Assembly (NCBI GenBank): GCA_905250025.1
Contig: CAJNOJ010000132.1
Span: forward strand, 62,001 to 126,000
DNA: 64,000 bases
Direction of reading: 5' to 3'
Source of the DNA: Adineta ricciae
Taxonomy: Eukaryota; Rotifera; Eurotatoria; Adinetida; Adinetidae
This document shows, one piece after another, positions 1 to 64,000 of the stretch. Made by a program: the position numbers and the translations under genes. The notes under the pieces are model-generated. The model made no database searches and had not been told where the DNA came from. It saw only the letters and a program-made list of their open reading frames with translations. The number at the start of each line of letters is the position of its first letter. Position 1 is the stretch's first letter.

Positions 1-3000
1 TGTTTTCAAAGTTATTGTTAATGATTATGGTTTAGAAACTATGCAACATTTGTCAGCTGATAAACAAACTTATGGTTCTTTATTACATTTAATTGACTTT
101 CATTCTTTCGCTACTGAAAATGATAATGATGATATGTTTACTTCTCAAACTACACAAGGTCCTATTCATTTTACCACAAATTATTCCTGTATACCTCAAA
201 CTCCACTCTTTCATTTATTTCATGAACGTATTTCGTCACATGCTAATGCCATCAAATCTACATATATTCGTCGTGATCATATGTTAAAATGCACAGGTAA
301 TAACATATTTTGTTGTGACATATCTCATAAGCATTTCCGCTTTAGAACAACGACAAGAATCAGAAGATGATGTTTGTGATAGTTCCTTCAAGGTTACTAC
401 CAATTCGAATTTTACAATCAAGAATAACAACACTCCTTTGACATTTGAACGTTTTCGTTCTGAACTTATAACTTCAATTAAAAATGATAAAATATTAAGT
501 GAGGCCGTCAATAGTTCTACTGTTCATTCATACTGTCAAGATCTTGTCAGTACATCGTGTTCGATGATCGAACACAATTTTCATTACGATCGTGTTCAAC
601 AACAACAAACTGCCGAATTTATCTCAAAATGGTTATCATTTATCGATCATAGTGATCGACAATCCAACGAATATGACACCCCAAAAGATATCTGGCTTCT
701 AGGACATATTTACACAACATTTGAATACGAAAAAAGTGATCTACTTTCAATGTACACTGCTTGTCGAATCATGCATCATTTAGAATTGACACAATCCTCA
801 TTTACTAATGTATTTGCTGAACGATCTGGCGACCGTTCTGTTCTTCGAGAAGCTTTTTTTCGTTCTATTTTCGATCAATTATGGTCAAGTCTTTGTCAAT
901 CATCTTCCAATACAGAGAATCATTATCACAAATGGATTTTTACATATACATTTATATCCAAATATTATCCATCAGAAAAAGTTCTAGAAGGTATACCACT
1001 AATCGACATCAAATGTCAGATTCAATTGATGAATTTGGCTTATTTGATATTTTTAAATGAAAAAATTCCTAAACCACAAAAGTTAGTAACAAATTTATTG
1101 GATAAATTACAAATCAATACAAGATCGGATTGTTTAGTTTTATTACCGAAAATTCTTGAAATAATCCACGAAGAAAATCTTGATAATTCAACATGGATGA
1201 TCGATGTACAACAATGGATTCTAGTCATTTGTAAATCATCAACAGAATCGAAAGAAGAAATACTTCGAACTTTACTTTCTTATTTGAATCAATCGACAAC
1301 TTCTCTTTCATTATCAACAAAACAATTTCTATTCGATCAATTAATTGAATTATTCCTCAAGATAAACAAAGACAGTGAATCGAACACGGATTTATGGGAT
1401 CGTTTTAGTTTACTATCAATTCTTATCGAATGTGTTTCAAACGTTGATCATTATCAAATTTTTTTCCATCCATCAATGAAAATCAATGATCAAAAAATGA
1501 TTCTATTTGATCTCTACTTTTTTCATCTTCGTGCTCTATTAAAACATCAAAATCTTACATTTGCATTTTTAAACAAAGGTATGCTTCTTGGATTATCAAA
1601 TATCCAAACAAAAGAGAAGAAAAATCTAGCTGAAAATTTATTTAAACAATTGAAAAATTATTTTCTTTCAATTATCATGGCACTTTTACTCATCGATATC
1701 GAATCCAATCAAAATGATGAAAACGACATTCTAAAAGCATTTTCATCTTTGACAGATGATCTGTTTTCTATTAATCCTACAATGGAATATCTTCCCGATT
1801 ATCTTAAACTCTTTCTTTCCACCATTATATCAAAGAAATCTTGGGATTATTTATTCAATTTATTAAGATCGGAAAAACTACGAATGATTAACAAAGATTG
1901 GACAACAGTTCTTTATCGATTACTTCATTTAAATGAAACGAATGATCAAAGTTTAAATTTACATTTATCACATCAAATTCAGTTTACTTTTTCAACAAAT
2001 TCAAATAAATCGTCGAGTTTTCCTGATCTCCATCAACCATATGAAACATTACGAACACTGATGAAAACATCAATAGAAAATAATACCGGCGAAGATGTAT
2101 GGCAAGAAGTCATTCATTGGATGCAAAATCAAGTAGATTGTGAATCACTAGAGATGAGTGTTAATCAATTAAAATCCATGTTATTCTTAAGTATTTACTA
2201 TGATTATTATTGTACTAATCAATTAGAATTAGTTCAGCCATTAGTTGATGTACTTCAAGAGTTATCATTCTTTTCTGAGGAAGAATTCAGTGTATTTCGT
2301 GCTTTAGTAAATCCTGAACAATACATCATAGGTTACAATTCGCCTGATAATACTAACTCAATAAATAAACTTTTTCAAATCAATTGTCAAACAAGTTTTG
2401 AATTGTCTTTACGTCATTTATTAGTAAATTTAATGGCAATGATCCTATTAGGCGGTGATGAATCATTTCTTTGGACATTTGTATTTGATCCATTGTCTTT
2501 AGAACATACGTACGGTCAGTTTTATTTCATATGATAAATCTTGAAAATTTAGTTCTATTGTTGATATGAAAAGGTTTTGGGTCGACATACCAATCACCAA
2601 TCGAACAACATGGTGTGCATTACGATTGTGGATGTGTTATCACTGAAGATGGTGTTCTTGAACGATCATTCGATTCAACTGATAACAGTGGATTAAGCGT
2701 TCCAGCTGTATATGTGGCTTATTTTTCTACATTTGGTGCATTGGTATGTTGAATTTTCTACATATTTTTAATCATGTTCTTTTTCTTCAAAGGCTTGGCA
2801 TCTATTAACATGTGACAGAGGAGCTGACAATTTGTATGGTCCAATTTTGTCACCAAGGGCAATCGAAACAACTGCTCATGATCATAGAGAAAATGATCGA
2901 GAAACGCTCACTAAAGTCTGTGATTTTGTCTATGCTAGATTATCGTCGACGTTTGATTTTCTATCCGTTCGATTAAATCATGACGGTGCTTGTCTTTTAT

Positions 3001-6000
3001 TAACTCGTTGTTTCGAACAGATGGCTTCTTTAACTGATACAGAACAGGAATGGATTCAGCCCGTTTATACAACATTCAATGAAAAGCAAAATGCTGAACA
3101 AGAATTTGAGCGACATGTTTTCTATTATGTATTCGATAGATTAATTAACTATAAAGCTGATATCAATCATAGAATTCTTCAATCACAAATTCAAATCAAT
3201 CTTCAAGAATATTGCGATCAAATGCCATTCACCATTGAATTTCAACATTTTCAAACACTACTTAATCATTCCAAAACAGAAGCTTCATCAAATTTTCAAC
3301 TTCTTCGATTGATTTTGGATTCATTCAATATTTTAAAAGTAACAAAACTAATCATTCCACTTACACGGTTTTACCTTCTTTTACATCACACGTACACACA
3401 ATTAATTAAACAAGATGAATTATTTACAATTTCTCTGAACGAATTATTCGAGCGTGCTGAAAGATGCTCTTATCAATACGATAGTTCACGTAATCAAAGC
3501 GAAAAAGAAAATCATCGAGAAATCATTAAAGAAGGTATTGATGCAGTCAACAGTTATCATCAATTTTCTGATGGACTTATTCAACCAGGTGCTTGTAATC
3601 ATACGGAAAAATTTTCAACAATAACCTTTGATTCACCAGTCAATGTTTTACTCACAACGAGCAATTCAGACGAAGGAAACATTATTATGCGAATACTCAC
3701 GTAAGAACATTCTTAGAATGATCGACATGGTGTCAAGAAATAAAAACTGATGTTTTTTCTTCTTCATTCTAGTGTTTTAATTCGACGTCACAATCGTATT
3801 TTGAGAGTATTATCAAATGAAATGTGTACAAATAACCATTACGATCACAGTACTTTGAAATATTTAGTAAATGACATAACGTCAAAGAAGATTTCCATTC
3901 TACAACTAATTAATCATAATACTGGGATTATATCATTAGATGAACAAGATTGTCAATGGACTCAAAGATTATGTCAGTCATGCATAATTAGCAATGATGA
4001 GTATGCTTTTATTAATAACAAATCTTCATATACGTTCGATTTTGAATACATTCAATCACAAATTATTCGAATCTATTTACTTTATTGTGAAATAAATTAT
4101 GATCATATCACTCAAATTTATCAATGTTATATCGAACAAATGTCAACAAAAACAGAGAACGAAGATTTAGACCTACATGAGAAATATATGTTATTATTTA
4201 ATAATGAACAGATTGAGTCTGAATGGAATTATTTGAAAACTATACCTTTAGATAATCTTTATAATTCCTTTACATTATTAAAACAAATTGCCTCATCATT
4301 AAAAACATTCTCAAATGATCTTGATCAACCAAGTACTCTTTACAGTTTTCTTGGTTCAACCGATGAAGGTCGTGATATACTTGAACGAATAAAACAACAT
4401 GGAATTCGTGATTTTTCTCTATGCCATTTAAATCATATGATTAAACTTTATGCACAATCAATAAACGGATTTGAGCATTTATTTGCGGATGTATCACCTT
4501 TGTTACGAATGTCCATTGAACCTCAACTAGATGCCGAATTAACTCAACAATTTGATGAGCATATTCTGCAATTAAATTATGATAATAATATAGAGAACTT
4601 TCAAGAAATGAATAAAATAATAACCGAATTCCTTAATGATTTAAAGGATTCAAAAGATTTAATGTTACAACAATCTTCACAATGTTTTAAAACAACTTGT
4701 CAAATTCTCGAGATACATAATCCGATTTTACAATGGATACCAGAGGGAATTCGTTGTGAAAACTATGTCGCAATCAATATTCATCTCATTCGAATACGAT
4801 CGACTCTTCAGGAATCAAAAGTTAATGTCGAAGAAAAAACAATCAGATTATGGCAAGAACAAACCGAATGTGAAGATAAGGATTCTGAAACACATTCACA
4901 CTCGGCTGACCCAGATGAATATTCGGAATCTGAAGAAGCAGATTATCATAGCATGTCATCTTCACCATCAGTAACAAGACAGAACTCAATTGGTGAAACT
5001 AATCCAACGTATTCGCGTTCGCCATCACAACAACTGGAAACACCTGAAATTGAACCTTTAATTTATGACTCATTATTCCAACTTAACTTGAGATCCGTAT
5101 CATATTTATCATTAAAATTTATGCAAAGTTTACATCAATATCGAACAGAACGTATCACAGAAGCTGTAAGTGCAAGTAGTGCACTAAGATTCATAGTTAC
5201 TCTTCCTGATGAAAAATCGATCGCACCATTCATGTGTAAAGCAGAGAAATCTCAAGCACGTTTAAAGAAAATCTTTGATGATAATCATTACGATCATAAC
5301 GAGTTCGCTTTGATTGATAAAAATCAAATATTCGTCGACATAAATGAAGATAATTTTCTTCCATCACAAAAATCACCAATTGAATATCGTATCGTGAAAC
5401 AAGAAGATCTAGTTTGTGTGAAATTCCATTTTCATTCATTAAACATCGAATATGTCACAACGATTACAAATCAACTCGAAACGATAATCAAACATTTTAT
5501 TAATAATCATATTCAACCAAATGACAAATATCTTTGTTTCTATGATCAATATGGAGCTTTGATTGAGAATGTTTGTATCGAAAATGTTTTTGATAAGAGT
5601 GAAAAATGTGTGAACATCGTAGTAAAAGAAAAGACAGTTGATGATAACAGTATATGCGAAATAAATCTGACAAGTAAAGAAAGTAAGAAATCATATAGTT
5701 ATTTTCTGATGATTGTAGAATATTTTAGATATACATCAATCAACGATTTACTTCGATTTGGAATCAACATGGTTCAATATTGAACAATGGTTAAAAGATT
5801 TTTGTCAAAGAAATCATCTCTCTGTTAATGATTATGCTTTTATGATGGCAAAAGAACGAATACTATGTGAAAAAACTGAATCAATTGGTTCAATTATAGA
5901 TGCAACGCAATCAAATCTAGTCGATGTTATTAATCAACAAGTGATCACTTCCGTAACTGTTTCATATGAAAATAAGAGTGAAAGTTTCCATGTTCTGGCA

Positions 6001-7104
6001 TCGATGAAAATCATCCAATTATTCAAAGATAAAAATTTCCAAGAAAATTTTAATATAATCGATCATGCACTGAAGAATTTTATGGTAAATTTAGAAAAAG
6101 AAAACGAAAGTTTGACTCTTACGGAAGAACAAATGCAACAATCTATCGAAACGTATCGTTCAGCATCGAACGATTCACTTCATCTTCGATTGTTTATACC
6201 AACAAGTATCATGATAAAATACAATGAAGAGATTCTTTCATTAGTTTTGCAGACGCGAAATATAACAATTCGAGAAATATTGAAAAAACTTGATGAATCA
6301 ATGATTCTTCATCGATGTTTAGTTTTAAAAGAAACAAAAAGAGTGCTAGATGGAAATGAAGTTCTTTCAGATTTATGTGGAATTGAATTTCTTTTAGTTG
6401 AGGAAAACGAAATACGTCACGTTTGCATTCAATTGGCAGAAATCAACATTAGACAACGTTTTATCAAACATGCGACAATAGCCGATCTATGCAAAGAACA
6501 AAAAATCATCCTTGATACTCAACATGTTATCTACTCAAACGAAATTATTTTATTACCAGAAACACCGTTAACTTGCTTTCAATCAAAAACACCAATATGC
6601 TTTTCCATTACGGAAAAAAATTTACCCATTCGTGTTACAGTGAGGGACGATCAACAACAAAACTCAATCACATTTTTTTGTGATTCTTCAATGAGTATCG
6701 AATATCTTCGTTCTCTTTCTTGTCACTTCTTGTGTGTAATCAAAGATAATGCTAAATTAGCGTTAACTGATGGAACAATAACCGATGATGATCTGTCGTT
6801 AATGGACATTGTTGAAAACCTGACAGAAATAGAGTTTCAACTCAGTACTCCACTATGCTTGTCTTGTTCAATTACATGTTCAAATCATACGATAGTATTG
6901 CCTTGTCAATTAAATCAAACAATCTCATCACTGGTCAGTGATTTGTTCAATCAACTTTCGATTCCATTTGATCAAATGCAAACATATACATTATTTGCTT
7001 TGGGTACAGTGGAAAATGAAATCGATGTCGAATTATCCATTGAAGATATAAAAGATTTATTTCCTTCGTCAACTTCAACGATTAAGATCGAACTGAGAAA
7101 ATGA
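1..7104 (+). CDS. RNF213-like giant protein, C-terminal part, copy A (5' end outside window)
   Basis: The gene is open at the left edge. Six exons join in frame through GT-AG introns: 1-296, 346-2514, 2574-2743, 2793-3700, 3773-5682 and 5729-7104 (TGA), giving about 2,275 residues. An AATAAA follows at 7179. The last intron is supported because it alone links the frame ending near 5780 to the frame that runs to 7104. The protein is largely helical. A stretch encoded around 2574-2900 (HYDCGCVITEDG, then LSVPAVYVAYFSTFGALAWH, then LYGPILSPRAIE) and a later FVYARLSSTFDFLSVRLNHD segment resemble, from memory, the region C-terminal to the RING/RZ module of RNF213-family E3 ligases. No RING, RZ or AAA motif lies in the window; these would be upstream. 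The final 450 residues hold short ubiquitin-like-looking beta stretches that I cannot name. The exon model is firm; the family name is tentative. Confidence 0.6.
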
Positions 7105-7616
7105 CACACTAAGAAGATTGAGCTTTCTATATTTTAATCATGATTATGGATTCTTCGTTTTTTCAATTACAAGTGAATAATAAATAAATAAATCATACCA
7201 AAAGAAATGTTACTGTGAAGCTAGCACGAACAAATAGTGTGTTAGCTAAAAACGTTTTTACTAAATAAGTTCCGTCCATGAAAACTTCACCATTCGTTGC
7301 AGAATTAAATTCAGCATCGAACAGAACGTATTCCTGAAGACGGGAATTCATTTGAACATAAGGTTTTATATGATTTTTCGTATTCTGGTGTTAGCTTCAC
7401 ACTGATTCCGTTTCCATTAGAGTTCAACGAACTCTATCGTCACTCTTATCCATACTCTTGCCTTTTTACATATCTGTTTGCTAACCCCATCTCACCTGTT
7501 GAAGATTGGAGTACAGCATTGGCAGTTGACAGAGTAGATGAGTCATTGTTCAAGTATATTTTAGCTTGCCATTTGCATCATAGTCAATCACAACTTGAAA
7601 TTACTTAGTGTACACC
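7105..7616. other. Intergenic spacer between giant gene copy A and PP1-like gene
   Basis: It holds the 3' end signals of the giant gene (overlapping AATAAA units near 7179-7191). The rest is spacer that matches 14433-14885 closely, except for about 60 bp near 7208-7266 missing from the other copy. I see no convincing coding exon. Confidence 0.6.
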
Positions 7617-8015
7617 ATGGCAGCCAGCAACGATGATGCACAAGTGAACATCGATGATCTGATTGAACGACTTCTTCAAGGTTCGTTCATTTTCAATTTT
7701 CTCCTTTTTCGAAAAATATTCACAGTCGAATACCATTTCTCTCATTCAAGCACGTAAGGTTCCTGCGACGGATAATTTTGTTCAGATGTCGCTGGAAGAA
7801 ATGAATTTCTTATGCGAGAAATCCGAAGAAATCTTTCTCAATCAACCCGTACTTCTCGACCTGCAAGCTCCGATCACTATATGTGGTATACGATAAAAGT
7901 TGAAAATCTAACTCTTGAAATTGCTACATATGCACTAGGCAGCATACACGGTCAATATACTGATTTACTTCATCATTTTGATCAAGGCGGTTTTCCACCT
8001 CAAACAAATTACCTT
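7617..8015 (+). CDS. PP1-like phosphatase gene, copy A, first three exons only
   Basis: Exons are 7617-7680, 7751-7885 and 7939-8015, where the contig ends at an N. The product begins [20 protein letters not shown] and continues through [20 protein letters not shown] and APITICG, which matches the N-terminus of PP1 catalytic subunits (PPP family). The metal-binding GDIHGQ motif reads GSIHGQ, so the first metal-ligand aspartate is serine. The 3' exons are missing only because of the join at 8016; they should be among those at 15286-16597 or 17204-18244. Its position directly after the giant gene is the same as in the second copy. Confidence 0.8.
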
Positions 8016-8016
8016 N
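8016..8016. other. Single-N contig join
   Basis: A lone N links exon 3 of a PP1-like gene to the middle of an exon of the giant gene, which cannot be a natural junction. The 221 bases to its left recur unchanged, by eye, at 15064-15284 and 15286-15506. Confidence 0.9.
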
Positions 8017-11000
8017 AATCATCTCACCATCCAGAGAATCACTATCAAAGATGGATTTATACATATACATTTATATCCAAATATTATCCATCAGAAAAAG
8101 TTCTACGAAGTATGCAACTAATCGATATTAAATGTCAGATTCAATTAATGAATTTGGCTTATTTGATATTTTTAAATGAAAAAATTCCTAAACCACAAAA
8201 GTTAGTAACAAATTTATTGGAAAAACTACAAATCAATACAAGATCGGATTGCTTAGTTTTATTACCAAAGATTCTTGAAATAATCCACGAAGAAAATCTT
8301 GATAATTCAACATGGATGATCGATGTACAACAATGGATCATAGTCATTTGTAAATCATCAACAGAATCGATTGAAGAAATACTTCGAACTTTACTTTCTT
8401 ATTTGAATCAATCGACAACTTCTCTTTCATTATCAACAAAACAATTTCTATTCGATCAATTAATTGAATTATTCCTGAAGCTAAACAAAGACAATGAACC
8501 GAACACGGATTTATGGGATCGTTTTGGTTTACTATCAATTCTTATTGAATGTGTTTCGAACGTTGACCATTATGAAATTTTATTCCATCCATCGATGAAA
8601 ACCAATGATCAAAAAATTATTCTATTTGATCTTTACTTTTTTCATCTTCGTGCTCTATTAAAACATCAAAATATTATACTTGCATTTTTAAACAAAGGTA
8701 TGCTTCTTAGATTATCAAATATCCAAACAAAAGAGAAGAAAAATCTAGCTGAAAGTTTATTTAAACAGTTGAAAAATTATTTTCTTTCAATTATCATGGC
8801 ACTTTTACTCATCGATATCGAATCCAATGAAAATGATGAAAACGACATTCTAAAAGCATTTTCATGTTTAATAGATGATCTGTTTTCTATTAATCCTACA
8901 ATGGAATGTCTTCCCGATTATCTTAAACTCTTTCTTTCAACCATTATATCAAAGAAATCTTGGGATTATTTATTCAATTTATTAAGATCGGAAAAACTAC
9001 GAATGATAAACAAAGATTGGACAACAGTTCTTTATCGATTACTTCATTTAAATGAAACGAATGATCAAAGTACGAATTTACATTTATCACATCAAATTCA
9101 GTTTACTTTTTCAACAAATGCAAATAAATCTTCGAGTTTTCCTGATCTCCATCAACCATATGAAACATTACGAATACTGATGAAAACATCAATAGAAAAT
9201 AATACCGGCGAAGATGTATGGCAAGAAGTCATTCATTGGATGCAAAATCAAGTAGATTGTGAATCACCAGAGATGAGTGTTAATCAATTAAAATCCATGT
9301 TATTCTTAAATATTTACTATGATTATTATTGTACTAATCAATTAGAATCAGTTCGGGCATTCGTTGATGTGCTTCAAGAGTTATCATTCTTTTCTGAGGA
9401 AGAATTCACTGTATTTCGTGCTTTAGTAAATCCTGAACAATATATCATAGGCTATCATTCGCCTGATAATGCTAACTCAATAAATAAACTTTTTCAAATC
9501 AATTGTCAAACAAGTTTTGAATTATCTTTACGTCATTTATTAGTAAATTTAATGGCAATGATCCTATTAGGCGATGAGAAGTCATTTCTTTGGACATTTG
9601 CATTCGATCCATTGTCTTTAGAACATACGTACGGTAAGTTTTATTTCACATGATAAATCTTGAAAATTTAGTTCTATTGTTGATATAAAAAGGTTTTGGG
9701 TCGACATACCAATCACCAATCGAATCAGATGGTGTGCATTACGATTGTGGATGTGTCATTACTGAAGATGGTGTTCTTGAACGATCATTCGATTCAGCTG
9801 ATAACAGTGGATTAAGCGTTCCAGCTGTATATGTGGCTTATTTTTCTACATTTGGTGCATTGGTATGTTGAATTTTCTACGGATTTTTAATCATGTTCTT
9901 TTCTTCAAAGGCTTGGCATCTATTAACATGTGACAGAGGAGCTGCAACTTTGTATGGTCCAATTTTGTCACCAAGGGCAATCGAAACAACTGCTGATGAT
10001 CATAGAGAAAATGATCGAGATACGCTCACTAAAGTCTGTGATTTTGTCTATGCTAGATTGTCGTCGACGTTTGATTTTCTATCCGTTCGATTAAATCATG
10101 ATGATGCTTGTCTTTTATTAACTCGTTCTTTCGAACAGATGGCTTCTTTAACTGATACAAAACAAGAATGGATTCAGCCCGTTTATAGAACATTCGATGA
10201 AAAGCAAAATGCTGAACAAGAATTTGAGCGACATGTTTTCTATTATGTATTCGATAGATTAATTAACTATAAAGCTGATATCAATCATAGAATTCTTCAA
10301 TCACAAATTCAAATCAATCTTCAAGATTATTGCGATCAAATGCCATTCACCATCGAATTTCAACATTTTCAAACACTACTTAACCATTCCAAAATAGAAG
10401 TTTCATCAAATTTTCAANATGCTGAACAAGAATTTGAGCGACATGTTTTCTATTATGTATTCGATAGATTAATTAACTATAAAGCTGATATCAATCATAG
10501 AATTCTTCAATCACAAATTCAAATCAATCTTCAAGATTATTGCGATCAAATGCCATTCACCATCGAATTTCAACATTTTCAAACACTACTTAACCATTCC
10601 AAAATAGAAGTTTCATCAAATTTTCAACTTCTTCGATTGATTTTGGATTCATTCAATATTTTAAAAGTAACAAAACTAATCATTCCACTTACACGGTTTT
10701 ACCTTCTTTTACATCACACATACACACAATTAATTAAACAAGATGAATTATTTACAATTTCTCTGAACGAATTACTTGAGCGTGCTGAAAGATGTTCTTG
10801 TCAATACGGTAGTTCATATAATCAAAGCGAAAAAGAAAATCATCGACAAATCATTCAAGAAGGTATTGATGCGGTCAATAGTTATCATCAATTTTCTAAT
10901 GGACTTATTCAACCAGGTGCTTGTAATCAAATGGAAAAATTTTCAACAATAACCTTTGATTCGCCAGTCAATGTTTTACTCACAACGAGCAATTCAGACG

Positions 11001-14000
11001 AAGGAAACATTATTATCAGAATACTCACGTAAGAACATTCGCAGGGTGATCGACATGGTCAAGAAATAAAAACTGATTTTTTTCTTCTTCATTCTAGTGT
11101 TTTAATTCGACGTCACGATCGTATTTTGAGAGTATTATCAAATGAAATGTGTACAAATAACCATTACGATCACAGTACTTTGAAATGTTTAGTAAATGAC
11201 ATAACGTCAAAGAAGATTTCCATTCTACAACTAATTAATCATAATACTGGCATTATATCATTAGATGAACAAGATTGTCAATGGACTCAAAGATTATGTC
11301 AATCATGCATAATTAGCAATGATGAGTATGCTTTTATTAATAACAAATCTTCATTTACGTTTGATTTTGAATACATTCAATCACAAATTATTCGAATCTA
11401 TTTACTTTATTGTGAAATAAACTATGATCATATCACTCAAATTTATCAATGTTACATCGAACAAATGTCAACAAAAACAGAGAACGAAGATTTAGACCTG
11501 CATGAGAAATATATGCTATTATTTAATAATGAACAGATTGAGTCTGAATGGAATTATTTGAAAACTATACCTTTAGATAAACTTTATAATTCCTTTACAT
11601 TATTAAAACAAATTGCCTCATCATTAAAAACGTCTTCAAACGATCTTGATCAACCAAGTACTCTTTACAGTTTTCTTGGTTCAACCGATGAAGGCCGTGA
11701 TTTACTTGAACGAATAAAGCAACATGGAATTCGCGATTTTTCTTTATGCTATTTAAATCATATGATTAAACTTTATGCACAATCAATAAACGGATTTGAG
11801 CATTTATTTGCAGATGTATCACCTTTGTTACGAATGTCCATTGAACCTCAACTAGATGCCGAATTAACTCAACAATTTGATGAGCATATTCTACAATTAA
11901 ATTATGATAATAGTATAGAGAAATTTCAAGAAATGAATCAAATAATAACCGAATTCCTCAATGATTTAAAGGATTCAAAAGATTTAATGTTACAACAATC
12001 TTCACAATGCTTTAAAACAACGTGTCAAATTCTTGAGATACATAATCCGATTTTACAATGGATACCAGAGGGAATTCGTTGTGAAAATTATGTGGCAATA
12101 AATATTCATCTCATTCGAATACGATCGATTCTTCAGGAATCAAAAGTTAATGTCGAAGAAAAAACAATCAGATTATGGCAAGAACAAACAGAATGTGAAG
12201 ATAACGATTCTGAAACACATTCACACTTGGCTGACCCAGACGAATATTCGGAATCCGAAGAACTAGATTATCACAGCATGTCATCTTCACCATCAGTAAC
12301 AAGACAGAACTCAGTTGGTGAAACTAATCCAACGTATTCGCGTTCGCCATCACAACAACTGGAAACATCTGAAATTGAACCTTTAATTTATGACTCATTA
12401 TTCCAACTTAGCTTGAGATCAGTATCATATTTATCATTGAAATTTATGCAAAGTTTACATCAGTATCGAACAGAACGTATCACGGAAGCTGTAAGTGCAA
12501 GTAGTGCACCAAGATTCATAGTTACACTTCCTGGTGAAAAATTGATCGCACCATTCATGTGTAAAGCAGAGAAATCTCAAGCACGTCTAAAGAAAATCTT
12601 TGATGATAATCACTACGATCATAATGAGTTCGCTTTAATTGATATCAATCAAATATTCGTCGACATAAATGAAGATAATTTTCTTCCACTACAAAAATCA
12701 CCAATTGAATATCGTATCGTTAAACGAGAAGATCTAGTTTGTGTGAAATTCCATTTTCACTCATTAAACATCGAATATGTCACAACAATTACAAATCAAC
12801 TCGAAACGATAATCAAACATTTTATTAATAATCATATTCAATCAAATGACAATTATCTTTGTTTCTACGATCAATATGGAGCTTTAATTGAGAATGTTTG
12901 TATCGAAAATGTATTTGATAAGAGTGAAAAATGTGTGAACATCGTAGTAAAAGAAAAGACAGTTGATGATAACAGTATATGCGAAATAAATCTGACAAGC
13001 AAAGAAAGTAAGAAATCATATAATTATTTTCTGATTATTGTAGAATATTTTAGATGTACATCAATCAACGATTTTCTTCGATTTGGAAGCAACATGGTTC
13101 AATATTGAGCAATGGTTGAAAGTTTTTTGTCAAAGAAATCATCTCTCTGTTAATGATTATGCTTTTATGATGGCAAAAGAACGAATACTATGCGAGAAAA
13201 CTGAATCCATTGGTTCAATTATAGATGCAACGCAATCGAGTCTAGTCGATGTTATTAATCAACAACTGATCACTTCCGTAACTATTTCATACGAAAATAA
13301 GAGTGAAAGTTTCCATGTTCTGGCATCGATGAAAATCATCCAATTATTCAAAGATAAAAATTTCCAAGAAAATTTTAATATAATCGATCACGCACTGACG
13401 AATTTCATGGTGAATTTAGAAAAAGAAAACGAAAGTTTGACTCTTACGGAAGAACAAATGCAACAATCTATCGAAACGTATCGCTCAGCATCGAACGATT
13501 CACTTCATTTTCGATTGTTTATACCAACAAGTATCATTATAAAATACAATGAAGAGATCATTCCATTAGTTTTGCAGACGCGAAATATAACAATTCGAGA
13601 AATATTGAAAAAACTGGATGAATCAATGATTCGTCATCGATGTTTAGTTTTAAAAGAAACACAAAGAGTGTTAGAAGGAAATGAAATTCTTTCAGATTTA
13701 TGTGGAATTGAATTTCTTTTAGTTGAGGAAAACGAAATACGTCACGTTTGCATTCAATTTGCAGAAATCAATATTAAACAATGTTTTATTAAACATGCGA
13801 CAATTGCCGATTTATGTAAAGAACAAAAACTTATTCTTGATACTCAACATGTTATCTATTCAAACAAAATTATTTTATTACCAGAAACACCGTTAACTTG
13901 TTTTCAATCAAAAACACCAATATGCTTTTCCATTACTGAAAACAATTTACCCATTCGTGTTACAGTGAAAGACGATCAACAACCGCAAAAGTCAATCACA

Positions 14001-14432
14001 TTTTTTTGTGATTCTTCAATAACTATCGAAGATCTTCGTTCTCTTTCTTGTCACTTCTTGTGTGTAATCGAAGATGGTGCTAAATTAGCGTTAACTGATG
14101 GGACAATACTCGGCGATGATCTGTCTTTAATGGACATTGTTGAAAACCTGACGGAAATAGAGTTTCAACTCGGTACTCCGCTCTGCTTGTCTTGTTCAAT
14201 TACATGTTCAAATCATACAATAGTATTGCCTTGTCAATTAAATCAAACAATCTCATCATTGGTCAGCGATTTATTCGATCAACTTTCGATTCTATCTGAT
14301 CAAATGGAAACGTATACATTATTTGCTTTGGGTACAGTGGAAACTGGAATCGATGTCGAATTATCGATTGAAGATATAAAAGATTTATTTCCTCCGTCAA
14401 CTTCAACAATTAAGATCGAACTGAGAAAATGA
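8017..14432 (+). CDS. RNF213-like giant protein, C-terminal part, copy B (5' truncated at join)
   Basis: This is the second copy of the gene at 1-7104, starting inside exon 2 (equivalent to about position 899). Exons are 8017-9633, 9693-9862, 9911-11028, 11098-13007 and 13054-14432 (TGA), with every intron at the position used in copy A. The donor after exon 2 is GTAAGT here and GTCAGT in copy A. The products differ by scattered substitutions and no frameshift, so both look functional. The 9911-11028 exon is inflated by an assembly duplication (10209-10417 repeated as 10419-10627 after an N). The extra length is 210 bases, so the frame survives by chance. Family assignment carries the same doubt as copy A. 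Confidence 0.6.
10209..10627 (+). repeat. Unmerged assembly overlap (209 bp repeated across an N)
   Basis: Bases 10209-10417 and 10419-10627 read the same and are separated by one N at 10418. Copy A has this segment once. This is a contig-end overlap that was joined but not merged, not a real internal duplication of the protein. Confidence 0.93.
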
Positions 14433-14885
14433 TACACTGAGAAGACAGCGCTTTCTATATTTTAATCATGATTGGATTCTTCGTTTTTTCAATTACAAGT
14501 GAATAATAAATAAATAAATCATATCAAAAGAAATAAAGTCCCGTCCATGAAAACTTCACCATTCGTTGCAGAATTAAATTCAGCATCGAATAGAACGTAT
14601 TCCTGAAGACGGGAATTCATTTGAACATAAGGTTTTATATGATTTTTCGTATTCTGCTGTTAGCTTCACACTAAGTCCGTTTCCATTAGAGTTCAACGAA
14701 CTCTCTCGTCACTCTTACCCATACTCTTGCCTTTGTACATATCTGTTTGCTAACCCCATCTCACCTGTTGAAAATTGGAGTACAGCATTGGCAGTTGACA
14801 GAGTAGATGAGTCATTGATCAAGTATATTTTAGCTTGCCATTTGCATCATAGTCAATCACAACTTGAAATTACCTAGTGTACACC
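14433..14885. other. Intergenic spacer between giant gene copy B and PP1-like gene
   Basis: It contains AATAAA-type signals near 14508-14520 and sequence matching 7105-7616 minus about 60 bp. I see no coding exon. Confidence 0.6.
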
Positions 14886-16597
14886 ATGGCAGCCAGCAAC
14901 GATGATGCACAAGTGAACATCGATGATCTGATTGAACGACTTCTTCAAGGTTCGTTCATTTTCAACTTTCTTCTTTTTTGCAAAAGGTTCACGATCGAAT
15001 ACTATCTTTCTCATTGAAGCACGTAAAGTGCCTGCGACGAACAATTTGGTTCAGATGTCGTTAGAAGAAATGAATTTCTTATGCGAGAAATCCGAAGAAA
15101 TCTTTCTCAATCAACCCGTACTTCTCGACCTGCAAGCTCCGATCACTATATGTGGTATACGATAAAAGTTGAAAATCTAACTCTTGAAATTGCTACATAT
15201 GCACTAGGCAGCATACACGGTCAATATACTGATTTACTTCATCATTTTGATCAAGGCGGTTTTCCACCTCAAACAAATTACCTTNGAAGAAATGAATTTC
15301 TTATGCGAGAAATCCGAAGAAATCTTTCTCAATCAACCCGTACTTCTCGACCTGCAAGCTCCGATCACTATATGTGGTATACGATAAAAGTTGAAAATCT
15401 AACTCTTGAAATTGCTACATATGCACTAGGCAGCATACACGGTCAATATACTGATTTACTTCATCATTTTGATCAAGGCGGTTTTCCACCTCAAACAAAT
15501 TACCTTTTTCTTGGTAATTACGTCAATCATGGCAAACAATCCTTAGAAACAATATGCTTACTGCTCGCTTATAAGGTTTGTGCATCTGTGGAACGGATAT
15601 GATTGTACATATTGCTTTTAAATCTAATAGATCAAATATCCGAATAACATATATTTGCTACGAGGAAATCATGAATGCGCTTCAATTAGTCGTATCTACG
15701 GTTTCTATGATGAATGTAAGTACCATCGCAGAAAAGAAAACATTCATCTCTATCGCAATTCTTCATAGGTAAACGGAGATATAATATCAAATTATGGAAA
15801 GCATTCATTAGAGTATATTCAACACATTTTCCAACGTTTGCTAAGAGACATTTTGTATGTTTTCAGTGTTTCAACTGTCTACCGATAGTCGCGATCATCA
15901 ATGAGAAGATCTTCTGTTGTCATGGAGGTTTATCACCTCACCTTGTTAATTTAGAACAGATCCGACGTATACAACGACCGACGGATGTTCCTGATACAGG
16001 TAATCAATACTTCGAATTTTGACTCGTAAAATCCCAATTGATCAGGTTTGCTTTGTGATTTGCTATGGTCCGATCCGAGTAATGACGTAGAAAGTTGGGA
16101 TGACGTTCCAGCGGGTGTCTCATTTGAATTTGGCGCTGCTATAGTAAAGAAAGTAGGCAATAGAACTGTTTTGTTTCGATGAATCAAAATAATAATTGTA
16201 GTTTTTGGAAAAACATAATCTGGATTTGATATGTCGGGCACACCAAGTCGTTGAAGATGGCTATGAGTTTTTTGCTGATCGTCAATTAGTGACGATCTTT
16301 TCCGCTCCGAATTATCAGAATGAATTTGATAATGCCGGTGCTATGATGACTGTTGATCAAAACTTGACGTGTTCATTTAAGGTATGATAGGTTCTAATAG
16401 TATTCATCGATTGGAAGTTATTTTCTCTTCTATAGATACTTCCATCGCACTCGAAAAGTGGTGTGAAGCAAGATGATAAAAATCTCGGTTTGAACCATTC
16501 AACATCCATTGAAAATACGACCTTAATCGATACTGATGGAAAACGTGTCAAATGGGCTGGAATTGATGACCCTATGCCGACGAAGGACTCAACGTAA
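14886..16597 (+). CDS. PP1-like protein phosphatase with degraded active site, copy B
   Basis: Nine exons assemble into a 351-residue PP1-like protein: 14886-14949, 15020-15154, 15430-15575, 15631-15715, 15769-15812, 15867-15999, 16046-16152, 16202-16381 and 16436-16597. The segment 15286-15506 repeats 15064-15284 and must be counted once. Family motifs are clear: [47 protein letters not shown] and FDNAGAMM. Key residues differ (human PP1 numbering from memory): GDIHGQ is GSIHGQ (D64), GDYVDRG is GNYVNHG (D92, D95, R96), and the NDRGVSF arginine (R221) is replaced in VPAGVSF. N124, H125, H173 and H248 remain. The LTCSFKIL and EFF segments that form the RVxF docking groove remain. The inference is a pseudophosphatase that still binds PP1 partners. 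The tail after the catalytic core is lineage-specific. Confidence 0.85.
15064..15506 (+). repeat. Unmerged assembly overlap (221 bp repeated across an N)
   Basis: 15064-15284 and 15286-15506 read the same, separated by one N at 15285, and match 7795-8015 too. It covers the end of exon 2, intron 2 and most of exon 3 of the PP1-like gene. The two gene copies are therefore unresolved here, so either 5' half could belong to either 3' half. Confidence 0.93.
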
Positions 16598-16973
16598 CAT
16601 GTACTTCATCACAGCTTTGAACATATTGGATTACGATTATGTAGCTACCATTATCAATTGTATTGTATGAAAACTGTGACAATAACAGCTATTCTCTCCT
16701 ATCCTATATTTCAGCATTTCTCTAAGATCTTTTATTATTTCATAAAGTCGATAAAAACTATGATCGCAATCAGCTAAATTGATGTGAAATTATGACAATT
16801 GATCATTCTTCAGGGGAAAATCTGAAGCATAGTCTTCATAATCAGCTCGAAGAACAGCTTGTCTGAAACAGAATCATTTTTGATTTTGCTTAAATCAAAC
16901 AGTATATGTTTCTATTGACGACGCTATAGTTATTATGCCAAAGATGATCAATAATCGGATTCTACAATGTACA
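16598..16973. other. Spacer between PP1-like gene and tRNA
   Basis: 3' flank of the PP1-like gene. It matches 18245-18620 closely. I see no coding exon. Confidence 0.5.
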
Positions 16974-17045
16974 AGCAGTGTAGCTCAGTGGAAGAGCGCT
17001 GGATTCATAACTCAGAGGTCGATAGATCAAAACTATCCACTGCTA
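16974..17045 (+). tRNA. tRNA-Met(CAT), initiator-like
   Basis: A 72-nt cloverleaf folds with a perfect 7-bp acceptor stem (AGCAGTG with CACTGCT), D-stem GCTC/GAGC, anticodon loop TTCATAA and a T-stem GATAG/CTATC. A T run downstream can terminate Pol III. The A1:T72 pair and the tail AGAGGTCGATAGATCAAAAC resemble eukaryotic initiator tRNA-Met. The three G:C pairs diagnostic of initiators in the anticodon stem are not kept: CTGGA faces CTCAG, giving one wobble and one A-C mismatch next to the loop. It is either a diverged initiator or a decaying copy. Confidence 0.8.
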
Positions 17046-17202
17046 TCGTTTTTTTTCTTCTTTCGCTATTGACTAACATTGCATCAGAACATCAGAATGT
17101 ATCGACGACGTGCTTTCGCAATAACATACTGTTGATCAGTGCACCTAACTGATTGTACATGAAATATTGTCAAAAGCTCGTGTGATCAACTCTTTTTTCC
17201 AA

Positions 17203-17203
17203 N
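17203..17203. other. Single-N contig join
   Basis: Left of the N, 16982-17202 recurs unchanged at 34517-34737. Right of it, a second PP1-like gene begins in mid-exon. The true continuation of the left side is therefore 34738 onward. Confidence 0.9.
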
Positions 17204-18244
17204 CTTACTGCTCGCTTATAAAGTTTGTGCATCTGTGGAACGGATATGATTGTACATATTGCTTTTAAATCTAATAGATCAAATATCCGAATAACATATA
17301 TTTGCTACGAGGAAATCATGAATGCGCTTCAATTACTCGTATCTACGGTTTCTATGATGAATGTAAGTACCATCGCAGAAAAGAAAACATTCATCTCTAT
17401 CGCAATTGTTCATAGGTAAACGGAGATATAATATCAAATTATGGAAAGCATTCATTAGAGTATATTCAACACATTTTCCAACGTTGGCTAAGAGACATTT
17501 TGTATGTTTTCAGTGTTTCAACTGTCTACCGATAGTCGCGATCATCAACGAGAAGATCTTCTGTTGTCATGGAGGTCTATCACCTGACCTTGTTAATTTA
17601 GAGCAGATCCGACGTATACAACGACCGACGGATGTTCCTGATACAGGTAATCAATACTTCGAATTTTGACTCGTAAAATTCCAATTGATCAGGTCTGCTT
17701 TGTGATCTGCTATGGTCCAGTCCGAGTAATTACGTAGAATATTGGGATGACATTCCAAAGGGTGTCTCATTTGAATTTAGCGCTGCTGTAGTAAAGAAAG
17801 TAGACAATTGAACTGTTTTGTTTCGATGAATCAAAATAATAATTGTAGTTTTTGGAAAAACATAATCTGGATTTGATATGTCGGGCACACGAAGTCGTTG
17901 AAGATGGCTATCTGTTTTTTGCTGATCGCCAATTAGTGACGATCTTTTCCGCTCCGGATTATAAGAATGAATTTGATAATGCCGGTGCTATGATGACTGT
18001 TGATCAAAACTTGACGTGTTCATTTAAAGTATGATAGGTTCTAATAGTATGTATCGATTGGAAGTTCTTTTCTCTTCTATAGATACTTCCATCACACTCG
18101 AAGAGTGCTGAGAAAGACGCTGATAAAAATCTCGGTTTGAACCATCCAACATCAATTGACAATACGACCTTAGTCGATACTGATGGAAAACGTGTCAAAT
18201 GGGCTGGAATTGATGGCCCTATGCCGATGAAGGACTCAACGTAA
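17204..18244 (+). CDS. PP1-like phosphatase, copy C, 3' exons only
   Basis: Exons are 17204-17222, 17278-17362, 17416-17459, 17514-17646, 17693-17799, 17849-18028 and 18083-18244. All splice junctions match those of the gene ending at 16597. The product keeps [10 protein letters not shown] and [11 protein letters not shown]. It departs from PP1 further than copy B does: the WSDP aspartate (D208) is serine (LLWSSPSN), the R221 position is lysine (IPKGVSF), and SAPNY is SAPDY. This fits relaxed constraint on catalysis while the fold is kept. The 5' exons are lost at the join and probably lie at 7617-8015 or 14886-15284. Confidence 0.82.
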
Positions 18245-18620
18245 CATGTACTTCATCACAGCTTTGAACATATTGGATTACGATTATGTAGCTACCATTA
18301 TCAATTGTATTGTATGAAAACTGTGACAATAACAGTTATTCCTTCCTATTCTGTATTTCAACATTTCTCTAAGATCTTTTATTATTTCATAAAGTCGATA
18401 AAAACTATGATCGCAATCAGCTAAATCGATGTGAAATTATGACAAGTGATCGTTCTTCAGGGGAAAATCGGAAGCATAGTCTTCATAATCAGCTCGAAGA
18501 ACAGCTTGTCTGAAACAGAATTATTTTTGACTTTGCTTAAATCAAACAGTATATATTTCTATTGAGGACGATATAGTAATTATGCCAAAGATGATCAATA
18601 ATCGAATTCTACGATGTACA
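18245..18620. other. Spacer between PP1-like copy C and tRNA
   Basis: Near-duplicate of 16598-16973. No coding exon seen. Confidence 0.5.
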
Positions 18621-18692
18621 AGCAGTGTAGCTCAGTGGAAGAGCACTGGATTCATAACTCAGAGGTCGATAGATCAAAACTATCCACTGCTA
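18621..18692 (+). tRNA. tRNA-Met(CAT), initiator-like
   Basis: Differs from the gene at 16974 by one base in the D-arm/variable junction (GAGCACTGG against GAGCGCTGG). Same cloverleaf, same weakened anticodon stem, and a T run downstream. Confidence 0.8.
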
Positions 18693-19038
18693 TCGTTTTT
18701 TTTCTTCTTTCGCTGTTGACTAACATTGCATCAGAATGTATCGACGACGTGCTTTCGCAATAACATACTGTTGATCAGTACACTTAACTAATTGTAAATA
18801 AAATATTATCAAAAGCTCGTGTGATCAACTCTTTTTTCCAACACGCAATATGTGATAAGATTACATAGTATAAAAATAGATACGCGTCATTAAGATAATG
18901 ATTCATTTTCTTCGATAAGTAAAGTACGCTGTTTGATTCGATATTTATTCTGTCGACCGACAAGAGATAACTACTCATATTGTTTGCCTTTAAACATATT
19001 TCAAAACTTCTTACACACGAAAGAACAATATAATCCAT

Positions 19039-19675
19039 ATGTGTAAGTGTCTTGTTTCGCCTGTTCTTCATGGAATAATCATACTTATTATTTCTGACGT
19101 TGGCATCGTATTCACCTCCCTCAGCGTTATTGGGTATTCCAACGTGCCCTCAGAAGAAAAATATTATAGAGCCACAACATGTAAGATTGAACGTATTCTC
19201 GGTTGTTCAAAAACTGTATGCCACGAATGGACGAAAAGCATGCCGTTAAATGATTGCTTTGGTCTCCAGTTGAACGTTAGCTATGTCGTCGCGAGTGAGC
19301 ATAACAAAACGATACATGCGTCTCTCATTGGGAAAGCTGTGTACAATTCATGCGACATTGTAGCGCGTGCAAGGAATCACTATCTAACAAGAGTAATATT
19401 CCAATTACTGATTCCTTGCAATTTCAGTTTGTTTATATTTCTAGGTGAACTCGTCAGATCTTTGTTACTACAATATAAACAATCATAATGAAGTGAAATG
19501 GGACAAGTTCAACGTTACTCCCTATTTAGTCATGTTTATTTCCGGTGTTCCTTTAATATTCATTGCGATATTATATTTAATTATAGTCACCAGGAAATGC
19601 CCCGTTGTAGAGTCCGGCCAAGAGCTCAGCCCTGAACGAGAGCAGATGCTTAATAGCTTTTTTATGTCCTTCTGA
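19039..19675 (+). CDS. Two-TM membrane protein with Cys-rich N-glycosylated ectodomain, copy a
   Basis: Exons 19039-19392 and 19445-19675 join at ...NHYLTR|VNSSDLCYYN for 194 residues. One hydrophobic segment lies near residues 10-33 and another near 150-172. Between them sits an ectodomain of about 115 residues with seven or so cysteines and several N-x-S/T sites (NVSY, NKT, NSS, NVT). This topology, with short termini, two TMs and a disulfide-rich loop, recalls BK-channel beta subunits (KCNMB). I see no decisive motif, so that is only a suggestion. Two further copies occur at 32196 and 34935. All three follow an initiator-like tRNA by about 350 bp. Confidence 0.75.
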
Positions 19676-19947
19676 ACTTCCTCGAACTTTTTATAGCTTT
19701 TGATAGTAGCGTGATCATATTGTCAAATTGATTGAAAAATGTAGTAGATACACCATCTATCCATATTCTGTGCAAGCAGCAACGTACTCATTATTCATAT
19801 TTTCAAAATGCATCACAAAGCAATTGAGATACATAGCCATTAAAGTATACCTATCAACTATTTATTTAAAATAGAGATGATTCTAATATTTCATTCTTGA
19901 TGGGTGTCTATCTGGACTTAAATCTGTACTTCTTGCCGATGACTTAA

Positions 19948-20571
19948 TTGAAGATATACGCGGCTTTTCAAAAACCGTATGCATGCTTCGATAACGATTT
20001 AAATACGATCTATACAAATCAGCTCCCATTGTATTGTGCGTTACCTATTTTAGAAATAAATAGTAATGCGTGTAAAATCGGGCACATGAATGACAACAGC
20101 ATATACATACATGACTACATAGTCGAGAACGATTGTTTGCATCCTAACAATGAATCGAAATATTCTTTAACTGGCTGTACTCGCATTGATTATTCATTCA
20201 GTAGCAGATAGAGAACGGAATCATACTTCTACATTTATAGGTGTTAAATATGATGCTCAAAGACAAAAACTGAATGTGACGATGTCCGAAACAGTTTCAC
20301 TCTACTCTATTCCAATCTATTTAAATATATATATATGCGTGATGCACCCATCCAGAATGTTAATTCGATTGATCGCTGTCTCGCATTTGGAGCATCTTTT
20401 GACTTCATAGCTGATCTTCATTCAAACGGCAACACTATGGATATGGAGGATGCGATGGTCTGTGCTGTCAACACGCAGTGTTGTGAAGATATACTAGATT
20501 ACCTGTTAAAATCAATCAAGAAAAATGTCAATGGTTCGTTCGCACTTCATCAACATGAATCTACGAAATGA
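19948..20571 (+). pseudogene. Unrecognised gene X, copy a, probably decayed
   Basis: An 87-codon frame (MKIYAAFQKPYACFDNDLNT...) is followed, after a stop, by a second frame with the conserved run KLNVTMS and then CLAFGASFDFIADLHSNG. The homologous segment at 35810-36353 keeps both blocks but carries a different in-frame stop. Here an AT microsatellite near 20330 shifts the frame instead. The encoded blocks resemble a secreted beta-rich protein, but I do not recognise the family. An unseen intron could rescue part of it. Confidence 0.45.
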
Positions 20572-20918
20572 ACTATCCTTTTGCAACTGGCCAATCGGTA
20601 TCCAACCGTGGACTGTTCATCTTTTTCGTCGACAGATCGCTTTGTACATCTGAATCTGAGATTACGATGGCTTGTCTTCATGCTGAAGACAATCTCTCAA
20701 ATACTTCAATAAAATCTCTACAATATCAATGAGAGAGAGAGAAAGATTCTTAACGACCTTACCGTACCACACTATCTGATAAAAATGTAATAAATTATCG
20801 AGATCTAATGTGAGATACAGCAATCATCAAAATAATGGCATACGTATTCAACAAGAACCCATAAGTGCATAAATACAGATTTTTTGTCTATACTACTATT
20901 CATTTATACGCCAAGAAA

Positions 20919-21248
20919 ATGCGATTAACGTATTCAGTCCTACTACTTTTAATTTGTATTGGAATATTATGTATATTCAGCGTAGATGGTGAAATGTGCT
21001 CCTGTTTCTGCTGTCCTGATACATCAATCGATTGTGATATAGTTGAACATCCGGTACTTTTAATGCCATTATGTACAAGTGGTATATGTTCCATTAAATG
21101 CAAGCAAACATATCCAGTCGATTGTAATAGTACTCTCTCAGAAATTGTGGCTATTTGTGTTTCGGGTGCTTCAATTGTCTGTAGTCGATATACAATGTTT
21201 ACTACATTTATTCTTGCTTTTTCAACTATGATATACATTGGTTTTTAA
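20919..21248 (+). CDS. 10-Cys secreted GPI-like protein, type A, copy a
   Basis: 109 residues, single exon. The start at 20919 is chosen because the second copy begins at the same codon. An N-terminal signal peptide of about 23 residues (LLLLICIGILCIFSVDG) precedes CSCFCCPDTSIDC and six more cysteines. A hydrophobic C-terminal tail (FTTFILAFSTMIYIGF) follows, with no charged end, as in GPI-anchored precursors. Spacing is C-x-C-x-CC-x6-C-x12-C-x4-C-x3-C-x7-C-x10-C. The same scaffold recurs in the proteins at 27074-27430 and 46968-47342. An extra cysteine sits in the tail of this copy only. No known family comes to mind. Confidence 0.8.
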   Translation: MRLTYSVLLLLICIGILCIFSVDGEMCSCFCCPDTSIDCDIVEHPVLLMPLCTSGICSIKCKQTYPVDCNSTLSEIVAICVSGASIVCSRYTMFTTFILAFSTMIYIGF

Positions 21249-21329
21249 ACAAGGTTTTGTATTCGAAGTTGAATATGTAAATATGTTTGTAACTGTTCTT
21301 TTTTTACCCATCCTAACAATAGACACATA

Positions 21330-21640
21330 TTTAGAAAACTCGTCATGTCATCAGATTTTTTGTTTGTAATTACTAAATCGATTCTACCATCTTAGTTAAA
21401 ATTAGCTGCTACTAAAGCAATAGGTTGAGTACTCACTTTGTATTTCACCAATGTCTGAAACGTTCCATTCTGATCGTCATACAAAATACTAATGGTGTTT
21501 CCACCTTGATTGGAAGTCGTCAAATCCGTGTAATGATCGTTATTAGAATCTATAGAGACAATGGAATACAGATTGGCGTCACTTTTGCACATAATATGAG
21601 ACTTGGAACGTCCCATTTCCAAATAGTGCACTCACATTTC
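21330..21640 (-). pseudogene. FG-GAP/VCBS-repeat remnant
   Basis: On the minus strand a frame reads VSIDSNNDHYTDLTTSNQGG, then NTISILYDDQNGTFQ, then ALVAANFN. This is the phasing of FG-GAP/VCBS beta-propeller repeats (DFN.DG..DL..TN...N.ISIL.G.GNGTF). No start, signal peptide or long frame surrounds it. Related debris lies at 32935-33410 and 37100-37290. Confidence 0.55.
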
Positions 21641-21966
21641 TTCTGTAATATGTATATGTCAATTACGTCCTATACCGGAGAAAATGTTCTGAACTCATTC
21701 ATGCTTTCGTCATAAAAGTGAATTAATATGAACATAATCGAACATAGTTCAATCCATTTTCAACGTTGCACTCGATGATTTCTAAAGTCAGCAACATAGA
21801 GAAAACTTTGTGTGAAATCAACAGCATACAGCGCGGAATGAACATTATCGATGTCAATGAACTTTGAACTACTAACACTATAGCTGATGTTTTTTGTTTT
21901 TCAGTCATCGTTACACCCTCACTCACGTCCTCAGCACATATGCAAAGACGTAAAAAAGAAGACTCA

Positions 21967-22038
21967 AGCAGTGTAGCTCAGTGGAAGAGCACTGGATTCA
22001 TAACTCAGAGGTCGATAGATCAAAACTATCCACTGCTA
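21967..22038 (+). tRNA. tRNA-Met(CAT), initiator-like, present in one copy of the locus only
   Basis: Identical by eye to the gene at 18621 and followed by a T run. The second copy of this interval (about 37400-37440) passes straight from the 3' debris to the GTTGTCAAATTTG spacer without a tRNA, so this gene is a presence/absence difference between copies. Confidence 0.8.
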
Positions 22039-22653
22039 TCGTTTTTTTTTCTTCTTTCGTTATTGACTAACATTGCATCAGAATACTTAATAAGAAATAC
22101 AAACAAACACTTTCGTAATAATGCATTAGTCGATTAATGACATGGTTGTCAAATTTGCCCGTTCTGTACTCACTTTTTTTGTATTTGCTTCAACCTTGAC
22201 TAGGATAATAAAGTCGTGTGACAAAGCTCTTTATATCGATTAGGAGAAAATGGCAACATGAAGGATTATCATCAGATTGAATATGCGTACTAAAGTAGCT
22301 GATTTAATATTTTTTTTCTCGAAGAATCATGAAGTAAGTTTCAATTTTATTCTTTCCTACTTTATTAATCGTGGTAAGGGCTTTTTAAGATATTTTTACG
22401 AATTGTTTGAATGTAATTGTTGATGAAAATGTGTATTTTTCTTTTTCATTCTACAAATACACAATGACATGTTTGCATTATTTGAAATGTGTGCGATAAC
22501 AACAATACCTGGTATCGTTGCAGTAAGATAAAATAGTGAAGTTTTGTAAATATGTGTTTTTCTGGTCTACCTTGCTTTGTCTTATCAATAAATATATACT
22601 TGTTTCAATAATATATTATGTAAAAACATTTCGAGAATTAAAGTGTCTATTCG
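22039..22653. other. Upstream region of GH43-like gene
   Basis: No exon seen. It lines up with 37440-38745 of the second copy, which carries an extra 881-bp element. Confidence 0.5.
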
Positions 22654-23766
22654 ATGGTGTTCTTTCACATTCTGTTCATATCAAATCTGCTACTTGTTGC
22701 TAGTAAGCAAGTAGTCATTTCCAATGTTCTTCCTCGATTGGACACAAATGGATCCTACGTCGATGCACACGATGGTTGTTTGGTTAAATTCGATAACACC
22801 TACTTTTTGTACGGCACAGTTTATGGTAAATGTCATCAGTCCACAACAATTTGCGATGCTGTGTGTGGTTATTTGAACAATACGTTCGCTTTATATACTT
22901 CAACGGATCTTGTCAATTGGACATTCATCAGCAATAACGTGGTGCCTGAAGTGACCAAAGATAATAATCACATTAATTACTGGATGCCAAACGTCGGTTA
23001 TAACACTCGTACAAAGCAATACGTAATGATCTACTGGTCAAGTAGATACGGCTTTCAAAATTCCATTGTTGCTCTTGCTGTTTCTTCAACACCGTTTGGA
23101 CCGTTCGTGAATGTCGCACCGTTGAAAATGCAAGGTGGAAAAGTCATTAGTAGTACTACTGGATTATTTGTCGACGATGACAATACAGCTTATGTTCGAT
23201 ACAATACTCGTGATTCCTCGTTGCGACATGTGATAGAAAAGCTTTCGCCAGATTGGATGACAAGCACCGGCCAGTTTTCGATTATCTTTCAAAAGCAAGA
23301 TTATCCTTGGTATGAAGGTGGAGGTGTTTTCAAACGAAAAGGAGTCTATTACACGATGATCAACACCGATTGTTGTTTCTGCCAATGGGGAGCAGATGCG
23401 CGTACATTCGCTACCACTGATGTTCTCGGTAATTGGACTTATATTGGTCAATTAAATTACTGTGCTGATGGAAAAGCTCCACCCGACCATGTCGACAGTA
23501 TGTCCATAAATCCGTGTTCGCTTCCCGATCCGTACGGTACGAATTTTACCATTCCAGCTCAACAGTTCAACGTAGCCACATTACCGATATCATCTCAAGA
23601 AACTCTCTACATGTACTACGGCGAAAGATTTCGTTCGAGCGCAGATGGTATCAAAGGTCACGATTTTCAAGCTTGGATACCAATCGAATTCACCAATGAT
23701 GATATTCCAAAACCAATGAAGTTCTATGCTAATTTTACTATTAATATTCAAGAGGAACTTATGTAA
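22654..23766 (+). CDS. Secreted GH43-like five-bladed propeller protein, copy a
   Basis: 370 residues, intronless. A signal peptide (FFHILFISNLLLVASK) is followed by VDAHDGCLVKFDNTYFLYGT, then the blade motif TGLFVDDDNTAYVRYNT and later EGGGVFKRKGVYYTM. These match the layout of glycoside hydrolase family 43, closest from memory to the exo-1,3-galactanase-like subfamily (AHGGG...YYWYG, LFVDDDG.AY..Y, E.P..FK..G.YY). The usual ERPKV segment reads YWMPNVGYN here, so one conserved glutamate is gone, while the later EGGGVF glutamate remains. Catalysis is therefore uncertain, and a carbohydrate-binding role is possible. Cysteine pairs and N-glycosylation sites fit secretion. Absence of introns is compatible with transfer from a microbe. 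Confidence 0.75.
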   Translation: MVFFHILFISNLLLVASKQVVISNVLPRLDTNGSYVDAHDGCLVKFDNTYFLYGTVYGKCHQSTTICDAVCGYLNNTFALYTSTDLVNWTFISNNVVPEVTKDNNHINYWMPNVGYNTRTKQYVMIYWSSRYGFQNSIVALAVSSTPFGPFVNVAPLKMQGGKVISSTTGLFVDDDNTAYVRYNTRDSSLRHVIEKLSPDWMTSTGQFSIIFQKQDYPWYEGGGVFKRKGVYYTMINTDCCFCQWGADARTFATTDVLGNWTYIGQLNYCADGKAPPDHVDSMSINPCSLPDPYGTNFTIPAQQFNVATLPISSQETLYMYYGERFRSSADGIKGHDFQAWIPIEFTNDDIPKPMKFYANFTINIQEELM

Positions 23767-23975
23767 ATTTAGTCTTTTAGCATTGATTTTATTTTGATTG
23801 AATATAATAACAGACCTTCAACAATAAGTAAAAGAAAATGCACAAGAAATTTCAATTAGTTAAGAGAATTTAATCTTATAATTGAATGTATCTAAAATTA
23901 GAAAGTTAAATTAGATAGCTTTTTAATGACATATATAAGTCTACGTAAAAAAGTATTCACAATTCATATCTAAAC

Positions 23976-25020
23976 ATGTGTGATTCTACGGCTGCATTGC
24001 TGAGCACGATCGCTCCGCTAGTGACTATTTATTTGGGTTTTCCCGTGCTTTTTCTTGGTTTTGTTGGCAATCTCTTGAGTTTACTTGTATTTCTTAGTCT
24101 CGAGACCTTCCGACAAAGTTCATGTGCATTCTATTTAACAATGGCGTCTTTTATCAATACATTTCATTTATTTACTGGTTTATTAACTTTCATCGCAATC
24201 AATGGAATTGGAGACAGTTGGTTGAATGCTTCGTTAATTTATTGTAAATTTCGCCAATATTTTGCTCAAGTATGTATAATGATGTCTATGTCGTGCATGT
24301 GTTTGGCGACAATTGATCAGTTCTTGGCAACACAGTCGAATGTTCGTTGGTATCGATTCAACAATGTCAAATTGGCTCGATACATCTTCTTGAGCCTACT
24401 TTTATGTTTGGTGTTTCTATTGATTCCTTATTTAATATACTACAACCATATTATATCAGTCAGCACGGGAAAAATCGTTTGTGCTATCACAAATGCCATC
24501 TTTTCGAAATATAGTGATTATGCTCAATCACTCTTTGTCTTAATTATTATACCAATGTCCATTATGACTGTATTTGGATTGTTAGCGTATCGAAATGTTC
24601 AAAATATATCGTATAGGACAATACCATTAGTTCGACGAGAGTTAGACAAACAACTAACATCGATGGTTCTTGTTCAAGTGTTCTACAATATTCCTGTCAT
24701 GACACCAATGTTAATTGCAACCTTTTATAACGGCGTTGTAGGCAGTACACTCAATGCATGTGATAGAATTAAAATGGGCATTACTATAAATTTATGCATT
24801 CTTTGGTATTATTTATTTGCAGTCGTAAATATCAGTCAACTTGAAATGTCATTTGTGAATAATAAAAGGAGATTTTCTCATTTTTTAGGGTGCATTCTAT
24901 ATCTATGTAAGTGTATCGAAAAGATTTCGTCAACAATTGATTTATGTTCTGTTTAATATGCTTTGGGAACAATTTCGTCGACGCTGCAAACACAATCTAG
25001 TAGAACCACAAAAACAATAA
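23976..25020 (+). CDS. Rhodopsin-like GPCR, type 1, copy a
   Basis: 326 residues from exons 23976-24824 and 24889-25020. The 64-bp intron splits TM7 at ...LFAV|GAFYIYVSVSKRFR. Without this splice the frame would read into non-conserved sequence, and the same junction occurs in the GPCRs at 40093 and 54736. Seven hydrophobic segments are visible. TM1 carries the GN pair (FVGNLLSLLVFL), cysteines flank TM3, and the DRY position is DQF (ATIDQFLATQ). The intracellular loop 3 has RRELDKQLTSMVLVQ. The tail after FYIYVSVSKRFR is basic. This is the pattern of bdelloid/lophotrochozoan peptide-receptor-like family A GPCRs. The ligand is unknown. Confidence 0.85.
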
Positions 25021-25740
25021 ATTTTCATACAAGATCTGAGCTTTAGTATTTTAAAACAAACGCACAGATATTTAGTTTGTCTATTAAAGGATTATAATAA
25101 AGAAGACATTTCATTTCAGCTTCGTTCTCATATATAATCATTTGATGTAATCTGACAGTTCTTATTTACCCATAGAAGGTCATCATAGTTTGTTTGTTTG
25201 TTTCAAATAAAGTCATAAGGATGAACGAAAAAAAAATCTAAACACTCATCATGATTGAATTGCTTTGTGAGTTTATACAAAAATAGGATAAAATAACTTT
25301 AAAAAACGAAAATGTTAGCAATCGAAATTTTAAAATGAATGACCGCCGAAGTCATCGATCAAACCACCATCTAACAAGGTCCACAGCACATAAGGCACAT
25401 TGTTAAATGTTCAGGTTTGTTGATCAGTTCAGGAAGAGTTGGTTTGGGAACGATTCGTTCTAGTTTATAACTTATGTGAGGGTTAAATCATTCACCTCAC
25501 GATAGTTACAACATGTTAAACATAGTGTCTGATTTAATTTGTTTGGGGCAAGCAAAATTGATGACGGATATGAGAAGAGCAGCAGCAGCGACGCATATTG
25601 AACATAAATATAAATGCTGATCAATTATCGATCATTTCTATAGTAATGATAATACGAAAGGCATTTGTGTTTATTCAAGTTTCACACATGCTTCGTTGAT
25701 ATAGTCTACGGACACGATTGATAAGAGAAATTGTATACTT
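25021..25740. other. Intergenic region with copy-specific indels
   Basis: It aligns with 41138-41470, but here there are about 70 extra bases near 25245-25320 and about 300 extra near 25375-25670. The 300-bp block has no ORF and no clear terminal repeats. Confidence 0.45.
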
Positions 25741-26910
25741 CCTATGTAAAAAAAAATATCACATAAAAATCAACTAATTCGTGATTATAATCGATTTATG
25801 GCAGGGAAAAACCGATTAAAATGCTGAGTTTTCGATTTTTTCGATGTAATTTTCTGATTCTAATCTATTTGTTGCTATAAATCATTGAAAATCGATTCTG
25901 TTTCATCGATTATCATCAATTGCATTCCTCAGAGTCTGATCAAATCAATTAATAACTCATTTCATTCACCAGAATCGGTTCTATTCTTAATTAGTTATCA
26001 TCGAATGTACAAAAAATCTTGTAGAAATCAATAGTATAGCTTATTAACCGTAAGAACTATATACATTAGCAATGTTTGCGATTTGAAAGATAATCCTTAG
26101 ACAATAGTTTAGATTGCGTAGTAACTGGCATTTTCTCACTTTTGTTATAGTTCTTTTGTTTATTCTTATGTAAAAAACATTGAAGTGAGCAATACGTATA
26201 TTTTATTGTATGCATAGTATTGCTTGATATTTGGGATCTGTATTAGCATTGGCATGAGCTTCGAAGGTTTCCAATTTCAATAAACAGTGGCCAATTATTT
26301 ACTAGTAAGCTTGTCTCTTTACCTAAGGATATATTCGATGTAAAAAAAAAACAGGAAACAATAATTTCATGAAATCACTATTTCTTTAAGTTTTAGGTTC
26401 ACCCAAAAACAAAAATGAACGGTAAATAATTAGAAATCAATTTTCATCTTCATTCACAAACAATGTGGATGTTAAAACAATCGGTAAGAAATAGCTGTCC
26501 TTTCGTTACAGATCGATTCAACTGTTCAAATCAATGGGGAATCACAATTAATTTCATAAATTGTTCATAAATCATCACCAACAATAAATCGAGAAGTATA
26601 TTGAAATCAAAATATGCTGTATACCAACCGTCGACAAAGTTCTCACTCTTTCTTCTCCCACAACGTCTATGACTAATTAAAAGAATGATTATACGATTGT
26701 CATAGAGATTACAATGGAAGAAGGAGCTGTATTGAATGCACATGGTTGCAGTAGATTTAAATTGATTTAAAACCAAAGATAATCAACCACCCGCGATTAT
26801 AGTCGATTCGAAATGAAAAAAAATCGAGTAAAGGTGTATGATTCAAATCGATTCTTAATCGACTATTGAATCAATTATAATTTGATTTTTTAAGATTTTT
26901 TTTACATGGG
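25741..26910. mobile_element. Non-autonomous DNA transposon-like insertion, 1,170 bp, with imperfect TIRs
   Basis: The second copy of the locus reads GTATACTTATAGC at about 41467. Here the same site reads GTATACTT, then this block, then TTATAGC, so the block is an insertion with a TT duplication. Its ends are imperfect inverted repeats: CCTATGTAAAAAAAAAT at the left and, on the other strand, CCCATGTAAAAAAAATC at the right, with further similarity inward. A GATTATARTCGATT motif occurs near both ends in the same orientation. No transposase frame is present, so it would need a partner in trans. The superfamily is not clear. Confidence 0.65.
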
Positions 26911-27073
26911 TTATAGCGTATACAAATTTCTTCTATGTCATGTGAAAAAATGAATCGTTTATATGTTTTTCTTAAGTATGTGAATGTTTTATTATTCATC
27001 ACAAATTTGTAAGATAAAAAAAAATACCCGTAGCAAGACAATGTCATCGACAAAAAAAAACTGTATGTGATTA

Positions 27074-27430
27074 TCATTTCATACCAGCAATTTTACCGAA
27101 CGCTGCGTTACAAAACAAAACGATCATCGGTATTGTTAACATCGACATCGATGCTAATATTTGTTGGCCGTGTGATGATCCACTTGTGTGGGTGCTATTG
27201 CACGATCTTTGAATGTAACTATTCTCTGCAGGACACTGGACAGGATACTTATTTATGCATAATTCTCTATTACATGAGGAACAATCTGCCACATTCACTA
27301 TTGGCTGATATACAAGCGTGCAATTGAAATTCCATGGGTAAACAAGACAACAGGCGCATCGGCAGTCAAACCCATATGAAAATGATAAGTAAATCGTCAG
27401 GAATATACTTGCTATGATGATAGACCTCAT
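27074..27430 (-). CDS. 10-Cys secreted GPI-like protein, type B, copy a
   Basis: 118 residues, single exon. A signal peptide (IIIASIFLTIYLSFSYG) is followed by DCRCACC and six more cysteines spaced x8, x12, x2, x4, x7, x10. A hydrophobic tail (LTIPMIVLFCNAAFGK) ends the protein. INKYPVQC matches KQTYPVDC of the type A protein at 20919, which supports homology although overall identity is low. One N-x-S/T site is present near the tail. Likely a GPI-anchored surface protein; function unknown. Confidence 0.78.
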   Translation of the reverse strand: MRSIIIASIFLTIYLSFSYGFDCRCACCLVYPWNFNCTLVYQPIVNVADCSSCNRELCINKYPVQCPAENSYIQRSCNSTHTSGSSHGQQILASMSMLTIPMIVLFCNAAFGKIAGMK

Positions 27431-27877
27431 TCTATCTAACTCGTCAGTAATGGTATATGAAATGGATCGACGAGAAGAGAAAGAACAAAGATAAACTTTG
27501 TAAAGCTGCTTTTATTAGCGATCGATGACTAATAGTTATTTAGTTACTCATAGTCAATTTGCCATTTTATGACTAATCTTTATCATCTGTTGAAGAACAA
27601 AAGAAAAACTGGCTGACGAATAATTGAGTGGATGTTATTTCAGCCATTCGTATATTCGTTTTACAGGACGTATTTTTGTATGAAGTGGAATTTATAATTC
27701 GATACGCGTTCTTTGTGTTTGCCCTTCTAAATCAAATTAACATCGACAAACGAAATCTTTAGAAGAAATGGTCGATTCAAAATAATGTTGGTTCCATTCA
27801 TACTTTCACGTGTTTATCTTTGCTCGTCGTACGTTCTTTTCCTGGAATAAGACGAAAAATATTTTATTTTTCCATAT
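27431..27877. other. Spacer between 10-Cys B and minus-strand GPCR
   Basis: Upstream DNA of the 10-Cys B gene and downstream of the GPCR (both minus strand). No exon seen. Confidence 0.4.
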
Positions 27878-28876
27878 TCAAGTGAAGCTAACTGGTTTCA
27901 ACATACTTCTCTTCAAACAGCAACTAGACGTCAGCAAATAATTGATCCGTTGACAGAAAACTCGTCGAAAAAGTAAACTAGTCAGCATATTCACTGGAAA
28001 CGACTTGACAAAGTTTAGATAATAAACAACAAGCGTCAGTTTGTCCAAAAACACTTCAAATGCGTGTCTTGAACTATGTCTGTGTTGATTAGATGTCCAT
28101 AAATAGTAAATTAAGAATCCGCAACGAAAGCATGTCAGTAACATTCCTAACCCAACTTGTACAACCAAAATCGTTATCAAATGACGATCAACTGTACGGG
28201 ATATGCGCGATTTTCTCTTACTGCATAACATCTCCATTCGATATTTCAGTGTTCGAACGCGTCTTAAAATGATCAACGTGCAACTAAACATGATTCCATA
28301 TATGAGAAATGGACTGATTGATAAAGTGTATAGCGTCATAAATTTTGTATAAAAACCTTTTCGAGGCACACATTGATATATCATATGGTTCGTCTCTTTT
28401 GAATGTAATTCGTAGAAGATGAGGATGTGTGCAGTGGAAAGTAGAGCAAGTAGAAACGTTATGATTGCTACACGCCTAGCAATGTGCATTTTACTCAACT
28501 GGCGCCATTTGAACGAATTAGACGTCGATAAACATCGATCTATTGATGCGACCATTAGAAAAGAAGTTGATAAAGTCGGCAGAACGACAACTAAATAGAT
28601 TCGACATTTGCAAAAAACATTCGATTCAGTCGGTAATCTGTTTGTATAGTGATCCTGCATGATACGTACTGTTCCACCGAATAAAACATACATCATATCG
28701 AACACAGTCGAACATAGAAAATAGAATGCACAGGGATTATAACGTAACTGTTTCGAAGTAAATGTCAACAAATTGCAAAGACCGCCGAGTGTTCCGGTGA
28801 TAATAGTTAAGAATGAAGCATAGAACGTAATATAATTAATAATATCATAGAGAAGTTTTAGATTATTTCCAATCAT
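27878..28876 (-). CDS. Rhodopsin-like GPCR, type 2, copy a
   Basis: 332 residues in a single exon. Seven hydrophobic segments are visible, beginning TFYASFLTIITGTLGGLCNL (TM1, with an N in the GxxxN position). TM3 ends SFLMVASIDRCLSTS, so the family A DRY motif is DRC. Loop 3 is strongly basic (CSKRKSRISRTVDRHLI). TM7 leads into NMLTSLLFRRVF, the usual start of helix 8. It belongs to the large rotifer peptide-receptor-like GPCR set but is clearly a different subfamily from the type 1 receptors. Ligand unknown. Confidence 0.85.
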   Translation of the reverse strand: MIGNNLKLLYDIINYITFYASFLTIITGTLGGLCNLLTFTSKQLRYNPCAFYFLCSTVFDMMYVLFGGTVRIMQDHYTNRLPTESNVFCKCRIYLVVVLPTLSTSFLMVASIDRCLSTSNSFKWRQLSKMHIARRVAIITFLLALLSTAHILIFYELHSKETNHMIYQCVPRKGFYTKFMTLYTLSISPFLIYGIMFSCTLIILRRVRTLKYRMEMLCSKRKSRISRTVDRHLITILVVQVGLGMLLTCFRCGFLIYYLWTSNQHRHSSRHAFEVFLDKLTLVVYYLNFVKSFPVNMLTSLLFRRVFCQRINYLLTSSCCLKRSMLKPVSFT

Positions 28877-29735
28877 GATATCTCTAAAATATATATAAAT
28901 AATGTTTTTCTACACCCCTTTTTTGCCATGCACTTCATGTGTGAAATGCGTGTTTGTTAAAAAAATAAATTATAAAAAAATATTGTCTGAGTGATCCCTG
29001 AAATTACAGAACAATAACATGATGATCTTGATATGCGAAGTTGTTCTCGTCGACGATATTTAGAATGAATGCAAAAACTGTGTCAACGCTCATCGAAAGT
29101 CATGAATAATGATGTTATATTAGTACTTTTATAGAATCAAATTAGAGCTCGACCAGATTTTCTTACAAGAATGTTGGAGCGACACAAAGGAGAGAGAGAA
29201 AAAGCGGAAGAGAACACGTTCTAGCATGATTAAAGTATGTGTTTCTAAGCACGTTCAGACGGTTATGCTCTTCATACTCCTGTTGACTCAAAACATCCTT
29301 TAACCGTTGATTTATTATAATCAGTTCTGCATCCTCTCACCATACCGTCTATACTAGAAGTTGCATAGGCGAAGATGAGATTTTTGCCAAGTATCTCATA
29401 TTCTATCTCTTAGCCATCGGAGACTACATCAGCTATTTAATGAGTGTTTAGTATTAATGATTTCATAGACACAATATTCTCTTTCATTCAGGCACTGTGA
29501 GTATGCACACAATGGACAAATCAACAGAGCAAGATTGGTAGTTTTTTGCTGATCTTTGTACGGTAAGTTCTAATGTTCTTAGAGATATAATTGACATTTA
29601 CTGGAAACACATGAAAATAAAATTAAATGTCGAATGTAGATAGAGATTAACATTAGATTTAATCGGGTGACGAAAAGAGAAAAATATTCTTGATCGAGTC
29701 CTCATTTTTGGTAGACTACGGATTGAAAATTCAAT
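28877..29735. other. Divergent promoter region
   Basis: Lies between the minus-strand GPCR and the plus-strand DUF4430-like gene. It includes a GA-rich run near 29188-29205. No exon seen; its counterpart is 43433-44302. Confidence 0.45.
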
Positions 29736-30485
29736 ATGCGAAAGATCTGTTTCATCATTATTGTTCTCGTACATTGCTCAGCAGAAACTCAAACACTTGA
29801 TCCAGAAGCAATAGTCAATGTTCGAATTGAAGGGGACGAAAATACTATTTTCGAAGCATTCATCTTATCGAAGGTAAAGACAATCACGACATCATCCGGT
29901 GGAACTCATAGATGCGATGGAACCAACAACAATGCGAGTGCAATACCTGTTCCCACTATGACAAGTAGTTTAGACATAGCTGTGAGTCAAGAAGGTTTTA
30001 CATGGGATGGGTACGGCTTACATTAGCAAATTATGCCAGTAGATCTGATCTTTGTTTTTTGTAGGACATATTCTACACTTTATGACGACTATACAATCGT
30101 ACGTATTGGAAATACTTCTCGAACTAGTTCGAAATTTTGGAGCACACTTGTCGATTACGAATTTACACAAGTTGGAGGTTGTCAACAAAAAGTGAAACAT
30201 GGTCAACATCTTCTTTTTGCTTTCGATGGTTTCAATAAAGCACATTTTCTCAAACTGGAAACGTTGAATAGTATCGTTCAAATTGGAGATTCTCTTACAG
30301 TGTTAGTTACCGATGGACGAACTGGAGAACCAATTCATAGTGCAACTGTGGGCGGAATGCTAACGAACGCTACGGGACACGCGCAAGTTACATTTAAAAA
30401 CTTAGGAGCACAGAGACTCAAAGCTGAACGTTCGGATTCGATCCGTTCTAACACGCTTGTGATCATGGTTACTGCGCGTAAATAG
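29736..30485 (+). CDS. Secreted DUF4430-like protein, copy a
   Basis: 231 residues from exons 29736-30010 and 30065-30485, joined at ...FTWDG|TYSTLYDDYTIVRIG. A signal peptide (ICFIIIVLVHCSAETQT) is followed by VNVRIEGDENTIFEA and SSGGTHRCDGTNNNASAIP, then VGGCQQKVKHGQHLLFAFD. The C-terminal part (TVLVTDGRTGEPIHSATVGG through RLKAERSDSIRSNTL) reads as an Ig-like beta-sandwich. Order and wording are, from memory, strikingly like fungal secreted proteins annotated DUF4430. I know no function for them. Horizontal acquisition followed by gain of a short intron is plausible but not tested. Confidence 0.72.
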
Positions 30486-30670
30486 ATCATTTTTCAATCG
30501 AATCAGTTTTTGCGCTGTATACAAAAAGGATTAAGAAGAACTATTTAATAAAATATAATTCCTCGCTATTTCATGCATATATGACATTTGTTATGCAAAG
30601 GGTAAAACAGATGCAACTATTTACAATACGACTCTTTCGAAAGCGATAGACAAATATAAGGTAATCTGCG

Positions 30671-31775
30671 ATGATGGATCTTTCATTTCAGAAAGACGAA
30701 ATGTACAAGAGTAGTCAGTCACTTGACACACTTGTTTCGAAGGATAATTCACAATCAAAATGGTGGCGAAATTCTCAATACCGAACCATCTTCATTTTTC
30801 TCACCATAGTCTTAACATTACTCATTGTTATACTATCGCTAATGCTTAAATACATGGTTTTCGTACCGATGAAACCTGAAACTATCGTGACAACAATACC
30901 AAACGGTACACATCAGTGGAGTAAGTCTTTTAATGAGATACTTCGCATTGTTGATTTATTTGTTTAGAATGGAGTGCCACTCACAAGAATATGAACGTCG
31001 GTCGAAAATTTCATACAGCATCCGTATTGAACAACGGAAAAGTTTTAGTTACCGGTGGTTTTTATCATGATATTCTAAATAGTGTTGAATTGTACGATCC
31101 GTCAAAAGATAGTTGGTCATCTGCGGTTTCGATGACTTTTGGACGGTACATGCATACAGCATCTCTTTTGAGTGATGGAACAGTATTGGTCACTGGTGGT
31201 AATGACGGTTATACTGGTCAGAATAGCACCGAACTGTACGATCCATCCACAGAAACGTGGACGACAGTGGATAGGATGAATCACGGTCGAATACAACACA
31301 CGGCATCGGTTTTGAAAAACGGGAAAGTATTGGTTACCGGTGGAAAACATGGAGATGATTATCATAGAAGTGCTGAATTGTATGATTCATCAACAAAAGG
31401 TTGGGCAAATGCTGGTTATATGAACGATGCTCGTGTAGAACACACTGCAACGATGTTAAACAATGGAAAAATATTACTAACAGGTGGACATAATCTTCGT
31501 GCATTGAATACTGCTGAACTGTATGATCCATCAACAGGAATTTGGACAACTACTGGCAGTATGAATCATGCGCGATATTCTCACACAGCATCTCTTTTGA
31601 CCAATGGAAAAGTCTTAGTAGCCGGTGGTCTTAATTCCAATGGAGCTTTGGACAGTGCTGAACTATATGATCCTTCAACGGAAATTTGGACGACGACGGC
31701 AAATATGAATTACACACGATGGTATGCTACAGCATCAGTATTAGCAAACGGAAATGTAATGATAACTGGAGGAGC
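30671..31775 (+). CDS. Type II membrane kelch-propeller protein, copy a, 5' part
   Basis: Exons 30671-30920 and 30968-31775 join at HQW|KWSATHKNMNVGR. A cytoplasmic N-terminus of about 40 residues ends in WWRNSQYR. One TM helix follows (TIFIFLTIVLTLLIVILSLML), and then a kelch ectodomain of repeats of the form HTASVLNNGKVLVTGG...ELYDPST..W. The gene is cut by the N at 31776. Its missing end is present at 60147-60336, because 31534-31775 is the same sequence as 59905-60146. A complete second copy lies at 45239-46530. Confidence 0.85.
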
Positions 31776-31776
31776 N
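31776..31776. other. Single-N contig join
   Basis: Joins the inside of a kelch exon to the inside of a tRNA gene. Neither side is a natural neighbour of the other. Confidence 0.9.
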
Positions 31777-31840
31777 AGCTCAGTGGAAGAGCGCTGGATT
31801 CATAACTCAGAGGTCGATAGATCAAAACTATCCACTGCTA
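31777..31840 (+). tRNA. tRNA-Met(CAT), initiator-like, 5' end lost at join
   Basis: Starts at the D-arm (AGCTCAGTGG). The rest equals the gene at 16974 and a T run follows. The acceptor 5' strand is missing only because of the contig end. Confidence 0.75.
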
Positions 31841-32195
31841 TCGTTTTTTTTCTTCTTTCGCTATTGACTAACATTGCATCAGAACATCAGAATGTATTGA
31901 CGACGCGCTTTCGCAATAACATACTGTTGATCAGTACACTTAACTAATTGTAAATGAAATATTATCAAAAGCTCGTGTGATCAGCTCTTTTTTTCCAACA
32001 CGCAATATGTGATAAGATTACATAGTATAAAAATAGATACGCGTCATTAAAATAATGATTCATTTTCTTCGATAAGTAAAGTACGCTGTTTGACTCGATA
32101 TTTATTCTGTCGACCGACAAGAGATAACTATTCATATTGTTTGTCTTTAAACATATTCCAAAACTTCGTACACACGAAAGAACAATATAATCCGT

Positions 32196-32832
32196 ATGTG
32201 TAAGTGTCTTGTTTCGCCCGTTCCTCATAATGTAATCATCCTTATTATTATTGACGTTGGCATCTTATTCGTCTCCCTCAGCATTATTGGGTATTTCAGC
32301 ATGCGCTCAGAAGAAAAATATTATAGAGCTACAACATGTAAGATTGAACGTATTCTCGGTTGTTCAAAAACTGTATGCCGCGAATGGATGAGAAGCATGC
32401 CGTTAAATGACTGCTTTGGTCTCCAGTTGAACGTTAGTTATGTCGTCACGAGTGAGCATAACAAAACGAGACATGCATCTCTCATTGGGAAAGCTGTGTA
32501 CAATTCGTGCGACATTGTAGCGCATGCAAGGAATCACTATCTAACAAGAGTAATATTTCAATAACTGATTCCTTGCAATTTCAGTTTGTTTACATTTTTA
32601 GTTGAACTCGTCAGATGTTTGTTACTACAATATAAACAATCATAATGAAGTGAAATGGAACAAGTTCAACGTTACTCCCTATTTAGTCATGTTTATTTCC
32701 GGTGTTCTTTTAATCTTCATTGCGATATTATATTCAATTATAGTCGCCAGGATATGCCCCGCTGTAGAGTGCGACCAAGAGCTCAGTCCTGAACAAGAGC
32801 AGATGCTTAATAACTTTTTTATGTCCTTCTGA
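32196..32832 (+). CDS. Two-TM membrane protein with Cys-rich ectodomain, copy c
   Basis: Exons 32196-32549 and 32602-32832; 194 residues. Same architecture and splice as the copy at 19039, and the same start. Substitutions are spread along the protein and the acceptor leads into LNSSDVCYY. It is intact. Unlike the other two copies it is not followed by gene X and 10-Cys A but directly by FG-GAP debris, so it belongs to a third version of the locus or to a shortened haplotype. Confidence 0.72.
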
Positions 32833-32934
32833 ACTTCCTCGAACTTCTTATAACTCTGATAGTAGCGTGATCATGTTGTCAAATTGATTAAAAACTGTAG
32901 TAGATACACCATGTTGAATATGTTTGTAACTGTT

Positions 32935-33410
32935 CTTTTTTTACTCATCCTAACAACAGACACGTATTCAGAAAAATCGTCATGTCATCAGATTTTTTGT
33001 TTGTAACTACTAAATCGATTTTACCATCTTTATTGAAATCAGCTGCTACTAAAGCATTTGGCCAAACATGAGTCATATACGTTCGTTGAAAGAGAATACT
33101 TGTAGTTCCACTGCCAAATAATATCACAATATTGCTGGACCCTTAGTTGACAGCGGCGATGTTGATTTTACTGTCACGATTGAAATCACCTGCTAACAAA
33201 GCAGTAGGTTGAGTGTCCACTTTGTATTTCACCAATGTCTGAAACGTTCCACTCTGATCGCCATGCAAAATACTAATGGTGTTTTCACCCTGATTGAAAG
33301 TAACCAAATCCATGTGATGATTGCTGTTAAAGTCTGTCGAGACAATCGAATTCGGATTGACACTAACGTTCCATTCCCATTTCCAAATAGTACACTCACA
33401 CTTTTTCCGT
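32935..33410 (-). pseudogene. FG-GAP/VCBS-repeat remnant
   Basis: The minus strand reads ALVAADFNKDGKIDLVVTN, then DDMTIFLNTC, and a further decayed unit toward 33380. The DFNKDGKIDL Ca-binding-like loop is a good FG-GAP/VCBS signature. Stops interrupt the repeats and there is no start or signal peptide. This is the best-preserved of three such remnants in the window. Confidence 0.65.
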
Positions 33411-33422
33411 AGTAGTTGCTAC

Positions 33423-33639
33423 AAAAATAGTACGATTACCTTTTAGTCGAGATGAACAAGAATTAAATCAGTTAAATAAGATTATACAACATTTAGTTGA
33501 ATTACAAAAATTACAACGACAACAAGAAGAATTAAGAAAATTATTATATGAACAACATCCCAAAGATGCACAAGAACTATCACAATCAATTCTTACGATA
33601 TTAAAAACTGATGTTATCTTGATGATAATCCAAAACTGA
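33423..33639 (+). CDS. Isolated coiled-coil exon, fragment of an unknown gene
   Basis: An open frame without ATG encodes about 70 residues, including ELNQLNKIIQHLVELQKLQR and QQEELRKLLYEQ, then ends QSILTILKTDVILMIIQN-stop. Leu/Ile heptads indicate a coiled coil. Codon use (TTA, CAA, GAA rich) matches real exons in the window. It may be the last exon of a gene whose earlier exons are not on this contig. I cannot name it. Confidence 0.4.
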
Positions 33640-34515
33640 ACAAAAAATACACTTTATCTCATCAAGGTTTGTAAATTCATTTCTCTTGCTATGCTATTTT
33701 GATGTCAATCAAAGCTATTTTTTTCTATGCAAGAGTAAATAATAATTACATACCAAAGTAAAACTGCTCTATTCAACTCATGTGAAATCAGATGTTACTT
33801 GAGTGTATGTATTGCACTTTGCAAAAAATTATAAAGATAATAACCAATGAACGAATATATACGATCGCAATATCTGTTTTTAAGTGATGAATATCAATTT
33901 AAACGATGCAGATGAGGGTGAGATGGCCAAACATCTAGCCACATCCTGAAAATATCAATGAAATATAACAGATCACATAATTAGACATGATTGTGTATAC
34001 GAAAATAGTTGTAAACTCTTTAAATGTTTAATAAATCTTAATATCTTCCCAAGTACATCTGTAAATGACTTATCTGATATTTAATAAACTTCACAAAAAT
34101 CTTCTCAAATATCTTTTTTTGGACTCATAAAGGGGTTTATTATACATTTCTTGCACAAATCTTTTTAGAGTTTCGTATCATTCAATTTTTTACAATCTAA
34201 TTCAACTTTGATAAATACTCATATAATTTGAAGATTTCGGATATCACATATTACCTTGAGAACGATCAATCTTTTTATCGCACGTATGTGGTCACCTTTG
34301 TAACTTTTCGCGTCTACACTCCATACAGAGAAAAGATTCATAAGGATTTATTTGCTGTAGATTAAGGACAATCTTATTTGAAAACTCATTTCAAAAGAAC
34401 CAATAGAGTCGAATATTTAAGCTCTATCGAGTGATAAAAATATTGAGCTAGAAATGCGTAAAGAAATGAAAAATAGAATAAAACTGATCGACTAATCTTG
34501 AGTAGAAGCTTGGTG
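33640..34515. other. Non-coding stretch to contig end
   Basis: AT-rich. No exon, tRNA or terminal repeats seen. Ends at the N at 34516. Confidence 0.4.
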
Positions 34516-34516
34516 N
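34516..34516. other. Single-N contig join
   Basis: The right side starts at the same base of the tRNA D-arm as the contig at 31777. The first 221 bp on the right equal 16982-17202. Confidence 0.9.
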
Positions 34517-34580
34517 AGCTCAGTGGAAGAGCGCTGGATTCATAACTCAGAGGTCGATAGATCAAAACTATCCACTGCTA
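34517..34580 (+). tRNA. tRNA-Met(CAT), initiator-like, duplicate view of the gene at 16974
   Basis: Lacks the 5' acceptor strand because the contig starts inside it. As 34517-34737 equals 16982-17202, this is very probably the same physical tRNA gene seen twice. Confidence 0.75.
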
Positions 34581-34934
34581 TCGTTTTTTTTCTTCTTTCG
34601 CTATTGACTAACATTGCATCAGAACATCAGAATGTATCGACGACGTGCTTTCGCAATAACATACTGTTGATCAGTGCACCTAACTGATTGTACATGAAAT
34701 ATTGTCAAAAGCTCGTGTGATCAACTCTTTTTTCCAACACGCAATATGTGATAAGATTACATAGTATAAAAATAGATAGGCGTCATTAAGATAATGATTT
34801 ATTTTCTTCGATAAGTAAAGTACGCTGTTTGACTCGATATTTATTCTGTCGACCGACAGGAGATAACTACTCATATTGTTTGCCTTTAAACATATTTCAA
34901 AACTTCGTACACACGAAAAAACAACATAATCCGC

Positions 34935-35571
34935 ATGTGTAAGTGTCTTGTTTCGCTTCTTCTTCATGAAATAATCATCCTTATTATTATTGGCGTTGGC
35001 GTCTTATTCGTCTCCGTCAGCATTATTGGGTATTCCAACATGCGCTCAGAAGAAAAACATTATAGAGCCGCAACATGTAAGGTTGAACGTATTCTTGTTT
35101 GTTCAAAAACTGTATGCCGCGAATGGACGAAAAGCATGCCGTTAAATGACTGCTTTGGTCTCCAGTTGAACGTTAGCTATGTCGTCGCGAGTGAGCATAA
35201 CAAAACGAGACATACGTCTCTCATTGGGAAAGCTGTGTACAATTCGTGCGACATTGTAGCGCATGAAAGGAATCACTATCTAACAAGAGTAATATTTCAA
35301 TTACTGATTCCTTACAATTCCAGTTTGTTTATATTTCTAGCTGAACTCGTCAGGTGTTTGTTACTACAATATAAACAATCATAATGAAGTGAAATGGGAC
35401 GAGTTCAACGTTACTCCCTATTTAGACATATTTATTCGCGGTGTTCTTTTAATCTTCATTGGGATATTATATTTAATTATAGTCGCCAAGACATGCCCCG
35501 CTGTAGAGTCTGGCCAAGAGCTCAGCCCTGAACGAGAGCAGATGCTTGATAGCTTTTTTATGTCCTTCTGA
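34935..35571 (+). CDS. Two-TM membrane protein with Cys-rich ectodomain, copy b
   Basis: Exons 34935-35288 and 35341-35571; 194 residues. Both TM segments (IIILIIIGVGVLFVSVSIIG; IFIRGVLLIFIGILYLIIVA) and the ectodomain cysteines are kept. Exon 2 begins LNSSGVCYYN. Intact, with the same neighbours as the copy at 19039. Confidence 0.75.
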
Positions 35572-35809
35572 ACTTCCTCGAACTTTTTATAGCTCTTGAT
35601 AGTAGCGTGATCATGTTGTCAAATTGATTGAAAAATGTAGTAGATACACCATCTATTCATATTTTCAAAATGCATCACAAAGCAATTGAGATACATAGCC
35701 ATTAAAGTATACCTATCAACTGCTTATTTAAAATAGAGATGATTCTAATATTTGATTCTTGGTGGGTGTCTATCTGGACTTAAATCTGTACTTCTTGCCG
35801 ATGACTTAA

Positions 35810-36353
35810 TTGAAGATGTGTGCGGCTTTTGAAAAACCGTATGCATGCTTCGACAACGACTTAAATACGATCTATATAAATCAGTTCCCATTGTATTGTG
35901 CGTTGCCTATTTTAGAAATAAATAGTAATGCGTGTAAAATTAGGCAAATGAATGATAACAGCATATACATACATGACTACATAGTCGAGAACGATTATTT
36001 GCGTCCTGACAATGAATCGAAATATTCTTTAACTAGTTTTACTCGCACTGGTTATTTATTCAGTAGCAAATAGAGAAGAGAATCATACTTCTACATTTAT
36101 GGGTGTTAAATATGATGCTCAAGGATAAAAACTGAATGTGACGATGTCCCAAACAGTTCCACTCTACTCTACTCCAATCTATTTGAATTTATCTATGTGC
36201 GATGCACCAATCCAGAATATCAATTCGATTGATTGCTATCTCGCATTTGGAGCATCTTTTCGCTTCACAGCTGATCTTCATTCAAACGGCGACACTACGG
36301 ATACGAAGGATGCGATGGTCTGTGCTGCCAACAGTGTTCTGAACATATATTAG
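35810..36353 (+). pseudogene. Unrecognised gene X, copy b, decayed
   Basis: The counterpart of 19948-20571. The first 87-codon block is preserved. The second block runs ANREENHTSTFMGVKYDAQG, then a TAA, then KLNVTMSQTVPLYSTPIYLN and CYLAFGASFRFTADLHSNG. The stop at about 36126 is absent from copy a, which instead has a frameshift further on. The two copies thus carry different disabling changes. Confidence 0.45.
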
Positions 36354-36742
36354 ATTACCTATTATAAAATCAATCAAGAAAAATGTCAATGAAACCGCGT
36401 GCGGTCTCATGATCTTTCTATAATCAACAATGTTCCACCTTCTTGTCAATGGTTCGTTCGTACTTCTGAATATGATATTACGATAGCTTGCCTTCATGCT
36501 TAAGACAATCTTTCAAATACTTCAATAAAACTTCTACAATATCAATGAGAGAGAGAGAGAGAGAAAGATTCTTAACGATCTTACCGTACCAAACTATCTG
36601 ATAAAAATGTCATAAATCATCGAGATCTTAAGTGAAATAAACCCATCATCGAAATAATAGCATATCTATTCAACAAGAAAACATAAGTGTATACAGACAG
36701 ATTTTTGACTAGTATACTACGCTTTTCTTACATACCGAGAAA

Positions 36743-37072
36743 ATGCAATTAGCCAATTCAATCCTTGTGCTTTTACTTTCCATTGGGATATTATGTATAT
36801 CAAGCGTAGCTGGTGAAAAATGTTCCTGTTTCTGCTGTCCTGATACATCAATCGATTGTGATATTGTTGAACATCCGGTACTTTTTGTCCCATCATGTAC
36901 AAGTGGTATATGTTCCACTAAATGCAAGCAAACATATCCGGTCGATTGTAATAGTACACAATCCGAAATCGTGGCTATTTGTGTTTCGAGCGCTTCAATT
37001 GTCTTTAATCGATATACAATGTTGACCACATTTATTCTTGCTTTTTCAACTATGATATACACTGTTTTTTAA
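36743..37072 (+). CDS. 10-Cys secreted GPI-like protein, type A, copy b
   Basis: 109 residues. Ten scaffold cysteines at the same spacing as the copy at 20919, with signal peptide (LLLSIGILCISSVAG) and hydrophobic tail (LTTFILAFSTMIYTVF). The eleventh cysteine of copy a is absent here (VFNRYTM against VCSRYTM), which supports ten as the core number. Confidence 0.8.
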   Translation: MQLANSILVLLLSIGILCISSVAGEKCSCFCCPDTSIDCDIVEHPVLFVPSCTSGICSTKCKQTYPVDCNSTQSEIVAICVSSASIVFNRYTMLTTFILAFSTMIYTVF

Positions 37073-37099
37073 ACAAGGCTTTTTATTCGAAGTTGAATA

Positions 37100-37290
37100 T
37101 GTGAATATGTTTGTAACTGTTCTTTTTTTTGCTCATCCTAACAATAGACACGTATTCAGAAAAATCGTCATGCCATCAGATTTTTCGTTTGTAGCTACTA
37201 AATCGGTTTTACCATCTTTATTGAAATCACCTACTAACAACGCAGTAGGTTGAGTGCCTACTCTATACTTTGCCAATGTCTGTAAGTAGT
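37100..37290 (-). pseudogene. FG-GAP/VCBS-repeat remnant
   Basis: Short minus-strand traces line up with 21330-21640 and 32935-33410 (FNKDGKTDLVATN-like phasing). Too degraded to encode anything. Confidence 0.4.
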
Positions 37291-37567
37291 ACGCTCACAT
37301 TTCTTCCGTAATACGTATATGTCAATCACATTCTATACCGGAAAAAATGTTCTGAACATTGGACTACTGACACTACCTGATGAATTCTATTTTTCGATCA
37401 TCGCTATACCCTTACCCACACCCTCATTACTCGATAAATGGCGTAGTTGTCAAATTTGTCCGTTCTGTACTCACTTTTTTGTATTTGCTTCAACCTTGAT
37501 TAGGATAAAGCCAACTGACAAAACTCTTTAAATCAACTAGGAAAAAATGCCAACGCAAAGGATTATC

Positions 37568-38448
37568 CGGCTTGTCCAAGCGTAACGTTGTGACATTTTG
37601 ACACACGATTTCCCCAATATCTCAAAAACTATAAACGCTAGAGAGTTCGTTCAAACGTCATTCGATGTAGCTTGGCATACTCTATGTTCACTATAAAAAT
37701 GAATGATTTCCATCAATCACTCGATTTTCCAGGAAGATTCTTAGGTCGCGTAACGGTGTGACACAAAAGGACCCTCAACCTCGAGCGCCCATGATTAATC
37801 CTTGATTTCCTGCGAAACTTAAAATACAAACGTAGATTGGTAATAACCAGTTTTATAGAGCTTTTTACGCGCTACACGATGGTGAAAAGAAAATTCTCCC
37901 ATCTTCTTTTATGAGGTAATAAATGCCAAAATACAAACGTAACGGTGTGACATTTTTCGTAACGGTGTGACACAGTTTTTTATCAGTCATTTTTGGGGCA
38001 CTTAACATAATCAGATTGACTTGATTTTTTTATGAGTGAGTCCTTATGAGTAACAAACGGTTCTGTAAAAAATTCAGACCGATCCACAGAAGTGGGAACT
38101 CAGAACCGGACCAGAAAGTTGGAAACTATTTACAAGAGTATAGAGTGCTCCTAGCTACCAAAATGGAAACCAAGTAACTCATTTTGTAGAGAATGAAATT
38201 CTGCATCGAATGGTTTGTCTTAACGCGTTTTCTGAAAAACTTTTTCCATTAAAAAAACTCAAAATACGATTTTCAGAAAAAGAAAAACGTGATTTTAGAA
38301 GAGAAAATCTGATTATTTTTAAAAACGGATGTCAGATTCGTAACCAGCGTTAAAAACTGCGTCTGACAGCCTATTCAAATCTGTTCAACTCGAAAAAAAA
38401 AATTTTCGAAACTTGATCAGCGAAGTGTCACTTTACGTGGACAAGCCG
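37568..38448. mobile_element. Non-autonomous DNA transposon (MITE-like), 881 bp, TIR CGGCTTGTCCA, TSD TATC
   Basis: The left end reads CGGCTTGTCCAAGCGTAACG and the right end, on the other strand, CGGCTTGTCCACGTAAAG. It is flanked by TATC on both sides (37564-37567 and 38449-38452). The other copy of the locus has the empty site GGATTATCATCAGA with a single TATC. Four copies of a GTAACGGTGTGACA-like motif lie inside (near 37581, 37750, 37939 and 37959). No transposase frame. These are direct sequence facts; the superfamily is not assigned. Confidence 0.88.
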
Positions 38449-38745
38449 TATCATCAAATTATCTATGCGTACTAAAGTAGCTGAGTCAATGTTGTTTTTC
38501 TTGAAGAAAGATGAGTCATTAACAAAAAGTCTCGTGAAGCAAGTTTCAGTTCTATTTTTTTCCAACTTCATTAATCGTGGTAAAGGCTCTTTGAGATGCG
38601 TGCGACAACAACGATACCTGGTATCGTTGCAGTAAGATAACATAGTGCAGTTTCGTATATATGAATCTTTTTTTGCCTACCTTGCTTTATGTCTTATCAA
38701 TAAACATATTGTGTATAACATTTCGAGAATTAAAGCGTCTACTTG

Positions 38746-39858
38746 ATGGTATTCTTTCACGTTCTTTTCGTATCAAATCTGCTAGTTGTTGCCAGTAAGC
38801 AAGTAGTCATTTCCAATGTTCTTCCTCGGTTGGACACAAATGGATCCTACGTCGATGCACACGATGGTTGTTTGGTTAAATTTGATAACACCTACTTTTT
38901 GTATGGCACAGTTTATGGTAAATGTCATCAGTCCACGACAATTTGCGATGCTGTGTGTGGTTATTTGAACAACACGTTCGCTTTATATACTTCAACAGAT
39001 CTTGTCAATTGGACATTCATCAGCAATAACGTGGTGCCTGAAGTGACTAAAGATAATAATCACATTAATTACTGGATGCCAAACGTCGGCTATAACACCC
39101 GTGCAAAGCAATACGTAATGATCTACTGGTCAAGTAGATACGGCTTTCAAAATTCCATCGTTGCTCTTGCTGTTTCTTCAACGCCGTTTGGGCCGTTCGT
39201 GAATGTCGCACCGTTGGAAATGCAAGGTGGAAAAGTCATTAGTAGTACTACTGGATTATTTGTCGACGATGACAATACAGCTTATGTTCGATACAACACT
39301 CGTGATTCGCCGTTGCGACATGTGATAGAAAAACTTTCGCCAGATTGGATGACAAGCACCGGTCAGTTTTCGATTATCTTTCAAAAGCAAGATTATCCTT
39401 GGTTTGAAGGTGGAGGCGTTTTCAAACGAAAAGGAGTCTATTACACAATGCTATCCACCGATTGCTGTTTCTGCCAATGGGGAGCAGATGCACGAACGTT
39501 TACTAGCACCGATGTTCTTGGTAATTGGACTTATATTGGTCAATTAAATTACTGTGCTGACGGAAAAGCTCCACCCGACCATGTTGACGGTATGACTGTG
39601 AATCCGTGTTCGATTTCCGATCCCTACGGTACAAATTTTACCATTCCAGCTCAACAGTTCAATGTAGCCACGTTATCGATATCATCTCAAGAAACTCTCT
39701 ACATGTACTACGGTGAAAGATTTCGTTCGAGCGCAGATGGTATCAAAGGTCACGATTTTCAAGCTTGGATACCAATCGAATTCACGGATAATGATATTCC
39801 AAAACCAATGAAGTTCTATGCTAATTTTACTATTAATATTCAAGAGGAACATATGTAA
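38746..39858 (+). CDS. Secreted GH43-like five-bladed propeller protein, copy b
   Basis: 370 residues, intronless, beginning MVFFHVLFVSNLLVVASKQ. The ATG at 38746 corresponds to the start of the copy at 22654. All motifs of copy a are kept (VDAHDGCLVKFDN, GLFVDDDNTAYVRYNT, EGGGVFKRKGVYYTM), including the replacement of the ERP segment by WMPN. Differences are few and mostly conservative, which suggests selection on the protein. The upstream region carries the 881-bp element absent from copy a. Confidence 0.75.
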   Translation: MVFFHVLFVSNLLVVASKQVVISNVLPRLDTNGSYVDAHDGCLVKFDNTYFLYGTVYGKCHQSTTICDAVCGYLNNTFALYTSTDLVNWTFISNNVVPEVTKDNNHINYWMPNVGYNTRAKQYVMIYWSSRYGFQNSIVALAVSSTPFGPFVNVAPLEMQGGKVISSTTGLFVDDDNTAYVRYNTRDSPLRHVIEKLSPDWMTSTGQFSIIFQKQDYPWFEGGGVFKRKGVYYTMLSTDCCFCQWGADARTFTSTDVLGNWTYIGQLNYCADGKAPPDHVDGMTVNPCSISDPYGTNFTIPAQQFNVATLSISSQETLYMYYGERFRSSADGIKGHDFQAWIPIEFTDNDIPKPMKFYANFTINIQEEHM

Positions 39859-40092
39859 ATTTAGTCTTTTAGTATTGATTTTATTTTGATTGAATATGCT
39901 AACAGACCTTGAACAGCAACTAAAAGAAAAAGCACCGGAAATTGCAATTAGCTAAGCGAATTTAATCTTATAATTCAATGTATCTAAAATTAGAAAGTTA
40001 GATTAGACAGCTTTTTAATGACATATATAAATCTACGTAGAAAAGTATTCACAATTCACATCAAAACTTCAGATTTGATCTCCCATATAAAA

Positions 40093-41137
40093 ATGTGTGA
40101 TTCTACAGCTGCATTGTTGAGCATGATTGCTCCGCTAGTGACTATTTATTTGGGTTTTCCCATGCTTTTTCTTGGTTTTGTTGGCAATCTCTTGACTTTA
40201 CTTGTATTTCTCAGTCTTGAGACCTTTCGACAAAGTTCATGTGCATTCTATTTAACAATGGCGTCTTTTATCAATACATTTCATTTATTTACTGGTTTAT
40301 TAACTTTCATCGTAATCAATGGAATTGGAGACAGTTGGTTGAATGCTTCGTTAATTTATTGTAAATTTCGCCAATATTTTACTCAGGTATGTATAATGAC
40401 GTCTATGTCGTGCATGTGTTTGGCGACAATTGATCAGTTCTTGGCAACACAGTCGAATGTTCGTTGGTACCGATTCAACAATGTCAAATTGGCTCGATAT
40501 ATCTTCTTGGGTCTACTTTTATGTTTAGTGTTTCTATTGGTTCCTTATTTAATATTCTACAACCATATTATATCAGCCAGTACGGGAAAAGTCGTTTGTG
40601 CTATCACAAATGCCATCTTTTCGAAATATAATGATTTTGCTCAATCACTCTTTGTCTTAATTATTATACCAATGTTCATTATGACTGTATTTGGATTGTT
40701 AGCGTATCGAAATGTTCAAAATATATCTTATAGGACAATACCATTAGTTCGACGAGAGTTAGAAAAACAACTAACATCGATGGTTCTTGTTCAAGTGTTC
40801 TACAATGTACCTGTCATGACACCAATGTTAATTGCAACCTTTTATAACGGCGTTGCAGGCAGTACACTCAACGCATGTGATAGAATTAAAATGGGTATTA
40901 CTATAAATTTATGCATTCTTTGGTATTATTTATTTGCAGTCGTAAATATCAGTCAACTTGAAATGTCAATTGAGAAAATTAAAAGGAGATTTTCTAATTT
41001 TTTAGGGTGCATTCTATATCTATATAAGTGTATCGAAAAGATTTCGCCAACAATTGATTTATGTTCTGTTTAATATGCTTTGGGAACAATTTCGTCGACG
41101 TTTCAAACACAATCTAGTAGAGCCACAAAAACAATAA
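40093..41137 (+). CDS. Rhodopsin-like GPCR, type 1, copy b
   Basis: Exons 40093-40941 and 41006-41137; 326 residues, same length and splice as the copy at 23976. An in-frame ATG-less extension upstream is open but not shared, so MCDSTAALLSMIAP is taken as the start. DQF replaces DRY, and TM7 continues after the splice as GAFYIYISVSKRFRQQ. Intact. Confidence 0.85.
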
Positions 41138-41633
41138 ATTTTTATACAAGGCCTCAGCTTTAGTATTTTAAAACAAACGCGCAGATATTCAGCTTGTCTA
41201 TTAAAGTATTATAATAAAGAAGACATTTCATTTCAGCTTTATTCTAATATATAATCATTTGATGTAATTTGACAGTTCTTATTTACCCATAGAAGGTCAT
41301 CATAGTTTGTTTGTTTCAAATAAAGTCATAAAAATGAACGAAAAAATTAGCAGTTCAAATGTCAAAATGAATAAACGACGAAGTCATTGATTAAACCATT
41401 ATTCAACAGGTTTCACACGTGCTTCTTTGATATAGTCTGAGGACACGTGGTTGATAAGAGAAATTGTATACTTATAGCTTATATAAATTAGTTCTGCGTC
41501 ATGTCAAAAAATGAATCGTTTATATGTTTTTGTTAAGTACGTGAATGTTTTATTATTTATCACAAATGTGTAAGATAAAAAAGAATATCCATAGCAAGAC
41601 AATGTCATAGACAAAAAACTATGTCTGTGATTA

Positions 41634-41990
41634 TCATTTCATACCAGTAATTTTACCGAACGCTGCGTTACAAAACAAAACGATCATCGGTATTGCTAAC
41701 ATCGACATCGATGCTAATATTTGTTGGCCGTGCGATGATCCACTTGTGTGGGTGCTATTGCACGATCTTTGAATGTAACTATTCTCATCAGGACACTGGA
41801 CAGGATACTTATTTATGCACAATTGTCTATTACATAAGGAACAATCTGTCACATCCACTATTGGTTGATCTACTAGCGTGCAATTGAAATTCCATGGTTG
41901 AACAAGACAACAGGCGCATCGACAGTCAAACCCATATGAAAATGATAAGTAAATCGTCAGAAATATACTTGCTATGATGATAGACTTCAT
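41634..41990 (-). CDS. 10-Cys secreted GPI-like protein, type B, copy b
   Basis: 118 residues, minus strand. Signal peptide, DCRCACC start of the cysteine scaffold, INKYPVQC motif and hydrophobic tail match the copy at 27074-27430. All ten cysteines are kept while intervening residues vary (LVQPWNFN against LVYPWNFN; SLCNRQLC against SSCNRELC). Confidence 0.78.
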   Translation of the reverse strand: MKSIIIASIFLTIYLSFSYGFDCRCACCLVQPWNFNCTLVDQPIVDVTDCSLCNRQLCINKYPVQCPDENSYIQRSCNSTHTSGSSHGQQILASMSMLAIPMIVLFCNAAFGKITGMK

Positions 41991-42433
41991 TTTATCTAAC
42001 TCGTCAGTAATTGTGTATGAAATGGATCGACGAGAAGAGAAAGAGCAAAGACAAACTTTGCAAAGCCGCTTTTATTAGAGATCGATGACTAATAGTTATT
42101 TAGTTACTCATAGACAATTTGTCTTTTTATGACTAATCTTTATCATCTATTGAAGAACAAAAGAAAAACTGGCTGACGAATAATTGAGTGGATGTTATTT
42201 CAGCCATTCGTACTCGTTTTATAGGACATATTTTTGTGAGGTGGAATTTATAATTCGATACGCGCTCTTTGTGTTTGTCCTTCGTAATCAAATTACCATC
42301 GACAAACGAAATCTTTAGAAGAAATGGCCGATTCAAAAAAATGTTGGTTCCATTCATACTTTCTCGTGTTTATCTTTGCTCCTCGTACGTTCTTTTCCTG
42401 CAATAAGACGAAAAATATCTTATTTTTCCATAT
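41991..42433. other. Spacer between 10-Cys B and GPCR type 2
   Basis: Matches 27431-27877. No exon seen. Confidence 0.4.
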
Positions 42434-43432
42434 TCAAGCGAAACTAACTAGTTTCAACATACTTATCTTCAAACGGCAACTAGACGTCAGTAAATAGTGG
42501 ATTCGTTGACAGAAAACTCGTCGGAAAAGTAGACTGGTCAGCATATTCACTGGAAACGACTTGGCAAAGTTTAGATAATAAACAACAAGCGTCAGTTTGT
42601 CCAAAAACACTTCAAATGCGTGCCTTGAACTATGTCTGTGTTGATTAGATGTCCATAAATAGTAAATTAAAAATCCGCAACGAAAGCATGTCAGTAACAT
42701 TCCTAATCCAACTTGTACAACCAGAATCGTTATCAAATGGTGATCGACTACACGAGATATGCGCGAATTTCTCTTACTGCATAACATCTTCATTCGATAT
42801 CCCAGTGTTCGAACGCGTCTTAAAGTGATCAACGTGCAACTAAACATGATTCCGTATATGAGAAATGGACTGATTGATAAACTGTATAGCGTCATAAATT
42901 TTGTATAAAAACCTTCCCGAGGCAAACATTGATATATCATATGATCCGTCTCTTTCGAATGTAATTCGTAGAGGATGAGGATGTGCGCAGTGGAAAGTAG
43001 AGCAAGTAAAAACGTTACAATTGCTACACGCCAAGCAATGTGCATTTTACTCAACTGGCGCCATTCGGACGAATTAGACGTCGATAAACATCGATCTATT
43101 GATGCGACCATTAGAAAAGAAGTTGATAGAGTCGGCAGAGCGACAACTAAATAGATTCGACATTTACAAAAAACATTCGACTCAGTCGGTAATCTGTTTG
43201 TATAGTGATCCTGCATGATACGTACTGTTCCACCAAATAAAACATACATCATATCGAACACAGTCGAACATAGAAAATAGAATGCACAGGGGTTATAACG
43301 TAACTGTTTCGAAGTAAATGTCAGCAAATTGCAAAGACCGCCGAGTGTTCCGATGATAATAGTTAAGAATGAAGCATAGAACGTAATCCAATTAATAATA
43401 TCATAGAGAATTTCCGGATTATTTCCAATCAT
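42434..43432 (-). CDS. Rhodopsin-like GPCR, type 2, copy b
   Basis: 332 residues, single exon, same length as the copy at 27878. SIDRCLSTS in place of DRY, a basic loop 3 (CSKRNSRISRVVDHHL) and NMLTSLLFRRVF after TM7 are kept. Changes are scattered and the gene is intact. Confidence 0.85.
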   Translation of the reverse strand: MIGNNPEILYDIINWITFYASFLTIIIGTLGGLCNLLTFTSKQLRYNPCAFYFLCSTVFDMMYVLFGGTVRIMQDHYTNRLPTESNVFCKCRIYLVVALPTLSTSFLMVASIDRCLSTSNSSEWRQLSKMHIAWRVAIVTFLLALLSTAHILILYELHSKETDHMIYQCLPREGFYTKFMTLYSLSISPFLIYGIMFSCTLITLRRVRTLGYRMKMLCSKRNSRISRVVDHHLITILVVQVGLGMLLTCFRCGFLIYYLWTSNQHRHSSRHAFEVFLDKLTLVVYYLNFAKSFPVNMLTSLLFRRVFCQRIHYLLTSSCRLKISMLKLVSFA

Positions 43433-44302
43433 GATATCTCTAAAACATATATAAATGACGATTTTCTACACCCTTTTTTGTCATGCACTTCGTGTGCAAA
43501 ATGCGCGTTTGATCAAAACAAATTATAAAAATCATCGTCTGAGTGATTCCTGAAATTACAGAACAATAACATGATGGTCTTGATATACGAAGTTGTTCTC
43601 GTCGACGATATCTAGAATGAATGCAACAAATGTGTCCACGCTCATCGAAAGTCATGAATAATGATATTCTGTTGGCACTTTTATAGAATCCAATTAGAGC
43701 TCAACCGGATTTTCTTACAAAAATGTTGGAACGACGCAAAGTGGAGGGAGAAAGAGAAAGAGAGAATAAGCGGAAGAGAACACGTTCTGGCATGATTAAA
43801 GTATGTGTTTATAAGCATGTTCAGACGATTATGTTCTTCATGCTCTTGTTGACTCAAGACATAATTTAACGGTGGATTTATTATAATCAGTTCTGCATCC
43901 TTTCATCCATACCGTCTATACTAAAGCTGTGTAGGCGAAGATGAGATTTTGCCAGGTATCTCATATTCTATTTCTTAGCCAACGGAGACTACATCAGCTA
44001 TTTAACGAGTGTTTACTATTAATGATCTCATAGAAACCATATTCTCTTTCATTCAGACACCGTGAGTATGCACACAACGGACAAACCAACAGAGCAAGAT
44101 CGATAGTTTTTTGCTGATCTTTGTACGGTAAGTTCAAATGTCCTGAGAGATATAATTGACATTTACTGGAAACACATGAAAACAAAACTAAATGCCGAAT
44201 GTAGATAAAGAGATTAACATTAGATTTAATCGGGTGACGAAAAGAGAAAAATACTCTTGATCGAGTCGTCATTTTTGGTAGACTACGGATTGAAAATTCA
44301 AT
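43433..44302. other. Divergent promoter region
   Basis: Counterpart of 28877-29735, with a GA-rich run near 43745-43770. No exon seen. Confidence 0.45.
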
Positions 44303-45046
44303 ATGCGAAAGATCTGTTTCATCATTATTGTTCTCGTGCACTGCTCAGCAGAAACTCAAACAGTTGACCCAGAAGCAATAGTCAATGTTCGAATTGAAGG
44401 GGACGAAAATACTATTTTCGAAGCATTTATCTTATCGACGGTAAAGACAATCACAACATCGTCTGGTGGAACTCATAGATGCGATGGAACCAACAACAAT
44501 GCGAGTGCAATACCTGTTCCCACTATGACAAGTAGTTTAGACATAGCTGGGAGTCAAGAAGGTTTTACATGGGATGGGTACGGCTTACATTAGCAAAGTA
44601 TACCAGTAGAACGGATCTTTGTTTTTTGTAGGACATATTCTACACTGTATGACGACTACACAATCGTACGTATTGGAAATACTTCTCAAACTAGTTCGAA
44701 ATTTTGGAGTACATTTGTCGATTACGAATTTACACAAGTTGGAGGTTGTCAACAAAAAGTGAAACATGGTCAACATCTTCTTTTTGCTTTCGATGGCTAC
44801 AATAAAGCACATTTTCTCAAACTGGAGACGTCGAACAGTATCATTCAAATTGGAGATTCTCTTACAGTGTTGGTTACCGATGGACGAACTGGAGAGCCAA
44901 TTCATAGTGCAACTGTGGGCGGGATGCTAACGAACGCTACGGGACACGCGCAAGTTACATTTAAAAATTTAGGAGCACAGAGACTCAAAGCTGAACGTCC
45001 GGATTCGATCCGTTCTAACACGCTTGTGATCACGGTTACTGCGTAA
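44303..45046 (+). CDS. Secreted DUF4430-like protein, copy b
   Basis: 229 residues from exons 44303-44577 and 44632-45046, with the intron at the same place and length (54 bp) as copy a. The coding part stops two codons earlier than copy a (VTA-stop against VTARK-stop). Signal peptide, CDGTNNN motif, VGGCQQKVKHGQ and the Ig-like C-terminal domain are kept. Confidence 0.72.
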
Positions 45047-45238
45047 ATAGATCATTTTTCAATCGAATCAGTTTTTGCGCTACATACAAAAAGGATTAAG
45101 AAGAACTATTTAATAAAATATAATTCCTCACTATTTCATGCATATATGACATTTGTTATGCAAAGGGTAAAACAGATGCAACTATTTACAATACGACTCT
45201 TTCGAAAGCAATAGACAAATATAAGGTAATCTGCGATT

Positions 45239-46530
45239 ATGGATCTTTCATTTCAGAAAGACGAAATGTACAAGAGTAGTCAGTCACTTGACACACTTGT
45301 TTCGAAGGATAATTCGCAATCAAAATGGTGGCGAAATTCTCAATATCGGACCATCTTCATTTTTCTCACCATCATCTTAGCATTACTCATTATTATACTA
45401 TCGCTAATGCTTAAATACATGGTTTTCGCACCGATGAAACCTGAAACTATCGTGACAACAATACCAGACGGTACACATCAGTGGAGTAAGTCTTTTAATG
45501 AGATACTTCGCATTGTTGATTTATTTGTTTAGAATGGAGTGCCACTCACAAGAATATGAACGTCGGTCGAAAATTCCATACAGCATCCGTATTGAAGAAT
45601 GGAAAAGTTTTAGTTATCGGTGGTTTTTATCATGATATTCTGAATAGTGTTGAATTGTACGATCCGTTAAAAGACAGTTGGTCATCTGCGATTTCGATGA
45701 CTTATGGACGGTACATGCATACAGCATCTCTTTTGACTGATGGAACAGTATTGGTCATTGGCGGTAATGACGGTTATACTGGTCAGAATAGCACCGAACT
45801 GTACGATCCATCCACAGAAACGTGGACGACAGTGGACAGCATGAATCACGGTCGAATAAAGCACACGGCATCGGTTTTGAAAAACGGGAAAGTATTAGTT
45901 ACCGGTGGAAAACACGGAGATGATTATCATAGAAGTGCTGAATTGTATGATTCATCAACAAAAGGTTGGACAAGTGCTGGTTATATGAGCGATGCTCGTG
46001 TAGAACACACTGCAACGATGTTAAACAATGGAAAAATATTACTAACGGGTGGACATAATCTTCGTGCATTGAATACTGCTGAACTGTATGATCCATCGAC
46101 AGGAATTTGGACAACTACTGGCAGCATGAATCATGCGCGATATTCTCACACAGCATCTCTTTTGACCAATGGAAAAGTCTTAGTAGCCGGTGGTCTTAAT
46201 TCCAATGGAGCTTTGGACAGTGCTGAACTATATGATCCTTCAACGGAAATCTGGACGACGACGGCAAATATGAATTACACACGATGGTATGCTACAGCAT
46301 CGGTATTAGCAAACGGGAATGTAATGGTAACTGGAGGAGCCAATGATCACGTATTGAACACTGTGGAACTATATGATCCTTCAGTGCAGACTTGGACGAC
46401 TGTTCACAACATGAACGGTGCACGACATTTGCATACAGCGTCCGTGCTAAAAAACGATATGGTGATAGTAATTGGTGGACGAAATTCTGATATAACTTTG
46501 AATACTGCTGAGTTTTATTCATTAGTTTAA
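45239..46530 (+). CDS. Type II membrane kelch-propeller protein, copy b, complete
   Basis: 414 residues from exons 45239-45485 and 45533-46530. A cytoplasmic tail of about 38 residues precedes one TM (IFIFLTIILALLIIILSLML). About six kelch repeats follow, each with HTASVLKNGKVLV-GG, then ELYDPST--W and a closing MN-AR. The last repeat ends TLNTAEFYSLV at the C-terminus. Kelch propellers bind proteins or glycans, and the orientation puts this one outside the cell. Repeats of this wording (HTAS.L.NGKVLV.GG) are common in bacteria and in bdelloids, so a microbial origin of the domain is possible. Confidence 0.85.
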
Positions 46531-46967
46531 ACCAGTATTATGAATGACCCTTTGAAGAAAGTGGGTGAAACATTAGCCGTGCATATTAGTGTGTTTTAGT
46601 CCTCAAGTTTTTCATGTATAACTGCCACATCAACATCCATAGATTCTTCTTTCTTTTTAGTTATCTACACTTTTCACAATCGCCCCACTATTCTTGTCGC
46701 GTGGACTATGAAAATAAATACTGATATGCCGACTTCTTGATAATACGGACGAATCCGGAGGGAACGTTTCGTTTTTGTTCGCCAGCAGAGTTTGAGAATG
46801 AAAGAATGAGAATATTATATAGTGACGAAAAATCGAAAGTTGGCGGTGACAATTATTCGTAGTTGTATGAGAAGAAAACTGGCAAACATAAATCATCACT
46901 GTTGAGCTTTATTTCAGTGTAAGTGTAAGAAGTCTTTCTAGTATATTATCTTAATAATTCAAACAAA
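46531..46967. other. Convergent 3' region between kelch and 10-Cys C genes
   Basis: 3' flanks of two convergent genes. No exon seen; repeated at 60337-60774. Confidence 0.45.
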
Positions 46968-47342
46968 TTACAAATTACCAACAAAAAAATGTCTCACAAA
47001 TAAAGTTGAAAAGAAAAGAAAACATAGTTTTGTTCCTTGTAATGCGTTGCCATCACATTTACCTTCATTAATATGGTCTTGCTTTGATGTATCGCATGAC
47101 AAATACTGTTTTGAGCAACGTATTTCACAATCAATGTCAGTACAAAAAGTATTATTTTCATAGTAAATAATTCCTATGAGTTTCGGTGTGCATCTTGTAT
47201 ATCGAGGATCATAACAACAGTTGCAAAGACATTTTCTCGATTTTGCTGTAAGCTGCTGCGTTTTGAACGCTGCATTTGGTTCACTATCAATTTGCGTTAT
47301 CCAAAGGAAACAGATCAATAGAATAGCTGTTGAAACCTTCAT
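46968..47342 (-). CDS. 10-Cys secreted GPI-like protein, type C, copy b
   Basis: 124 residues, minus strand. Signal peptide (STAILLICFLWITQIDSE), a spacer of about 18 residues, then KCLCNCC and six further cysteines spaced x7, x15, x4, x3, x6, x12. A hydrophobic end follows (LCFLFFSTLFVRHFF). The scaffold matches types A and B although little else does. A TATA box lies upstream at 47394-47401. N-x-T at ENNT. Confidence 0.75.
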   Translation of the reverse strand: MKVSTAILLICFLWITQIDSEPNAAFKTQQLTAKSRKCLCNCCYDPRYTRCTPKLIGIIYYENNTFCTDIDCEIRCSKQYLSCDTSKQDHINEGKCDGNALQGTKLCFLFFSTLFVRHFFVGNL

Positions 47343-47393
47343 TTTGATTTTCGTTCGTTGTGTACTTGCAGATAGATTTGGTGCGAACCTTAG

Positions 47394-47401
47394 TATTTAT
47401 A
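47394..47401 (-). promoter_or_regulatory. TATA box of 10-Cys C gene, copy b
   Basis: TATAAATA on the minus strand, about 52 bp before the ATG, kept at the same place in the other copy (61201-61208). The short distance implies a very short 5' UTR. Confidence 0.55.
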
Positions 47402-47849
47402 GAGGGTAGGAGTTTCGTTTTATCATTATTCTTATCAAAACTATCTTACTGTAGTCATTGTCATTGACGTCAATCGTGGACGGCAAAGATTATGTTTATA
47501 CTGCTTTAGTTCGATCGATCATTGATGTGTCTATTCCATTTTCGAAATGAAAAAAAGAAGATTTCCAACGTAAAAATTGTTTTTTACTACCGCTCTTAAG
47601 TTGTATACTTAAAGGTATGACATTATTTTTATTTCTTGATCACGCACTTAGAAGTTACTCCATACACATATTGAAATAACATCAAAGAGTGAAATAATTC
47701 CAGCAGCATTTCATCTGACTCATAGTTGGAAAAATAGCAGTATTTTAGAGGGATTGAATTTTGTTGGTATTTTCCACAATGTGCATCGCACTATTTATAT
47801 TGCGATATTCAGATCGGATTTTAATAAAAATTTCCAAAAGGTGAATAGC
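47402..47849. other. Divergent promoter region between 10-Cys C and multi-TM gene
   Basis: No exon accepted. An open frame reaches upstream of the chosen start of the next gene, but its residues are not conserved between copies. Confidence 0.4.
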
Positions 47850-48557
47850 ATGGCTCTAGAAATACATCAACAAGAACAAATCCAAGTGAGTATGATAGGC
47901 GACACAGCAGTCGTGGCAGTGGCACAGCGAAGCACCATCGAAATGGGTATGCCTCGAAGGGCCTCGAAATTGGCATTTATTCGAAATACGTATCCAGCTC
48001 ATTACAACCATGTTGTACGTAATATGAATTCGCTCAATCATCAGACAAATACAAAGGCGAAGCATTCGATGCGCGGCGGACATTTTCTGCTCTATCGTTA
48101 TATCATATTGCTTGCCATTATATTATGTTTAGTCTTCGGTGTTATCAGCATTTATGTCAAAGGATGTGCATCAGTCCCGTTCATTCTTACAGTGGTTTAC
48201 ATCGCCATTAGTATCTATAATATTGTTATTTATATAAAAAATCGACCACTTCTCAATCCTCTTTTGGCGATACCAGTACCAAGCGACATTCTACCTGAAT
48301 TCATGAATGAGTTTTATACTGTGCCTATTAATGCTACTGTTCTCACTGGAGCAATTGCGGCTTTCGTAAATCCAGCTGTGATCGCAGCAGCCGTTAGGAA
48401 AGATAATGTTCAACTGTGTGAAATACAAATCATGTTATACGATGATCTTTACCTACGTCATTGTCGATTTCCGTGGGAAATTATCGTTCATTTGCTCATA
48501 TTCATTGTCTTATTCTTCTTGGCAATTGGTTTTGTCAGTGCTAAAGCGTCGTCTTGA
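47850..48557 (+). CDS. Unrecognised multi-TM protein, copy b
   Basis: 235 residues from the ATG at 47850 (MALEIHQQEQIQV). The frame is open upstream, but only from this methionine on do the two copies agree closely. A hydrophilic N-terminal third of about 85 residues precedes hydrophobic segments YIILLAIILCLVFGVISIYV, FILTVVYIAISIYNIVIYI and VHLLIFIVLFFLAIGFVSA. A weaker Ala-rich one (AAFVNPAVIAAAV) lies between the last two. This suggests three or four TMs. I do not recognise the family. It recurs at 61656-62363, again after the 10-Cys C gene. Confidence 0.7.
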   Translation: MALEIHQQEQIQVSMIGDTAVVAVAQRSTIEMGMPRRASKLAFIRNTYPAHYNHVVRNMNSLNHQTNTKAKHSMRGGHFLLYRYIILLAIILCLVFGVISIYVKGCASVPFILTVVYIAISIYNIVIYIKNRPLLNPLLAIPVPSDILPEFMNEFYTVPINATVLTGAIAAFVNPAVIAAAVRKDNVQLCEIQIMLYDDLYLRHCRFPWEIIVHLLIFIVLFFLAIGFVSAKASS

Positions 48558-48696
48558 ACCACATATAAATACAAATTTTATTACTCGAAGAACTATTCTG
48601 AACGCTCCTCACTAAATATCTCAGTTAATTAGGCGTGAATGCGCAAAACAATGTGTACCATGTATTTCACAATACGCTGGTGTCGAGCGAGACAGA

Positions 48697-49002
48697 ATGA
48701 CTCATGCTTATATGTGTACATTTTTCAATTTTTTCATTCCATTGTTGTCTGCTTTTGTCACATTGCTGGTTTTTTTCCCTTTTTTCTTCCCTGCCTACAT
48801 AAATTGCGCGTATTTCGACCGTAAAACAGCCATTTGTTCACTTTTTTTCCCATTATTTAATAACTATCAGGTTTGGAATACAACTAGAGGAAGACTTTAT
48901 TCAGATATCGATTATGTATTCTTATCCCTAAGTTGTTGTCTAGTTAGCAATTTGCTATCGATTAGTCACCTCACTCGTGCCAGATATAGATTGAATAGAT
49001 GA
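48697..49002 (+). CDS. Possible small multi-TM protein (uncertain)
   Basis: 101-codon frame with two strongly hydrophobic runs (FFNFFIPLLSAFVTLLVFFP and later VFLSLSCCLVSNLLSIS) and CAYFDRKTAICSLFF between. In the other copy (62503-62772) the first 60 codons are conserved but one extra T near 62680 shifts the frame. Either a gene broken in one copy, or the shift marks an unseen intron next to the TATCAG at about 48870. Low confidence that it is expressed. Confidence 0.35.
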   Translation: MTHAYMCTFFNFFIPLLSAFVTLLVFFPFFFPAYINCAYFDRKTAICSLFFPLFNNYQVWNTTRGRLYSDIDYVFLSLSCCLVSNLLSISHLTRARYRLNR

Positions 49003-49448
49003 ATATTTTATCTCCAATCAGAATCAAAGTTGTATATAATCATTATATTATTAATAGTGGAATAAACATTAGTTTTGCAAAATTGTTTGAATATAGGATG
49101 AAGTATTCCTAGATTTTTCAGTATATTAACATATTGTAGAAAAATTGCTTTTATTAATCGAGTGTTTTAAATTATCAGTATTCAATAGAGTCTCTAGATA
49201 TATAGAAACTTATTTACTAGTTTGACAGTTGTCAGCCTTATACGCGCATGCATACAATTATACTACACTCCCCATGGATTTGCACCAATGCACATTGATC
49301 TCTTTTTTTTGTCTTATTTTAGTAAACAAGGTTTCACCACCTTTTACCGGCGGTTTCAAAACAGCATAGTACCAGTAGAACGGTGCTTACACAAACTTGC
49401 CTGACACGAATCAAAAGATTATTTGTACGTCACTAGCATCATAGACAC

Positions 49449-49985
49449 ATGGCTGACGATAAAGAATTGATGTCACGCGTAGAAGAAATTCAAACTCTAG
49501 CTCAAACCAATGAAGATATGATGAAGCAAATCGATAATATGGGATCAAGAGTAGTTAACCTTACGACCTACGTCATAAGGTGCAACTACGGTATATTTAC
49601 GGTTAAAGAAGTTCAGGAAGCTCAAAACGCAAATCAGATTGTCAACAACTGGCGTGAAAATATCCAGCTAACTGAAATTGAAGATATATTCAATGACAAA
49701 ATTTCTTATACTTGTTCTTCGTACGGGCAACTAAAAACAGTCAATTCGGCTATGGCTCGAGTCGTTAAAAAATATAAATTGTTTGGAAGTAGTAGAACAG
49801 CTCTGGGCGAAATTTACAAATTCGCGAAGAACTTTCGTGTAATAAAAGCAGTATTAGAGAGAATAATTGCATTACTTAACAATGGTGGCGGTGGTCGTAT
49901 GGATAAGATACGAGAACGGTTGGACAATCTTAACAATGAAATGAAAGCACTTCGTACTACATATACAAATATTCAATTTTCTTAG
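49449..49985 (+). CDS. Unrecognised helical protein, intact copy b
   Basis: 178 residues, intronless, no signal peptide or TM. The N-terminal 45 residues (ELMSRVEEIQTLAQTNEDMM...) and the C-terminal 40 (RMDKIRERLDNLNNEMKALR) are predicted coiled coil by their heptads. The middle is a helical block with GSSRTALGEIYKFAKNF. An NNGGGGR linker separates the last helix. No family recognised. The other copy has a premature stop at 63454-63456. Confidence 0.65.
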   Translation: MADDKELMSRVEEIQTLAQTNEDMMKQIDNMGSRVVNLTTYVIRCNYGIFTVKEVQEAQNANQIVNNWRENIQLTEIEDIFNDKISYTCSSYGQLKTVNSAMARVVKKYKLFGSSRTALGEIYKFAKNFRVIKAVLERIIALLNNGGGGRMDKIRERLDNLNNEMKALRTTYTNIQFS

Positions 49986-50281
49986 AATGGAGTGCCCCAC
50001 TCTAGCCGAGTATCGCAAGCGAACATACAATTTTTATTTGAATCAGCCATTTTTTATACAAGAAAATCATGAAATAAATAATTTCACTTCCTTTAGGTTA
50101 CCTTATCATACGAAATATCGATTGCACGTTTTTTTCCTCATTTTGTTTTTACCTACCTCATTACATCCCTGATTTATTGCTTTTTTTCACCAATCTCTGC
50201 GTAAGAATCAATCAAACGAATAGTCATGCCTTCGATCACTATTTAAATATGAAATAGCAATTGCCTATTTTCATTTACAAA

Positions 50282-50706
50282 ATGTCTTTCAAGTATGTTG
50301 TTTTCGATAATACTTTCCATTTGGAATGAATCTGATCTTCTTTTATAGTTCATATTACAATTGGAATTCGTATCAACATGTTATTGATGCATCTAAACGC
50401 CCGAGAGCAGTGACGATAAATGAGCAAAATCCTGAAATCGTCTTGAAAAAGATAGATCAATGGTTGTCTCAACACTATCCTGGTTTTCAAATCAATCACG
50501 TCGAAATAGTCAAACCGGATCGTCGAGTATATGCTCGGGCTAGTTTTCGTACAGCAGATCGTCAGGAAAAAACTGTTCTCTTCGATGTCACCGCTGCAGC
50601 ACAGAGTTATATGAATACAATGATGCGAATGTTTTCTCCTGGAACAGTCGTTCGTCTATGGCCAGGAGCAGGCTCAAGAGCAACACGATATGAACTTCTT
50701 ATCTAA
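50282..50706 (+). CDS. Small unrecognised cytosolic protein
   Basis: 122 residues from a tiny first exon 50282-50292 (MSF plus two bases) and 50349-50706. The 56-bp intron is inferred because it supplies an ATG and removes an in-frame stop. Content includes PEIVLKKIDQWLSQHYPGFQ and DRRVYARASFRTADRQEKTV, an alpha/beta pattern with a long amphipathic helix. No TM or signal peptide. No family recognised. Only one copy lies in the window. Confidence 0.55.
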
Positions 50707-51319
50707 CGTCAGCCGATGACGAACTAGTTTTTCTTCTTCGAATCAAAATAAAATGAATACGCATGAGCGTGCAAAAAATTTTAAATCTCAAAAGATACTG
50801 TGTATAAAAATTGTCCAGGACAGCTTTACCTGTTGTTTCCATGTTCAAATTCTACATCTGTGATGTGGAATCAAATATTAAATGGCTCGAGAAAGTTTGA
50901 TTAGCTCGATATAATAAAGAGCAATTCCAGTAACTTCAACAGAACTGTAATTGGAAAAGCATCTAAACACCGATGAAGAAAGAGACAAAGGAATTCTTTC
51001 GAGTATGACCTATTTAAAACATGTTTAACGCCATTATATAGGTCACCAAAGATAAGTTAATCTGTAAACGGTAGACTTTGAATAATTTTTTTCCACATGC
51101 ATATTATGTTTATGTTCAACGTATATCATCTCGAGAATGTGGCTAAGATTGCATTTACAAATAGGCGATACCTAGTTTTTCCTAGTCAATTTATTTCATT
51201 AATGACTAAAAGGAGAACGAATCAATACAAAATAAGCGAAATGTTTTCTTCGAGTGTCTATTTGTTTCACGAAATCGATAGTCTTCTTCTTATTTAATTG
51301 GCATACTATCCATAGGTAT
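50707..51319. other. Convergent 3' intergenic region
   Basis: Between the small gene and the 3' end of the minus-strand kelch gene. No exon seen. Confidence 0.4.
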
Positions 51320-52606
51320 TTAATCGTCCGTCGATAGACTATATATTTCCGGTGTGACTTGAGCCCCGTGATCCACATCATTGCCACCAATAACCATCAC
51401 GTCTCCATTGGCTAGCACCGTCGCTGTGTGACTTTGTCGTTTGTAATGCATACTGTTCGTACTTGTCCATTTTCCTGTCGCGGGATCATACAGCTCCGCA
51501 TTATTTGAAGAGGCGCCAGTGTCATCTTGTCCACCAGAAACTAAGACTTTTCCATTGTTCAATAAAGATGCAGCATGCCCAAATCGTCCTCGAACCATGG
51601 CACCAGTAATTGTCCATGTTTCAGTCGATGGATCAAACAGTTCGGTGGTGTTTAAAACATCATCATTATCATCTATTCCACCAACGGCTAACACTTTACC
51701 GTTCGTCAGTAATGTGAGAGTGTGAAGATATCGCTTGTATTTCATACTGGCCACAGCTTTCCACGTACCTGTCGATGAATCATATAGTTCTGCGTTGTCT
51801 ATGGTATTAAATGGAAGGTCATGTCCACCGGTTACTAAAACGTTGCCATTTTTCAGCGCAGCTGCCGCATGCCATTTGCGTTCATATTGCAAATTTGTAG
51901 TCTGTGTCCATGATTCCATTTTTGGATCATATACTTCAGCAGTGTTCGGTTGATCATCGGATCCACCAACAACTAGAACATTTCCATTTCGTAATAAGGT
52001 TGCCGTGTGAAAGCACCGTTGAACATTCATCTGATTGGTAGGTATCCAGAATCCTGTTGATGCTTCGTACAATTCACACTGACTCATGAGGCCTTCGACA
52101 TTATTCAAAGGTGCTGGTGTACCAGCATATCCTCCAGCAATTAGGACTTTGCCATTTTTCAAAGTAGTTGATGTATGAAACCATCGACAATCAGTCATGT
52201 CAAATGTCTTCGTCCAATTTTTAGTTGTCGGATCGTATAGTTCTCCCGTGGAGCAAACATCATCACCTATTCCACCACTGACTAACACCTTTCCATCTGG
52301 TGATAAACTTGCTGCTTGATACATGCGCGGATTACTTAATTGACCAGTCTCAGTCCATTCTAAAGGCAAACGAAAAAAAAAACAGCTTGCCGATGTTCGC
52401 CAGCGACCAATCACTGATCTTACTCGATTGTTTAATTGCTGTCCTTGATCTAAAACCAACAGGAGTTGCACTTCCGAGATTTGTCGATATAACAACGAGT
52501 AATGTCGACAACACCAGCAAGAGAGTGTCTAAAGATTATTCGCAACGCACTATTATGAGAAATATCCAAAAAGGAGTTATTTACTGCGTATTGATTTACT
52601 GTGCAT
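51320..52606 (-). CDS. Kelch-propeller membrane or secreted protein, diverged paralogue
   Basis: 388 residues. Exon 1 is 52606-52585 (MHSKSIR), exon 2 52528-52424 and exon 3 52359-51320. Exon 2 supplies a hydrophobic run (TLLLVLSTLLVVIST) right after a basic N-terminus, a type II signal anchor or signal peptide. The second splice is SK|WTETGQL. It falls at the same phase and the same residue context (TGG-A|AA-TGG against TCG-A|AA-TGG) as in the plus-strand kelch genes, so the genes share ancestry. Six or seven repeats follow (YQAASLSPDGKVLVSGG...GELYDPTTKNW, etc.). These three exons explain the stretch better than the longer unspliced frame that starts at 52495. Confidence 0.82.
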
Positions 52607-54735
52607 CTTGTGTTTTACAAAGGTGAACTGAAATAAAGAAAAAAAAAGGAATGAGTTCCTTCGCGTTTGACCTATTTGATACTTATTTAACGCGGTTATA
52701 TGGGTCAAAAAAGGCATCAGTACTCTTTACAGTAGACCTCCAATATTTAAATATGAAACGTTATCTCTCTATGCAGTGTATATAGAAAACCTAAGTAATA
52801 TCATTCTCGTTCTTTTGTCAAAATATAAAATAAAGATAAAATATAATTCATATTTACTCTCAAATGGATTCAAAATAACTCATGTATAGAAGGCCATTGA
52901 TGGCGAGAATGCAGGGGGTAAGAAGGAGAAAAACAAATATCCCTATTAAAATTAAAGTAATGCTACGTAAATACAACAAGATAGTTCACTGATACTTTCT
53001 AAATTTATATTTACAATTGAAATAAAAGTTGGAGAAAACGAATTTGTCCATTGTTTATAACCAAACTGGAAGAACGAACGTTTGGTTTCTCAGGCTTTTA
53101 GAAAATAATGATCAAAACGGTGAATAAATTTCTTTTCATTCGATCATAATTTTTAATGAGTGAACAATACACTCGTTCAGAAACACCAACCAGCTGATGT
53201 ATTTCTTTATGGTATGTTTTTTCTCTCTAATATTATCAGTGCCAAATGCCGCCGTTAAAATCTGTCGAAATGCATTTTTCATACCTTTATTTTCTTGTAT
53301 TTATATGTGGAATGTCTTCTTGCACCTGGATGCATCTATTCAGTCATGCATTCGGGAATGCGCTGCTGAACAGGACTGCTAAGGGAATGTAACAGTAAAT
53401 GTTTATTTGTGATCGGAAAAATCGTGTTAGAATTGTTTTTATTTATAACTAACTATCAGATGCTCATCTACTGTAATAATCACCTACGAAGGTATGTATA
53501 TCACATTCCATAGTAGAAAAGCAATATTATTCAATGGATTTTAGAAACCACTCTTCCAACAACAGCTGCTGATTTGGATAAAACAAATAAGATTAATATC
53601 GAGTTTCTCTTTATCATTTATTAGTAATGAATAAGAATTTAGTGAGAAAGGACGATGGGGAGAAACTGGTTCTTACGTGGGTGGAACAGACAATGGCTAT
53701 CTCGCGGAGTAGGATCAGAGCAGCTCAATTACTCAAATAATCTACAATGCCAATTACATTTACGTTCTGTTTAACATTGGCTCTGCTTCAAGGTAACAAT
53801 TTAATGAAGCAAATGTCGTCCCAGCGCCCTTTTTGTATTTCACCGATCGTGACAAGTGCTACCTCTTTGGATACAAATCAAACTTTACGTTCATGTGGTA
53901 ATTTATCAGCATAAATTATCTGGTCGATCGTTACAAAAATCAAAATGACAATGCTGTCGAATCGCCAACATTTTTAGATCACGTCTGCATTGATGCTCAA
54001 CAATACTCGTTTTCTGCATGTTCACATTAAGATGACATTTGGAACAGCGCTTATGTAGATAAAATAGCCCTAATCGCACATCGTTTAATTCAACTGATTG
54101 CAATCCAATGTTTTATTCAAGGTTTTCAGTTATTTCAATCCGACGTAAATGCCTGCATCTCCTCATTGCATGACTGTATTACCACTATTCTGTGATCGAA
54201 TGAATTTCTCAAAGATATAAAAACAAGCAACCAAGTGCGAGCGACGTTTGAGTTCAAGAAAAATATCATAAGCCGTTTTGACAGAAAGGTAAGACACGAT
54301 CTTTTCACTGGTAAAAATAATTATTCACTCCAATGCTCATCTCGAATAACATTCTATTCACTTTTATCGACGAAGCATAACAATCTGCGTCTAATAAGCG
54401 TGTTAACTATACCATCACACCAAATGTTTAATTCACACGAACACGAACGGAACTACTGCTAAACGACTACATTCCTATCTAGAAGAGCGAAGTTCACGAA
54501 AACGTTAATAAAGAGATAAACAGAGAAACGGGAAATTCAACTGAAAGAAAAAAATACAATTAAACACCAATTCCATGACTTCATCAAAAACCAATATAAC
54601 AATTCCTGATATGAAAGATCTGGCTGAGACAATTTGTTAATTTCCGCTATAAATTGACATGTTGACAGCGGTTTTTACACTTAAGACGAACCTGAAAGTA
54701 CTTTCTCTTTGCTGAGCCTTCTGTGGGTTTTCAAT
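52607..54735. other. Long intergenic region, possible exon debris
   Basis: Two candidate scraps. 53197-53382 encodes a hydrophobic start and SIQSCIRECAAEQDC, reminiscent of a PAN/apple-type cysteine motif, then stops. 53748-53792 encodes MPITFTFCLTLALLQ followed by a GT, like a signal-peptide exon without a convincing partner. Neither is strong enough to call. No tRNA or terminal repeats seen. Confidence 0.3.
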
Positions 54736-55761
54736 ATGTGCAATTCTACTATTGCAGTCTTCGATTCTGTTACTCAACAAACGATTATTTACTTTGGTTT
54801 CTCCCTTTTTATTCTTGGTCTCATTGGCAATCTGTTGACTCTCCTTGTATTCCTCAGTCTCGAAACATTCAGACAAAACTCCTGTGCATTCTACCTCACA
54901 ATCATGTCTTTTATCAACACGTTTCACTTATTCACTGGTTTGTTAACTTTCATCATGATCAATGGTTTTAAAATCAACTGGACCGATGCATCAGTGGCCT
55001 ATTGCAAATTTCGTGCATTCTATATTCAGACATGTGCAATGATATCTTTGTCATGCATGTGCTTGGCGACAGTCGATCAGTTCTTGGCAACGCAGTCTAA
55101 TCGTCGCTGGCATCGATTCAATAGCATCAAAGTAGCTAGGTCGGTTGTTACAGGTATAGCTATATGTGTAACTGCATATTGTATTCCTTTCCTCGTATAT
55201 CGTGGTCATACGACATCAAGCAGCACAGGTCAAGCGATTTGTGACATTACAAATAATGTCTTTGCAAGTTATCGTATTTTTCATAACTCTTTCCTCGCGG
55301 GTATTATTCCATTGCTCATTATGAGTATATTTGGTCTGTTAGCATATCGAAACGTTCAGCAAATAGCCTATCGGACAATACCATTAGTCCGACGTGAATT
55401 AGACAAACAGTTAACATCAATGGTCCTTATTCAAATTTTCTACAACGTTCTTGCTATCACACCGTCATTAACCGTAGGCCTTTATTATTTGATCTTAGAC
55501 AAAACGCTCGATGCATGCAGTAAAACAATATTAAACATTCTCTTAAATCTGTTAGCCGTTATCTATTATTTTTACTATGTGGTGAGTACGAGCCGAAATT
55601 TACCGAAAATCAAAATATAATCTCATATATTTCAGGGTTCATTCTATATCTACGTATGTGTATCGAAAAGATTCCGTCATCAACTGATCTACGTATTATT
55701 TACAGTGCATGCGAATCGTTTTCGCCAACACAACAATCGAATCAAACCCGTAGCACAGTGA
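54736..55761 (+). CDS. Rhodopsin-like GPCR, type 1 paralogue
   Basis: 323 residues from exons 54736-55581 and 55636-55761. The intron sits at the same TM7 position as in the type 1 genes (YYV|GSFYIYVCVSKRFRHQ). Start MCNSTIAVFDS parallels MCDSTAALLS. TM1 (GLIGNLLTLLVFLSLETFRQ) and loop 3 (RTIPLVRRELDKQLTSMV) are nearly those of the type 1 receptors, and DQF again replaces DRY. TM4 and the second extracellular loop are clearly diverged, as expected if ligand preference changed. It is an older duplicate than the a/b pair. Confidence 0.85.
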
Positions 55762-57789
55762 CTCCACCTCCTCTCAACGCTCCGTGTACCCATGTAACTC
55801 TGAGTCAGTATAAACGCAAATGAGTCGTTTCACTCCACATGTTATTATCAAAAAGCTCCTATCATAGAAGTACTTTGTGCGTGGTATATTTCGTCTTTAG
55901 TTCGTGAATAAATGCATATTTCATCTGAGAGAGGTTTTGTCTTTATATTCAACGGTGTCGAAATTTCTGTAGAAATGCGTTTGTTAACAAGAAAACTATC
56001 GCTTTTTGTTATAGTAATAATGATAGTGCGAATGAACTGGGGATGAATGCATTCAGTTATCTCATAGCCGTGTTTCTATGTTTACGAAAGAGAGTTTCAT
56101 GATGAGAGGACTGAACCGCTTTCCTATGAATTCAAGTCAAAAGCTTCTCACGGCTGCAAATTTACGAGATTTTCTTGCATTACTGAGATAACTCAGCTCT
56201 GAAGCTGGGGAACTATTGCAAATATCGAATAACGAACGAACCAACCAGATGGTTGATTCCGGTTATAAACAATGAAGGAAAATGGTTTCACTAGCGTTTT
56301 GTAATACATACTCGGCGAAGTCGTCGTTTTCACGGTAGTTAGTAATTAGTACTAGCATGTATATAAGTCTATCCTGAGATATTAAGTACACAAGGTTAAA
56401 TATGCTGATTTTTACCGCCATTTCTTGGTGAAAGGCCTGCATGGCTAGTTAGGTCTTGGTCATTTGAAGTTTGACGATTATTGATAGTTCTTATAAAGCG
56501 TGGCTAAGCTTTGAATATAATAATCATTCGTCTGTTTGACGCGTATTTTTCCGTAATTTTTTGAAATCTTATGATTACAGACAGTTCTCAATTTTTGAGT
56601 CATGCGAGATTAAATTTCGTATTACAGTCCAACGATTCCTCTAAGATAGACGTGGGTAGCTTCAAATGAAAGACAACCAGTCATGCATCAAACCGGTAAA
56701 GATAATGAGGGTGTCGTCCTACTGTTCCTTGAGAACAAATGGAAAGTCTATTTTTAAAACCTCATTGTCAGACAAAATGTCACGCGAGATTGTTATGCAT
56801 ACAAACATATCATGCACAAGATTAAAATAAATAATTTGAACATCAGACAATGCCGTATGAAATGAGATTTCAATACTCATATGGAGCGACTAGGGTTTGA
56901 ATTGAACAAATGCGAAGAGTAGCAAGAAGCTATTATAATCAAATGGGATGCTTTGAAATTTCCCGTGTATTTTCAACTTATGAGTGTATCTACGCAAGAA
57001 TCAAATCTAATGCAATATGAACCACATTCTCAGACTCATTTTTTCTAGATAAATTATGGTTGCACCTAAAACACAGATTAGGTATTTATTCTTCCATAAA
57101 CATATGGGAAAAACTTGAGTCGGATAAAGCCCTATACTTCCTGAAAAACTCTTGTATCTCGGTTATTTTAACAGTAACTGTCGGACAAGTTTGTGCGTAT
57201 TCTCTTTTTACATACCACGCAATATTCGCTGCACTGAAATTCGGAAACTTTTTTTTCATCAATTTTTTAGTCCAACGGTACAATAAACTTGCAATTCGCT
57301 CATACACTATAAGACGAGCATGCGTTCAAAGATCGAATGGTACAAAGAGTTTCTATCTGATCTGATATAAAACATTAAGATTTTAGCTGGCGAAAAGGAC
57401 GTTGTTGATCAACACCAGCATGAAAATCTAACTTGAGTTTTCTGCATCAGAAATATTTGTATGTTAAATCGTGTATGTTGAGACATTTGATGAATTTTGT
57501 TTTATTCAATTCATTACAGACAGAAAAGCTTTAGTGAGATGAATTAAAAAAACCTTATTCAATGTGCATCTATATTTATCTTTTCGACATGGTGCAAAAA
57601 AAAGAGAACACACTGTTTCTTAAAATGAATTCTGCTCAAATAAAGTGCGTTTCTGCTCTCATTTATAATACGATTATTATGGAAATCACAAGACACGAGG
57701 ATTATTTTGCACATGACTTCATGTAATCGTCTTAGAGTTCAGTATATATAATACAGCTGCTCTAAAGCATTTATCATCAGCGATCACGA
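55762..57789. other. Intergenic region without accepted genes
   Basis: Two kilobases with overlapping short frames on both strands near 57060-57365 but no consistent exon, tRNA or repeat end. Confidence 0.4.
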
Positions 57790-59069
57790 ATGCTACATAT
57801 GGCGACTATTCAGAACAGTTCTAGTTATTCTATCACATCGTCCTCAATGACAGCTGTGAATACCCCTTTCCTTGTATTCTTATACCGTTATGGATTGGGT
57901 CTAATAATTCTTTTGGGTTTCTTTGGCAATCTCGCTAGCACCATGCCATTTTCACTAGCAGCAGTACGTGCTACCTCAACTGGTTGTTTGTTCTTAGTTT
58001 TGGCAGTATTAGATACTGTGTTTCTGTTGGCATCGACTTTCGACTTTGTGGAAGTTGGATTGGTTCAAGGACCCATATTCCTCAATGCTTATGATGTTGT
58101 ATGTCGACTTCGTTCGTTTCTCAAAGGCTTTGCTTCATTCTGTGCAGCATGGATCTTGTTGATCATCGCCATAGACCGTTGGATACGAGTACGGTACTCA
58201 CTTATGGCGAATAAATGGTGCACCCATCGAAATATAGCTCTAGCCATTTTGTCTTCTGTGACCATCGCTACTGCACTGCATAGTCATATGCTAAGTCCTC
58301 AATTGTTTGGTAGATTCATGCCTGGTGTTGCAACATCTGCATGCGGATCCGTAAGTCCTATTGGTTCATACGCGAATTTTTACACTTTTCAGTGGCCATT
58401 TATTCAAGTGAGACAAGAAAGCAAAAATTTGAAAGTGATAATTCTGTTCTCTACATTTTAGGTAATCTTTGGCTGTCTAATACCTCTTTCTATTATGCTT
58501 TTGGGTAGTTTCGATATTTATCAAAACCTGCAGAAGAATAAATCTCGTATCCAGCCGAAGTTTGCACGTCAAGAACGTTTGAACCGACAAATGTTAATCA
58601 TGATGGCAGTAAATGTTCTAACCTTCTTTGCTACCACACCACCAGTCAATGTTCGTCGAATTATTAGTGCATATCAAATGTCGTTTGCAAGTGAAAGTAA
58701 TCTTCAGAGGATTGTGAATGAAACGGGTGGTCTTACGGTGTTATTAACAATGAATCATGCAGTAAGTTGCGTTGAAAGGATACCTAGAATCAGTTGATCT
58801 GATTACCAACAACTTTATACATGATATGAGTTGGATTGAGAAAACAGAACTTTGCTCTTTTGTATTTTATTAAATAGGTCAACTTCTATATTCATTATCT
58901 GACGTCAAAATCATTTCGTAATGAGTTTCTTCACTGTCTCAGAGTACTTCTTCGACTTCCTCAACACCTAGCGAACAACAACGTGATCGAAATCCAGATT
59001 ACTCAAGTGAGATCAAAACTCTGTACCATTTCCCTCACAGGAATGCGTCGTAATCAACTTCAGACATGA
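57790..59069 (+). CDS. Rhodopsin-like GPCR, third type
   Basis: 369 residues from exons 57790-58407, 58462-58761 and 58878-59069. The joins give TFQWPFIQ|VIFGCLIPLSIMLLG in TM5 and LTMNHA|VNFYIHYLTSKSFRNEF in TM7. The second is the usual TM7-to-helix-8 sequence, so the last exon is secure. TM1 has FFGNLAS, TM2 VLAVLDTVFLL, and TM3 ends LIIAIDRWIRVRYS, a near-standard DRY motif. This receptor therefore keeps the G-protein coupling motif that the DQF receptors nearby have lost. N-terminal N-glycosylation sites (QNSSSYS). Probably a peptide receptor of the FMRFamide-receptor-like group; ligand unknown. Confidence 0.82.
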
Positions 59070-59835
59070 GTTGGACATTAGTAGAGAAAGCCTTTTCTTA
59101 TAAATGTTGTGTATTGTACGAAATAAAAGGAATCTATCGCAGAGAAGTCATCGCACTAGAGCGCATAGTTTGGTTGGAAACAGTGCTCTGTCCGAGAGAT
59201 GAAGTCATAAGTTTAACTAAGAAAGACGGCGAGTTTCCAATCGAACAAAAGCCTTTTTCTTAATATTAAAAAATGAGAGTTAAGAAAATGTATGAGACAA
59301 CTACGATGCACAATGACATTCAAAATTTGAGCAAGATGCTTTTTGTTTGCATATTCTTACACTGTTTGATGGAGATCGTTGGCGTCTACAAAACTGCAGA
59401 TAACAAAACAACTCAAATCATACTTGTAAAATCTTGAACTTAGGTCCAAAGAGCGTGGCTTTTATATTAAAAAAAAAGGTAATTGTTTTTCTAAAAAAAA
59501 CGCTTTCTTGTTTTTAATTATTTTTATCTCCGCTGACGTTTCCAAATCAGCGCGATTGGGTCAGCATGTTTAAAGCTCATCCGATTAGAATGTTCATAAA
59601 TACTCATTGTAAAAATATCAATTAAAAGTATTTTAGTCTAGTCGAAATATAAGTTTTCTGTACAAAGACTATAGCAGAACGCAAAAATAACGAGTTCATT
59701 TCGAGCAGATCGATTCATTCTACTTCCAAATGTAACTTGATAGATTTTATAAATCGTAGTGAGTCTATTTTCATGTACTCAATATTTCATTGTTGACGTC
59801 AAACATTTCATCTTCAAATTTGTATATCGACTTCG
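59070..59835. other. Intergenic sequence up to a scaffold gap
   Basis: No exon seen. Ends at the run of N. Confidence 0.4.
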
Positions 59836-59904
59836 NNNNNNNNNNNNNNNNNNNNNNNNNNNNNNNNNNNNNNNNNNNNNNNNNNNNNNNNNNNNNNNNN
59901 NNNN
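59836..59904. other. Scaffold gap of 69 N
   Basis: Run of N of estimated size, unlike the single-N joins. The sequence after it begins inside a kelch repeat identical to copy a. Confidence 0.98.
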
Positions 59905-60336
59905 ACAGGAATTTGGACAACTACTGGCAGTATGAATCATGCGCGATATTCTCACACAGCATCTCTTTTGACCAATGGAAAAGTCTTAGTAGCCGGTGGT
60001 CTTAATTCCAATGGAGCTTTGGACAGTGCTGAACTATATGATCCTTCAACGGAAATTTGGACGACGACGGCAAATATGAATTACACACGATGGTATGCTA
60101 CAGCATCAGTATTAGCAAACGGAAATGTAATGATAACTGGAGGAGCCAATGATCACGTATTAAACACTGTGGAACTATATGATCCTTCAGTGCAGACTTG
60201 GACGACTGTTCACAACATGAACGGTGCACGACATTTGCACACAGCGTCCGTGCTAAAAAACGATATGGTGATAGTGATTGGTGGACGAAATTCTGATATA
60301 ACTTTGAATACTGCTGAGTTTTATTCATTAGTTTAA
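59905..60336 (+). CDS. Kelch-propeller protein, 3' end of copy a
   Basis: Begins inside a repeat (TGIWTTTGSMNHARYSHTAS) and runs to the same C-terminus as copy b (TLNTAEFYSLV). 59905-60146 is identical by eye to 31534-31775, including bases where copy b differs. This is therefore the missing tail of the gene started at 30671. It is displaced by about 28 kb by the assembly and is not a separate gene. Confidence 0.85.
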   Translation, partial: TGIWTTTGSMNHARYSHTASLLTNGKVLVAGGLNSNGALDSAELYDPSTEIWTTTANMNYTRWYATASVLANGNVMITGGANDHVLNTVELYDPSVQTWTTVHNMNGARHLHTASVLKNDMVIVIGGRNSDITLNTAEFYSLV

Positions 60337-60774
60337 ACCAGTATTATGAATGACCCTTTGAAGAAAGTGGGCGCAAAATTAGCCGTGCATATTAGTGTGT
60401 TTTAGTCCTCGAGTTTTTCATTGTATAACTACCACATCAACATCCATAGATTCTTCTTTCTTTTTAGTTATCTACACTTGTCACAATCGCCTCACTATTC
60501 TTGTCGCGTGGGCTATGAAAATAAATACTGATATACCGACTTCTTGTTAATACGGACGAATCCGGAGGGAACGTTTCGTTTTTGTTCGCCAGCAGAGTTT
60601 GAGAATGAAAGAATGAGAATATTATATAGTGACGAAAAATCCGAAGTTGGTAGTGACAATTCTTCGTAGTTGTATGAGAAGCAAACTGGTAAACATAAAT
60701 CATCACTGTTGAGTTTTATCTCAGTGTAAGTGTAAGAAGTCTTTCTAATATATTACCTTAATAACTCAAATGAA
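60337..60774. other. Convergent 3' region, second copy
   Basis: Near-duplicate of 46531-46967; no exon seen. Confidence 0.45.
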
Positions 60775-61149
60775 TCACAAATTACCAACAAAAAAATGTC
60801 TCACAAATAAAGTTGAAAAGAAAAGAAAAAATAGTTTTGTTCCTTGTAATGCGTTGCCATCACATTTACCTTCATTAATATGATATGCCTTTGATGTATC
60901 GCATGACAAATACTGTTTTGAGCAACGTATTTCACAATCAATGTCAGTACAAAAAGTATTATTTTCATAGTAAATAATTCCTATGAGTTTCGGTGTGCAT
61001 GTTGTATATCGAGGATCATAACAACACTTGCAAAGACATTTTCTCGATTTTGCTGTAAGCTGCTGCGTTTTCAACGCTGCATTTCGTTCACAATCAATTT
61101 GCGTTATCCAAAGGAAACAGATCAATAGAATAGCTGTTGAAACCTTCAT
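60775..61149 (-). CDS. 10-Cys secreted GPI-like protein, type C, copy a
   Basis: 124 residues, minus strand. KCLCKCC and all following scaffold cysteines are kept at the spacing of the copy at 46968. One more cysteine appears before the scaffold (IDCERNAA) and one is lost in the tail (LFFLFF against LCFLFF). A TATA box sits at 61201-61208. Confidence 0.75.
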   Translation of the reverse strand: MKVSTAILLICFLWITQIDCERNAALKTQQLTAKSRKCLCKCCYDPRYTTCTPKLIGIIYYENNTFCTDIDCEIRCSKQYLSCDTSKAYHINEGKCDGNALQGTKLFFLFFSTLFVRHFFVGNL

Positions 61150-61200
61150 TTAGATTTTCGTTCGTTGTGTACTTGCAGATAGATTTGGTGCGAACCTTAG

Positions 61201-61208
61201 TATTTATA
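61201..61208 (-). promoter_or_regulatory. TATA box of 10-Cys C gene, copy a
   Basis: TATAAATA on the minus strand, same distance to the ATG as in the other copy. Confidence 0.55.
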
Positions 61209-61655
61209 GAGGGTAGGAGTTTCGTTTTATCATTATTCTTATCAAAACAATCTTACTGTAGTCTTTGTCATTGACGTCAATCGTGGGCGGTAAAGATTAT
61301 GTTTATACTGCTTTAGTTCGATCGATCATTGGCGTGTCTATTCCATTTTCGAAATGAAAAAAGAAGATTTCCAACGTAAAATTTGTTTTTTACTGCCGGT
61401 CGTAAGTTATATACTTAAAGGTATGGAATTCTTTTTTTTTTCTTAACCATGCACTTAGAAGTACTGCATACATCTATTGAAATGACGTCAAATAGTGAAA
61501 TAATTACAGCAGCATTTTGTCTGACTCATTGTTGGAAAAATAAGAGTATTTTAGAGAAATTGAATTTTGTTGGTACTTCCCGCAATGTTCATGGCACTAT
61601 TTATACTCCGATATTCAGATCGGATTTTAATAGACATTTCCAAAAGGTGAATAAC

Positions 61656-62363
61656 ATGGCACTAGAAGTACATCAACAAGAACAAATTCAAGTGAGTACG
61701 ATAGGCGACACAGGAGTCGTGGCGGTGGCACAGCGAAGCACCATCGAAATGGGTATGCCTCGAAATACCTCGAAATTGGCATTTATTCGAAATACGTATC
61801 CAGCTCATTACAACCATGTTGTACGTAATATGAATTCGATCAATTATCAGACAAATACAAAGGCGAAGCATTCGATGCGCGGCGGACATTTTCTGCTCTA
61901 TCGTTATATCATATCTCTTGCCATTATATTATGTTTAGTCTTCGGTGTGATCAGCATTTATGTCAAAGGATGTGCATCAGTTCCGTTCATTCTTACTGTG
62001 GTTTACATCGCCATTAGTATTTATAATATCGTTATTTATATAAAAAACCGACCACTTCTCAATCCTCTTTTGGCGATACAAGTACCAAGAGACATTCTAC
62101 CTGAATTCATGAATGAGTTTTATACTGTGCCTATTAATGCTACTGTTCTCACTGGAGCAATTGCGGCTTTCGTAAATCCAGCTGTGATCGCAGCAGCCGT
62201 TAGGAAAGATAATGTTCAACTGTGTGAAATACAAATCATGTTATACGATGATCTTTACCTACGTCATTGTCGATTTCCGTGGGAAATTACCGTTCATTTG
62301 CTGATATTCATTGTCTTATTCTTCTTGGCAATTGGCTTTGTCAGTGCTAAAGCGTCGTCTTGA
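61656..62363 (+). CDS. Unrecognised multi-TM protein, copy a
   Basis: 235 residues from the ATG at 61656 (MALEVHQQEQIQV), the methionine shared with the copy at 47850. The frame is open further upstream with a different sequence. Hydrophobic segments are preserved (YIISLAIILCLVFGVISIYV and so on), and the last 150 residues are almost unchanged. Function not recognised. Confidence 0.7.
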   Translation: MALEVHQQEQIQVSTIGDTGVVAVAQRSTIEMGMPRNTSKLAFIRNTYPAHYNHVVRNMNSINYQTNTKAKHSMRGGHFLLYRYIISLAIILCLVFGVISIYVKGCASVPFILTVVYIAISIYNIVIYIKNRPLLNPLLAIQVPRDILPEFMNEFYTVPINATVLTGAIAAFVNPAVIAAAVRKDNVQLCEIQIMLYDDLYLRHCRFPWEITVHLLIFIVLFFLAIGFVSAKASS

Positions 62364-62502
62364 ACCACATATAAATACAAATTTTATTACTCGAAGAACT
62401 ATTCTGAACGCTCTTCACTAAATATCTCAGCTAATTAAGCGTGAATGCGCAAAACAATGCATACCATGTATTTCACAATACGCTGGTGTCGAGCGAGATA
62501 GA

Positions 62503-62772
62503 ATGACTCACGTTTACAAGTGTAGATTTTTCAATTTTTTCATTCCATTGTTGTTTGCTTTTGTCGCATTTCTCGTTTTTTTCTTTTCATTCTTTCCTGC
62601 TTATATAAATTGCGCGTATTTCGACCGTAAAACAGTCATTTGTTCACTTTGTTTTTCATTATTTAACAACTATCAGGTTTTGGAATACAACAAGAGGAAG
62701 ACTTTATTCACGTATCGATTATGTATTCTTATCCGTAAGTTATTGTTAAGTTGGCAATCTGCTATCGATTAG
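62503..62772 (+). pseudogene. Possible small multi-TM protein, frameshifted copy
   Basis: Counterpart of 48697-49002. Agreement holds to FNNYQV; then one extra T moves the reading frame. Whether the parent frame is a real gene is itself uncertain. Confidence 0.3.
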
Positions 62773-63252
62773 TGGGCTCATTCGTGCCAGATATAGATTG
62801 AATAGATGAATATTTTATCTTCAATCAGAATCATAGTTGTATAATCATTATATTATTAATAGTGGACTAAACATTAGTTTTGCAAAATTGTTTGAATATA
62901 TGATGAAGTATTCCTAGATTTTTCAGTATATTGACATATTGTAGAAAAATTTCTGTTATTAATCGAGTGTTTTAAATTGTCCATATTCAATACAGTCTCT
63001 AGATATATAAAAACTTATTTACTAGTTTGGCAGCTATCAGCCTTATACGCACATGCATACCACTATGCTACATTCCCCATGGATTTGTACCAATGCACAT
63101 CGATCTCTTTTTTTGTCTTATTTTAGTAAACAAGGTTTCACCATCTTTTACCGCCGGTTTCAAAACAGCATAGTACCAGTAGAAAGCCGCTTGCACAAAT
63201 TTGCTTGACACGAATCAAAAGGTTATTTGTACGTCACTAGCATCATAGACAC

Positions 63253-63789
63253 ATGTCTGACGATAAAGAACTGATGCCACGTGTAGAAGAAATTCAAACT
63301 CTAGCTGAAACCAATGAAGATATGATGAAGCAAATCGATAATATGGGATCAAGAGTAGTTAACCTTACGACCTACGTCATAAGGTGCAGGGGCTGTATAT
63401 TTACGGTTGAAGAAGTTAAGGAAGCTCAATACGCAAATCAGATTATCAGCAACTGACGTGAAAATATCCAGCTAACTGAAATTGAAGATATATTCAATGA
63501 CAACATTTCTTATACTTGTTACTCGTACGGGGAACTAAAAGCAGTCAATTCGGCTATGGCTCGAGTCGTTAAAAAATATAAATTGTTTGGAAGTAGTAGA
63601 ACAGCTCTGGGCGAAATTTACAAATTCGCGAAGAACTTTCGTGTAATAAAAGCAGTATTAGAGAGAATAACTGCATTACTTAACGATGGTGGCGGTGGTC
63701 GTTTGGATAAGATACGAGAACGGTTAGACAATCTTAACAATCAAATCAAAGCACTTCGTACTACATATACAAATATTAAATTTTCTTAG
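63253..63789 (+). pseudogene. Helical-protein gene with nonsense mutation, copy a
   Basis: Same length as 49449-49985 and no indel. Codon TGG of the intact copy (NNWREN) is TGA here (63454-63456), ending the protein after 67 residues. Downstream codons remain clean (MARVVKKYKLFGSSRTALGE...), so the mutation is recent, or the short product is tolerated because the other copy is intact. Confidence 0.75.
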
Positions 63790-64000
63790 AATGGAGTATC
63801 CCACTCTAACGAGTGTCGCAAGCGAATATACAATTTTTATTTGAATCAGCCATTTTTATACAAGAAAATCATGAAATAAATAATTTCTCTTCCTTTGGGT
63901 TACCTTATCATATGAAATATCGATTGCACGTTTCTTCCTCATTTTGTTTTTACCTACCTCATTACATCCCTGATTTATTATTTTTTCACCAATCTCTGCG
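63790..64000. other. 3' flank, matches 49986-50190
   Basis: Downstream flank of the helical-protein copy. The window ends before the counterpart of the gene at 50282 would start. Confidence 0.5.

Follow-up and report, generated by a model that had tools for sequence, protein, structure and literature searches.

The 64,000-base window of Adineta ricciae DNA analysed here is, in our assessment, almost certainly a wrongly scaffolded part of a heterozygous animal genome, in which contigs from two homologues about 5-6% apart have been interleaved and one further segment, f, is extra. The tandem duplications that the window appears to contain are an assembly artefact, not a biological feature. Single Ns stand at positions 8016, 10418, 15285, 17203, 31776 and 34516, and a run of 69 Ns at 59836-59904; all seven segment boundaries are thus marked by Ns, and between them lie eight N-free segments (a to h), listed here with three features within or between them.

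a, 1-8015, plus strand: giant gene plus initial part of the PP1-like gene (one copy)
b, 8017-10417, plus strand: left part of the giant gene, other copy; 95.5% identical to 898-3299
c, 10419-15284, plus strand: right part of the giant gene plus initial part of the PP1-like gene, other copy; 94.2% identical to a
d, 15286-17202, plus strand: PP1-like gene and tRNA-Met; true continuation is g
e, 17204-31775, plus strand: copy two of the locus, PP1-like gene through mid-kelch; true continuation is h
f, 31777-34515, plus strand: third copy of the stretch that follows the tRNA; in-frame TAA in the two-TM frame; about 1.5 kb missing
g, 34517-59835, plus strand: continuation of d, in the first copy of the locus
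h, 59905-64000, plus strand: second copy continued from e, ending at the window edge; 94.35% identical to 46099-50201
N gap, 59836-59904, no strand: 69 N; homology-implied gap of -13,737 bp
PP1-like motif stretch, 15286-15602: copies at 7795-8015 and 15064-15284
tRNA-Met in d, 16974-17045

Comparison of the window with itself reveals one locus twice, with a matching b plus c, d matching the start of e, e matching g, and g matching h, each time in the same orientation. Two of the listed matches of at least 100 bp are inverted; both of these pair kelch repeats (to 51377-51643). No inverted exact 100-mers are shared within the window. Identity between the copies is mostly 92-95% by segment self-comparison, and about 5-6% of sites differ. 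Positions 898-8015 of a align to merged b+c at 94.6% over 7,121 columns; d and e are 95.1% identical; e and g align in long blocks of 87.4% (indel-rich), 92.5% and 93.9%, with two short blocks at 83.7% and 71.1%; and positions 46099-50201 of g align to h at 94.4%. For the remainder of g (50202-59835), self-comparison found no long second copy within the window.

The ends of the segments disclose how they belong together. Exact suffix-prefix overlaps join segments that are not neighbours as drawn: a to d over 221 bp, d to g over 221 bp, and e to h over 242 bp. Exact overlaps are also present, unmerged, between two pairs of drawn neighbours, b and c (209 bp) and c and d (221 bp). Every exact direct run of at least 200 bases found by the scan lies at a segment end, and the longest internal run is 199. 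The last 242 bases before 31776 are identical to 59905-60146, and the last 221 bases before 17203 are identical to 34517-34737; the reconnections of 31775 to 60147 and of 17202 to 34738 proposed in the preliminary description of this DNA are therefore exact. Both a and c end in the identical 221 bases with which d begins, so that the sequence alone allows either a or b+c to continue into d.

Reconnection restores collinearity and reading frames. With overlaps collapsed, d+g measures 27,015 bases and e+h 18,426. The d/g junction is then spanned by one alignment (e+h 1-4257 with d+g 272-4465; 4,280 columns, 90.1% with indels) and the e/h junction by another (9708-18426 with 8652-17381; 8,746 columns, 94.0%), while merged b+c aligns to a along its entire length. 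As drawn, the kelch frame passes from e into tRNA sequence in f; joined from e to h, it yields 336 amino acids with the same end as the 336 amino acids in g. As drawn, a PP1-like exon passes from a into giant-gene sequence; its frame continues as PP1-like across a-d and likewise across c-d. The giant-gene frame is continuous across collapsed b-c, giving 316 residues as against 310 in a.

Together, the alignments and exact end overlaps confirm what the preliminary description had proposed, namely two copies of one locus in the same orientation, broken at the Ns and interleaved. Its copy paths, d (15286-17202) into g and e (17204-31775) into h (59905-64000), are supported by overlaps, collinearity and frames, and the overlaps and the restored collinearity and frames equally bear out its warning that the scaffold at face value suggests false tandem duplications. 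Its list of N joins as copy switches needs one correction: 8016, 17203, 31776, 34516 and 59836-59904 are indeed switches, but 15285 separates the true neighbours c and d, whose overlap has been written twice. The same is true of 10418, a join absent from that list, where b and c are true neighbours with their 209-bp overlap written twice. Five of the seven joins (a|b, d|e, e|f, f|g and g|h) thus change copy or step back along the locus.

When the segments are placed on common coordinates, their left ends fall at 1 (a), 898 (b), 3091 (c), 7795 (d), 8066 (e), 9491 (f), 9491 (g) and 21073 (h). The drawn order is the order of these left ends, a property of 2 of the 40,320 possible orders of eight segments, in a test conceived after the data had been seen. 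The right ends (the seven that are known, f's being excluded) are unsorted. Homology implies gaps of -7,118 bp at a|b, -1,646 bp at d|e, -11,824 bp at e|f and -13,737 bp at g|h, and the six computable joins range from -209 to -13,737 bases; f|g was left out of the computation because the right end of f has no match.

An assembly history of the following kind could produce this arrangement. A contig assembler would have held the two homologues apart, breaking contigs at stretches of about 221 bases in which the homologues do not differ. A scaffolder may then have linked contigs of both homologues, whose near-identity would draw the same linking evidence, laid them by left end along the locus, and written a single N wherever its gap estimate was zero or negative. 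The correct path of one copy would then be (a or b+c)-d-g and that of the other e-h, f being an additional, third copy of a single stretch. The 69 Ns ahead of h represent a positive gap estimate, for which the minimal-N idea does not account.

The software itself can be considered further. An overlap of 221 occurs at two independent junctions, a single k-mer length cannot account for 209 and 242, and f has only 121 bases in common with g and d. We considered a k-mer ladder (221 as 222-1, 121 as 122-1) as proof of a single assembler and rejected it, given the misfit of 242 and 209 and the A. ricciae read length of 100 bases. Published short-insert reads of A. ricciae are of that length (PMC5916493), too short for graph overlaps of 221 bases, and hence either the assembly departs from the published pipeline or the overlaps arose in another way. 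SSPACE-LongRead, which belongs to the A. ricciae pipeline (PMC5916493), sorts contigs by where they fall on long reads and, given an overlap, closes negative gaps by merging; it also drops any contig overlapping a better one by 200 bases, which counts against it here (PMC4076250).

Segment f requires separate treatment. Over 1.13 kb, pairwise identity is 94.23% for e-f, 94.15% for e-g and 93.74% for f-g; 29 sites are unique to e, 34 to f and 35 to g, 2 sites differ in all three, and the differences show no clustering. The two-copy scheme of the preliminary description consequently stands for the main copies of the locus but not for f, which belongs to neither, being equidistant from e and g. 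A gene-conversion mosaic of e and g was rejected as an account of f, on a count of 61 runs where 66.1 are expected (P 0.15). At a codon that reads TTA in both e and g, the two-TM frame of f carries TAA. About 1.5 kb present in both e and g is missing from f, whose tail beyond about 33.4 kb matches nothing else in the window.

We lean towards the view that f is an old paralogue, tandem or dispersed, and not a third haplotype, a view that the in-frame stop and the deletion suit and to which the unmatched tail also points. A later copy from one homologue should sit nearer to that homologue, however, and f is equidistant; the tail, moreover, falls in a stretch where e and g themselves differ by large indels, and on that account it decides neither for a homologue nor for a paralogue. 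The equal distances among e, f and g suit a third homologue. It is conceivable, if rather doubtful, that f is a third homologous haplotype and that the locus has at least three about equally diverged homologues (an ABC structure). Should this be true, it would fit the read depth and ploidy of A. ricciae, which have been called anomalous, without explanation in the cited passages (PMC5916493, PMC7953838). We also rejected the idea that the right end of f is the 5' half of a tRNA continuing into g: with the N removed, neither f|g nor e|f yields a tRNA in ARAGORN, and Rfam tRNA matches at 34513-34575 and 31773-31840 cross the N over a cut tRNA.

Allelic divergence of 5-6% is high for most animals, and this speaks for the possibility that the two main copies, instead of being alleles, are duplicates that have diverged (homoeologues or segmental duplicates at two loci), in which case the scaffold would still be misjoined. 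Gene order, however, is identical along the shared parts, and pooled Ks between the copies is 0.117 (Ka 0.036) over ten ORF pairs, three of them from the giant gene, with the h/g kelch pair excluded as it overlaps the e/g kelch pair. This Ks lies within the published range for homologues, close to the A. ricciae value of 0.135 (SD 0.036; A. vaga, 0.05), and far outside that for ohnologues, 0.61-1.27 across four bdelloids (PMC5916493). Allelic divergence has been put at 5.5% in A. ricciae and 2.4% in A. vaga (PMC7953838). GC content is 34.5% in the window (30.4-36.1% by segment), as against 35.6% in A. ricciae and 30.8% in A. vaga, and two introns of the PP1-like gene measure 53 and 55 bases, beside medians of 55 and 58 bases in the two species (PMC5916493). 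In Ks, identity, GC and intron length the window is compatible with the published A. ricciae values, which are not diagnostic. A likeness of the kelch and GPCR sequences may also point to a bdelloid rotifer. We infer that the copies are alleles, and regard diverged duplicates as very improbable.

Least probable of all, and barely credible, is real linkage of homologous blocks in tandem on one chromosome, which can point to the drawn order itself, where alone collinear homologous genes share a scaffold, and to two tandem-linked homologous blocks reported in the A. ricciae assembly (PMC5916493), but under which true breakpoints give no reason for left-end sorting, every copy switch would have to coincide with Ns, segment ends would have to overlap non-neighbours exactly, and junctions expected to be continuous sequence are instead Ns and genes that are cut as drawn and whole once reconnected.

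An 881-bp insertion in g (37568-38448), absent from e, shows TATC (4 bp) duplicated when compared with the empty site in e, and its 11-nt terminal inverted repeats (CGGCTTGTCCA) are perfect; by these features it is a putative non-autonomous DNA transposon, present in one copy only. Segment e carries a second tRNA-Met with its 3' flank (21965-22083), 97.5% identical to the tRNA at 18621 and in N-free surroundings. No matching tRNA was found in g as its counterpart, and it looks like a real copy-specific duplicate. Also in e, about 1.7 kb at 25233-26911 is AT-rich, has no long ORF and is mostly missing from g.

Among the labels first assigned to the genes, Pfam supports GH43, the two GPCRs and kelch, and PDB sequences support PP1-like, whereas the ORF called DUF4430-like has no Pfam match at E 0.001. 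Pieces of the giant gene, which may be RNF213-like, found no counterpart in Pfam (2 pieces, at E 0.001) or in the PDB (at E 0.1). At the GDIHGQ and GDYVDRG motifs of the PP1-like protein, Ser, Asn, Asn and His replace the Asp, Asp, Asp and Arg of PP1, and d reads LSPH where e reads LSPD; to judge from these residues, the protein is possibly a catalytically dead relative of PP1. A stop-free GH43 glycosidase ORF of 374 amino acids lies in this animal locus in both copies (22642-23766 and 38734-39858) and was possibly acquired horizontally; a pattern scan of prokaryote contigs for bacterial relatives matched 4 stretches, none of them confirmed, and shows no donor. A further GPCR ORF in g (54685-55620), about 69-72% identical to GPCR1 in DNA and inside one contig, is an older paralogue that stands outside the false duplication.

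Three known systems bear comparison with this window. In contigs cut from assembly graphs with fixed overlaps (PMC5368935), neighbours share exact ends, as they do here, and overlapping contigs give negative gap sizes or are left unmerged with a gap written in, as is also seen here; unlike that case, the overlaps here are 221 twice but 242 and 209 elsewhere, and so do not reflect one k.

Bdelloid genomes offer a second comparison. Linked homologous blocks were described in A. vaga in 2013, and two tandem cases in A. ricciae; many breaks in collinearity span scaffold Ns, as the authors warn, and linked homologues in the 2013 A. vaga assembly were taken as a sign of ameiotic evolution (all PMC5916493). 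As in those blocks, collinear homologues share one scaffold in our window; unlike them, as the cited passages describe them, the junction sequences here expose a misjoin. Taken at face value, this scaffold would give false tandem duplications, cut or chimeric genes, and homologues linked on one chromosome. Since linked homologues once served as evidence of ameiotic evolution, a misjoin exposed by its own junctions is a useful warning. It also suggests a screen that needs no reads, which looks for exact overlaps of N-flanking ends with other contigs and for contigs in left-end order along a locus.

The third comparison is with heterotype false duplication, one sign of which is an assembly gap between the members of a duplicated pair on one scaffold (PMC9516828); such gaps are what we find. 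Its other signs would be haploid, roughly halved read depth over either copy, joins with discordant read pairs or linked reads, and single-copy k-mers of heterozygous type in the two copies. There, as here, diverged alleles adjoin on one scaffold with gaps between them, and false gene gains and chimeric genes result. The present window differs from the cases described in the cited part of that source in that several contigs of both copies are interleaved by left end, a third copy included.
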